Of a stretch of 64,000 bases of DNA, positions 1-64,000 are shown one piece after another. This DNA comes from Dioscorea cayenensis subsp. rotundata (Eukaryota > Streptophyta > Magnoliopsida > Dioscoreales > Dioscoreaceae), in the NCBI RefSeq assembly GCF_009730915.1, contig NC_052484.1, positions 558,001 to 622,000 of the forward strand, read 5' to 3'. The notes under the pieces were generated by a model. It was not told the DNA's origin and did not search any database. It was given only the letters and a program-made list of their open reading frames with translations. The position numbers and the translations under genes were made by a program. Numbering within the stretch: position 1 is the stretch's first letter; each line of letters starts with the position of its first letter.

Positions 1-721
1 GGAAATTCATAATTCAATCTAGCAAGAAAAAAATAAAAGAAGATATTAGTTCAATAATAAGCTAAAGATAACTATAATTAGAAAAGGGAACAAATTATGC
101 ATCGTAATACAATGTCACATTAATTACTATATATATATAATTTTCATATTTTCTTAATTTTGGATTAATTAATTAGTTAAAATGAGATGTAGCAATATAA
201 TTAGGGAAATAAATAATACATAGTTCAATAATAAGCTAAAAGATAAATATAATTAGAAAAAGAACAATTATACATCGTATTAACTTACTACAATCTCACA
301 TTAATAACATTACATAACTTTCAGTTTATTGATACAAAAAAATAAAAAATAAAAAAACTCACATATAAAAATATATATGTGTGTATGTATATATAAATAT
401 ATATATATAACAGGAGTTCCTCTTCAAAATATATTACAGTGATGATCATCATATCACATGAAGGTTGCTTTGAGATTCATAATTTACTATATAATAATTT
501 ACATAAAAGATGAACTATTTTGCAGTTCACTAATCTTAAAGCAACCTCAAATATGATATGTTGGTCCACCTAATATTTTATAATAAATAGTTTCCTGACT
601 ATTGAAAAAAAAAAATACAACTCCCCATAAGAAAAACAAGGAATATATATATATATATATAACAAAAAACAATATAAAAAACATAACATTACTTCCCTAT
701 ACAACAAGAAGAGACTATAAT
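1..721. repeat. AT-rich 3' flank of ssSPT gene 1 with tandem units and a hairpin
   Basis: The block starting near 48 is repeated, diverged, starting near 221 (period about 173). Both units contain the phrases 'tagttcaataataagct' and 'acatcgta' or 'gcatcgta'. The mirror in the right arm (63.3-63.64 kb) shows a further partial unit. A long inverted repeat lies at 450-478/532-560, and (AT)n tracts at about 370-410 and 646-662. No coding potential seen. Confidence 0.6.
450..560. repeat. Inverted repeat / hairpin, MITE-like or small-RNA-like
   Basis: Bases 450-478 and 532-560 pair as a stem of about 29 bases with a few mismatches around a loop of about 53 bases. The stem centres on 'ggttgctt' and its complement. 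The structure also occurs in the right arm near 63,035-63,148. It may be a tiny MITE or a hairpin precursor. I do not recognise the mature sequence. Confidence 0.45.
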
Positions 722-1600
722 TCACAAAGCCCTTGGATCCCAATTGGCATGATTAAGGAGAAGCATAACCCTAGAAAGTAATTAATTAATTAGTTAATTA
801 ATTAATTGGTATCAATTAATGTAACATAATAAACTATATGCATTAATAATACATTAAAAAAAGAGAGCTTACCTGTTGTAGATCTGGTAAACAAATCTTG
901 AGCCATTGTAGAAGATTAACCCAAGCAACACCAACATCAATATATCTACTTAAGTTTAGGAAGTAAGCATATTTAAAATTTTTAATAAATAAAATTTAAA
1001 GGAATAAAAACTTTATAAAAGTCATATTCTTTGTTTATTTAACCATGGAAATACTTTGTATTTTTTATATTGTTATTCCAAAATGTTATAATTGTATGCA
1101 CACTAAAAAAAAAACATATTATTTGTATAACTTTTCCAATAAATTAAACATATTAAGAATACCAAACAACGAGGTGATGTATCTTGAAACTGCAATCAAT
1201 ATTTTTTCAAAGATTATTCTAGAATAGTTTTAAAATAGAATGAACCGAGAAATCATATCTCAAAAAAAAAAAAATCATATATTTTGATAACTTCTGAAAT
1301 TATAATAATTAATCTCCTACGAACTTTTGTGCTTTAATAAAAGACAATCAACAACTACTTATTCTCAAGAAACAATCATTGAAAAATCATATATAACTTC
1401 AATATGTATTACAAATATCATATTTTGTAGTACTAGTAATGAGATGGTTCAAGAGGAACAAAACATTCTACATCTTTATATACAAATCAACAAGAAGACA
1501 AAAGGACAATATTATCTAAACTAGTCCTTTACCCTTAAATAATTAAACTTAAAAACAAGGAGAAAAAACCAAGAAACATACATAATAGATGAAAGAAAAA

Positions 1601-1635
<35 letters not shown>

Positions 1636-1728
1636 AAGGATACTAAAAAGGTAACGTTCCCACCAATCAAGCACATAGAGCCCCAAAGTCACGTTGTAAA
1701 GAAACATCTTTCTGCTCAAATAGTTCAT
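722..1728 (-). CDS. ssSPT: Serine palmitoyltransferase small subunit (ssSPT), paralogue 1
   Basis: Small ER membrane protein that binds the LCB1/LCB2 heterodimer and stimulates serine palmitoyltransferase, the first step of sphingolipid synthesis. Exons on the minus strand: 1728-1644, 945-873, 770-722, giving 68 residues. Exon 1 starts MNYLSRK and contains YNVTLGLYVLDWWERYLF; the split codon completes Asn, and exon 2 gives a hydrophobic segment followed by FYNGSRF. This layout (basic start, YNVT, DWWER, one membrane segment, YNG) matches what I know of plant ssSPTs of about 56 residues. Both introns have GT..AG ends and phases agree. The start is the ATG at 1728; an upstream in-frame GTG is not needed. 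Exon 3 (VMLLLNHANWDPRAL) is supported only by splice phase and a stop. The family call is strong, the C-terminus moderate. Confidence 0.8.
1605..1636. repeat. (AAAT)n microsatellite in ssSPT1 intron 1
   Basis: About eight tandem 'aaat' units just inside the intron, near the 5' splice site. The right arm lacks this expansion at the matching place (about 61,990), so the repeat differs between arms. Confidence 0.7.
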
Positions 1729-1739
1729 CTTCTTCACAA

Positions 1740-2356
1740 GAACTTATTAGCCAATAAACTCTATATCCATATACATATACATGCACATATATATATATAT
1801 GAACTTACTTCATGTTTAATTAATTAATTTTTAATGCCACATGTTAATCTACTATTGGTGGGTAAACTATATTTGAGTCGATATTTCAGAGCCGATGAAA
1901 TATTTGGGTGCATTACTTTTTCAAATATATCAAGAATACGCATCTATTCAATGACTTAAAAACATTAAGTTTATGACTTTATGGTTCAATCCTTTTCTCT
2001 CTAGCTTAAGAACATGCATGCCAACAATGCAATGAGATCCACAATTTATTTTCTTATTAATTATTTGATTCCTAGTTGATGAACATGCATTAATTAATTG
2101 AAGTTTAAAGTCAATTACTGAAGACAAAAATGCATATAGTCATAAATAATTGGCCCTAAAAGTCAAATAAAAGCTGTCATATATGTGTGTATATATATGT
2201 TATTGTTAAGATGTTATTTGATTGCATTTTATATTTAACTACACCATGTTTATATTATTTTGATAATAATTAATTTGAATGTTGTGCTATTATCCAAGTG
2301 CAATTCTCAATGGAGGATTTGATCAATTGCCTTGACTTCTTGTGCACTTCCTCTGA
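1740..2356. other. Upstream region of ssSPT1, no gene
   Basis: AT-rich DNA between the ssSPT1 start and the hAT target site. It has a (TA)n run at about 1788-1800 and several 'taattaatt' stretches. No open coding sequence or RNA gene recognised. It presumably holds the ssSPT1 promoter. Confidence 0.5.
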
Positions 2357-2364
2357 GAAAGACC
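2357..2364. repeat. hAT target-site duplication, outer copy
   Basis: 'gaaagacc' directly before the element terminus 'tagtggtgtcaaa'. The same 8 bases recur at 6879-6886 right after the other terminus. Eight-base duplications are the hAT signature. Confidence 0.85.
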
Positions 2365-2949
2365 CTAGTGGTGTCAAATGGGTCGGCACGCGGCCATGGT
2401 TTTGTGTGCTAGGCTGAGCACGGCCCTACGAATGGAGGAGGTCGGCCCAACACGAGACATGGCCCACTTTTAGCTTGGGCTCGTGCCCGAGCCGGCCCAT
2501 TAATATTTTTTAATATAGAAAATTAAAATAAAAACATATGACAGATAACTAGATAAGATACTTAGATACATATCTAAAAAATCGGATAAGAAAAACCCAC
2601 ATATTCAATTCTTTTCGCAGAATTGGATATCCTGTTGTTCGATTTTCATAGTCATATCACATGAAAATAAATAAACATGAGAATTTTTCTGCAAATTTGT
2701 TTTGAAATATCTTAGAACAAGCTTGAATCTCTGGATATAAATTAATTTCTTTTTTTCCTTAGAATAATAGCTCAATATCTTCATGCATGTGCAAATTTAC
2801 AGCACCCCATATGGACATGACACATTAACACCTGAAAAATCCATCTCATTGAACTCCTTAATAAAATGACAAACCAACCAGGTTGAATCCTATAACTAAA
2901 CACAAAGGTCAAAGAGAGCATATAGATAAGGCAAAAAACCAAAAAACCT

Positions 2950-3930
2950 CAAACTCAGGTTGGTTCAGCAATGCCAAGGGTGCCCACTCTGTCAATTGCA
3001 TCCAAAGCTTTCATCTTATCTATGTCAAAATTTATGACAGGCACCATGGATGATCGCCTTGATACTAAATCCTTTTTCATATCCACTAGACAACTGGTTG
3101 GAGAATGGCTGCTACTCTTACATAATTTCTGGTGCTTGCTTAACCTTGATTTCATGGTGTCGAATTCTTGGCTTTTGCTTATTCCTGGCGTCAGATTTCC
3201 TGAGTGTAACATCCTGTAGAAATCTAAAGGATCAATAACTCAAGATCAAAACCCCAATCTAAAGAATCATCAATCTTTTCTCCAATAGAAACTCCATTAA
3301 ACCTCAAAAATCAATTAATCAATCCACGAGAAAAGATCAAAAAGGAAAGAGAAAGAGGAAAATCATTCTAGTATCCTACAAAAGATCAAATAGAAAAATA
3401 AATACAATTTTAAAAGAAAAATAAAAACCCACATATTCAATCGAAAACAAGAATCATCGCAACCCCAAACAGGTCAAACCAATCAAACAAAAATAGAACC
3501 CCCAAAACAATGAAAAATCACATCAAATGGGATCAAAACAAAGCGAGATATAACAAAAACAAACTCGAGACTCACTAGCGATGAACGGAATCAGGACATC
3601 AATGAAATCATCCAAAAAGCATGACCTTTGGATGACTCACGCAAAGGGCAATCAAGATGGGGGGATCAAGAGGCATCAAGAGCGAGAATGGAGAGTAGAT
3701 AGAGGAAAAGGAATGAGGCTATGCACCTCGAGCGCCATCGCCGTCTGGTGAAGAAGCCCCTTGCCTGCGCACCTTTCGATGATCTCGGGTCGCGGATCCG
3801 GGCGATGACCGACGTCCGATGCCATTGGCGGAAGTCTGAAGATGATGGGTAGAGCCATAGAGGTCAGGCCCCGATGGAAGATGCGGCACCGATAACAACC
3901 CCCAACGAGACTCAACCTAACCCTAATGAG
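2950..3930 (-). pseudogene. Non-transposase gene fragment inside the hAT element
   Basis: Reading from 3930 down, a GC-rich segment encodes a stretch starting MASDVGHRPDPRPEIIER and ending at a possible donor after MALE. Then comes a short exon-like segment near 3590-3650 (KGHAFLDDFIDVLIPFIA in the right-arm copy) with a 'gtgagt' donor, then a possible last exon at about 2955-3212. The pieces keep intron-like AT-rich DNA between them, as expected of a captured genomic gene fragment. I do not recognise the protein. Small indels differ between the two arms, and no full reading frame survives. It could instead be an element-specific accessory gene. Confidence 0.45.
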
Positions 3931-4128
3931 AATGCATTCAAATATTCAATACAAGTAAATAGATATTTTATATTTAAATAAAAGTAATAAATTACAAAAA
4001 TAACAATTAATACTATTTGAATTTTGAAGTAAACCAAAATACTTATCTTTTTTATTTTTAATTTGAACATTTGAAATAATAAAAAAGATTAGTCTTGGAC
4101 TCTTGGCATCTTGCAAGCTTGAGGCTCA

Positions 4129-6212
4129 TCAATCTATTCCTTCTACATCAGTATATATGCTTTCTCCACCATCATCAGGGGTGAATTGTTCTATTTTCCC
4201 ATGCAATCTATCTTCAGCATCTAGCCAATCCTTCAAACATATGCACATTTGCACTATTTGATTATTCATTCGCTTTCCTCCCTATCATCCAATACTCCTT
4301 TTTCCCCGCACTCAAAAACAGAGACTACGATGCTACTCATGAGACGTCGGTGGAGTTAACAGATCACGAGCCATGGCGGCAAGTCATGAGGGATAACTAT
4401 GCGCCTGTTGTTTTCCACCATGCCAAAAATATCAAAACTATCCATTTCTTCCGATGTAAGGAAATTATTAATATTATTATTTAAATAATGATTTATTTCA
4501 TGTAAGTAGAAAAGTACTAGTATTAGAAGAAGAAGAAGCACTACGTGGAAATAATTATATTTACAACATAAGTAGCGGATCTATTTTTGGTGCTGACTGA
4601 GGAACTTTCACTAGATTGAGGCATATTGAAAAGTCCTTCTATCACCATATTTTTCTATAATATTCATTATAGATATCATAAAATAAAAGAACGATAATTT
4701 TTCTTTCAAAAATAGAATGATCAAGGCCCATATTATTATCATAAGAATCAATTATGCAAAAAGCCATCAATTTTTAAAAGCGAGGGTCAACAAAACATAG
4801 CTAAAATAGAAGTGGTTCAATTTTTCCAAAATATTTTTTAAATTTTCCCTCCATGGGAGCAATAATAGGACCAAAATTAGGGTCTTCTCTATATTTTGCA
4901 AAAATCTCACTAATAAAAAATATTTGGTTGACAATAATAGATGAAGTGGAATAATAAACACCGGACAAAATATTAGTTGAAGCATAAAAAATTTCCAAAA
5001 ATTCCTTAATTAAATGGCTAACTTCCCAATCATAATTAGTGACATGATCATCGGGAAATCTCTCATTAACAAACATAGAAATAATATCTCTATCATTATA
5101 AGCACACTCCAACATTTCATAAGTTGAATTCCACCTATGCTCAACATCAATAATATATCTTTTACATTTTCTCCCCCTTTCCGAACAATAAGCTTGAAAA
5201 TCATGTCTTCGGGTTGAACCATTTCGAACATATAAAATAGAATTTCGAACTTTTTTAATATGGGGCTCAATTATTTTTAAACCATCTTTAACACATAAAT
5301 TCAAAACATGACAAGCACAACGCATGAAAAAGCCCTGAAAATAAAGGCATTAAATTCATTTTTTAAAAGATCGACCGCATTGTTATTTCGTGAAGCATTA
5401 TCCAAAGTAATTGAAAATATAGAACTCCGAAATATTATACTCATTAATAGCCCCGAGTTATATAACTTGCATAACACTTTATGCGTATAACGGTGTTCTA
5501 ATTCAAAAACTTAAAATACGCTTTTGCAAAAACCAATTATTATCAATATAGTGACCCAGTAACACAAAAGATAATTCGTTTGAAATCGAGAAGACCAAAT
5601 ATCCGAGTAAGAGAAATTTTAAAAGAACAAGAAGATAATTCAGAAATTAATTTTTGTTTATAATCATCATAAATAATAAGACAATATTTTCTCATAGTAT
5701 TTCTTGAAACCGATTTAAAAATTTGGATTAAAAACCTCGAATAAGCATTTTTATAAAAGCGGGATTTTCGCAAAAATAAAAAGGTTGCTCATTTTTGAGC
5801 AATAAATTTCATGAACTTCGTTTTCTTGCATTTTCATTATTAAAAATAAAAATTTCCCATACTCAAATCGAGTAAAACTAATTTGTGTTTGTGTGGGATT
5901 GTGTGAACTTCCAGGGCATGCTTGTCGAGCATGTCTTTTTAAATGCCCCGGCCCCCAAGTTTGCATAGAAAAAAATCTTTTTACATTTTTTACAAACCAC
6001 TCGAGTGCCTTTTGTTCGGGAAAATCAACAATGTCATAAAATTGCCAAACCCCGGAAGTTCGCTTTCTAGAGCTTCGAGGGTTGTTACTTGATGGGCCAA
6101 TATTTGGTGTCTCAATAACAACATCATCATCCTCCGGAGAATTTAACGGGGTATTTTCATAAAAACCAAACGGAGAATTATCGGAGGGAAAGTTGGGAGA
6201 AGAACCGGCCAT
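4129..6212 (-). pseudogene. hAT transposase (BED zinc finger, RICESLEEPER-like), decayed
   Basis: Starts at ATG 6212 (MAGSSPNFPSDNSPFGF). It has a degraded BED-type zinc finger region (WQFYDIVDF ... GHLKRHA), the central hAT part with RCACHVLNLCVKDGLK and HRWNSTYEML, and a C-terminal dimerisation part with WLVICHDLP-like remnants ending near KDWLDAEDRLHG at about 4130-4230. At least three frame changes split it into fragments at 6212-5751, 5773-5543, 5325-4801 and 4541-4356. The DDE core is not continuous, so the protein cannot be functional as read. It is named from motif order typical of plant zinc-finger-BED hAT transposases. Confidence 0.85.
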
Positions 6213-6878
6213 TATGAAAATTAAAAATTAAGAACAACGGATTACCTCAATTGCTTTAACAAATAATTTACAAAGTTGATTTTTGGTGTCAATTTCTTTT
6301 GAGTGCAATTGAGATACTTGATGATGAACTTGAAACTTGGATTTGCAAACTTGAAGCTTGGGAGTTGCACTTAGAAGCCAAGGAGAGAATTAGATTGAGA
6401 GATGAGAGAGTTTGGTGTGGAAATTTTAGTTTGAATTTAGGGGTATTTATAAATTTTTTTTAAATTTTTTTAAATATTTTTATTCCAAAAATGCCCTCAT
6501 AAACTAGCCGTTTATAGTTGTTGTAAAGGGCAAAATTGTCATTTACACCAAAAAGACTAAAATACCCATAAAACTAGCCGTTAGATAGTTGTTGGGATGG
6601 GTAAAAATGTCTTTCTATCAAAGCAAAAAGAAAAAAATAAATTCAAAGTGTTAATACTCACAAAATAAAAAAATAAAAAAAAATTGAAAAGTGGACCGTT
6701 GAGGGCCGGCCCGCGTGCCTGGGCTGGCACGGACCAGCTGCCAGCCCGAGCTGGGCCGCGTGCCGGGCCGGCCCACGGGCCACGGAACCTTGGCCCGGCC
6801 CAGCCCGGACATAATACTGTAGCATCTGGGCCCAAATCTTGCCGGGCCCGGGCCGGCACGGCCCGTTTGACACCTCTA

Positions 6879-6886
6879 GAAAGACC
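6879..6886. repeat. hAT target-site duplication, inner copy
   Basis: 'gaaagacc', identical to 2357-2364. Confidence 0.85.
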
Positions 6887-7995
6887 TCTTTCTTGTACAC
6901 TTCCTCTGGTGTTGAGAAGATATTTTGTGAAATTGCCGACTCCTATGATTTTATCATTGTTTGTGATCTTGCTTCATTTCTGTGGTTAAGATGGTTTATC
7001 ATTGTTTGTTATCTCGCTTCATTTCCATTGTTAGGATTGTGATCGTATCCCAGTTTTTGTGGTGTTCTTGCATAATTCTTGTATTTTTATGTGCTTGCAC
7101 GTTTTTTTTTTAATTTAATAAAATTTTACTTTATTTATTGTTAATAAAATTGTGATTTATCTACTGTCATCAAAGCGGGAAAAAATTACAGTTCATCAAT
7201 TAACATACTTACTTTTTTGTATTTAGATATTTGGTGTTTTTTTATTTTTTATTTTTTAATTGTTAATAGCAGAAATAAATGGAGTGACATGTTTAATTTT
7301 ATCGAAGAAAATACGGTAATTCCTTATTTCTAATTTCCAATTCAATCTAATAACACAATGCAAAAAATTAATATCGAATTAAATATGTTTTTTATTCATC
7401 ATTTGTCGATAAATTCATGATCACATTGAATCACAATTTCAACACAATGTAGGTTGCACGTTAGATAGAAACCGAGATCAAATTAACTGCAGAAAATGTG
7501 CCGAAAGACTGAATTACAAATCAGAATGAGATTAATTTCAAGCACTTTCGACAGAAAAGTTCAGCTTATAAAGATTTCTCAAGCGAATAACTAAACCGAT
7601 ACCTTTATCGAAATGTATCACTAGAAATCATAACACAACGAATTTCCTCAAAGTTTTCATCCATTCTGAATTTCATCTACATCACATTCTTTAACATAGT
7701 TTTTGTTTTCTCTTCATCCGTTTTGAATATGTCTGATTGTGTCATGCATTGAATACATCTAATTGTATCATGCATAAACCGATGAAATTTAATGTCAGAA
7801 AGATTTACATGATTCGGAAATTCGCATAAATAACAAGAGATGAAATCAAGCAAATGTCTACTCTTCTCAACATTACTGAAGAAATTCACACATTCAAAGG
7901 TTTTTTTTACTGTACATTAATTCTGTAAAGTTAAACAAGCATAACCGATATGACCTCATCGACAGCCATCTTTACTATCGCTAATGCTTGATCGT
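6887..7995. other. Intergenic DNA between hAT element and ssSPT2
   Basis: AT-rich with no gene that I can support. The stretch is the 3' flank of ssSPT2 and is conserved in the right arm at about 55,623-56,728. Short open stretches on both strands show no recognisable product. Confidence 0.5.
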
Positions 7996-9148
7996 TTAAT
8001 AGATTAGGTTGGTACAAATCCGGCAGTGCTGAACTTTTTGCCAACCATGAACTCTGCAGAAAAATTGCTGAAAAGGAATTGGAGAAACATAAAAAATTAA
8101 ATCACAGTTGCTGCAATTGAGCAGAAGCAGAAGGCTAAAGAGCAATTCATTTCATTGTCATCAATCTAACAGAATAAAAACTATGCATAATCTGAGCTTA
8201 AAATAACACATAGAAAAACAAAATTAATAAAGTCTAGACTGAGAGTAAAATTCACACAGTACTTAAATCCCAAATGCTGCAATTGAGCAAGACCAGAACA
8301 TTACTGAGAGATCGATACATTCTTATCAATCCAACACAATACAATGCCAATCCTATCATCATAAATAGTACACAGAAAAACAAAATTGACAATGACTTTA
8401 ATGCCTCAATTGAGGCAGAAGCAGAATTCTAAAGAGAAATTCATCCTTATCAATCTAACACAATAAACTATATATGAATCTGAGCTAAGATTTACATTAA
8501 ATAATTTTTAATCATTCACTTTGAAGTTAAACTTCAATGCAATAAAATCTAAATGAAAAACAATAAACCAATGCATCTGATCTTAAATAATAAACAGAAA
8601 AACAAAATTGATACTTAAACAACACCACAATTGAGCAGAAGCAGAGCACTGAAGAGAAAACCATCCTTAACAATCTACAACAATATACTATGAACCTGAG
8701 CTTTAAAAAAAATATATATATAAACAACAGAAAAATATCAACTCTTTGTGAAGATATATAAACACAAACCTGTTGTAGATCTGAGTAACAAATCTGCAGC
8801 CATTGTAGCAGATAAACCAAAGCAAAACCAATATCAATATATCTACAAGATTTAAGGAATCTAAAAAGATAATTTTACTATTACTATGATTATTCACTTC
8901 AATGGGAAAAAAAGAAAATGTCCCAAAAATCCAATCTTTCCACTGGAACCCAGTTCATCAACATCAGAACAACTCAAATCACCAAAATTTCATCTTTAAA
9001 AGTGAAAGAAAAGAACAACAAGAAAAGGAAAACAGCCAAAGGGGATGTGAAGGAAAAGGATACTGAAAAGATAGCGCTCCCACCAATCCAGCATGTAAAG
9101 CCCCATGGTGACATTGTAGAGATAGATCTTCTTGCTCAAAGGATTCAT
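7996..9148 (-). CDS. ssSPT: Serine palmitoyltransferase small subunit (ssSPT), paralogue 2
   Basis: Second ssSPT gene, same strand as paralogue 1, with the hAT between them. Exons on the minus strand: 9148-9064 and 8842-8770, plus a third at 8053-7996, giving 71 residues. Exon 1 encodes MNPLSKKIYLYNVTMGLYMLD and then WWERYLF; exon 2 supplies the membrane segment (ILILVLLWF) and YNGCRFVTQIYN. Exon positions and phases equal those of paralogue 1. The third exon is uncertain: the acceptor at 8054 gives VHGWQKVQHCRICTNLIY then stop, while an acceptor two bases further on opens a longer frame (SSWLAKSSALPDLYQ ...) ending near 7930. Intron 2 is long and made of degenerate repeats. A palindromic G-box lies about 165 bases upstream of the start. 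Confidence 0.8.
8100..8740. repeat. Degenerate repeat array in ssSPT2 intron 2
   Basis: At least four diverged units, at about 8110, 8278, 8405 and 8625, share the order 'caattgagcagaagcag', 'gagaaattcatcctta', 'caatctaacacaataaact', 'tgaatctgagct' and 'cagaaaaacaaaattg'. Spacing is roughly 125-220 bases. The array is kept in the right arm (about 54,920-55,500). Confidence 0.65.
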
Positions 9149-9312
9149 CTTTCTCCTCCTTTCAAGGATTAAACCAGAAAAAGACTCAAACTTTGGGGAT
9201 CTCCGAAGGATCTGAAGAGGTGAGAGGCCGGACGAAGGGTCAACAATGGTGATGATCAGAGAACATCAGAGATAAGAGGAACCAACGAAATCCAAACCCA
9301 AAGGTCCTTTAT

Positions 9313-9322
9313 GACACGTGTC
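9313..9322. promoter_or_regulatory. Palindromic G-box upstream of ssSPT2
   Basis: 'gacacgtgtc' is a perfect palindrome with the CACGTG core bound by bZIP and bHLH factors. An ACGT motif ('caacgtggc' on the other strand) lies about 25 bases further upstream. It sits about 165 bases before the ssSPT2 ATG and is unchanged in the right arm. Confidence 0.45.
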
Positions 9323-9442
9323 AGTATATTATTAGTTAAGATCATGCCACGTTGGTGAGTCATATTAATGGGTTCGGTTTTTAAGTGGGAAAAATATACC
9401 GGTCACTCTCTCAAGTCCCATATCAAACAACTTATTCATTTT

Positions 9443-11023
9443 AGACCCTGTTTGGACGCAGTAAATTTTTCTCGTAGGAATTTTTATTTCATAGTGATTC
9501 GAAACGACTCTTCTGGAATTAACTACAGAAAAAAATTCCTACTGAATCAAGATGTTTGATGCGTGAATTTTCCATATGAATTTTTAATTTTGAAAATGAA
9601 ACTAGCCGTTAGAGTTTTGATAAAAAAAACTAGCCGTTAACAATTTTTCTCTATTTAAAGCCAACAATCTTGCTATTTGTATACTTATCTCTCCCTAGCT
9701 TAAATTTTTACCTCTCAAAGTTTTTTGTTTCAATATGGATCTAGATCAATGGAGAAAGATTAATGAAGATGATGACGAATTCATGTTTCACCATTTTCAC
9801 CTAGTTTATTTCCTACAAGTTCAAACAACTAGGCCTTGTCATACATCAATATTAACGAGTGATGCATATGTTCAAGAAATTCTTCGAGGTCATGAGACAC
9901 GTTGTAGCTTGAATTTCAGTATGGAGCCTCAGTATATTTCAATCATTTCGGTAATTGTTTACAGAAAGATCTCTTCTTTGAAGCTCAAAAAGGGTTACTA
10001 ATCGAGGAACAACTAGCAATGTTTATGTACATCTCTGCGCATAACGCTAGTAATCGTGACGTGCAAAGAACGTTTTTCAACATTCAATGAAACGGTTAGC
10101 CGTTATTTTAAAAAGTAGCTGATTATTACTACTCTTGCATACTACATATATAAATTGCCACCAACAACTATCATCGCCAGGTTATCCATAATAGTAGACA
10201 TTTTTTTTCTTCCATATTTCAAGGTTAGAAATCTTTATATTGTATTTTTATTTATTATTTACGTTTTTTTTTTATATATTCTCTTAACAATATTATGGGT
10301 TTTTATTTTAAGATTAGGTATATGCTCATTGATGGAGCACATATGTTCCAATCATCATTTCTTTTGGACTTGCAAGATCTTTACTGTAAATAGAAAACAA
10401 ACATTATCCCAAAAATGTCGTGGTCATGCGATTTTAACCTACGTTTTGTATATGTTCGATTTGGTTGGGAAGGTTACGCTCCGATCTTTGCAAAGTACTT
10501 TGATGATTCAATCGACTAGGCTGTCCATGCCCCAATAAATATTACCTAGTGGATCGCGGGATATGCAAATACTCCAAAGTTTATTGCTCCATATCGGGTG
10601 TGCGTTATCACTTACAAGAGCAAGGGACGGGCGGGGATGTGAGACCAAGTAATTACAAAGAACTATTTAATTTGCGACACGCTCGTTTGAGAAATCATGT
10701 TGAGCGTATTATTGGTGTCTTGAAAATCGGGGTCTCCTAGCTTAAAGTTGCAACCTTTCATCGATAGATTCCCCAAAGCTGATATAGTAGTTGCCGCATG
10801 TGTCTTGCATAATTTCATACGTATACACAATAGCGCGGATGAAATCGAAGAAATAAATCGATGAATGGAGTTGATGAAGTTACAGTCCCAAATGGAGATG
10901 ATACATATCGAAAATGATGTCGACGTCTTGAACTCGATCGTGTACGAGGTGCTCATAAAAAGAGATGAAATAGTAATGCAAATATGGAATGATTACTGTA
11001 ACTATCGTAGATATATAATTTAA
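9443..11023 (+). mobile_element. PIF/Harbinger element remnant, left arm
   Basis: The 5' end 'gaccctgtttggacg' after 'tta' resembles a PIF/Harbinger/Tourist terminus with its TTA target site. The matching 3' terminus was not found, so the right limit given is just the transposase stop. The element is shared by both arms. Confidence 0.5.
9735..11023 (+). pseudogene. PIF/Harbinger nuclease (DDE_4, ALP1-like), decayed
   Basis: Starts MDLDQWRKINEDDDEFM, the usual opening of plant Harbinger nucleases. The middle holds IDGAH-like DNA near 10,330 and the end of the DDE nuclease: PKFIAPYRGVRYHL-like, RPSNYKELFNLRHA, LRNHVERIIGVLK, then a CVLHNFIRIH-like segment at about 10,800 and a stop at 11,021. 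Several frame changes (near 9,950-10,330, 10,540 and 10,735) prevent a single product. The right-arm copy keeps a clearer middle with YVPITISFG and YYLVDAGYANTPKF. Domesticated ALP1 proteins come from this family, but this copy is degraded. Confidence 0.85.
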
Positions 11024-13230
11024 TTGATGTGTAAGTTTAACAATGTTGCCTTGTTTTCTTATTGAAATGTTGCCCTGTGTTAAGATTATCAATGCTATGT
11101 AAGAATATCAATGGGGCTAAAATTAAAACATTTGGTGCAAGTTTTGTAGACTAGTGTCATTATGGAGTCTTTTCTTCTCAAATTTGACCTTATTCAATTT
11201 GGTTTTTTCTTTATTTTATTGCTATTTTTTATTTCTTTTATTTGATATAATTGATATTATGTAATTGTACTCAATAATTTTATTGTTTTATTTTTATTAA
11301 AAATTCTAATATAGGGTGTATAATTTTTATGTGCGGTTGTAGTTATAGGAAACGATCACAATCTAGGTGGATATATGTATTTTTCATATTAGTTTATAAA
11401 TAAATTTTGTTGGGTGTAGTCTAATACAGTGGTCCCGTTTATCGAACAATTAATATTCCACGTGAATGAAATGAGTTATATCTCATGATTATTAATATAT
11501 TGGAATTAATAATACAATTTTAATGAATTAAATTTATAATGTTTTAATTATGTTCTATTTTTGGACAATAGTTAATCTAATTATGTCACTTAAACAATAA
11601 AATAAAATAAAATAAAAACAAAAATTTGTTGAATGAAGGTATGCCAGTCCCTAGATGTAACTCTATATCTACCCAAATAAACACGCATTTAGATATTGAC
11701 TATGTTTGTTTGTAATTTAAAAAGATATTTTATTATATACATTAGGACACTTTTTAGGTTCCATTAAGTTGATGCCTTCTTGGAATTTTAATTAAATATT
11801 TAATTAATCATCTACTTCGTCATTAAAGTCTTTGATATAATGATTAATTATGCATGTCAAGACTAGCTTTATTATTTGGACAAATTATTGCCACATTTTA
11901 AAAGTGATATGTTTCTTTTCTTTTCTTTTCTACACTTTAGTTTGTTTTTGATCATCCAATGCCAAATGTCCATGTTTGATGTAATGAATTTGACATTTTA
12001 TGTACCTATTTTTAAATATTATTTTTATTATTTATAGTTGATCAGATTATTTTTTTTTAAAAAAATTACGTAAAATCATCTTTATTAAATGAATGAGTAA
12101 AGAATAAAACCAGATTCACTAAATATGGAACTGAGATATACAAAAATTACAATAAAATAAACCCTCCTAAAATATAAGAGATTGTTAGAAGAGCGCTCTC
12201 AAAATGTTGATCAAATTATAATTAATAAATTCATTTAATGTTGATAGCTAACAAAAGAAGTATATATAGATTTTCATCCATTGAAAGATATATGGTTCAA
12301 AGCAAGACTTGCCAAGTTGGCAATAAGATTCAAACTCAATTTAATTCTCCCTTTGTTATTGTTTAATAAAGTTAAAATAGAAGTCCTCTCATAATTTCTA
12401 CTGATAAACTCTAGAATGCCCCTCTTATTGCTTCCACATTTATGTATTTGATAAATATATATATATATATAAACTAGAATATATATATATATATAAACTA
12501 GAATAAAAACTTGAAAGATTTGTGAGGAGATGATTCTTTTCAAAGATTTATCGATGAATATTAGAAAATAATGCTACATCCTTTTCATATTAGAAAATAA
12601 CTTACTATATGTGATTATTAATCTGCATAATTAAGTAAACAAAATACATGTTAATAAGAATAAATTTCTAAAGAATAATATCTTTGCAAAATTGGATGCA
12701 AAATCCGTAAGTGATGGAGGTAAATTAATTAATTAAAAAAAAAGTATCGTGATACCCTAGTAACAATTAATGCAGGATATCCAAAATAAGACTATGAAGT
12801 GATAAAATTTTGGAATCTAATTTGATCTAGCAGTGTTTAAATACAAATTAACAAGATAAAAAAAAATAATAATTTGTGACATCCTAAAAAAAAAAAATTC
12901 GAGGCAGAGATCACTTGTTTAAAGTGACACACCAGAGTGATAAGATTTTGGGATATGAGATGAAGTTGGTAAAACTATTTTTTTTAATTTATTAAACTTT
13001 TATTATAATTTCTTGTAATATTGTTTGAATTTATTATAATTTTATTATAATTTCTTGTAATATTTCTTAATTAGGTAAGGGGGTTTAAATGTTTGTAATT
13101 TAATAAAACTTAAGGGGCAAAATGGGAAATAAAACAGTATGAGGTCGAAATACGAAACCGTTGTTAATACACCGAGGCATTGTTTTGGCGGTTCTCTTCT
13201 CGTGAAAGAGTTTTCCACTTTGTCTCAATC
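11024..13230. other. AT-rich intergenic DNA upstream of SYT
   Basis: No gene recognised. It contains a twofold (AT)n plus 'aaactagaat' repeat at 12,446-12,505 (only one copy remains at the right-arm equivalent, about 51,165-51,180) and 'taattaattaa' stretches. The last 100-150 bases before 13,230 are less AT-rich and probably hold the SYT promoter. Confidence 0.5.
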
Positions 13231-13271
13231 CTCTCTCTCTCTCTCTCAATCTCTCTCTCTCTCTCTCTCTC
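13231..13271. repeat. (CT)n tract in SYT 5' leader
   Basis: Pyrimidine microsatellite about 95-135 bases upstream of the SYT start codon. Such Y-rich tracts are common in plant core promoters and 5' leaders. The right-arm copy has a different length. Confidence 0.7.
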
Positions 13272-13365
13272 GCTTCGATCCTCGTTGATATCTAAGCGCC
13301 GGCTTTCTTCTTCCTATCTTCTTCTTCTTCTCGTGATTCGATGCGTTGTTGTGGTTTTGGAGCTC

Positions 13366-16300
13366 ATGGGGTTGTTGGGAACTCTATTGGGGATCATTGG
13401 ATTCACCATCGGCGTCCCTCTCGGCCTCTTGCTGGGTTTCTTCATCTTCATCTACTCCAAGCCTTCCAAAGAATCTAAGGTACTGTTTCATCTCATCTCT
13501 CTGTTTTGATTCTTGGGTTTTAATCATTGAAGTGAGGAAATATGTAGTTTTGTTGTGTTTCTTGTTTTGTTAGTGAATTCAGATGTTATTTGATTTGAAA
13601 TTAGTTTTATTTTGGGTTTTGATTGATTGGAAGTGATAAAGTTGTTACCTTTATTAATAATCTTCTTTGTTGCTGTACTTTTAGTCCTGGTTTTAGGTCG
13701 GGGGTTTTTTATTGGAGTTGCTTATTTAAAGTATGCACTAATCTATGTGCCATTTTTGAGGAGATTTCTCTTTTTTGATAAGCATTTTATTTTTGTTTAT
13801 ATGACACTGTGTGCTATTATTGTTCATGACTGTATTGTGCAGAGATGCTATCTTTTCTACTTCTTGGAAGGTTGTTGAATTTAGAGGGTATTTGATTGGA
13901 GATGAACTTAATTTTTTGCTTGTTGTTTGATAGGAAGTGATAAAGTTGCCGGCTTTATTCATCTTCGTTGTTTTTGTACTTTCGTTTCTGATTTTAGGTC
14001 TCGAGATGTGAAGATTTAATTGGAGATTCTTATTTACAGTCTGTGATGATCTTTATGCCATTTGGAGGGATATTTCTCTTTTGTAATGAGCATTCTGTTT
14101 TTGTTCTTATGGCATTCCTTTTCATTTTAATGAGCATTTTGTTTTTGCCAGAGGAGAAGTAGCTGTTTTAGATGCATTTTATTTTTTTTCATGCTTCTAT
14201 TTTGGTTTAGTCACTGTATTTCCTAAAAATATTACTTCGCTTTTTGGTTTTTGGTTTTTGTTTAGAGTTGAAGAGATTACGCTTCTTATGAATCTCATGC
14301 GTTTGTTCTGTTGAATTTGATTCTTAAATTCTTTGTCAGAAGCACATGGTCTTGTTTTCAGGTTGCTTGCTAGCTCAGTTAGATCCAATGCGTTGTTTGT
14401 ATTGAATTGCACACTTTCTCACGCTTGTTGATTTTGTTTAATGTCTGTATTTTTTAAAGATGTGCTTTATGCTGGTTATGGATCTCATTGTGCTTCTTTT
14501 GTTGAATTTGATTCACAAATGTTTTGATGACAGGAGCCAAGTATTAGACCAATTCATGAGTTTGATTCAAAGGAGCTGCATGCTCTACTTCCTGATATCC
14601 CATTCTGGATCAAGAATCCTGATTATGATAGGGTGAGTTGTTTCCCATTACTGTTATTCTTTCAAATTTATACTGGCCTGCCATTTTTTTTAATTTTGTA
14701 CCGTACAACATGATCTTATTGTAAATGGAAACTTCAATTGAATTTGATATTCTCTATAATTTTATTTTCTCATAAGATCATGGTGCCCATTATCTTAATC
14801 TCATGAAATATATAGATTAATGCTATGAATCTTGGGCCAGTTTTAGGTTGTTTTGTATGAAGATTATGGTGTCGATCTTATCTGATTAGAGCTTTATTCC
14901 ATTCTTATGGTTCTCATTAAAAAGTTGAATTATATTTTATTTGTTGAACTCACTGCTGTCAATTCTTTTCATTTGAGTACCAAAACTGTAATTGATTTTT
15001 ACTCTGTGGCATTTGTGATTCTGAGCTTCTTCTTTCGTTTGTGTTTGTGTTTGTTTTCAGGTTGATTGGATGAATAAATTTGTTTCTGATATGTGGCCTT
15101 ACCTGGATAAGGTCCTTCAAATCCCAAACATTCCATTTTCTCGAGTTTTTTCAAGAATCTTGTTTTTTTTTTACTGAATTTGATTGGAATCACATAGGCA
15201 ATCTGTAACACAATCAGGAACACAACAAAGCCAATATTTGATCAATACATTGGGAAGTTCTGTATAGAATCTATTGAATTTGAGCACTTGACTCTTGGGA
15301 CTCTTCCACCGATCTTTCATGGTGCGCGCTCGATTTATTCAGTGATTGATTGATTTATAAAAATATAAAACCTGATCACTTGTTTCTTTCGTGTTACCAG
15401 GTGTAAAAGTTTATGAAACTCAAGAGAGAGAACTTGTTATGGAGCCTGCAATCCGATGGGCGGGTAACCCAAATATTATCATATCTCTAAAGTTGCTATC
15501 CCTGAAACTTTCAATTCAGGTATTATATATTCCATACATTACTCAATATATTCATATTTTGTTTTAACAATTCCCTGCTCTTCAGCTTGTAGATTTTCAG
15601 ATGTTTCTATTGCCCCGAGTTACTCTAAAACCGCTCGTGCCAAGTTTTCCATGCTTTGCAAATTTGAAAGTGTCGTTAACGGAGAAGGTTGGAATTTTAT
15701 CATTGAAAGATCTTTTCAAGTTTGTTCATCCACATTATCCTGATCGGTTTGGTGATATCGCTGCAGCCGCATGTTGACTTCGGGCTTATATTTTTTGGAG
15801 CAGATATCATGGCTATTCCTGGTTTGTATCGCTTTGTTCAGGTTAGATGAAGTGTAGCTAAGAATTTTAATTGGCAAAACAAGCACAAGTATTTTATCAG
15901 CTAGAACACAGTTAATGGTAAATTTTATACATTGATTTCTACACGAATGGTCTTTGGTGACCAACAAACATGAACTTATGAAATGTAGAAAATGTCGAGC
16001 TTATTGATTCTTCTGTTCTCAAATTGTTGTTAGTTTATTGAGGTCTTTTTATTAATGATCTTTCCATCACATTACAGGAAACAATCAAAGAACAAGTAGC
16101 AAACCTGTACCATTGGCCCAATACTCTCGAAATACCCATCTTAGATAGTTCCAGGTAATCTTTCTGTTTGTATATTGGCTTCTCATTGTTTGTAACATTT
16201 TGAAAAGTAGCCTCTGAATCATCTGTATCTCTTGATGCAGAGCAACAAAGAAGCCAGTTGGTATATTACATGTGAAGATTGTTCGGGCATCTAATCTACG

Positions 16301-17370
16301 TAAGATGGATATCCTCGGTAAATCAGACCCTTATGTTAAGCTCAGCTTGACTGGAGAAAGACTACCTACAAAGAAAACTTCGATTAAGATGAGCAATTTG
16401 AATCCTGAATGGAATGAAAGCTTCAGACTTATTGTGAAAGATCCTGAAACTCAAGTTCTTGAGCTTCATGTTTTTGATTGGGAAAAGGTCTGAGTAGTTA
16501 TTTTCTTTCAACTTACTTAAAAAACAAGGATGGTTTGTTTCATCGATGCTCTGCTGATTTAATGAAACAACAGGTCAAGGCACATGATAAGTTGGGAATG
16601 CAAACTGTGCCACTTAGTTTGCTTACTCCTTACGAGACAAAGGAATTAACTCTTGATCTTTTGAAGAACATGAATCCAAATGATCCTCATAATAAAAGAA
16701 ACCGAGGAAAGATTGTGTTGGAGCTGACATTCAATCCTTTCAAAGAAGAACATGACAGGTTCAGTGGATTTACCGTCGAAGGGAAGAACAGCATCATTCG
16801 AAGGTCATCCACTAATTTATCATCAAATGGTGGAGTTTTATCAGTCACCATTGAAAATGCAGAAGATGTTGAAGGGAAGCATCACAGCAATCCTTATGCA
16901 TTGCTTCTTTTCAGAGGAGAATATAAGAAAACAAAGGTATGGTTCATATACTAAAACAACAGATACAAAAATATTTTTAACTACATTGATTTCATCGGCA
17001 TTGTGCATATTTTTATTTCAAGGTTATTAAGAAAAGCCGAGACCCGAGATGGAATGAGGCATTCCAGTTTATGCTAGAAGAGGAGCCAATTGATGAGAAA
17101 ATTCACATTGAAGTTATGAGCAAAAGAAAAGGATTTAATTTCTATCCAAAGGTTTTATATCGAGAACCGAATCTTTTCCGGCTTGAATACTGAATCAAAT
17201 ATTGTCATTTTTTTAACTCTTTCTTGTTGTGTATACTGCAGGAATCACTGGGACATGTAGAAATTAATCTCACTGATGTTGTGAACAATGGTCGAATAAA
17301 CGAACGATACCATTTAATAAACTCGAGGAATGGAGTGATACATGTAGAAATCAGATGGAGCACTGTTTGA
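13366..17370 (+). CDS. SYT3: Plant synaptotagmin (SYT2/SYT3 type), intact left copy
   Basis: ER-anchored tether of ER-plasma membrane contact sites with lipid-binding SMP and C2 domains. Exons: 13366-13479, 14534-14632, 15061-15111, 15198-15321, 15401-15519, 15586-15687, 15767-15841, 16078-16154, 16241-16487, 16574-16936, 17023-17151, 17242-17370. All junctions are GT..AG and the frame stays open, giving 542 residues, the usual length (about 540). Residues 2-30 form a hydrophobic hairpin/anchor, about 67-250 the SMP domain (IPFWIKNPDYDRVDWMN at its start), about 261-355 C2A, and about 422-530 C2B. C2A has KMDILGKSDPYVKL and VFDWEKVKAHDKLG, keeping acidic calcium-site residues; C2B has AEDVEGKHHSNPY and fewer acidic ligands. 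The C2 wording resembles SYT2/SYT3 more than SYT1. An upstream ATG at 13341 is out of frame with the domain. Confidence 0.93.
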
Positions 17371-17450
17371 CAGAAGCAGTAAAAACATTGATGTAAATTG
17401 ATTTTGTTGACAGTTATATTTTTACATAATTCAAATCATCAAACAAAGAG

Positions 17451-17462
17451 TTCAGACAAAAA
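17451..17462. repeat. LINE target-site duplication, 5' copy
   Basis: 'ttcagacaaaaa', repeated exactly at 18612-18623 after the poly(A) tail. The right arm has it once (about 46,262-46,273, reverse strand). Confidence 0.92.
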
Positions 17463-18611
17463 CTATGGCTCTTCAAGGTCCAATTTGTGGCCTAATCAGG
17501 CAGGTAGGATTTCCTTCTTTCGGAAAGGAGTCTTGTCCTGCTTGCCGGCTCTTAGAAACTGCTTCACCCACAAAGTTGTTACAGGCAAGGATACTCTTTT
17601 TTGGAAAGATGGTTGGCTTGAGGGCTGTGCTCCAATGAATTTGTGGCCGGAGAAGTTCAGGGCCAGCCATTATCCTAACGGTACGGTTCATGAGCTTCTC
17701 CATCTGTTAAACGAGCACCCTTTTACTGATTATGAATTGATCAGCCAGATTCGCGTGAGATTGCGGACTGCTGATAGTAGGTTAGTGGATAAAAAACGGT
17801 GGAGATGTAACGGGAACGGGTTGTTCTCGGTGAAGTCTTTCTATAATTTCTTAATCGACGGGGGGCTCCGTTGCCTGATGCCACGGTTCTTTTGGCGTGG
17901 GGATTGTCCTAAAAAAATCAACTTTTTCAACTGGCTTGTGTGGAAAAACCAAATTCTGACTTTGGATAATCTGGCGAGAAGGAGGTGTAACAGGTTTCCT
18001 ACTGAACCTGACACCTGTGTCTTATGCCATGCTGGTACTGAGTCGATTGACCACTTGTTCATCCACTGTCCTTTTGCAAATCATGCATGGGATTACTTTG
18101 CTACTATTCTGCGGCTACCCAGTTTACCGTATTTAATTGAGGATCTTTGGGGTCGGTGGTGGATGTGTTTGCATTATGATAGAAGGCCTTTCAGAGACTT
18201 AGTAGCGAAAGCTTTAATTTGGAATATCTGGCTTACTAGGAATGATTGTATTTTTAATGGCAGTGTTTTGCCTGCTCACTATCTCATTGTGAAAATTGAT
18301 CGTGTTCTTGTATCTTGGTGCTCTTCTTTTGCAGAGGGTGCTAGAGCGAAGATGGAGGATGACATCAGCACTGTTAAAAGAAGTCTGGAGTTTCTTGGAC
18401 CGCGTGCTTAGGATATTGGTGAGACTCGGACCTTTGAGGAGGCGCACATTCCAGACTCTGGCTAGTTACTGAGTGTTAGTGTTCTAGTGGGCTTCTGCCC
18501 GTTTTGTTGTTCTTCTTTTGTTGTACTGTTCTACATCTAGTGGTTGATATCTTTTGTATATTCTTTTGCTTTAATATGAAGTGGTTTATCCACATTTATT
18601 AAAAAAAAAAA
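17463..18611 (+). mobile_element. 5'-truncated LINE (L1-like) insertion, left arm only
   Basis: 1.15-kb non-LTR retrotransposon 3' end: open frame, short 3' UTR, poly(A) tail at about 18,600-18,611, and a perfect 12-base target duplication on both sides. The insertion lies about 80 bases after the SYT stop codon, in its 3' flank. The right arm shows the uninterrupted empty site, so insertion came after the arms separated. Confidence 0.92.
17464..18411 (+). CDS. LINE ORF2 C-terminal fragment with zf-RVT domain
   Basis: Open frame of 315 codons from the truncation point to a TAG at 18,409, without internal stops. The reading frame happens to continue upstream into host DNA, but those residues are not part of the element. 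It matches the C-terminal third of plant L1-type ORF2: TLFWKDGWLEG, LFSVKSFYNFL, then the reverse-transcriptase zinc-binding region with CVLCHAGTESIDHLFIHC (C-x2-C ... H-x4-C pattern) and AHYLIVKIDRVLVSW near the end. No reverse transcriptase or endonuclease part is present. Dead on arrival by 5' truncation, but the intact frame suggests a recent insertion. Confidence 0.88.
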   Translation, partial: YGSSRSNLWPNQAGRISFFRKGVLSCLPALRNCFTHKVVTGKDTLFWKDGWLEGCAPMNLWPEKFRASHYPNGTVHELLHLLNEHPFTDYELISQIRVRLRTADSRLVDKKRWRCNGNGLFSVKSFYNFLIDGGLRCLMPRFFWRGDCPKKINFFNWLVWKNQILTLDNLARRRCNRFPTEPDTCVLCHAGTESIDHLFIHCPFANHAWDYFATILRLPSLPYLIEDLWGRWWMCLHYDRRPFRDLVAKALIWNIWLTRNDCIFNGSVLPAHYLIVKIDRVLVSWCSSFAEGARAKMEDDISTVKRSLEFLGPRA

Positions 18612-18623
18612 TTCAGACAAAAA
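18612..18623. repeat. LINE target-site duplication, 3' copy
   Basis: 'ttcagacaaaaa' immediately after the poly(A) run; identical to 17451-17462. Confidence 0.92.
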
Positions 18624-19399
18624 GTTTTAGACATATCTTTTATGTGTTTTGTTTACAAAGCAATGAAAGTTGTTAGAATTGTATGCAGAGACATGAAAGC
18701 ATGTGAATGATGCCCTCTTTTAATGAGAACCTCAATAATGCTCATTATAAAGACTTCTTTTAAAAGATTAAAGCATCTCTTTTTTTTTTTTAAAACGAAA
18801 AGTTATGTTCTTTTTATCTTAGAGCACATATGCTTAGCAATTTGATAGCTATCATTATCCCTGGCATATACCTCTCTTAAATCTTTCTAATTTGGCCCAA
18901 AAAAAAAGTTGTGTATATATATATAAGTCTAAAATATTGAACTTATATTATATTTTGTTTTTCCTTTATTCATTTCTTACTTTTTTTTATTAATTTCAAA
19001 GAGTTATGTATAATTATGAAAAATTAGAAGAGGTACTCTAAAATCATAAAATTTAATGGAGGTGCATGTGTATATATATATATATATATTGAATTATATA
19101 TATATATATATATATGGAATAATAAGAAGAAGAATAATGTAAACTAATAATTGTTGCTAGAGAATCATGTTAGAGAGAAAGAAACTACAAAGGGTCTTTC
19201 AATGCAAGGCTCCAATACTTTCATGATATAAGCAACATAAAAGTCTCATGTAGGCTTTTCTAAAGATAAAACTTTAGTGATATTGTGAATATAAAAAGTA
19301 GATAAAAAAAGTGATAACAATATAATATATAGAGTGCATGATCCACGAATGGTGGAGGTAGATTGTCATAAGAAAGAAAATAAAAAATAATAATAATAG

Positions 19400-19738
19400 G
19401 TTGTAAATCCGTTTCTAAATTTTGGAAGGAGAATTATTTTGTTGTGAATTTGTTGTTAAATTCTGAAATAAGCTAGTAATGAAATAAATTCTATTGCAGA
19501 ATTTAATAATGATTTTGAAATTAAATAATTTCCACTATAATTTTAAAATTTGGAAACAAAATTTATTCCGTTATAAATCCATTGCTAATATATGAACTAG
19601 ATTGCTATTTCATTTGTAATAAATTAGCAGTTCTTTTTAGAAACAGAAAAACTCCATTCTAATCTGTTGCTAAATTGAATTAGCAACCAATTAAAAATGA
19701 AAAATATTTTTTGTAAACTGTAGTTTTTTTTTTGCAGT
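19400..19738. mobile_element. Possible CACTA-type MITE
   Basis: The right end reads, on the minus strand, 'cactgcaaaaaaaaaacta', close to the CACTA terminus of plant elements. The body repeats phrases such as 'aaatccgtttctaaatttt' and 'ttgttgctaaatt', in both orientations, as CACTA subterminal regions do. The partner terminus was not located. Confidence 0.4.
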
Positions 19739-19909
19739 GCTAGTGACACTTCAGAAATAATAGTACATAAGATCATCTATCCTCATTAAAAATGACTTTA
19801 ATCAGGTCAAGTATTGATTCTCATTTTCCTGGAATCACGGTAAGAAAACCAAGAAATTCAATGCTCTACTTTGTGATCAATCATAACTATATATTATTAA
19901 TATATATTA

Positions 19910-19926
<17 letters not shown>

Positions 19927-19969
<43 letters not shown>
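19927..19969. repeat. (GA)n microsatellite
   Basis: About 21 GA units following an (AT)n run. Confidence 0.9.
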
Positions 19970-19970
<1 letters not shown>

Positions 19971-20564
19971 TGAGATGTGAACATTTAATTAATAAGAGTG
20001 CTCTTTAATCACAAGATGAGGATGAATATTTGACAAGATAATTATTACTTAATTTCATATATTTTCAACTCAATGCTTTCAATTGAATATCAAGTGCATT
20101 GAATTGTATGTCATTCAAACCAAACCACGAGCTTATGATCAAATTAAGGAACATGTTTTGGATAATATAAAGTGGGACACAATGCTTCTCCATTCCAAAA
20201 GATGAGGTCATTAATTGGATTAGGAACATAGATCAAATGAAATTAAGTATGACATTGATTGCAATGGCATCCTTATCTAAAGATATTTACTGAATTATTA
20301 TTTAGGAAATAAATAAAATGCAATAATAAAAATTAAATGATTGAATTTTCTTTCTTATTTAATTTATTGGTTTTTTTGCATGATGTTATAAATGAAAAAT
20401 GAAGTAATATATAGCAAAACAATTTAATGACTAATAAATTACTTGTAGCTTCTTTGACTTCACAATTTGTAAATTATTATTATATATTTTTATATATGCT
20501 ATATTACTACTTTCGCTTTTTCGCTTTCGGCTTTACATTAATTTTTATCGAAGAAGTTATGCAA

Positions 20565-21180
20565 CATGACTGCCTACAACTAATTCTAACCTAATCACCA
20601 CCCTAATTAATATCACTTTAAACATAGCAATAAATGAAAATAAAGTGAAAATAGAGAGAATATGTATAATCCAAGTTATCTTCTAATATTAAATAACTAC
20701 GTATATTTTTTTTCTATTTTATAATTTATTGATATATATAAATCAGGAAAATAACTACGTAACCAAATTATTATCCTAATTAATGAAACTTTAATCACAA
20801 AAAGAATAATTGAAAATGAAGTGAAACCTAAATGTTGTACGACATTAAATTGCATTATTATCATTTTATTTATTATGTCTTATAAATTATTAATTTTTGA
20901 AAAAAAAAATCTAAAACAAAGCTACCTAACCTAATTACAAATTTTCAACCATAATTATTGACACCTTAAACACAATAAATAATAAATAAATAATAAAAAG
21001 AAGTGGAGAGAATTAACAAGTAGAACCTAATTAAGTTGTTAAATAGTGTTAAATTACATTTTTATGGTCTATCACTTTTTTTTTGTTTTTATAAATTATT
21101 AATACATAGAAGAAAAAAAATTTCTTTAACACAAATACCTAACCCTAACCTAATTACTAACCTAGAAATAAATGGAAGTA
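20565..21180. repeat. Degenerate tandem repeat, about four units
   Basis: Units near 20,575, 20,750, 20,920 and 21,130 share 'ctacctaacctaattac'-like openings, then 'aataaatgaaaataaagtgaa'-like middles and 'tataaattattaat' ends. Spacing is 165-215 bases. Highly diverged and AT-rich; no coding content. Confidence 0.5.
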
Positions 21181-21807
21181 AAGGACAACCATATGAGGTT
21201 GGAAGCTAGGTTTTCATAACCACAAGATAAAAAGATAAAAATATCATCCTCCACCCACTCTTTGTTTCATTATTTTCATGTAGTCTCCATGAAAGATAAG
21301 TGTGACATTGCCCACCTCCATTAATATACTCCTCAAGAACAAACAACAACATGATGAAGATGACCAACTTTTATTTTTTTCACTTTCAAACTTAACTTTT
21401 GATTTTTATTTGTGGACATCTTGTGGTGTTGTGGTGCTAAACAACCATCTTTTGAATCCTTTTTCATTTTTCATGTCTTTGTCTCAAGGCCAATTGCTTT
21501 TTCATGCCAAATAAGTGTTTGACCATAACATTAAGGGATTCCATTCCAATGATTCCATATATAGTTGTAGTTATTGGAATTTATATTAAGTCAAAGAGTT
21601 AGATAGCAAGCTACTTGTCAATATTCATGACCAAACAATCAAATCAAGTTGCTTTATATATAGACCACATGTTTTTATTTATTCATTTTTTTTTATTTTT
21701 GAATCACGTGACTTGTGTGTGTGCGCATGGTTCATCTTTGTTTCAAGTTTCAACTATTATATGGTCTATATTTGCCTCGAACTAATTATATAATCTTGGT
21801 TAAAATA

Positions 21808-22093
21808 TCAAAATGATTTTTTTATTTTGGTTTTCCGTCTTTTTAATCCTTTAAATATAAAATCCGCTCTTTTGATCCTCGTATTTACACATTTCCATCC
21901 TCAAGCTGATGGATCCACTATTTTTGTCCTTTTATTTGTATATTTTCGTCTTTTTTGGTCCCTCCAGTTAACGGATCCACTATTTTAGTCTCTCCAGCTG
22001 ATGAATTGGAGGGACAAAAAAAGATGAAAATGTGCAAAGATAGATTTTATATTAAAGGGACTAAAAGGGCGAAAAACACAAAATAGAGGTATC
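21808..22093. mobile_element. MITE with long terminal inverted repeats
   Basis: The first about 50 bases ('tattttggttttccgtcttt ...') pair imperfectly with the last about 50 read in reverse ('tattttgtgtttttcgccct ...'). The interior also has inverted 'ggatccactattt' and 'ggagggacaaaaaa' phrases. About 285 bases, no coding sequence. Family not identified. Confidence 0.6.
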
Positions 22094-23100
22094 ATCTTAA
22101 TAGTTAATTTGACCTATAATCTTTAATCATCTACTTTGATCAACTTTTTCTTCTAAGGTTTAATTGAAACTCTTGAACTTGGTTTGATCGAGTATATATA
22201 TATATTGATAAATTGACAAGCTCTATCAAGGCGTGCACAAATGAAGAGTTAGTATTTTAAATTCTTAACCCACCTATACTTTCATCCTACATAAGTTGAA
22301 ATTCGAACATGCTTCCTCGATAAAGACACAAATACTCTACATAAAAAGAACCTAGTGCCAGTAAACTTGACGATCAAGTATATTCATGTATAGAATACAC
22401 GCATGTATATATATACCACTAAAGATTTTATTTGACTATTGACCAACTATGGAAGAAAGAATGAAATTTTTTTTCTTTTGTGTTTGTTTTTGTTTTTGTG
22501 TTTGCTTCCTCATTGCATTATCAAAATGTGTTTACTTTGTAGTCATCTAATAAAATCTCCATTCAATGTATTGGAGGTTATTCAAGTCATTATGCAATTC
22601 TCTTTACTTTTTATATTCATTCAATATTATATTTATACATTCATTCATCTCTATATAACTTCCATTTGAAGATAAAGGCAAACTCTAATAAACTAAAACT
22701 CATAGTCAAATAATTTTGATTAATTAGGTCTTTGAATATATCTATATATACATTTTTGCTGATTTGAGGGTAAAATGGTAATTTTAGTCTTGAGCACGTA
22801 GTTTGACAAGCAATCTCAATTAAAAGGCGGCGCCGCTTTCCAGCTCAGATACTACGTGCGTGATCAAGCAAATCAACGGCTACGATTATGTCGACGACCA
22901 ACTCCACCAACTTCTCTGTTTTGGCTATATTTGGAAAAGTAAACTTTGACTTTGTTGACCAAATTTGACACGTGGCCATTTGTTAGTGGACATTTACGCT
23001 TTGTAGACTTGTAGTTTTAGTAGTATTTTATCATATTAATCCCTACACATTCTCTATATTCTAGAAACCAATTTAACCTTATTTTAAAGGGTTGTTGATG

Positions 23101-23557
23101 AAACTTCCACTAACCCAAAAAACTCATAACTCAGCAACACAGCCTCATTTAGCTAAGATCGACATAGAAAATTTTTATTATTTTGATTTTTTAAAAAATT
23201 TTCAACAGTAAAGTGGTGATAACGGGTCTCTAATGTGAGTTCGAGCTTATTATTTGAGCTCCGTGTCCCTAAGTGAGGATATAGGTTGGATGTTCACATT
23301 TTCGGGGTAGAATTTTGATATGATGGATTCGGTTCTTTGATAATTACCACGGGATTAAGACGTGGCTCATTCTTAACTATATGTATATAAATTTTATTAT
23401 TTTTTATTATATAATATAGGAATAGATTAGTAAATCGAAGCAATCTAACAGGTGATATCGAACCACATCTCAATTTTATAGTAACTATCACGGAATCAGT
23501 TATGTGATCATTTCTCTTGTGAGTGAATGCATGTCACTGAAAAAAAACTTCCACTAA
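23101..23557 (+). mobile_element. SINE-like retroposon with 13-base target duplication
   Basis: 'aaacttccactaa' at 23101-23113 recurs at 23545-23557. The second copy is directly preceded by a run of A's. The 431-base body has a weak B-box-like 'gtgagttcgagctt' at about 23,237 but no convincing A box. Direct repeat plus poly(A) supports a retroposed insert; the class is inferred. Confidence 0.5.
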
Positions 23558-23634
23558 TTAAGCACGAATGGTAGTTTGGTTAATAAGTTAAAGTCATAAG
23601 GGTATTTCCGTCATGAAAAAAGTCACTACAATTC

Positions 23635-23646
23635 ATATATATAAAC
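23635..23646 (+). promoter_or_regulatory. TATA box of the WAV3-like gene
   Basis: 'atatatataaac' followed about 20 bases later by a CT-rich stretch (about 23,651-23,672), a usual plant transcription start environment. It lies about 280 bases before the start codon. Upstream at about 22,940-22,980 are a 'ttgacc' W-box and an 'acacgtggc' ABRE/G-box-like site. Confidence 0.5.
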
Positions 23647-23918
23647 ATGTTATCTTCTCTCCCTCTTTCCCAGAATCAAAAGAAGAAAAATAAAAAAAAA
23701 AACCAGAGCTTTGTTTCGATCTCTAATGGCGGCTCGACGAAATCGAGGAAGAAGAGAGGAACTACGAGCTTGAAGCTTGGTTGGCTGTAGGATTCCCCCT
23801 ATGAACCTCTCTGTCTGAATTTGCAACCCGATTAATCCCGATTTACTTCCCATTTTCCTCTGAAAATCCCCAATTTCTTTGCATTCCGAAGAGAGGAGCC
23901 CTAGATTGAGTGTTGAGG

Positions 23919-24066
23919 ATGTGGAAGAAGGCGATGAAGGCGCTGAGTGTCAATCTCTGCGCCTACGTGCCGGAGTCTGAGATGGATAGTAGGCCTTTCG
24001 CCTGGTAAGCAGGTGGAGAAGGTCTCCGGCCTGTCGGCTAATTCTGAGAAGAAGGATACCACGGAG

Positions 24067-24097
<31 letters not shown>

Positions 24098-24740
24098 TTT
24101 TAAAAAAATATCAATTTGTTGTTTTTTTTTTGTTTAATTCTATGTGTGTGTGCGTTCGTGTGTGTTTTAGATTTGTATTCTGTTGATCTTTGGTGGGATT
24201 CTCACGAGTGGATGTTTTTGTATATATTTAAGTTTGTTTTTGTGCATCTCTTTGAGATGATGGTTTCTCAAATTTTCATTTTGGTTTTCTCTTTCTGATT
24301 TTCAGAAAAAATATGTTTTTTCCTCAGATGTGGCAGTTGATCTTCAAAGGTTTGCTGTTTTTTTCCCTTGATCATTGGTGCGAATTTCAGGAATGTTGTT
24401 TCTGTTTGTTTTCTCTATTTTTTTTTTTTCTGTTTTTTATTTCTTTCTTTCAAAATTTTTAGACAAAATCTTTCCACGTATGGGTGTAAGACTTTCAAAG
24501 ATTTGCTTTTTTCTAAAGAAATCTCTTATTTCTTATCCTTTTTTTAATTTTCTCTTCGTGTATGTTAGCTATTTTCACCTCATTTTTGTTTATCTCACTC
24601 TTGTGAGTTGATGATATTCTTTTTCTTTTTCTTTTTTTCTTGTCTAAGTTTTAGCAAATTCATGTTTATGTTTCTTGGTGGTTCTATTATTGTGTCACGG
24701 GGATCGGCAAGTAAGGCATAGTGTCATGTTAGTGTGATGT

Positions 24741-24779
<39 letters not shown>

Positions 24780-27597
24780 TTCTAGAATTTGACAAGTCTT
24801 GTTTATCCTTTTTTCCTTGCTTGCTGATTGCATTTCTTTGAAAACAAAGCATAAAAATGACAAGAAACTTTTTTTTTTTCTTTAAACTACTCCCTACCTT
24901 TATTCCCTGATGTATTCTGAAATGTTAATTTATTTTTAATGTCACACTATTCAAGTATTAATGTGCAATTACATGGCATGATGTTGGAGGAATATGAATT
25001 ATTGGAGTTTATATTTCTAAGCAGACAATTTTGGATTCTCAGTTATCTCTGAGATGAAGTCAACCTATGCATTGTTTATTTGGATTGATCGTCACCATTA
25101 GGAATGACAACCACATGATAATGGGTTCCCTCAATTCTTCTGAATTTTTTTGTGCTTGTTTATTTGATTGTCCTGATGCAACTCATCATGTCACTAGAAT
25201 GTCAGATTTTTTGGTTCATTTGCATGATTGCAGTAGATGTCGTATTGACAATTTTTTTGTTTTTTTTTGAGCTCCAATCTTTGACTGGTTTGATGAAACT
25301 CATAGTCTCTCCAAAATATTGGAAGTATGCATTCATACCCAGCCGTACCATAGCAATTTTCAGCATGAGAAGATTCTACAATATTATACAATATTAAAAA
25401 AACATTAGACTGTATCTTGTCTCTTATTGGTTCAGGTTCAAGTGAGTAGAATGTGGTGGAGTATATCTCTGTCGTGTTCACATGTCTAGATTATTTAAAG
25501 TTTCTATGGGTAGAACCACATGAATTATTTGTGTCAACTTGCATCATCTCACTGGCATTTTACATTTATCTCTCAAGTCATTGATTGATGCAAGAACATT
25601 GGCTATTGCTAGTCTATTTGGAGCATTAATATGGCTTTCTTGATGTCTTTGTATGAAGAGTTAAACTAAAGAAAAATTTAAAATATCCATTATTAATGAC
25701 TCTAATCAGTAACTAAAATATTATTTTGTCTCAATTGCTGACTGTTTGATTGTAATTTTGGATTTCACAGAACTTTTGTGCTATTTGTCGCACCACCATC
25801 AACATGGGTCAAGCCCTTTTTACTGCAGAGTGCTCGCATATCTTCCACTTCAAGTGCATTGGATTAAATGTGAAACATGGTAACCATGTATGCCCAATTT
25901 GCAGAGCAAAATGGAAGGAAGTCCCAATCCATGGCTCTCAGAATTCCGATCATTCACGTGGTCGAGCCAGAGTGAGGCCAGTCAATGTGCCCCATGACCA
26001 GGATTATACGATGATCATCAGACCTCCATACCGTGATTACTCCCACAGAAAAGCAAACCTCGCACCTTTGTATCAATCTTCAGAACCGGCTTCTTTTGAT
26101 GATGATGAGCCTCTGAATTTGCAGTCTAACGCCACCAAAGAAACTAGACATGGATGTGCTGACAAAGTGGAGATGAAGACAGAACTAGAATACTCGGCCA
26201 TTCCAAAGTCAGCAATCGAAGAGAATTTTGCTGTATTGATCCATCTAAAGGCACCAAGTGCTGATACAGAACATATCCCTGGTAAAACCACTCGTGCTCC
26301 AGTTGATCTCGTCACAGTTCTTGATATTAGCGGCAGCATGGCTGGGTCGAAACTAGCACTTCTAAAGAGGGCTATGGGATTTGTGATCCAAAACCTTGGA
26401 CCATCTGACAGGCTATCAGTCATTGCATTCTCTGTGACCGGTCGTCGCCTTTTTAACCTTCGCCGGATGACTGAATCTGGCCGACAGCTAGCCCTTCAAG
26501 CTGTTAATTCTTTGGTGGCCTCTGGGGGGACTAATATTGCTGATGGCCTCAGGAAAGGTGTCAAGGTAATTGAAGAACGCAAGGAGAAGAATCCAGTTTG
26601 CAGCATTATACTCCTATCTGATGGGCAAGACATTTATAATATCGCTGGATCTTCTAGTCCTAGACAATCAGAGTACCGATCGCTTTTGCCACCCGTGTTT
26701 TGGGATAGGACAAACAATCAGATTCCTGTCCATGCATTTGGTTTCGGTTCTGATCATGATGCAGCAGCATTGCACTTTATCTCGGAAACCACTGGTGGTA
26801 CCTTTTCGTTCATTGAGGCTGAGGCTGTTATACAGGATGCATTTGCGCAATGCATTGGGGGGCTCCTTAGTGTGCTTGTGCAAAAGCTTCATGTGGTGGT
26901 GGATTGTGTGCACCCTGGAGTGCAACTCACTGATGTGAAATGCGGCAGCTATTCCAGTCAGATGGCGAGTGACAAGCGAAGAGGATCAATCAATGTCGGA
27001 GACTTGTATGCAGATGAGGAGCGTGATTTTCTTGTTTATGTAAATGTCCCGGAAGTTCATCATGAAGATGCAACTGCACTATTGAGATTGTGTTGCTTCT
27101 ATCAAGATGCAGTGTCAAATGAATCAATGCACTTGAAAACCCAAGAGGTACTGCTTCAAAGGCCGGAAACTGTCAGGGAACAAAAAATGTCACTAGATGT
27201 TGATCGGCAAAGGAACCGAATTTTTGCTGCAGAGGCCATGGCTGCTGCTCGGGCCGCAGCAGAGCGCAATGCGCTCTCTGAGGCCGTGTCTATACTTGAG
27301 AATCACAGAAAGATGGTGTCGGAATCTGCAGCTGCCAATGCAGGTGATCAAATGTGCATGGCTTTGGATGCTGAGATGAAGGAAATACAAGAGAGGATGG
27401 CCAATCGACAACGATATGAGTCATCCGGCCGAGCTTATGTGCTGTCAGGATTGAGTTCACATTCATGGCAAAGAGCGACAGCACGCGGTGACTCAACACA
27501 GAGCTCAACCTCAGTTCATGCTTACCAGACACCTTCCATGGTCGAAATGATAGGCCGATCTCAAATTCTGCAAACAAAACCTCATCATCGCAGATAG
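23919..27597 (+). CDS. RING-H2/vWA E3 ubiquitin ligase, WAV3 family
   Basis: Probable E3 ligase of the WAVY GROWTH 3 family. Exon 1 is 23919-24066, exon 2 25771-27597, about 657 residues. Exon 1 opens MWKKAMKALSVNLCAYVPE, like the MGSKWRKAKLALGLNLCVYVP start I know from one Arabidopsis subgroup. RING-H2 ligands are C52, C55, C70, H72, H75, C78, C90 and C93 (CAIC ... CSHIFHFKC ... CPIC). The vWA domain runs from about 229 to 400 with MIDAS DISGSM at 234-239, then SGGTNIADGL and LLSDGQD; the C-terminal part is alanine/glutamate-rich helix. Oddity: a frame break at about 23,996-23,998 ('ccttt'). Read straight, exon 1 meets TAA at 24,004; one T fewer continues into SPGKQVEKVSG ... KKDTTE and joins exon 2 in phase. 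Either an assembly error or a recent null allele. Confidence 0.85.
24067..24098 (+). repeat. (GTT)n at the 5' end of WAV3-like intron 1
   Basis: About ten GTT units start exactly at the inferred donor site, so the donor 'gttgtt' is part of the microsatellite. A second (GTT)n run of about 13 units lies in the same intron at 24,738-24,778. Confidence 0.85.
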
Positions 27598-28428
27598 CCT
27601 CAAAAGCCGAAGCAAATTGGGTTTCGACAACTTCCTGTGGTTAATTTTGTTGTTATTGTTCAATAAAATAAACTAAAATTTGGTGTGTGCCAAATCTTCA
27701 TTGTCAAATATCAATATCATGAAAATTTGGCTCAATGAATGAAGTCTTGTGATTAGAACATAGAACAATGTATGTGTGAATTTAGTTTGAATTCTTGCTA
27801 AATCCAATACCTTGCAATTAATATAAATTTAATTCATTATATATATATATATCTTTTGAATAACATAAATTGTAGCGTACCCCATTGAGGCAGTGTACAA
27901 CAATTTATTATTATTATTTTTTAATAAAAAAACCATAACTTTGTTATGGAAGATAAAAGTGACATAGGAAGAACATGGGAGAATACCAAAAACCAAAAAC
28001 ATATCAACGAAACAGAAATTCCAAACATTGAAGAGAACAAAACAAATCCACTAAAAATAGAAAGATTTAAGTTATAGCATTTCAACATGGTGTCCAAACA
28101 AATTCATAAAAATTTAATTATTAAATAAATATATTTAATAATTTAGAAAATTAATACTATTTTTAAAAATAAAACTCTAATTTTAAATAATTAAATTATT
28201 AATTAATTTAATTAGTTCAAACAAAAAATTTCTTTGCTCTAATTCAATATTTGAAAATAATTATTTAAAAAATAAAAAATAAAAAGACAAACAAGTGACT
28301 ACTAATTCCATCAGGGGTCTCAGGATTTAAATCTAGCTGTTCATTTGCCTCGAGATAAGAGTTCCGACAAAGTATAGAATGATTAGTATCAACTGAGGAA
28401 GTTGGAGAGCTTGTCTCTCGAGTGCTCG
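27598..28428. other. Intergenic DNA and GTF2H2 promoter
   Basis: Polyadenylation-type 'aataaa' at about 27,662, an (AT)n run at 27,840-27,851, then very AT-rich DNA to about 28,300. No gene. The GTF2H2 5' leader probably occupies the last about 100 bases. Confidence 0.5.
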
Positions 28429-30481
28429 ATGGCCGCCAAGAATGGCGACGAGAAGAGGATCCGGCGAGACGGCGCCGGCGGCGATGAGGACGAGGAGGAG
28501 GAAGAGGAGAATGAGGAGGTGATGATGGAGGCGTGGGAGAGGGCGTACGCTGATGAGAGGTCCTGGGAATCTCTCCAAGAGGATGAATCCGGCCTCCTCC
28601 GCCCTCTCGACACGGCTTCTATCCTCCACGCTCACTACCGTCGTCGCCTTCTCCGACGTGCCTCCGCCCCTGCCTCGTCTCGGATCCAGAAGGGGCTTAT
28701 TCGGTATCTCTATCTCGTCATCGATCTCTCCCGGGTGTGTTTTCTTCTTTTTGATTGGAGTTTTGTTTTGATTCAATCGAGATCGGTTTGATGAAGAACG
28801 GAAGGGCATGGTTGGATTTCTGTTAAAAAAAAAAAAGGATTTTTGGTTGTTTTTCCTTGCTGCTTCGAGAGATCCATGAAGTAGTTCCGGTCATACTGTA
28901 TGCATAAATTAGCTTGCTTTCTCTAATAACAGAGCTAAATTCATCTACGATCTGTGTGACATAGTAGTTTAATTTCCCAATTTTAATCAACAATGTGTAT
29001 AAACGACTAATTCTATCTTTATTCTGGCTTGGGAGCAATTTTATACCTTTTGAACCTTTAACTTGTTTTCCATCTTTCATTTCTTCATCACAAAACAGCA
29101 TTAAAAGTGCAATGATCATGTATAGTATATAGAAAATGTAGTTATGTTTTAGTATCTTGGTTGTAATCCTTTGAAAGAAGGCTATGCAAGATGAATCGGT
29201 GCATAACAGCATCATATAATCAACTTATCTTCTCATAAATGGAATTCTTTGATGATATCTAAGACTGTCAAAGTCAACTTGCTTGTTGACGAAGTAGAAA
29301 CAGATATTTGTTCTATGATTTGCTTTCTGTTGTTTACCCCCAAAAGTTTGTTCTTTATTGGAAAAGCTGAATATAATCGTGACCCATTGTTTTAGCACAA
29401 ATGCTTAGATCTGTTTCACTGATTTACTAGTTGATGCAGGCAGCTTCTGAGACAGATTACCGGCCTAGTCGAATGGCTGTGGTCTTAAAAGGCGCTGAGA
29501 CATTTATAAGGGAATTCTTTGATCAGAACCCATTGAGCCATATTGGTCTAGTGATCATTAAAGATGGTGTTGCTCAGCGCCTAACAGATCTAGGAGGTAC
29601 TCCGGATTCACAGATAAAGGCTCTGATGGCTAAGCGGGAATGCTCAGGGGATGCTTCCTTGCAGAATGCTTTGGAGCTTGTTTGTGACTATCTGGGTCAA
29701 GTGCCATCATACGGTCACCGTGAGGTCTTAATCTTGTATTCTTCTCTCAATACCTGCGATCCTAGGGATATAATGGAGACAATAGAGAAATGCAAGAAAG
29801 ACAAAATAAGGTGTTCCGTAGTTGGCCTCTCAGCTGAAATTTACATTTGCAAATATATTTGTGAAGAGACTGGGGGTTCCTATACAGTTGCACTGGATGA
29901 GGTGAGGATGACATCCCAATCTTCTTTTCCTTTTGTTGGAGTTGGAGGTCATAATGTGTTCCACAATAATATTCAATTTGATAATTTTATATTGGCAGTC
30001 TCATTTTAAAGAATTATTACTGGAGCATGCACCGCCTCCAGCTGCAATCGCAGAATATGCTGCTGCAAATTTAATCAAGATGGGTTTCCCACAAAGAGGA
30101 GCGGATGGTGTTATAGCCATTTGCTCTTGTCATAAGGAAGCCAAGGTCGGTGGTGGTTACACCTGCCCAAGATGTAAAGCGCGTGTCTGCGAGTTACCAA
30201 CTGAATGCCGGCTTTGTGGATTGACTCTTGTGTCTTCTCCCCATTTAGCTAGGTCTTATCATCACCTTTTCCCAGTAACACCATTTAATGAGGTTACCTC
30301 CATGCCGTTAAATAAAACACTTCGGAAGACTCCACAAGCCTGTTTTGGATGCCAGCAAAGCCTTGGGAACCAGGGTAAGTGTATAAAATGGCTGGCGGTA
30401 TCAAATTTGTGCAAAGCTGATTTAATATATGATTTTTTTGTCATATTTGAGCACTTATTTTTGTAGGTTTCATGCCCGTTC

Positions 30482-30512
<31 letters not shown>

Positions 30513-31094
30513 AGATCTATAGTATGAGCCAGTATTTTTTGTTCAGAACATGCTTATATTTCTGACTGCATCTGCAACCCAAACCAGTATAGTTGATTGG
30601 GATAACTATTGTGTAGCAAAATTGTGGGGGAGATACTTCTTTAGTGTTCTTGTAACTTTTGATGCAATTCATTCTGAAATTATTATGCAAGTTCAATTTT
30701 GACCTATTGCTCTTCACTGAAAACTGCAAGGAGAACGCAGAAAAATGGTCAAATAATCTGTAACCATACTTGCTTTTGGACTCACCAACTGCATAATATT
30801 TTGCTATTACGGTATAAATGTTTTAGAATGGCAAGCTCCTTATATTTCTGTTCTGGTTTTGATAGTTATCTTATAATTGATAACTTGAACTATCGTCTGC
30901 CACAATTTATCTGCCAATTTTAAAGTTGTTTCTTGCTCATCCATGCAGGAAGCAATTCCGTTCTTTATGTTTCGTGTGGGAAATGCAATCAACTGTTCTG
31001 CCTCGACTGTGACATTTATATTCATGAAAGCTTGCATAATTGCCCGGGCTGTGAAAGCCAGCGTGAATCAAGATCATATGATGCCAAAGCATGA
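28429..31094 (+). CDS. GTF2H2: TFIIH subunit p44 (general transcription factor IIH subunit 2)
   Basis: Core subunit of TFIIH, acting in nuclear transcription initiation and nucleotide excision repair; in known systems p44 binds and stimulates the XPD helicase. Exons 28429-28734, 29440-29901, 29999-30374 and 30949-31094 give 429 residues (family about 400-420) with consistent phases. The N-terminus is acidic (poly-E at about 21-30), followed by EAWERAYADERSWESLQEDE, a family hallmark. A vWA-like domain covers about 93-265 (YLYLVIDLSR ... YRPSRMAVV ... EVLILYSSL). A first zinc cluster at about 298-329 (CSC ... CPRC ... CRLC) and a C-terminal RING-like cluster at about 369-416 (CFGC ... CGKC ... 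CLDC ... CPGC) are complete. No defects seen. Single copy in the window, outside the inverted arms. Confidence 0.95.
30487..30510. repeat. (AT)n microsatellite in GTF2H2 intron 3
   Basis: About 12 AT units. Confidence 0.9.
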
Positions 31095-31931
31095 CAACAT
31101 TTTTTGAAGCACTGAAATGCTGCAATTCCACCAAAGACTGTTGAATAATTTTTTTTAAGTTTCTTTATAACACAGTTGCATGTTGTATTAATTACCGGAG
31201 GCTGTCATGACAATGGCCGTGAGTTCAAAAGCCAATTCTTTTTTAAATTAATCGAAACAGATGTGTATTTTTAGTCTGAAGTAGCAACTCACTCGGAATG
31301 GCTAACATTTTGTACTAGGATATTATTTTCATATTTATTTGACAGGTATATGAAAAATACTACTGTTTTTGCAACCTTTTGTTATCTTCTTGTGATCAAT
31401 TAATATGATGTTGGAGTTCATATTGGATTTGGCATCCTTCACTTTTAAGTTTTTAGAGAAAGCTTATGTTTTCAATGAGATCATGAGTTTGCATTTTAAA
31501 CGAGTTTCACCAACTTCTTGTCCAGATTCCATGAACATCCTATTTGGATGCAGATTCTTATTTTATTTTATTTTTTTAATATTGTGCATTATAATTGAGT
31601 GTTCACTGGCTTTTTGTCCACATTTCATGAACAACATGCATGAGCATCTTATTCGATCCATTCATTAATCATAACATAATAACCAAGAAGTTATATATAT
31701 ATATGTATATTTTATGATTAGTTGACTGTTCTACATCAACAATTCTTATTTAATCTAAATTTTTTGCATTATAGCAGTTAAATTACTGAAAAAATGATGT
31801 CAACTTAAAACATAAAAAATTTATTCAAACAAGGAACTCTATCTGGTCATAAATGGTGGCTGCACTAACCCAAACAGCTGACATCACTGATTAGCTACTA
31901 TCATCCTTCTATATTATCTGTTACTCATGTC
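31095..31931. other. Intergenic DNA between GTF2H2 and CAD
   Basis: AT-rich with a 'tatatatatatatgtatat' run near 31,695. No gene that I can support; short open stretches have no recognisable product. Confidence 0.5.
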
Positions 31932-31939
31932 TATAAATA
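31932..31939 (+). promoter_or_regulatory. TATA box of the CAD-like gene
   Basis: 'tataaata' 56 bases before the start codon, a canonical distance for a leader of about 30 bases. Confidence 0.6.
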
Positions 31940-31994
31940 CATGTGGCTTCAAGTTAAGAGATAACAAGTTAAGGGAAAACTAAAGCAGTAATCA

Positions 31995-33752
31995 ATGGAG
32001 ATATCTGCAGAAAAAGAGCACCCCAGGGAGGCATTTGGTTGGGCAGCAAGAGACCCATCTGGTGTTCTTTCTCCATTTCATTTCTACAGAAGGTAAATAT
32101 AGATTTATAACAATCAATGTAAATTTCATTTACTCTCTGATTAATTTTGATTACCATGTTTATGTTCATCCAGAAATCCAACTGCAAAAGATGTTTGCAT
32201 TAAAATCATATACTGTGGTATCTGCCATTCTGATCTTCATTTCTGCAGAAATGAATGGAAATTCTCTGTATATCCTCTTGTTCCTGGGTTTGTCTCTCTC
32301 TCTCTAATCCTTTTTCTAATTAATAATTAATTTAGCTTAATCTCATGCATAATTTATGATTTAAATCATAGGCATGAGATTGTGGGGATAGTAACAGAGA
32401 TTGGAAATGAAGTTCAGAAGTTCAAAGTGGGAGACAAAGTGGGAGTTGGTTGTGTGGTAGGAGGTTGTGATACTTGTCATCAATGCACTAATGACTTGGA
32501 GAATTACTGTGATAAAACAATCCTAACATACAACTATATATACCATGATGGCACTAGAACATATGGTGGATTTTCCGATGAAATAGTTGTTGAAGAGCAT
32601 TATGTTCTTCGGTTTCCCGACCGGCTGCCAATGGATGGCGCAGCACCATTGTTCTGTGCCGGGATTACCGTTTATAGTCCTCTTAAATATTATGGTCTTG
32701 ATAAGCCTGGATTGCATATTGGTGTTGTTGGTCTTGGTGGTCTTGGCCATTTGGCTGTTAAGTTTGCCAAAGCACTGGGTGTTAGAGTCACTGTGATTAG
32801 TACTTCTCCAAGAAAGCAGAAAGAAGCCATTGATTCTCTTGGTGCTGATGCTTTTCTTGTTAGCACTGATGAACTTCAAATGAAGGTATGTGTATATATT
32901 TGGTGTAAATTTGTGTTGATTTGGTTGTTTGATTTTGTTAATGTGGATGAATTTTTAGGATGCAATGGGGAGCATGGATGGAATAATAGATACAGTGTCA
33001 GCAACACATGCATTGATGCCATTGATTGATTTGTTGAAGAAGCATGGGAAGCTGGTCATGGTGGGAGCTCCTGAGAAGCCATTGGAGATTGAAATGTTTC
33101 CTCTTCTTACTGGTAAGTAAATTGAATCCAATTTGAATTTAATTGAATTGAATTGAATCGGTTTTTTGTCATCGTTTCAGTAATGAAAGATACATAGACA
33201 ATTTTAACAACTTGTATGAGCAAATGTGTGACCTTGTGAAACATTAAAAACTAAGAAGACTAATAAAGTTAATTTGAAATCTTAAATAGATATGATAAAC
33301 ATATTCTATTACGTTTACTTAAGTTGGAACATCTTTGTGAACATAGTAGTAGAATGGAGTGAATTAAGAGTGTGTCATGATAAGAAGAGATTGGTGAGGA
33401 GGTGGCACGAAAGCAGTATGATAATTCGGCATAGTTTCAGTATGAGACTTGCTAATTAAGTTTTCCAACCTATAGCTATGATACCATTATATTATTTCAA
33501 CTCAATACGGTTCAGTATATTTTAACGATGTTTTAATTATGTTTGGCAGGAAGAAAGCAAGTGGTGGGGAGTTGCACAGGAGGAATTAAGGAGACACAGG
33601 AGATGCTTGATTTTGCTGCAGAACATGGTATAACTGCAGACATTGAAGTTATTCCCATGAGTTATGTGAATACAGCCATGGAAAGGCTTTTGAAGGGAGA
33701 TATCAAGTATCGATTCGTCATTGATATCGCAAATACATTGAACTCAAATTAA
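31995..33752 (+). CDS. CAD: Cinnamyl/mannitol alcohol dehydrogenase (CAD family)
   Basis: Zinc-dependent medium-chain dehydrogenase, probably NADP(H)-dependent, reducing aldehydes such as cinnamaldehydes or oxidising mannitol. Exons 31995-32092, 32174-32287, 32372-32885, 32959-33112 and 33550-33752 give 360 residues with consistent phases, the family's usual length. Catalytic zinc ligands are C50 (in GICHSD), H72-E73 (GHE) and C166 (FCAG). The structural zinc loop is C103-x2-C106-x2-C109-x7-C117. The Rossmann motif is [16 protein letters not shown] (about 190-205), followed by ISTSPRKQ, whose Ser and basic residues fit NADP. The start [20 protein letters not shown] is like the 'probable mannitol dehydrogenase' (ELI3) branch rather than the lignin CAD branch. 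Substrate is not decidable from sequence. Intact. Confidence 0.93.
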
Positions 33753-34480
33753 TTAACTTGTATGATGTTCTCAGTGTTTGACTTTTCATGAGTACTCAAT
33801 AAAATGAACTTTGATTACTGTCAAGATTTAATACTGTGTTTAGTTTCAGTATTTCTGCTAAACTCTATTGAACTAAACGTAAAATTCTTGATAAGCCAAA
33901 TTGAAAATAAAATAAAATAAAATCATACTCATCAATCATCACCATTGAGTATTACTGAAATCATATTAAAATAGATTGTTATCTGGTAATTAAAAGTGGA
34001 TAAATTTAAAAAGAAAAAAAAAGAAGCCTTTACTTCTGACATTCAACTTTGAATTATTCTTTTCCGGGTCTAAATAGCCATTAATTAGAAACATTATCAT
34101 GCTAAATCATGTTGTTTGAGCATTGACTTTCATAATTTTTAGTTCTCTGACAATGTCTAGTTCAACACTAACAATAATCATATCTGCATAAGACTAGTTC
34201 CACTCTCAATTACTTAATTTTTTTTTGTCGAGATTTCCATCAATTAGAGCTAAGAGTTTGTCTTGAAGCAATCACTATTAATTTCAGAGCTTAGAGCTTC
34301 AAACCAATTGAGTTGATAAACCATTTCATAATTAATACCAAGTAGTTCTCTTTCATTCATTCATCTCAATCTTTGCTAGATTTTTTTACTAATCCAAGGT
34401 TCATAAGAGTTGCACGTGAAGAACGAAGTCCCATGATTAATAATGAAGAAAAGAGAAGAAATGGAAAAGTTTTTAGTCAC
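33753..34480. other. Intergenic DNA before the gap
   Basis: AT-rich. No gene seen. The last bases before the Ns lie in an open frame that simply runs into the gap. Confidence 0.5.
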
Positions 34481-35480
34481 NNNNNNNNNNNNNNNNNNNN
34501 NNNNNNNNNNNNNNNNNNNNNNNNNNNNNNNNNNNNNNNNNNNNNNNNNNNNNNNNNNNNNNNNNNNNNNNNNNNNNNNNNNNNNNNNNNNNNNNNNNNN
34601 NNNNNNNNNNNNNNNNNNNNNNNNNNNNNNNNNNNNNNNNNNNNNNNNNNNNNNNNNNNNNNNNNNNNNNNNNNNNNNNNNNNNNNNNNNNNNNNNNNNN
34701 NNNNNNNNNNNNNNNNNNNNNNNNNNNNNNNNNNNNNNNNNNNNNNNNNNNNNNNNNNNNNNNNNNNNNNNNNNNNNNNNNNNNNNNNNNNNNNNNNNNN
34801 NNNNNNNNNNNNNNNNNNNNNNNNNNNNNNNNNNNNNNNNNNNNNNNNNNNNNNNNNNNNNNNNNNNNNNNNNNNNNNNNNNNNNNNNNNNNNNNNNNNN
34901 NNNNNNNNNNNNNNNNNNNNNNNNNNNNNNNNNNNNNNNNNNNNNNNNNNNNNNNNNNNNNNNNNNNNNNNNNNNNNNNNNNNNNNNNNNNNNNNNNNNN
35001 NNNNNNNNNNNNNNNNNNNNNNNNNNNNNNNNNNNNNNNNNNNNNNNNNNNNNNNNNNNNNNNNNNNNNNNNNNNNNNNNNNNNNNNNNNNNNNNNNNNN
35101 NNNNNNNNNNNNNNNNNNNNNNNNNNNNNNNNNNNNNNNNNNNNNNNNNNNNNNNNNNNNNNNNNNNNNNNNNNNNNNNNNNNNNNNNNNNNNNNNNNNN
35201 NNNNNNNNNNNNNNNNNNNNNNNNNNNNNNNNNNNNNNNNNNNNNNNNNNNNNNNNNNNNNNNNNNNNNNNNNNNNNNNNNNNNNNNNNNNNNNNNNNNN
35301 NNNNNNNNNNNNNNNNNNNNNNNNNNNNNNNNNNNNNNNNNNNNNNNNNNNNNNNNNNNNNNNNNNNNNNNNNNNNNNNNNNNNNNNNNNNNNNNNNNNN
35401 NNNNNNNNNNNNNNNNNNNNNNNNNNNNNNNNNNNNNNNNNNNNNNNNNNNNNNNNNNNNNNNNNNNNNNNNNNNNNNNN
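34481..35480. other. Assembly gap, exactly 1,000 N
   Basis: Run of Ns of a round size, so a placeholder of unknown true length. Open frames spanning it are artefacts. Confidence 0.99.
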
Positions 35481-36045
35481 TTCTGTTGTCTGTTTTAGCT
35501 TTACTATTAGTGGACTTCTATGTTCTTTCGGTTGTTACACCTTTTTTCTTAGCTTATTGTGGTGTTTAGTCAATTTGTTATGTCGTTTTATGTGGGTTGT
35601 TATACTTTTTTTTTTTTAATAACAGTTGTTTATTAATGTTTCCAAAACCATTACCAACTTTAAAAAAACCCTACATACCAAGCTAAACAGTTTAAAAGGA
35701 CAATCATATTTTGTATTAGACTTACCTAAAATATTGAAACATCAAATACATCTGAATATTTTTCAATTTCATGATAAAAGCAAAGTTTGGAGTTTTTTAT
35801 TTTAAAAACCGGATACTTATCGTAGAAACCAGGACGAACACTCATCGAAAGCAATTCAGAAAAAAATAAAAATAATTAAAAATATATATATTTTACTATA
35901 CACATTAGCCAAATTCGAAGATATTTCTAGGTCAATGGCCAGTCGAACCCATTTCCCATTTTTTTAGTTCTCTCTGGATGTATGCATCTTTGATCATGTG
36001 TTGCGTTTTCTTGAGAGCTCCAAGATGAAATCTATGTATTGTATT
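35481..36045. other. AT-rich DNA after the gap
   Basis: No gene recognised. The first bases could be the end of whatever lies in the gap. Confidence 0.4.
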
Positions 36046-36312
36046 GTATTTTTTTTTTCGTTGACAAAGTCGACAAGCGACTAAGTAAAAGACAAGCGGG
36101 TACAAAAATATACCAATTATGATAGTTTGACTGACTTCTTTGGGATAACTCCCCATACACACAACCCTGGAAGGGAGTACGAGAGGTATTTTTCACACAG
36201 AACACTCACAGGGGACTGAGAGAAAGAGAGTTGTAATATGAAAGGTTCGAACTCGAGACCTCTCAATCAAAACCACCGATAATTATTAGTGGGCTAGCCC
36301 ACGGTTCTTGTG
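36046..36312 (-). mobile_element. tRNA-derived SINE-like element
   Basis: On the minus strand, 'tagcccacta' (A-box-like) is followed about 40 bases later by 'ggtctcgagttcgaacc', a good RNA polymerase III B box as in plant SINEs, then a body with CT-rich 'ctctctttctctcag', and a terminal A-run near 36,050. Target duplications are not clear. About 265 bases. Confidence 0.55.
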
Positions 36313-36952
36313 TTTTGTATTTTTGTTAAGAGATAATTGTTATAATATATATTTACTTAATTTGATTGAGTCTATATATATATATATATATATGATGCAT
36401 ATTGGTTGTTTGATGTGATAATAATTAATATGCTTGTAATTACTTCTCATTATTAAGTATTATTGGAAATATATATATATATATATATTATATGCACATC
36501 AACGGCATATATATTTAATAGCTTTTTAGTGAAAATTTTTAATAAAAATAACAAACGAATACAAAATTAATCAAGAGTTCATACACTAGCTCCCCTTTTA
36601 AGTTCAAGGATGACTATTTAAAGATCATAAGCATTGAAAAATTAAACACAATGATATTCCCACGAATTATGCATCACATGTTAGATTCCTAAATAAATTA
36701 CATTGGTTGGTTTTCATGAGAGGAAACCAAAGTCCTGACATAGAATAAAAAAGTTTTGAAACACAATAAACACTTCTCACAATACATATATCTATATATA
36801 TATATATATATATAAGTCATAAAAAAAAGGGGGTTGTTTGAGAGTTTAGCCAAATAACAAGATGTTTGAGAGTTTAGCCAAATAACAAGATCCAGTGTAT
36901 CTTTTCCATCTCACTCTCATACACTTCATTAAAGAATATATTAGAAATATAT
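36313..36952. other. AT-rich DNA with short repeats
   Basis: (TA)n at about 36,373-36,393, 36,470-36,490 and 36,793-36,813. A 28-base unit containing 'gagtttagccaaataacaag' is repeated directly at 36,836-36,891. No gene. Confidence 0.6.
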
Positions 36953-37051
36953 ATGATCCTTTTTTTTTATAAGAACAAATATATGCCAACATTGGATGCT
37001 TGCTTTGTCACACACATTCACATCAAACAATTAATACAACAAATCAATATG

Positions 37052-37482
37052 GTTTCTCCATGTTACTCTACATTCATATATAATATCCTGGTTTTATATG
37101 TATTATACGTTCCCTCAATCACATGCATGCAAACTCAAGTTCGCCCGTCAAATTCATGCAAACATGATCCCATGAAACATTTCAAGAGATTCATGGAGAA
37201 GCTCAAGCTCAAGTTCAAGTTCAAGTTCATCTTTGTTTTCATGGCCCTTATCTTCTTTATCTTTCCTCACTTGTCAAGGTTCATCCATGGCAAACCATTA
37301 CACAATAATGGCAATGCTAACCAAACTCATATATATCTACATAGTTCATGTGATAAAAATAGGATAATTGAACTTCTTGAATCTGAGAAGTTAGAGAATT
37401 ATCACAATTCCTACTTGCCAAACACTATATATCAAGTTACAATAATCAGCTTTGCTGCAGTATTAACAATAGAGGAAGGGAA
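37052..37482 (+). pseudogene. Hypothetical ORF cut by the LTR retrotransposon
   Basis: Open frame beginning MVSPCYSTF that runs into the 5' LTR at 37,483. An internal Met gives MKHFKRFMEKLKLKFKFKF followed by a hydrophobic stretch (IFVFMALIFFIFPHLS), so a single-pass membrane or signal-anchored product is possible. The KL/KF run comes from a 6-base repeat. I do not recognise a family and did not find the missing 3' part beyond the element. It may not be a gene. Confidence 0.25.
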
Positions 37483-38428
37483 TGTTGGGTCCAGCCCATT
37501 TGTTGGGTTGGCCCATGTTTAAAAATGAAGCTATGTTGACTTATGGAGGAGGGCTTAAAGGGAATTTCACAGGGGTAAATGCTCTCATCTTTGATGAGAA
37601 TGAGGGTGTGACTATTCATGGTTTTTGAGGGAAAAAAGAAGAATAATCTAAGGAAGAGAAGGAGAAGCTAGGGTTCTTGGAGAAGGCAAGATTGGAAGGC
37701 TTCATCGCCGGATCTCTCCTAATCCTTTGGTTTGATCTTTCAACTCTCATTCCTTAAGGTCCTTTTGTGAACCATCCTAGTGTATGGATGATGTATGAGT
37801 GTTGAATCTTTTTCTCGTGAAATTCATGTTCTTTTGCATGTACTCTCTCAGTGAGCTAGAGAGATCTTGTTGTTATCCCATAAGTCAACATAGTGGAAAA
37901 CATGTTTAAGAGGCCTATGAGTCCCGTGGTTTTTCCCTCGATTTGTAGGGTTTCCACGCTAAAAATCATTTCTTGTGTTGATATATGTTTGTTCATCTCA
38001 TTCTAACATGAATGGGGGGTTTAATAGCTTTTTATGAGTTGTTTTGAAGCTTTGAGCCTTGTAGAACCTTTTGGGAGGAGCATCGAAGCCTCGAGGAAGA
38101 CTTTGAATGCATTTTGCAGCTTATGCGGGCTGCATACGGGCCGCACTGAATCTCCGAGTGAGCTTCACGGGTGTAGCGGCGCATGACCCCCGATGTGACA
38201 GATAGACTGTGAACAAAGATTTTTGCTACATGACGGCAATGAGAGACTCACGGCAAGCTTGCGCCCTGCGATAGATTTTCCAGCTGAACTTCACGGGCAA
38301 GTGTGCGCCCGCGATACCGACCGCATGTGAATAGTAATGAATGCTACGATGTCAGTGAATAGTATCATCACTACGAGAACTTCCGCGATTTTTTTCACTC
38401 GTTTCAAAACCCGCTTTAAACCCCAACA
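37483..38428 (+). repeat. 5' LTR of copia element
   Basis: 946 bases, 'tg' to 'ca', matching 42346-43310 with scattered substitutions and indels, densest in the GC-rich part at about 38,100-38,400. Confidence 0.92.
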
Positions 38429-38430
38429 AG

Positions 38431-38445
38431 TGGTATCGTGAGCGC
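38431..38445 (+). other. Primer-binding site of copia element
   Basis: 'tggtatcgtgagcgc', two bases after the LTR. It resembles the initiator-tRNA-Met complement (TGGTATCAGAGC) with changes. Confidence 0.75.
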
Positions 38446-38480
38446 TCGAGTTGGTTAGGGATTATTTGTTGTGAATTGAG

Positions 38481-41400
38481 ATGGCCGAACAAGTTTCACG
38501 TGGGATGATAAAGTTAACTCAATCAAATTATTCGATCTGAAGCGCAAGATGCAAGACTTGCTAATTGTAAAAGACTTGTACATGCCGGTGATGGGCAAAG
38601 AACATACTAGTAAATTTGAAGGCTAGTAAATTTGAAGTACAGAGATGGAAGGAGTATGACAGAGCATACTAGTGACTTCCAGGGCTTAGTGAACCAATTG
38701 ACATCTATGAAGATGACTCTTTGAAGATGAGTTGCAAGCATTGCTACTCCTAAGTTCCTCGCCAGATAGTTGGGAAACTTTAGTGGTATCTCCGAGCACT
38801 TCAAAGACTAGTGGAAAGCTAACCATGGAAATGGTTAAGGAGAGCCTAATGAGTGAAGAGGCTAGGAGGAAAGAAAAAGGTGAAACTTCCTCGTGTGTTC
38901 TTGTTTCGTAAAAGCCGAAGGCCGTGGTAGAAGCAAGAGCGTACATCCCTCAAGGTTTTGGCAAGAAAGACACATCCGAGGCGGATCAAAGAATAGGAAA
39001 AACATCAAGTGTTTTTCATTGTAACAAGATGGGGCCACATGAAGAGGGGAGTGCAGGGCTCCTCAAAAGAGAGCAGAGTGGTGGAAGTAAAGAGGAGAAG
39101 GAGACTAATACAAGAGCTGCTGTATGGTGACATCGAGTGTCATTTGTGATGATGCTTGTATTAATCTTGTGAGCCAAGAGAGTGATCGGGTGTTTGATTC
39201 AGGAGCTTCATTTCATGTCACTCCCCTATGGTAACTTCTTTTCTACCTACTCTAGTGGTGATTTTTGGAAAATGTCAAAATGGGTAACAAGTGGTGCATC
39301 GAAGATAGTGGGTATTGGAGATATTTGCTTGGAGACCAATCAAGGGCTCAAGCTAGTACTCAAGGATGTTAGGCATGTTCCAGACATTCGCCTAAATTTG
39401 ATATCCACAGGAAGACTTGATGATGATGGGTTTGTCAGTTGGTTTGGTGAAAGTAAGTGCAAGCTCACCAAAGGTTCACTAGTGGTTGCTAGAGGGAATA
39501 AGGCAAACACACTCTATGTTATGCAAGCTAAGTTACACATAGGGGAATTGAATGCAATTCAGAAAGATGCAAGCATTGAGCTATGGCATAGAAGACTTGG
39601 GCATGTTAGTGAGAAAGGGCTACAACTTCTCTCCAAGAAGAATCTTCTACTCGAATATGCAAGGGCATCTCTCAAAAACATGTGTGGATTGCTTTAGCGT
39701 GGAAAAACACATAGAGTGGCATTTCATTCTCACCCCCCATCTAGGAAATTAAATATTCTTGATTTGGTGCATACTGATGTTTGTTCTATGCAGACAAAAC
39801 ACTGGGGGTGGACATTACTTTTGTGACCTTCATTGATGATCATTCAAGGAAGGTCCAGGGCAACTGCTTTTGAAGACTAAAGATCAAGTGCTTGATGTCT
39901 CTCAGGATCTCCATGTTAAGGTTGAAAGGGAGACAGAAAAACAAATGAAGGCGTGAAGAGCAGATAATGGTGGTGGAATACAGAGGGCCGTTTGAAGAGT
40001 ATTGCAGACTTCATGGAATCGAGCTTGAGAAGACTCCAGCCCAAGCACACCTCAAACTAAATGGTGTGGGCGAGAGAATGAACGTAACAATTGAAGAGAG
40101 GATCGGATGCATGCTCTCTCATGCAAAGCTTCCTAAGTCCTTTTGGGGGGAAGCTATGAGGATCTGCAGAGACATGATAAATCTTTTCTCCAAAGCAGCT
40201 GACTCTAGATGGTGATGTGCCGAACAGAGTATGGACTCGGGAAAGGAGATCTCCTATACTCATTTGAGAGTATTTTGGGTCAGAGGGCATTTTTGTTCAT
40301 ATTCCTAAAGATGAGAGGTCCAAGCTTGATAACAAAGCAAAAGCGAGTGTATTTTCTTGGGTTATGGTCATGAGGAGTTTGGCTACAGATTGTGGGATCC
40401 AGTTAACAGGAAGGTTGTCAGGAGCAGAGATGTTGTGTTTCTAGAAGATCAAATGACTGATCTTGATGAGCAGGGTGAGACCTCTAGTTCCTCGCTTGAG
40501 TTTCCTCGTTAGTGTTGATTCGGGTTTCCTTCACCTATACATGAGTTCATCTCAAGGGGAGATGTCCAAGAAAATGGTAATGAGACTGTTAGAAGTGAAG
40601 TTCCTCCAGTCGAAGATGTAGAGCCAGTTGAAGAAATTGAAGAAGCATCTCCAACGCCACCAGTTGAGACCCAAGTGAGAAGATCTACTAGAGATCGTCA
40701 TCCCTCTAGTAGATACAGTACAAATGAATATGTTATGCTCAGTGATGGAGGAGAGCCAGGAACATATGAGGAAGCTATACAACATGAGAAGAAGCAGGAG
40801 TGGTTTGGAGCCATGAAGGAGGAGATGAGTTCCTTGTGTGAGAACCACACCTATGACTTGGTGAAGCTTCCTAAGGGCAAGAAGGCCTTAAAGAACAAGT
40901 GGGTGTACAAGTTGAAGACTGAAAGTAATAGCTCACAACCAAAGTACAAGGCAAGGTTGGTTGTGAAGGGGTTCGACCAAAAGAAAAGGTATTGACTTTG
41001 AAGAAATATTTTCTCCGGGCTATGAAGATGTCATCCATCGAAGTTGTGCTTGGTTTAGTCGCTAGTCTAAACCTAGAGGTGGAACAACTTGATGTGAAAA
41101 CCGCTTTTCTTCATGGTGATCTAGAGGAGGAAATATATATGGAGCAACCGAAGGGGTTCAAAGTCAAGGAAAAGAGAATCTAGTGTGCAGGTTGAAGAAG
41201 AGTTTGTATGGACTCAAACAAGCGCCAAGGCAGTGGTACAAGAAGTTTGACTCCTTTATGATGACTCAAGGGGTACACTAGAAGTTCGACTGATCATTGT
41301 GTGTTTTGTGAAGAAACACTCAAATGATGACTTCATTATTCTTCTACTCTATGTTGATGACATGCTTATTGTTGGTCGTGATGCAAGCAAGATTGAAGAC

Positions 41401-42330
41401 CTGAAGAGACAGTTAAGCAAGTCCTTTGCTATGAAGGACTTAGGTACAGACTAAATGTATTCTTGGTATGAAAAATCTCCCTGTGACGGGATGAATGGGA
41501 AGTTGTGGTTGTCTCAAGAAAAAAATACATTGACAAGGTTCTTGAGAGGTTCAACATGAAGGAAGCTCAAGGTCGCTTTGTTCTCCACTTGCGTGTCATT
41601 TTAAACTTAGCTCAAGTCAATGTCCTTCAAGTGACAAAGAGAAGGAGGAGATGAGCCGAGTTCCTTATGCATCCGCTGCTGGCGCTTGATGTATGCCATG
41701 GTGTGTACTGAGACCAGATATTGCTCATGCTGTTGGTGTTGTGAGCAGATTTCTCTCAAATCCGGGAAAGGAGCACTGGGCTGCAGTGAAGTGGATACTG
41801 AGGTATCTAAGAGGTTCTTCCCGGGTATGTCTGTGTTTTGGTAAAAGTGAACCCATTTTATATGGGTATACAGATTCAGATATGGCAGGCGATGTGGACT
41901 CCGTAAAAATCCGTCTCGTGGGTTCATGATGACTTTTTCGGGGGAGCTATTTCTTGGCAGATCAAAAGCCGCAGTATGTGTTAGCATTATCCACCACGTG
42001 TCGAGTATATTAGCATTCATCGAGGGTTGCAAGGAAGCTTTGTGGATGAAGAAGTTTCTTGAAGAATTGGGTATGCAACAAGAGAAGTGTATTGTCTATT
42101 GTGACGATGTGAGCGCCATCCATCTTTCCAAGAATTCAACATTCCATTCAAGTCCAAGCATATCGATGTTAGATATCATTGATTCGAGATGTTCTTGAAT
42201 CTAAAGAGTTGTACTTGGAGAAGATACACACTAGTGAGAATGGGGCCGATATGTTCACCAAGGCATTATCCAAGGAGAAGCTTGAAGCATGTCGGGAAAG
42301 AGGCGGATTGCTAGAACCCCCAAATGGTGC
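38481..42330 (+). pseudogene. Copia gag-pol polyprotein, decayed
   Basis: Opens MAEQVSRGMIKLT. Protease has FDSGASFHV (about 39,195), then VGIGDICLETNQGLKLVLKD and LRLNLIST-like wording typical of Tnt1. GAG-pre-integrase has ELWHRRLGHVSEKGLQLL (about 39,570-39,630). An integrase remnant lies at about 39,750-40,300. Reverse transcriptase has KNKWVYKLKTE, ARLVVKGFDQKK and [20 protein letters not shown], with a YVDDML-like active site at about 41,350. RNase H/C-terminus has YTDSDMAGD and HTSENGADMFTKALSKEKLE. At least eight frame changes make it non-functional as read. Confidence 0.9.
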
Positions 42331-42334
42331 TTTC

Positions 42335-42344
42335 GAGGGGAGAT
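42335..42344 (+). other. Polypurine tract of copia element
   Basis: 'gaggggagat' just before the 3' LTR start, the plus-strand primer site. Confidence 0.7.
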
Positions 42345-42345
42345 T

Positions 42346-43310
42346 TGTTGGGTCCAGACCTCATTTGTTGGGTTGGCCCATGTTTAAAAATGAAGCTATG
42401 TTGACTTATGGAGGAGGGCTTAAAGGGAATTTCACAGGAGTAAATGCTCTCATCTTTGATGAGAATGAGGGTGTGACTATTCATGGTTTTTAGGGAAAAA
42501 GAAGAATAATCTAAGAAGAGAAGGAGGAGCTAGGGTTCTTGGAGAAGGCAAGATTGGAAGGCTTCATCGCCGGATCTCTCCTAATCCTTTGGTTTGATCC
42601 TCAACTCTCATTCCTTAAGGTCCTTTTTGTGAACCATCCTAGTGTATGGATGATGTATGAGTGTTGAATCTCTTTTTCCTTGTGAAATTCATGTTCTTTG
42701 CATGTACTCCCTCTAGTGAGCTAGAGAGATCTTGTTGTTATCCCGTATAAGTCAACATAGGTGGAAACATGTTTAAGAGGCTCTATGAGTCCCGTGGTTT
42801 TTCCCTCGATTTGTAGGGTTTCCACGCTAAAAATCGTTTCTTGTGTTGATATATGTTTGTTCATCTCATTCTAACTTGAATAAGGGGTTTAATAGCTTTT
42901 TATGAGTTGTTTTGAAGCTTTAAAGCCTTGTAGAACCTTTGGGAGGAGCATTGAAGCCTCAAGGAAGACTTTGAATGCATTTTGCAGCTTTATGCGAGTA
43001 GCATACGGGCAGCATCGGAATCTCCAGTGAGCTTCATGGGGTGTATGCAGCGCATGACCCCGTGATGTGAATGATTTTTTGCTACTTTGAATGCATCCAC
43101 AGTGTTTTTGCTACAGTGCAGAGAGACTCACGGGCAAGCTTGCGCCCGCATAGATTTTCCAGTGAACTTCACGGGCAAGTGTGCGCCCGCACACCGGCCG
43201 CATGTGAGCGAATAGGTGATGCTACGATGTCAGGGTGAATAGTATATTACTACAAAGTAACTTTCCGCAGCTTTTTCACATCGTTTCAAAACCCGCTTTA
43301 AACCCCAACG
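42346..43310 (+). repeat. 3' LTR of copia element
   Basis: About 965 bases, same as the 5' LTR. It ends 'ccccaac' with the last base changed, and directly abuts 'tggaaaattac', the presumed end of the next element. Confidence 0.9.
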
Positions 43311-43503
43311 TGGAAAATTACTGCTTACCCCTCGATAATTTCAAAACTTCCCAAATGACCTCTGTGAGTTTTGCAGTACCTCATACAATCCTTCCTTTAT
43401 TGTTTCCCACTTCCTTTTTACCCCTGATTATGAAATTCCATCATTGCCTCTTAAACTCTTTAGACATATTTTTCATTCTTTATTTTTGCATTCCTTTTGT
43501 ATG

Positions 43504-43715
43504 TACTCATTTTTAAAGCAGAGCTCATTTTTAAACAGAGAGTTCATTTCTTAAATAGAGAATTCATTTCTTAAACAGAAACCTCATTTCTTAAACAAAA
43601 AACTCATTTCTTAAACAAAAAACTCATTTCTTAAACAAAAAACTCATTTCTTAAACAGAAAACTCATTTCTTAAACAGAAACCTCATTTTTTTTAAACAT
43701 AAAACTCATTTTTAA
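43504..43715. repeat. Minisatellite, 'ctcatttcttaaacagaaa' type
   Basis: About ten units of 17-20 bases in imperfect tandem. The same units recur at about 44,605-44,675 and 45,340-45,610, framing the duplicated GC-rich blocks. Confidence 0.85.
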
Positions 43716-43800
43716 ACAAAAAACATTAATATTTAAATGTAAAATAAATATTTACGTGATAAATTAATCCTCGGATATAAAAACCAATTAATCTTGCCAC

Positions 43801-44500
43801 TGTACATATTTAAATGAAACAATGATATTTAAGCACTTTTTAAACGTAAACGCAATATATTAAACAGAAACATCGATAGTTAAAACAAAAGACAAACAAG
43901 CATATAAACAGAGAACTCATTTCTTAAGCAGAGCTTATTTTTTAAACAGAGACCCTCATTGAGTAGGGACATTGAGTATCTCATCGTAGCCGATCTCGCT
44001 GCCAACGCTGAGTGCTGAGCTCCAGATCCGCGAGCGATCTCAAGGTGGCCTGCTGCGTGTGGGGTCTTAAAGGAGAAAATCTTTATCGGCGTCTGGCGAT
44101 CCGGTTGGCGACGCTCCTCGGGCGGTCGGAGTGGTGAGGTCTTGCGTGGCGACGCTCTCTGCGGTCGGGAGTGGTGAGGGTCTTCGGTGGCGACGCTCGG
44201 ATAAGGCGGGATCGAATCTTGAACGGAACCATTCTCGATCGCGGAGACCGCAACATGGATAGCAATAGGGTTAGGGTTAGGGATCATTCCGGGTTCGATC
44301 CATGGTGCCTAAGTCGCGACAGGAACGGAGGGAGGAAGCTGGCGCCCGATGAGGGTTCGATCTCGCCGCCTTCGCTCTTCGTCTTCATCGCCTTTCCCGC
44401 TCGCTCGACCTCATCTCTTTTCATCTTCTTCGCTCGTCGACCTCGGGGAAGACCGCATGCTCCTCGTCGTCGAGCGAAGGCATCGAAAGGTTGCACTCGT
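43801..44500. repeat. Large tandem unit, copy 1
   Basis: About 700 bases: AT-rich start ('gtacatatttaaatgaaaca'), minisatellite units, then a GC-rich half (43,960-44,490) with 'gggttagggttaggg' at about 44,269. The next copy follows directly at 44,501. The GC-rich half has open frames on both strands rich in Arg/Pro, which I read as chance frames in GC-rich DNA or remnants of a captured 5' exon. Confidence 0.8.
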
Positions 44501-45215
44501 ACATATTTAAATAGAAACAACGATATTTAAGCACTTTTTTAAACGTAAACGCAATATATTAAACAGAAACATTGATAGTTAAACAAAGACAAACAAGCAT
44601 ATAAACAGAGAACTCATTTCTTAAACAGAGAACTCATTTCTTAAACAGAGAGCTTATTTTTAAAGCGAGAGACCTCATGAGTAGGGACATCGAGTATCTC
44701 ATCGTCGACGATCTCGCTGAACGCTGAGTGCTTTCGAGCTCCAGATCCGCCACGATCTCAAGGTGGCGCTCGCTGTGGGGTCTTAAAGGAGAAATCTTTA
44801 TCGGCGCTGGCGATCCGGGTTGGCGACGCTCCTCGGCGGTCGGAGTGGTGAGGTCTTCGTGGCGACGCTCCTCGGCATCGGAGTGGTGAGGTCTTCGCTG
44901 GCGACGTCTGGATAAGACGAAATCGAACTTGAAACGGAACCATTCTCGATCGCGGGAGACACGCAACATGGATAGCAATAGGGTTAGGGTTAGGGATCAT
45001 TCCGGGTTTCGATCCATGAGTGCTCTAAGTCGCTGATGTGAACGGAGGGAGGAGCGGGCGCCGATGAGGGTTCGATCTCGCCGTCTTCGCCTTCGCTTTT
45101 TCATCGCCTTCCCGCCGCCGACCTCATCTCTTTTCATCTTCTTCGTCGCTCGACCTCGGGAAGACCGCATGCTCCTCGTCGTCGAGCGAAGGCATCGAAA
45201 GGTTGCACCTTTTCT
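44501..45215. repeat. Large tandem unit, copy 2
   Basis: Second copy of 43801-44500 with numerous short indels. Unlike copy 1, it continues into 'ttttctctcgaacttgaaat' and a new run of minisatellite units from 45,340. Confidence 0.8.
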
Positions 45216-46355
45216 CTCGAACTTGAAATCCCATTTTTCATGCAACGTGATCGTGATTGTGAGCTGCATGCTTTGGTCTCAATCGGCCCAAATTTAATCG
45301 CAATAAAGAGATTTTTGGGGGTGATAAATACACCACAAAAAAACTCATTTCTTAAACAGAGCCTCATTTTTTTAAACAAAAAAACCTCATTTCTTAAACA
45401 GAAAACTCATTTCTTAAAGCAGAGACCTCATTTTTAAGCAGAAACCCTCATTTCTTATACTAGAAAACTCATTTCTTAAACAGAAAACTCATTTTTTAAA
45501 CCAAAAACTCATTTTTAAATAGAAAACTCATTTTTAAAGCAGAAACTCATTTTTAAACGAACCTCATACATCTCATATTTTTAAATAGAAGCTTCATTTT
45601 TAAATGAAACTCATCGCACCCAAGGGCATTATAGTCAAACTCGCTCACACTTGCCAAAAACTTCCCACTGCAAGGGACAATTTCAGTCCAAAAATTCCAA
45701 ATTAATTCTATCAATCACTATTAGATGTTTTGGAGGGTTTAAAAATCATTAATTGAGTGAAGGGGCTTTTTGAGGAAAGCAAAACTAACGGGTGTTTTTA
45801 GCAATATCGAAAACTTTCTGAGGTGTTTTTGGCAATTTCCACTAAATTTTATGATTTGAGTAACTCTTCTAATTTTTCATAATTATACATAACTCTTTGA
45901 AATTAATAGTAAGAAATGAATAAAGGAAAAACAAAATATAATATAAGTTCAATATTTTAGACTTATATATATATACACACAACTTTTTTTTTGGGGCCAA
46001 ATTAGAAAGATTTAAGAGAGGTATATGCCAAAAGGATAATGATAGCTATCAAATTGCTAAGCATATGTGCTTTTAGATAAAAAGAACATAACTTTTTCAT
46101 TTTCAGAGATGCCTTTAATCTTTTAAAAGAAGTCTTTATAATGAGCATTATTGAGGTTCTCATTAAAAGAGAGCATCATTCACATGCTTTCATGTCTCTG
46201 CATACAATTCTAACAACTTTCATTGCTTTGTAAACAAAACACATAAAAGATATGTCTAAAACTTTTTGTCTGAACTCTTAATTTGATGATTTGAATTATG
46301 TAAAAATTATAACTGTCAACAAAATCAATTTACATCAATGTTTTTACTGCTTCTG

Positions 46356-49300
46356 TCAAACAGTGCTCCAACTGATTTCTACATGTATCACTCCATTCCT
46401 CGAGTTTATTAAATGGTATCGCTCGTTTATTTCGAGCCGTTGTTCACAACATCAGTGAGATTAATTTCTACATGTCCCAGTGATTCCTGCAGTATACACA
46501 ACAAGAAAGAGTTAAAAAAATGACTATTTATTTCAGTATTCGAGCCGGAAAAGATTCGGTTCTCGATATAAAACCTTTGGATAGAAATTAAATCCTTTTT
46601 CTTTTTGCTCATAACTTCAATGTGAATTTTTCTCATCAATTGGCTCCTCTTCTAGCATAAACTGGAATGCCCTATTCCATCTTGGAGTCTCGACTTTTCT
46701 TAGTCAACCTTGAAATAAAAATATGCACAATGCCGATGAAATCAATGTAGTTAAAAATATTTTTGTATCTGTTGTTTTAGTATATGAATCATACCTTTGT
46801 TTTCTTATATTCTCCTCTGAAAAGAAGCAATGCATAAGGATTGCTGTGATGCTTCCCTTCAACATCTTCTGCATTTTCAATGGTGACTGATAAAACTCCA
46901 CCATTTGATGATAAATTAGTGGATGACCTTCGAATGATGCTGTTCTTCCCTTGACCCGAGTGAAATCCACTGAACCTATCATGTTCTTCTTTGAAAGGAT
47001 TGAATGTCAGCTCCAACACAATCTTTCCTCGGTTTCTTTTATTATGAGGATCATTTGGATTCATGTTCTTCAAAAGATCAAGAGTTAATTCCTTTGTCTC
47101 GTAAGGAGTAAGCAAACTAAGTGGCACAGTTTGCATTCCCAACTTATCATGTGCCTTGACCTGTTGTTTCATTAAATCAGCAGAGCATCGATGAAACAAA
47201 CCATCCTTGTTCTTAAAGTAAGTTGAAAGAAAATAACTACTCAGACCTTTTCCCAATCAAAAACATGAAGCTCAAGAACTTGAGTTTCAGGATCTTTCAC
47301 AATAAGTCTGAAGCTTTCATTCCATTCAGGATTCAAATTGCTCATCTTAATCGAAGTTTTCTTTGAAGGTAGTCTTTCTCCAGTCAAGCTGAGCTTAACA
47401 TAAGGATCTGATTTACCGAGGATATCCATCTTACGGAGATTAGATGCCCGAACAATCTTCACATGTAATATACCAACTGGCTTCTTTGTTGCTCTGCATC
47501 AAGAGATACAGATGATTCAGAGGCTACTTTTCAAAATGTTACAAACAATGAGAAGACAATATACAAACAGAAAGATTACCTGGAACTATCTAAGATGGGT
47601 ATTTCGAGAGTATTGGGCCAATGGTACAGGTTTGCTACTTGTTCTTTTATTGTTTCCTGTAATGTGATGGAAAGATCATTAATTAAAAGGCCTCAATAAA
47701 CTAACAACAATTTGAGAACAGAAGAATCAATAAGCTCGACATTTTCTACAGTTCATAAGTTCATGTTTGTTGGTCACCAAAGACCATTCGTGTAAAAATC
47801 AATGTATAAGATTTACCATTAACTGTGTTCTAGCTGATAAAATACTTGTGCTTGTTTTGCCAATTAAAATTCTTAGCTACACTTCATCTAACCTGAACAA
47901 AGCGATACAAACCAGGAATAGCCATGATATCTGCTCCAAAAAATATAAGCCCGAAGTCAACATGTGGCTGCAGCGATATCACCAAACCGATCAGGATAAT
48001 GTGGATGAACAAACTTGAAAAAATCTTTCAATGATAAAATTCCAACCTTCTCCGTTAACGATACTTTCAAATTTGCAAAGCATGGAAAACTTGGCACGAG
48101 CGGTTTTAGAGTAACTCGGGGCAATAGAAACATCTGAAAATCTACAAGCTGAAGAGCAGGGAATTGTTAAAACAAAATATGAATATATTGAGTAATGTAT
48201 GGAATATATAATACCTGAATTGAAAGTTTCAGTGATAGCAACTTTAGAGATATGATAATATTTGGGTTACCCGCCCATCGGATTGCAGGCTCCATAACAA
48301 GTTCTCTCTCTTGAGTTTCATAAACTTTTACACCTGGTAATACATGAAAAAAAACAAGTGATCAGGTTTTATATTTTTATAAATCAATCAATCACTGAAT
48401 GAATCGAGTGAGCACCATGAAAGATCGGTGGAAGAGTCCCAAGAGTCAAGTGCTCAAATTCAATAGATTCTATACAGAACTTCCCAATGTATTGATCAAA
48501 TATTGGCTTTGTTGTGTTCCTGATTGTGTTACAGATTGCCTATGTGATTCCAATCAAATTCAGTAAAAAAAACAAGATTCTTGAAAGAACTCGAGAAAAT
48601 GGAATGTTGGGGATTTGAAGGACCTTATCCAGGTAAGGCCACATATCAGAAACAAATTTATTCATCCAGTCAACCTGAAAACAAACACAAACACAAACAA
48701 AAGAAGAAGTTCAAAATCACAAATGTCACAGAGTAAAAATCAATAACAGTTTTGGTACTCAAATGAAAAGAATTGACAGCAGTGAGTTCAACAAATAAAA
48801 TATAATTCAACTTTTCAATGAGAATGAGAAGAATGTAATAAAGCTCCCTAATCAGATAAGATCAACACCATAATCTTCATACATAACATCCAATAACTGG
48901 AGCAAGATTCATAGCATTTATCTATAAATTTCATGAGATTAAGATAATGGGCACCATGATCTTATGAGAAAATAAAATAATAGGGCATGCAGCTCCTTTG
49001 AATCAAACTCATGAATCAGGATTCTACAAAATTATATAAAAAAAAATGGCAGACTCACCCTATCATAATCAGGATTCTTGATCCAGAATGGAATATCAGG
49101 AAGTAGAGCATGCAGCTCCTTTGAATCAAACTCATGAATTGGTCTAATACTTGGCTCCTGTCATCAAAGCATTTGTGAATCAAATTCAACAGAAGAAGCA
49201 CAATGAGATCCATAACCAGCATAAAGCACATCTTTAAAAACTACAGACATTAAACAAAATCAACAAGCGTGAGAAAGTGTGCAATTCAATACAAACAACG

Positions 49301-50347
49301 CATTGGATCTAACTGAGCTAGCAAGCAACCTGAAAACAAGACCATGTGCTTCTGACAAAGAATTTAAGAATCAAATTCAACAGAACAAACGCATGAGATT
49401 CATAAGAAGCGTAATCTCTTCAACTCTAAACAAAACCAAAACCAAAAGCGAAGTAATATTTTTAGGAAATACAGTGACTAAACCAAAATAGAAGCATGAA
49501 AAAAAATAAAATGCATCTAAAACAGCTACTTCTCCTCTGGCAAAAACAAAATGCTCATTAAAATGAAAAAAAAAAAAGGGAATGCCATAAGAACAAAAAC
49601 AGAATGCTCATTAAAAAAAAACAAAAAGAGAAATATCCCTCCAAATGGCATAAAGATCATCACAGACTGTAAATAAGAATCTCCAATTAAATCTTCACAT
49701 CTCGAGACCTAAAATCAGAAACGAAAGTACAAAAACAACGAAGATGAATAAAGCCGGCAACTTTATCACTTCCTATCAAACAACAAGCAAAAAATTAAGT
49801 TCATCTCCAATCAAATACCCTCTAAATTCAACAACCTTCCAAGAAGTAGAAAAGATAGCATCTCTGCACAATACAGTCATGAACAATAATAGCACACAGT
49901 GTCATATAAACAAAAATAAAATGCTTATAAAAAAAGAGAAATCTCCTCAAAAATGGCACATAGATTAGTGCATACTGTAAACAAGAAACTCCAATAAAAA
50001 ACCTCCATCCCTTGACCTAAAACCAGGACTAAAAGTACAGCAACAAAGAAGATTATTAATAAAGGTAACAACTTTATCACTTCCAATCAATCAAAACCCA
50101 AAATAAAACTAATTTCAAATCAAATAACATCTGAATTCACTAACAAAACAAGAAACACAACAAAACTACATATTTCCTCACTTCAATGATCAAAACCCAA
50201 GAATCAAAACAGAGAGATGAGATGAAACAGTACCTTAGATTCTTTGGAAGGCTTGGAGTAGATGAAGATGAAGAAACCCAGCAAGAGGCCGAGAGGGACG
50301 CCGATGGTGAATCCAATGATCCCCAATAGAGTTCCCAACAACCCCAT
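46356..50347 (-). pseudogene. SYT3: Plant synaptotagmin, right copy, C2B disrupted
   Basis: Mirror of 13366-17370, start codon at 50,347. Exons 1-10 (anchor, SMP, C2A, first part of C2B) read open: exon 1 50234-50347, exon 9 ending at 47,241, exon 10 about 46,806-47,170. Changes there are mild (T to S in GERLPSKK; a 3-base longer stretch giving FSGFHSGQGKN). Exon 11 (about 46,590-46,720) has single-base insertions that bring an early stop (TAA in the third codon), and exon 12 has two extra bases giving NNGSK then stop. C2B would therefore lack its last third. Intron 2 has a templated insertion at 48985-49024. Either a real decaying duplicate or an unpolished haplotype copy. Confidence 0.85.
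48985..49024. repeat. Templated insertion copied from SYT exon 2
   Basis: Bases 48985-49016 repeat 49108-49139 (exon 2 of the same gene, 32 bases starting 'gcatgcagctcctttgaa', one mismatch in flank), followed by 'caggattct', which matches 49070-49078. In the left arm the place holds about 60 bases of ordinary intron (14,701-14,760). Confidence 0.85.
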
Positions 50348-50572
50348 GAGCTCCAAAACCACAACAACGCATCGAATCACGAGAAGAAGAAGGAGATAGG
50401 CAGAAGAAAGCCGGCGCTTAGATATCAACGAGGATCGAAGCGAGAGAGAGAGAGAGAGAGATTGAGAGAGAGAGAGAAAGGATTGAGACAAAGTGGAAAA
50501 CTCTTTCACGAGAAGAGAACCGCCAAAACAATGCCTCGGTGTATTAACAACGGTTTCGTATTTCGGCCACAT

Positions 50573-52592
50573 ACTGTTTGATTTCCCCTTTTGCCCCTTA
50601 AGTTTTTGTTAAATTACAAACATTTAAACCCCCTTACCTAATTAAGAAATATTACAAGAAATTATAATAAAATTTTAATAAATTCAAAAAAAAATATTAA
50701 ATTTTTTTTTTTCATAGTTTTACCAACTTCATCTCATATCCCAAAATCTTATCACTCTGGTGTGTCGTTTTAAACGAATGATCTTTGCTATGGATTTTTT
50801 TTTAGGGTGTCACAAATTATTATTATTTTCTCTTTTATCTTGTTAGTTTATATTCAAACACTGCTGAATCATACTAGATTCCAAAATTTTATTGCTTTAT
50901 AGTGTTATTTTGAATATCCTGCATTATTTGTTTCTAGGGTGTCACGATTTTTTTTTTTTAATTAATTAATTTATCTCCATCACTTATGGATTCTGTATCC
51001 AATTTTGTAAAGATATTATTTTTTATAAATTTATTCTTATTAATATATATTTTATTCATTTAATTATATTGATAATCACATATAGTAGGTTATTTTCTAA
51101 TATGAAAAGGATGTAGCATTTTGAAAAGAAGTATCTCCTCACAAATCTTTCAAGTTTTTATTCTAGTTTATATATATATATCAAATTCATAAATGTGGAA
51201 GCAATAAGAGGGGCATTCTAGAGTTTATCAGTTGAAATTATGAGAGGACTTCTATTTTAACTTTATTAAAAAATAACAAAGGGAGAATTAAATTGAGTTT
51301 GAATCTTAATGCCAACTTGGCAAGTCTTGCTTTGAACCATATATCTTTGAATGGATGAAAATCTATATATACGTCTTTTGTTCGCTATCAACATTAAATG
51401 AATTTATTAATTATAATTTGATCAACATTTTAAGAGCGCCTTCTAACAACTTTATATTTTGAGAGGGTTTATTTTATTGTAATTTTTGTATATCTCAGTT
51501 CCATATTTAGTGAATCTGGTTTTTATTTCAACACTCATTCATTTAATAAAGATGATTTTACGTAATATAATCTGATCAACTATAAATAATAAAAATAATA
51601 TTTAAAAATAGGTACATAAAATGTCAAATTCATTACATCAAACATGGACATTTGGCGTTGATGATCAAAACAAACTAAAGTGTAGAAAAAGAAAAGAAAA
51701 GAAACATATCACTTTTAAAATGTGGCAATAATTTGTCCAAATAATAAAGCTAGTCTTGACATGCATAATTAATCATTATATCAAAGACTTTAATGACGAA
51801 GTAGATGATTAATTAAATATTTAATTAAAAATTCCAAGAAGGCATCAACAATGGAACCTAAAAGTGTCCTAATGTATATAATAAAATATCTTTTTAAAAT
51901 TACAAACAAACATAGTCAATATCTAAATGCGTGTTTATTTGGGTAGATATAGAGTTACATCTAGGGACTGGCATACCTTCATTCAACAAATTTTTGTTTT
52001 TATTTTATTTTATTTTATTGTTTAAGTGACATAATTAGATTAACTATTGTCCAAAAATAGAACATAATTAAAACATTATAAATTTAATTCATTAAAATTG
52101 TATTATTAATTCCAATATATTAATAATCATGAGATATAACTCATTTCATTCACGTGGAATATTAATTGTTCGATAAACGGGACCACTGTATTAGACTACA
52201 CCCAACAAAATTTATTTATAAACTAATATGAAAAATACATATATCCACCTAGATTGTGATCGTTTCCTATAACTACAACCGCACATAAAAATTATACACC
52301 CTATATTAGAATTTTTTAATAAAAAATAAACAATAAAATTATTGAGTACAATTACATAATATCAATTATATCAAATAAAAGAAATAAAAAATAGCAATAA
52401 AATAAAGAAAAAACCAAATTGAATAAGGTCAAATTTGAGAAGAAAAGACTCCATAATGACACTAGTCTACAAAACTTGCACCAAATGTTTTAATTTTAGC
52501 CCCATTGATATTCTTACATAGCATTGATAATCTTAACACAGGGCAACATTTCAATAAGAAAACAAGGCAACATTGTTAAACTTACACATCAA
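50573..52592. other. AT-rich intergenic DNA, right arm
   Basis: Mirror of 11024-13230. No gene seen. Shorter (AT)n tract than the left arm at about 51,170. Confidence 0.5.
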
Positions 52593-53868
52593 TTAAATTA
52601 TATATCTACGATAATTCACGATGAATCATTCCATATTTGCATTACTATTTCATCTCTTTGTGAGCACTGTCAATACGATCGGAGTTCAGATGCGTTGACA
52701 TCATTTTTGATATGTATCATCTCCATTTGGGACTCAGAACTTCATCAACTCCATTCATCGATTTCTTCGATTTCATCCGGGTGCTATACTGTGTATACGT
52801 ATGAAATTATGCAAGACACATGCGAGCAACTACTTATATCGGTTTGGGAATCTATCGGATGAAAGGTTGCAACTTTAAGCATAGGAAATCGCATTTTCAA
52901 GACACCAATAATACGTTCAACATGATTTCTCAATGAAGCATGTCGCAAATTAAATAGTTCTTTGTAATTACTTGGTCTACATCCCGCCTGGTCCTTGCTT
53001 GTGTAAGTGATAACGCACACCCCGATATGGAGCAATAAACTTTGGAGTATTTGCATATCCTGCATCCACTAGGTAATATTTATTGGGGGGGACATGGAAG
53101 CCTTGGTCGATTGAATCTGTGAAGTACTCTAGCATCGTAGCGTAACCTTCCCAACCATCTCGAACATATACAAAACGTAGGTTAAAATCGCATCGACCAC
53201 TGACATTTTGGGATAATGTTTGTTTTTCTATTTCACGTAAAGATCTTGCAAGTCCAAAAGAAATAGTGATTGGAACATATGCTCCATCAATAGCACTCAA
53301 TACAATCTTAAAATAAAAACCCATAATATTGTTAAGAGAATATATAAGCGTAAATAATAAATAAAAAGAGCGATTATAAAGATTTCTAACCTTGAAATAT
53401 GGATGTCTATTATTATGGATAACTCACGATGTAGTTGTTGGTGGCAATTCTATATATGTAGTCGCAAGAGTAGTAATAGCTTCAAGCACTTTTTAAAATA
53501 ACTTACTTTAACCGCTTCACTGAATGTTGAAAACGTTCTTGCACGTCACGATTACTAGCGTTGTGCGCAAGAGTGTACATAAACATTGCTAGTTGTTCCT
53601 CGATCTGTAACCCTTTTTGAGCTTCAAAGAAGAGATCTTTTCGTTAAAGCAATTACCAAATGATTGAAATATACGAGGGCTCCATACGAAATTCACGCTA
53701 CAACGTGGTCTCATGACCTTGAAGAATTTCTTGAACATATGCATCACCTGTTAATATTGATGTATGACAAGGCCTAGTTGTTGAACTTGTAGGAAATAAA
53801 CTAGTAAAATAGGTGAACATGAATTAGCCATCATCTTCATTAATCTTTCTCCATTGATCTAGATCCAT
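52593..53868 (-). pseudogene. PIF/Harbinger nuclease (DDE_4), right-arm copy
   Basis: Mirror of 9735-11023. The middle is better kept here: FKIVLSAIDGAYVPITISFG, RDGWEGYATMLEYFTDS, YYLVDAGYANTPKFIAPYRG and VRYHLHKQGPGG, then RPSNYKELFNLRHASLRNHVE and VLKMRFPMLKVATFHPI. The nuclease Asp in IDGA and in LVDAGY are visible. Frame changes near the start (about 53,640-53,830), at about 52,985 and in the last 150 bases still break it. The left and right copies are broken at partly different places. Confidence 0.87.
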
Positions 53869-54289
53869 ATTGAAAACAAAAACTTTGAGAGGTAAAAATT
53901 TAAGCTAGGGAGAGATAAGTATACAAATAGCAAGATTGTTGGCTTTTAAATAGAGAAAAAAATTGTTAACGGCTAGTTTTTTATCAAAAACTCTAACAGC
54001 TAGTTTCATTTTCAAAATTAAAAATTCATATGGAAAAAATTCCTCAAGCAGCATCCAAATCATCGATTCAGAGGGAATTTTTCTTGTAGTTAATTCCAAA
54101 GGAGTCATTTCTGAATCCTATGAAATAAAATTCCTACAGAAAAAATTTACTATGCATCCAAACAGGGTCTAAATGAATAAGTTGTTTGATATGGGACTTG
54201 AGAGAGTGACCGGTATATTTTTCCCACTTAAAAACCGAACCCATTAATATGACTCACCAACGTGGCATGATCTTAACTAATAATATACT

Positions 54290-54299
54290 GACACGTGTC
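54290..54299. promoter_or_regulatory. Palindromic G-box, right arm
   Basis: 'gacacgtgtc', mirror of 9313-9322, about 165 bases before the right ssSPT2 start. Confidence 0.45.
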
Positions 54300-54462
54300 A
54301 TAAAGGACCTTTGGGTTTGGATTTCGTTGGTTCCTCTTATCTCTGATGTTCTCTGATCATCACCATTGTTGACCCTTCGTCCGGCCTCTCACCTCTTCAG
54401 ATCCTTCGAGATCCCCAAAGTTTGAGTCTTTTTCTGGTTTAATCCTTGAAAGGAGGAGAAAG

Positions 54463-55622
54463 ATGAATCCTTTGAGCAAGAAGATCTATCTCTACAATGT
54501 CACCATGGGGCTTTTACATGCTGGATTGGTGGGAGCGCTATCTTTTCAGTATCCTTTTCCTTCCACATCCCCCTTTGGCTGTTTTTCCTTTTTCTTGTTG
54601 TTCTTTTCTTTCACTTTTTAAAGATGAAATTTTTGGTGATTTGAGTTGTTCTGATGTTGATGAACTGGGTTCCAGTGGAAAGATTGGATTTTTGGGACAT
54701 TTTCTTTTTTTCCCATTGAAGTGAATAATCATAGTAATAGTAAAATTATCTTTTTAGATTCCTTAAATCTTGTAGATATATTGATATTGGTTTTGCTTTG
54801 GTTTATCTGCTACAATGGCTGCAGATTTGTTACTCAGATCTACAACAGGTTTGTGTTTATATATCTTCACAAAGAGTTGATATTTTTCTGTTGTTTATAT
54901 ATATATATAAAGCTCAGGTTCATAGTATATTGTTGTAGATTGTTAGGATGGTTTTCTCTTCAGTGCTCTGCTTCTGCTCAATTGTGGTGTTGTTTAAGTA
55001 TCAATTTTTGTTTTTTTCTGTTTATTATTTAAGATCAGATGCATTGGTTTATTGTTTTTCATTTAGATTTTTATTGCATTGAAGTTTTAACTTCAAAGTG
55101 AATGATTAAAAATTATTTAATGTAAATCTTAGCTCAGATTCATATATAGTTTATTGTGTTAGATTGATAAGGATGAATTTCTCTTTAGAATTCTGCTTCT
55201 GCCTCAATTGAGGCATTAAAGTCATTGTCAATTTTGTTTTTCTGTGTACTATTTATGATGATAGGATTGGCATTGTATTGTGTTGGATTGATAAGAATGT
55301 ATCGATCTCTCAGTAATGTTCTGGTCTTGCTCAATTGCAGCATTTGGGATTTAAGTACTGTGTGAATTTTTACTCTCAGTCTAGACTTTATTAATTTTGT
55401 TTTTCTATGTGTTATTTTAAGCTCAGATTATGCATAGTTTTTATTCTGTTAGATTGATGACAATGAAATGAATTGCTCTTTAGCCTTCTGCTTCTGCTCA
55501 ATTGCAGCAACTGTGATTTAATTTTTTATGTTTCTCCAATTCCTTTTCAGCAATTTTTCTGCAGAGTTCATGGTTGGCAAAAAGTTCAGCACTGCCGGAT
55601 TTGTACCAACCTAATCTATTAA
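54463..55622 (+). pseudogene. ssSPT: ssSPT paralogue 2, right copy, one-base frameshift
   Basis: Exons 54463-54548, 54776-54848 and 55565-55622. Exon 1 is 86 instead of 85 bases because 'ggggcttttacatg' has one T more than the left arm. After MNPLSKKIYLYNVTMGL the frame is lost before DWWER. Exon 2 and exon 3 are otherwise unchanged. The difference is a homopolymer length, so a sequencing error is as likely as a true mutation. Confidence 0.8.
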
Positions 55623-56728
55623 ACGATCAAGCATTAGCGATAGTAAAGATGGCTGTCGATGAGGTCATATCGGTTATGCTTGTTTAACTTTACAGAATTA
55701 ATGTACAGTACCTTTGAATGTGTGAATTTCTTCAGTAATGTTGAGAAGAGTAGACATTTGCTTGATTTCATCTCTTTGTTATTTATGCGAATTTCCGAAT
55801 CATGTAAATCTTTCTGACATTAAATTTCATCGGTTTTTATGCATGATACAATTAGATGTATTCAATGCATGACACAATCAGACATATTCAAAACGGATGA
55901 AGAGAAAACAAAAACTATGTTAAAGAATGTGATGTAGATGAAATTCAGAATGGATGAAAACTTTGAGGAAATTCGTTGTGTTATGATTTCTAGTGATACA
56001 TTTCGATAAAGGTATCGGTTTAGTTATTCGCTTGAGAAATCTTTATAAGCTGAACTTTTCTGTCGAAAGTGCTTGAAATTAATCTCATTCTGATTTGTAA
56101 TTCAGTCTTTCGGCACATTTTCTGCAGTTAATTTGATCTCGGTTTCTATCTAACGTGCAACCTACATTGTGTTGAAATTGTGATTCAATGTGATCATGAA
56201 TTTATCGACAAATGATGAATAAAAAACATATTTAATTCGATATTAATTTTTTGCATTGTGTTATTAGATTGAATTGGAAATTAGAAATAAGGAATTACCG
56301 TATTTTTCTTCGATAAAAATTAAACATGTCACTCCATTTATTTCTGCTATTAACAATTAAAAATAAAAATAAAAACACCAAATATCTAAATACAAAAAGT
56401 AAAGTATGTTAATTGATGAACTGTAATTTTTCCCCGCTTTGATGACAGTAGATAAATCACAATTTTATTAACAATAAATAAAAGTAAAATTTTATTAAAT
56501 TAAAAAAAAAACGTGCAAGCACATAAAAATACAAGAATTATGCAAGAACACCACAAAACTGGGATACGATCACAATCCTAACAATGGAAATGAAGCGAGA
56601 TAACAAACAATGATAAACCATCTTAACCACAGAAATGAAGCAAGATCACAAACAATGATAAAAATCATAGGAGTCGGCAATTTCACAAAAATATCTTCTC
56701 AACACCAGGAGGAAGTGTACAAGAAAGA
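55623..56728. other. Intergenic DNA, right arm
   Basis: Mirror of 6887-7995. No gene supported. Confidence 0.5.
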
Positions 56729-57385
56729 GGTCTTTTCTAGAGGGTGTCAAACGGGCTGTGCCGGCCCGGGCCCGGCAAGATTTGGGCCCAGATGCTACAG
56801 TATTATGTCCGGGCTGGGCCGGGCCAAGGGTTCTGTGGCCCGTGGGCCGGCCCGGCACGCGGCCCAGCTGGGCTGGCAGTTGGGCCGTGCCAGCCCAGGC
56901 ACGCGGGCCGGCCCGCAACGGTCCACTTCTTATTTTTTATTTTTGTGAGTATTAACACTTTGAATTTATCTTTTTGCTTTGATAGAAAGACATTTTTACC
57001 CATCCCAACAACTATCTAACGGCTAGTTTTATGGGTATTTTTAGTCTTTTTGTGTAAATGACAATTTTGCCCTTTACAACAACTATAAACGGGCTAGTTT
57101 ATGAGGGCATTTTTGAATAAAAATATTTAAAAATTTAAAAATTTATAAATACCCCTAAATTCAAACTAAAAATTTCCACACCAAACTCTCTCTCATCTCT
57201 CAATCTAATTCTCTCCTTGGCTTCTAAGTGCAACTCCCAAGCTTCAAGTTTGCAAATCCAAGTTTCAAGTTCATCATCAAGCATCTCAATTGCACTCAAA
57301 AGAAATTGACACCAAAAATCAACTTTGTAAATTATTTGTTAAAGCAATTGAGGTAATCCGTTGTTCTTAATTTTTAATTTTCATA

Positions 57386-59462
57386 ATGGCCGGTTCTTCT
57401 CCCAACTTTCCCTCCGATAATTCTCCGTTTGGTTTTTATGAAAAATACTCCCTGTTAAATTCTCCGGAGGATGATGATGTTGTTATTGAGACACCAAATA
57501 TTGGCCCTATCAAGTAACAACCCTCGAGCTCTAGAAAAACGAACTTCCGGGGTTTGGCAATTTTATGACATTGTTGATTTTCCGAACAAAGGCACTCGAG
57601 TGGTTTGTAAAAAATGTAAAAAAGATTTTTCTTGCCAAACTTCGGGGGGACGGGGCATTTAAAAAGACATGCCGACAAGCATGCCGCGAAGCCACACAAT
57701 CCCACACAAACACAAATTAGTTTTACCGATTTGAGTATGGGAAATTTTATTTTTAATAATGAAAATGCAAGAAACGAAGTTGCGAAATTTATTGCTCAAA
57801 ATGAGCAACCTTTTTATTTTGCCGAAAATCCCGCTTTTATAAAAATGCTTATTCGAGGTTTTTAATCCAAATTTTTAAATCGGTTTCAAGAAATACTATG
57901 AGAAAATATTGTCTTATTATTTATGATGATTATAAACAAAAATTAATTTCCGAATTATCTTCTTGTTCTTTTAAAATTTCTCTTACTTCGGATATTTGGT
58001 CTTCTCAATTTCAAAGCTGAATTATCTTTGTAGTTACCGGTCACTATATTGATAATAATTGGTTTTCAAAAGTCGTATTTTAAGTTTTTGAATTAGAGCA
58101 GTTATACACGTAAGTGTTATTTGCAAGTTATATAACTCGGGCTATTAATGAGTATAATATTTCGAGTTCTATATTTTTCAATTACTTTGGATAATGCTTG
58201 ACCAAAATAACAATCGCGAGTCGATCTTTTTAAAAATGAATTTAATGCCTTTATTTTCCGGGGCTTTTTCATGTGCGTTGTGCTTGTCATGTTTTGAATT
58301 TATGTGTTAAAGATGGTTTAAAAATAATTGAGCCCCATATTAAAAAAGTTCGAAATTCTATTTTATATGTTCGAAAATGGTTCAACCCAAGACATGATTT
58401 TCAAGCTTATTGTTCGGAAAGGGAGAAAATGTAAAAAGATATATTATTGATGTTGAGCATAGGTGGAATTCAACTTATGAAATGTTGGAGTGTGCTTATA
58501 ATGATAGAGATATTATTTCTATGTTTGTTAATGAGAGATTTCCGATGATCATGTCACTAATTATGATTGGGAAGTTAGCCACTTAATTAAGGAATTTTTG
58601 GAAATTTTTTATGCTTCAACTAATATTTTGTCCGGTGTTTATTATTCCACTTCATCTATTATTGTCAACCAAATATTTTTTATTAGTGAGATTTTTGCAA
58701 AATATAGAGAAGACCCTAATTTTGGTCCTATTATTGCTCCCATGGAGGGAAAATTTAAAAAATATTTTGGAAAAATTGAACCACTTCCTATTTTAGCTAT
58801 GTTTGTTGACCCCCGTTTTAAAATTGATGGCTTTTTGCATAATTGATTCTTATGATAATAATATGGGCCTTGATCATTCTATTTTGAAAGAAAATTATCG
58901 TTCTTTATTTTATGATATCTATAATGAATATTATAGAAAATATGGTGATAGAAGGACTTTCAATATGCCTCAATCTAGTGAAAGTTCCTCGTCAAGCACC
59001 AAAAATAGATCCGCCACTTATGTTGTAAATATAATTAAAAAAAAATTTCCACGTGTGCTTCTTCTTCTTCTAATACTAGTACTTCTTCTACTTACATGAA
59101 ATAAATCATTATTTAAATAATAATATTAATAATTTCCTTACATCGGAAGAAATGGATAGTTTTGATATTTTGGCATGGTGGAAACAACAGGCGCATAGTT
59201 ATCTCAGTCTTGCCGCCATGGCTCGTGATCTCGTTAACTCCATCGACGTCTCACAGTGAGCATCGAGTCTTGTTTTAGTGCAGGAAAAGGAGTATTGGAT
59301 GATAGGAGGAGCAGAATGAATAATCAAATAGTGCAAATGTGCATATGTTTGAAGGATTGGCTAGATCTCTGAAGATAGATGTGCATGGGAAAAATAGAAA
59401 CAATTCACCCCACGATGATGGTGGAGAAAGCATATATCATCGATGTAGAAGGAATAGATTGA
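57386..59462 (+). pseudogene. hAT transposase, right-arm copy, decayed
   Basis: Mirror of 4129-6212. The BED finger is better kept here: GVWQFYDIVDF, VVCKKCKKDF and a C-terminal histidine-bearing HLKRHADKHA. The dimerisation end has DILAWW-like DNA at about 59,168 and DDRRSRMNNQIVQMCICLKD from about 59,298. Split by many frame changes (near 57,475, 57,655, 57,860, 58,260, 58,430, 58,845 and 59,100). Confidence 0.85.
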
Positions 59463-59659
59463 TGAGCCTCAAGCTTGCAAGATGCCAAGAGTCCAAGACT
59501 AATCTTTTTATTATTTCAAATGTTCAAATTAAAAAAATAAAAAAAGATAAAGTATTTTTGGTTTACTTCAAAAATTCAAATAGTATTAATTGTTATTTTT
59601 TTGTAATTTATTACTTTTATTTAAATATAAAATATCTATTTACTTGTATTGAATATTTG

Positions 59660-60660
59660 AATGCATTCTCATTAGGGTTAGGTTGGGCCCGTTGGGGGTT
59701 GTTATCGGTGCCGCATCTTCCATCGGGGCCTGACCTCTATGGCTCTACCCATCATCTTCGGACTTCACGCCAATGGCATCGGACGCTCAGTCATCGCCCG
59801 GATCCGCTGACCGGAGATCATCGAGCGGTGGGCGCAGGGCAGGCTTCTTCACCGGACGGTGGCGTTGGCAAGTGCATAGCCTCATTCCTTTTCCTCTATC
59901 TACTCTCCATTCTCGTTCTTGATGCCTCTTGATCCCCCATCTTGATTGCCCTTTGCAGGAGTCATCCAAAGGTCATGCTTTTTTGGATGATTTCATTGAT
60001 GTCCTGATTCCGTTCATCGCTAGTGAGTCTCGAGTTTGTTTTGTTATATCTCGCTTTGTTTTGATCCCATTTGATGTGATTTTCATTGTTTTTGTTCTAT
60101 TTTTTTGTTTGATTGGTTTGACCTGTTTGGGGGTTGCGATGATTCTTGTTTTCGATTGAATATGTGGGTTTTTATTTTCTTTAAATTGTATTTATTTTTT
60201 CTTTTTTTTTATTTGATCTTTGTAGGATACTAGAATGATTTTCCTCTTTCTCTTTCCTTTTGATCTTTTCTGTGGATTGATTAATTGATTTTTGAGGTTT
60301 AATGGAGTTTCTATTGGAGAAAGAAAAAAAAAATTGATGATTCTTTAGATTGGGGTTTTGATCTTGAGTTATTGATCCTTTAGATTTCTACAGGATGTTA
60401 CACTCAGGAAATCGACCCTGAGGAATAAGCAAAAAGCCAAGAATTCGACACCATGAAATCAAGGTTAAGCAAGCACCGTAAATTATGTAAGAGTAGCGAG
60501 CCCATTCTCCAACCAGCTTGTCTAGTGGATATGAAAAAGGATTTAGTATCAAGTGATCATCCATGGTGCCTGTCATAAATTTTGACATAGATAAGATGAA
60601 AGCTTTGGATGCAATTGACAGAGTGGGCACCCTTGGCATTGCTGAACCAACCTGAGTTTG
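59660..60660 (+). pseudogene. Non-transposase gene fragment inside the hAT, right copy
   Basis: Mirror of 2950-3930. Here 'ccctttgcag' gives a clean acceptor before ESSKGHAFLDDFIDVLIPFI, followed by a 'gtgagt' donor and AT-rich intron-like DNA up to an acceptor at about 60,392. The left arm has 'gcgtga' at the first acceptor, so the right arm may show the older state. Product unrecognised. Confidence 0.45.
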
Positions 60661-61260
60661 AGGTTTTTTGGTTTTTTGCCTTATCTATATGCTCTCTTTG
60701 ACCTTTGTGTTTAGTTATAGGATTCAACCCTGGTTGGTTTGTCATTTTTATTAAGGGAGTTCAATGAGATGGATTTTTTTCAGGTGTTAATGTGTCATGT
60801 CCATATGGGTGTCATGTAAATTTGCACATGCATGAAGATATTGAGCTATTATTCTAAGGAAAAAAAGAAATTAATTTATATCCAGAGATTCAAGCTTGTT
60901 CTAAGATATTTCAAAACAAATTTGCAGAAAAATTCTCATGTTTATTTATTTTCATGTGATATGACTATGAAAATCAGAAAACAACAGGATATCCAATTCT
61001 GCGAAAAGAATTCGAATATGTGGGTTTTTCTTATCTGATTTTTTTTAGATATGTATCTAAGTATCTTATCTAGTTATCTGTCATATGTTTTTATTTTAAT
61101 TTTCTATATTAAAAAATATTAATGGGCCGGCTCGGCACGAGCCCGGCTAAAGTGGGCCATGTCTCGTGTTGGGCCGACCCTCCTCCATTCGTGGGCCGTG
61201 CTGGCCTAGCACAACAAAACCATGGGCCGTGCCGGCCCATTTGACACCACTAGGTCTTTC

Positions 61261-61899
61261 TCAGAGGAAGTGCACAAGAAGTCAAGGCAATTGATCAAAT
61301 CCTCCATTGAGAATTGCACTTGGATAATAGCACAACATTCAAATTAATTATTATCAAAATAATATAAACATGGTGTAGTTAAATATAAAATGCAATCAAA
61401 TAACATCTTAACAATAACATATATATACACACATATATGACAGCTTTTATTTGACTTTAGGCCAATTATTTATGACTATATGCATTTTTTGTCTTCAGTA
61501 ATTGACTTTAAACTTCAATTAATTAATGCATGTTCATCAACTAGGAATCAAATAATTAATAAGAAAATAAATTGTGGATCTCATTGCATTGTTGGCATGC
61601 ATGTTCTTAAGCTAGAGAGAAAAGGATTGAACCATAAAGTCATAAACTTAATGTTTTAAGTCATTGAATTTTTTTTTTTTTTAAAAAGATGCGTATTCTT
61701 GATATATTTGAAAAGTAATGCACCCAAATATTTCATCGGCTCGAAATATCGACTCAAATATGTTACCCACCAATAGTAGATTAACATGTGGCATTAAAAA
61801 TTAATTAATTAAACATGAAGTAAGTTCATATATATATATATGTGCATGTATATGTATATGGATATAGAGTTTATTGGCTAATAAGTTCTTGTGAAGAAG
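61261..61899. other. Upstream region of right ssSPT1, no gene
   Basis: Mirror of 1740-2356. AT-rich, no gene. Confidence 0.5.
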
Positions 61900-62873
61900 A
61901 TGAACTATTTGAGCAGAAAGATGTTTCTTTACAACGTGACTTTGGGGATCTATGTGCTTGATTGGTGGGAACGTTACCTTTTTAGTATCCTTTTATTTAT
62001 TTTTCTTTCATCTATTATGCATGTTTCTTGGTTTTTGTCTCCTTGTTTTTAAGTTTAATTATTTAAAGGTAAAGGACTAGTTTTGATAATATTGTTCTTT
62101 TGTCTTCTTGTTGATTTGTATATAAAGATGTAGAATGTTTTGTTCCTCTTGAACCATCTCATTACTAGTACTACAAAATATGATATTTGTAATACATATT
62201 GAAGTTATATATGATTTTTCAATGATTGTTTCTTGAGAATAAGTAGTTGTTGATTGTCTTTTATTAAAGCACAAAAGTTCGTAGGAGATTAATTATTATA
62301 ATTTCAGAAGTTATCAAAATATATGATTTTTTTTTTTTTGAGATATGATTTCTCGGTTCATTCTATTTTAAAACTATTCTAGAATAATCTTTGAAAAAAT
62401 ATTGATTGCAGTTTCAAGATACATCACCTCGTTGTTTGGTATTCTTAATATGTTTAATTTATTGGAAAAGTTATACAAATAATATGTAGTGTGCATACAA
62501 TTATAACATTTTGGAATAACAATATAAAAATACAAAAAGTATTTCCATGGTTAAATAAACAAAGAATATGACTTTTATAAAGTTTTTTTATTCCTTTTAA
62601 ATTTTTATTTATTAAAAATTTTTAAATATGCTTACTTCCTAAACTTAAGTAGATATATTGATGTTGGTGTTGCTTGGGTTAATCTTCTACAATGGCTCAA
62701 GATTTGTTTTACCAGATCTACAACAGGTAAGCTCTCTCTAATGTATTATTAATGCATATAGTTTATTATGTTACATTAATTGATACCAATTAATTAATTA
62801 ACTAATTAATTAATTACTTTCTAGGGTTATGCTTCTCCTTAATCATGCCAATTGGGATCCAAGGGCTTTGTGA
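61900..62873 (+). pseudogene. ssSPT: ssSPT paralogue 1, right copy, one-base frameshift
   Basis: Exons 61900-61984, 62653-62726 and 62825-62873. Exon 2 is 74 instead of 73 bases: 'tttgttttaccag' against 'tttgtttaccag' on the left. The membrane segment and YNGSRFV are kept, but the last residues change and exon 3 is read out of frame. Exon 1 differs by one residue (GIYVLD against GLYVLD). Confidence 0.8.
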
Positions 62874-64000
62874 ATTATAGTCTCTTCTTGTTGTATAGGG
62901 AAGTAATGTTATGTTTTTTATATTGTTTTTTGTTATATATATATATATATATTCCTTGTTTTCTTATGGGGAGTTGTATTTTTTTTTTTCAATAGTCAGG
63001 AAACTATTTATTATAAAATATTAGGTGGACCAACATATCATATTTGAGGTTGCTTTAAGATTAGTGAACTGCAAAAATAGTTCATCTTTTATGTAAATTA
63101 TTATATAGTAAATTATGAATCTCAAAGCAACCTTCATGTGATATGATGATCATCACTGTAATATATTTTGAAGAGGAACTCCTGTTATATATATATATTT
63201 ATATATACATACACACATATATATTTTTATATGTGAGTTTTTTTATTTTTTATTTTTTTGTATCAATAAACTGAAAGTTATGTAATGTTATTAATGTGAG
63301 ATTGTAGTAAGTTAATACGATGTATAATTGTTCTTTTTTCTAATTATATTTATCTTTAGCTTATTATTGAACTATTTTTTGTATTATTTATTTCCTAATT
63401 ATATTGCTACATTCATTTTAACTAATTAATTAATCCAAAATTAAGAAAATATGAAAATTATATATATATAGTAATTAATGTGACATTGTATTACGATGCA
63501 TAATTTGTTCCCTTTTCTAATTATAGTTATCTTTAGCTTATTATTGAACTAATATCTTCTTTTATTTTTTTCTTGCTAGATTGAATTATGAATTTCCAAT
63601 CAAATATATTGCTTCATTTATTTCAACTAATTAATTAATCTAATATATATATATATATATATATTGTAGTTTTATATTAGTTCACGCAATCAAATGTGAA
63701 GTCCGTGTGGTTCAAGTTTGTCTTGAAAATCATTTTGTGTACTTCTCAGATTACATATTGATAGATACATTTGTGGTTCCAATTTCACGAAGTTATCTTT
63801 TTTGGTTTTAAAACAAAAAAAAAAATACTTAATTTCATGTACTGGGCACATAACTACAAAACTATAAACAATTTAAACCTAAACTCTAAATCCATAAAAA
63901 AACTATATACATAGTAATATTAATAGTGGTAAATAGATGCAAAACCATGAATTTGCTCGGTTTTGAAACCAAGCAAATTATAAGTATGAATTTCACCCAA
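62874..64000. other. 3' flank of right ssSPT1, tandem units and window end
   Basis: Mirror of 1-721 up to 63,597, including the hairpin at about 63,035-63,148 and the about 175-base AT-rich units. 63,598-64,000 has no partner inside the window. No gene seen. Confidence 0.55.

Follow-up and report, generated by a model that had tools for sequence, protein, structure and literature searches.

An apparent inverted duplication in the Dioscorea cayenensis subsp. rotundata assembly most likely consists of two parental copies of one region

Genes and mobile elements of the window

The window (the whole stretch of 64,000 nucleotides that was analyzed, C14:558001-622000 in the parent assembly) contains two arms in inverse orientation, with a spacer that holds a scaffold gap between them (Table 1). 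The two contigs on either side of this gap, called contig A and contig B here, each hold one arm. Copies of an ssSPT gene and of a SYT-like gene are present in both arms, and two ORFs of the right ssSPT copy, when tested, gave no match to Pfam. Scans for Rfam families and for tRNAs were negative.

Table 1. Positions of the main features in the window
Feature	Position	Strand	Remarks
Left arm	1..19060	+	Inner 19.1 kb of a 46.5-kb homologous stretch, contig A
Stretch common to both arms	2353..7036		Missing from the C14:283 kb copy
ssSPT gene (SPT_ssu-like), left copy	8500..9265	-	PF11779 matched in ORF 8999-9265
Stretch common to both arms	9441..11119		Missing from the C14:283 kb copy
SYT-like gene (C2 domain), left copy, 3' part	15900..17400	+
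Truncated LINE	17463..18611	+	Left arm only; about 1.15 kb; zf-RVT domain; ends in a run of A
Contig-A-only inner part	19061..34480	+	Three genes
RING/VWA gene	ORF 25756-27594		Contig A inner part
Ssl1/TFIIH p44 gene	exons about 29431-30463		Contig A inner part
Zinc alcohol dehydrogenase gene	about 32331-33749		Contig A inner part
Scaffold gap, 1,000 N	34481..35480		Divides contigs A and B
Innermost 2 kb of contig B	35481..37482		Short high-copy repeat at about 36040-36320
Copia-type LTR retrotransposon	37483..43309	+	Contig B only; LTRs 37483-38427 and 42346-43309; Pol_BBD, gag_pre-integrs, RVT_2
TE2, high-copy repeat element	43313..45843		Contig B
Right arm within window	45838..63597	-	Contig B; homology runs on to the contig B end outside the window
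SYT-like gene (C2 domain), right copy, 3' part	46340..47700	-	Several one-base length differences in last exons
ssSPT gene, right copy	54373..55029	+	Frame broken in first exon by a one-base run-length difference

The extra sequence of the left arm, judged by its own features, is a truncated LINE that occupies one copy, while the other has the empty site. The 12-base direct repeat TTCAGACAAAAA flanks the element (at 17451 and 18612), and a single copy of this repeat is found in the right arm (at 46263, minus strand). Of the two stretches that both arms share, the right-arm counterpart of the first gives a hAT-like RNase-H match just under the Pfam cut-off, and the second is probably another transposon.

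Extent of the inverted repeat and layout of the contigs

When the window is compared with itself using BLASTN, positions 1-17462 pair with 63597-46263 on the minus strand, and an inner block at 18612-19060 pairs with 46274-45838, likewise on the minus strand. A global alignment of arm against arm within the window yields 17,428 aligned bases with 274 mismatches and 369 gap events. The inverted repeat claimed in a preliminary description of this DNA, between 1-19060 and 63597-45838, is thus borne out by both methods. The arm length of 17.8 kb given there needs correction, since the arms on the parent chromosome extend over 46,539 bases (contig A) and 45,833 bases (contig B). Homology does run past the left window edge, as had been proposed, reaching C14:530522 and, on the other side, C14:649670, and the 1,000-N gap reported in the spacer is present.

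Contig A covers C14:530522-592480 and contig B covers C14:593481-649670. According to BLAST, homology begins at base 1 of contig A and ends at base 56,190 of contig B, which is its last base, and it covers 45.4 of the 62.0 kb of contig A and 45.5 of the 56.2 kb of contig B. Both outer ends of the homology are flush with further 1,000-N scaffold gaps. Every gap encountered measures exactly 1,000 N (6/6, with five in C14:458001-752000 and one in 282001-296000), and this uniformity implies that the contigs were ordered and oriented without sequence bridging.

One reading of this layout is a real inverted segmental duplication, in which about 46 kb would have been copied inversely beside the original, with a spacer between the copies, parts kept identical by gene conversion, and arm transcripts that could pair. 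In a true duplication, unique outer flanks should be joined to the arms, whereas both outer ends here are contig ends that fall at the same homologous base. Flush ends were nevertheless rejected as stand-alone proof against duplication, since the end sits in a unit that recurs at 76-95% in the next two contigs (C and D). Within such a unit, assembly could break off at an identical position in the two arms even if the duplication were real. Also in favor of a real duplication, both inner junctions (19060 and 45838-45843) are internal to contigs and away from gaps, although that of contig B is the end of a high-copy element and the spacer itself holds a gap.

The inner junctions

The homology between the arms stops exactly at a mobile element. 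The end of TE2 (...GGCAATTTCCACT) is the point at which homology with contig A starts. Of 1,474 first-look candidates for this element, 38 further places were scored. No terminal inverted repeat or target-site duplication was found for TE2 within the window, the 238 bases before the junction matching only themselves in the window, and the sequences on either side of TE2 and the copia element share no obvious target-site duplication by eye. A return to the sequence of contig A in contig B past TE2 and the copia element was sought and not found. At 35481-37482, contig B has no match in contig A 19061-34480. Neither this stretch nor the 8.1 kb at 25700-33800 in contig A recurs in near-identical form elsewhere in the assembly.

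The failure of contig B to return to the sequence of contig A implies either that the haplotypes differ beyond a simple insertion or that contig B is chimeric. If contig B (or A) were chimeric at TE2, the arm would be allelic and the innermost 10 kb of contig B would come from elsewhere, such that the arms would still be false duplicates and the inner junction would be a further assembly error, joined through the repeat. The high copy number of the element at which homology stops, the missing target-site duplication, and the unmatched far side would all fit such a join, as does a third copy near C14:283 kb that likewise stops at a TE2 end. However, the copia element and TE2 each appear complete, which is consistent with ordinary nested insertion in one haplotype, and a chimeric contig is considered very unlikely indeed. 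The same innermost sequence of contig B, neither allelic to the inner part of contig A nor repeated in the assembly, can also be counted in favor of a real duplication.

Divergence between the arms

False heterotype duplications, in which two haplotypes are assembled as if they were paralogues, have been recognized by a gap between the copies on the same scaffold, half read depth, discordant or spanning read pairs, one-copy k-mers, and differences at the allelic level (Ko et al. 2022, PMC9516828). Raw identity between the arms (about 95%) was rejected as a measure of age, since 648 of the 761 gaps in the full A/B arm alignment are of 1-2 bases and indels rival substitutions in number. Clean substitutions amount to 209 in 30,661 comparable sites, and there are 229 clean single-base indels, mostly in runs.

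Real divergence between the two arms is low and patchy. Three blocks contain no clean substitution over 2,577 sites, and the heterogeneity of substitutions along the arms (chi-square 139.1) exceeds the maximum of 91.8 reached in 2,000 simulations. The copies differ at a level that suits alleles, which is compatible with false duplication rather than diagnostic of it. Gene conversion between real duplicates would also leave patchy identity, and the alternation of identical blocks with diverged ones can be read in that way.

A second inverted pair and further copies

A second adjacent inverted pair lies beside the first. Contig C (C14:650671-694424) and contig D (from 695425 on) are separated by a gap at C14:694425-695424, and positions 13-37929 of C pair with 44514-9912 of D. 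In A/B as in C/D, then, the two copies share a scaffold and have a gap between them. Clean substitution rates are similar, at 0.55-1.69% in the five BLAST blocks to which the C/D statistics are confined and 0.57 and 1.22% in two A/B blocks, with the whole A/B arms counted separately.

If the order A A' C C' were real, it would require two separate inverted duplications, because a single real palindrome would read A C C' A'. The order A A' C C' is, however, the one expected of a pair of haplotypes that were positioned according to the map. A tandem gene family provides the same division by strand, with minus-strand tblastn matches in contig A (2/2) and contig C (8/8) and plus-strand matches in contig B (2/2) and contig D (12/15), where the three exceptions fall past the C-like part of D. 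Contigs A and C therefore run one way and contigs B and D the other.

Other evidence indicates that real local duplication does occur at this region. In a search of the whole assembly with 15.3 of the 46.5 kb of the arms, full-length matches at near identity were found in A and in B alone, which speaks for two haplotypes, but there are also partial third copies on C14, whose presence favors a real duplication. The third partial copy at C14:283082-287333 differs from A and from B by about 2% in clean substitutions, in three-way counts made without C14:286001-286747 (poor alignment) and without the two stretches that this copy lacks. Another partial copy is the end of contig C, which differs from the start of contig A by clean substitutions at 20 of 1,832 sites.

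Scans of the Cpn60/TCP1 (93 matches) and proteasome (17 matches) families revealed no other opposite-strand pair within 200 kb, which suggests that adjacent inverted haplotigs are uncommon in this assembly and provides another point in favor of a real duplication. The small contigs C562 and C412 carry second copies of CCT-family exons that are also present on C4 and C5, and these look like other unpurged haplotigs.

Despite these points, a real duplication would have to account for two independent inverted events in neighboring segments, similarly diverged and both with a spacer that contains a scaffold gap, and we regard it as unlikely. Quite unlikely, too, is the more specific proposal of a recent real pair of neighboring inverted duplications (A/B and C/D) at the tandem gene cluster, broken and homogenized via TE2 and gene conversion, whose convergent SYT and ssSPT copies could form double-stranded RNA.

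Gene order in the paralogous region

Independent clues to the orientation of contig A might be provided by gene order elsewhere in the genome. In the C2 paralogous region, an ARF gene (plus strand) is located 39.7 kb to the left of a RING/VWA gene (minus strand). By arithmetic, flipping contig A next to contig Y would restore a C2-like order and orientation at a nominal distance of 41.9 kb, and contig A as placed gives an ARF-RING/VWA distance of 88.3 kb and the opposite strand. The order on C2 thus fits a flipped contig A and stands against a real duplication. A PAL match to the left of ARF in the C2 region fits neither orientation of contig A, and the C1 region is ambiguous on this point. 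The right part of contig Y (C14:519500-527500) was also searched against the genome to extend this gene order, but gave no match in the ARF-RING/VWA region of C2.

Two haplotigs probably placed head-to-head

The structure is very probably a false heterotype duplication formed by two haplotigs, with contig A misoriented. The plant would be heterozygous, with contigs A and B as its two haplotypes (alleles) at a single locus. Insertions that set them apart (the LINE in A; TE2 and the copia element in B), located within and beside a variable tandem gene cluster, may have caused them to be assembled separately. Scaffolding would then have set both haplotigs side by side in the pseudochromosome with arbitrary 1,000-N gaps, and the wrong orientation of contig A could make parallel alleles resemble a palindrome with a spacer. 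Of the two readings that the preliminary description offered, haplotigs opposed by scaffolding is favored by the gap that splits the arms, the flush ends, and the second pair, and nothing found here requires a true segmental inverted duplication or the siRNAs against ssSPT and SYT that were suggested with it.

There are useful parallels with documented assembly errors. As in cases described by Ko et al. (2022), near-identical copies lie on one scaffold around a gap, haplotypes appear to be assembled as paralogues, and genes appear to be falsely gained, here by the doubling of SYT and ssSPT. False segmental duplications from haplotype contigs have also been detected on the basis of mate pairs (Kelley and Salzberg 2010, PMC2864568), and the main text of that report likewise describes duplicate contigs at adjacent places with some non-duplicated flanking sequence. 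What differs here is the head-to-head placement of the haplotigs: the word "inverted" does not occur in the main text of the former paper, and neither "inverted" nor "orientation" occurs in that of the latter. Long inverse arms, a spacer, and junctions inside contigs are shared with true inverted segmental duplications or palindromes, but the second adjacent pair, the gap between the arms, the flush outer ends, and the C2 gene order are unlike a true palindrome.

Overall, the two arms most likely represent a single region in both its parental versions, and the structure then says little about the plant itself. As an artefact, it would double the count of SYT, ssSPT, two PAL-type genes, and part of a tandem gene family, users of the assembly might read alleles as paralogues, and one contig or more would probably be reversed. 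If the duplication were true, a plant chromosome would carry expressed genes within a long inverted repeat, from which gene-silencing RNA might arise.

Contig layout and extent of the inverted repeat

The window corresponds to C14:558001-622000 in an assembly that comprises 584,211,761 bases in 2,249 sequences, and the sequence examined outside the window covered C14:458001-752000 and C14:282001-296000. Gaps of exactly 1,000 N are found at C14 positions 470966, 529522, 592481, 649671, 694425, and 287358. The one at 592481 falls in the window between contigs A and B and is the gap that the preliminary description had noted in the spacer between two inverted arms.

Features on C14 (window positions unless prefixed C14)
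Feature	Coordinates	Location or remark
Contig Y	C14:471966-529521	bounded by 1,000-N gaps
Contig A	C14:530522-592480	carries left arm
Contig B	C14:593481-649670	carries right arm
Contig C	C14:650671-694424	
Contig D	C14:695425 to beyond 752000	
Innermost 2 kb of contig B	35481-37482	
copia element	37483-43309	contig B, inward of TE2
TE2	43313-45843	contig B; its end is the start of homology with A

The inverted repeat is present within the window, where 1-17462 pairs inversely with 63597-46263 and 18612-19060 with 46274-45838 (17,428 aligned bases, 274 mismatches, and 369 gaps), but the right arm lacks a 1.15-kb stretch of the left. The arms had been put at 17.8 kb with identity running past the left window edge. 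The homology does continue to base 1 of contig A, but the arms, traced inward from that base and from the last base of contig B, measure 46,539 and 45,833 bases, with inner ends inside both contigs at 19060 (A) and 45838 (B).

Contigs A and B are most likely haplotigs, with A misoriented. In PMC9516828, false heterotype duplication is recognized by a gap separating the copies within a scaffold and by differences of allelic size, with depth, read pairs, and k-mers as further criteria, and PMC2864568 describes adjacent placement of haplotype contigs. The A/B pair matches the assembly-only signs of the former (the gap and the allelic-level differences) and those of the latter. Haplotigs and a true duplication had both been proposed earlier, and haplotigs are the favored of the two.

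Divergence between the arms

Across the whole arms, 44,556 bases align at a mismatch rate of 1.5% (669 mismatches); of the 761 gaps, 648 span just 1-2 bases. When the count is restricted to clean sites, defined by eight identical bases on each side, 209 substitutions are found in 30,661 sites (0.68%), along with 229 single-base indels. The ssSPT region (8850-9300) is free of substitutions and carries eight single-base indels. Each of these is a change in run length, and one disrupts the reading frame of the right copy. Such run-length indels unaccompanied by substitutions make most small A/B indels look like sequencing error. The substitutions have a patchy distribution (chi-square 139.1, df 45; highest of 2,000 simulations, 91.8), and SNP-free stretches reach 2.7 kb.

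Inner ends of the homology

TE2 is a high-copy element: among 1,474 first-look candidates, 38 further places were scored. Its end is sharp (...GGCAATTTCCACT): 38 of 39 further matches to that end stop within 17 bases of each other, and all 10 fetched copies agree up to ...TTTCCACT and then diverge. Internally, TE2 contains tandem repeats with a 20-base unit as well as a ~0.7-kb direct repeat.

The innermost 2 kb of contig B matches nothing in the inner part of A and has no near-identical copy in the rest of the assembly. The inner part of A, with RING/VWA, Ssl1/p44 of TFIIH, and alcohol dehydrogenase genes, likewise has no near-identical second copy in the assembly over the 8.1 kb searched, and thus the inner ends never rejoin in the assembled sequence. 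These unjoined ends could mark the border of a real duplication, or they could have arisen through nested insertions in haplotype B or through a chimeric join at TE2. A chimeric contig seems highly improbable as the main story.

Orientation of contig A and a second inverted pair

Two genes, ARF in contig Y and RING/VWA in the inner part of A, are matched by C2 paralogues at 23388312-23391114 (ARF, plus) and 23430795-23432480 (RING/VWA, minus), with 39.7 kb between them. If A is flipped, the two genes take the order and relative orientation seen on C2 at a nominal 41.9 kb, whereas as placed they are 88.3 kb apart in the opposite orientation; the comparison is based on two genes. A PAL match on C2 (23244498) agrees with neither orientation, the C1 region is ambiguous, and a further search with contig Y added nothing to the C2 comparison.

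Contigs C and D form a second adjacent inverted pair (C14:650671-752000), in which C 13-37929 inversely matches D 44514-9912, and short matches prolong the homology to C14:689573. Clean substitution rates are 0.55-1.69% for C/D (five blocks) and 0.57 and 1.22% for A/B (two blocks). A tandem family of small genes, without Pfam matches in three tested members, has collinear members in C and D and lies on the minus strand in A and C and on the plus strand in B; in D, 12 of the 15 rows are likewise plus. These strands and the inverse match give a scaffold of A(+) B(-) C(+) D(-). The order expected of a single true palindrome is A C C' A'; to produce A A' C C', two neighboring inverted duplications would be required, and we consider a real inverted duplication unlikely. 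The observed order would follow directly from two haplotypes placed by map position as ~50-kb contigs without determined orientation.

Additional copies in the assembly

The assembly copy search took in 15.3 of the 46.5 kb of arm, made up of window 11000-17460, C14:538001-546000, and the 800 bases at the start of A. Each of these pieces has two near-identical full-length copies, in A and B. For a 4.9-kb piece of contig Y, no second copy of near identity was found.

Some evidence does point toward real local duplication. A partial third copy (C14:283082-287333) adjoins a scaffold gap at one end and terminates at a TE2 end at the other; it is collinear with window 12161-1880 without 2353-7036 and 9441-11119, both present in both arms. 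It differs at 43 of 2,016 clean sites from A and 36 of 1,869 from B, compared with 0 of 2,577 between A and B there. Small gaps polarized by this copy (3,080 sites) number 9 in A, 24 in B, and 7 in the third copy, unevenly distributed, with 7 in A and none in B in one of three blocks. The end of C is also similar, in the direct orientation, to the start of A (C14:689560-694424 versus 530797-537065; 20 of 1,832 clean sites, ~1%) and is the odd one out among A, B, and C, with 31 private clean sites versus 4 and 5. Real local duplication, as these third copies indicate, also occurs here.

A direct repeat spans the gap at 470966 (C14:462052-470948 versus 478032-486758, 83% raw BLAST identity), with 1.25% clean substitutions between Y and the preceding contig; its left copy stops 17 bases short of its contig's end. 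Also in contig Y, a 1.3-kb stretch (C14:519649-520982) adjoining a cyclic-nucleotide-binding ORF shares 97% identity with C17:1687090-1688426.

Elsewhere, C562:23464-27670 and C412:6032-6283 hold second copies of CCT-family exons on C4:374347-378465 and C5:26352263-26352514 and are probably unpurged haplotigs, so that such haplotigs seem to exist, mostly unplaced. No opposite-strand pair within 200 kb was found among 93 Cpn60/TCP1 and 17 proteasome matches, and head-to-head pairs are therefore not common.

A LINE insertion specific to one arm

The stretch found in the left arm only (17463-18611) is a truncated LINE with a zf-RVT domain, bordered by TTCAGACAAAAA at 17451 and 18612, a 12-base target-site duplication. 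Because TTCAGACAAAAA occurs once in the right arm and twice around the LINE, the element was inserted in one copy after the copies had separated. It offers a ready presence/absence marker for distinguishing alleles from duplicates.
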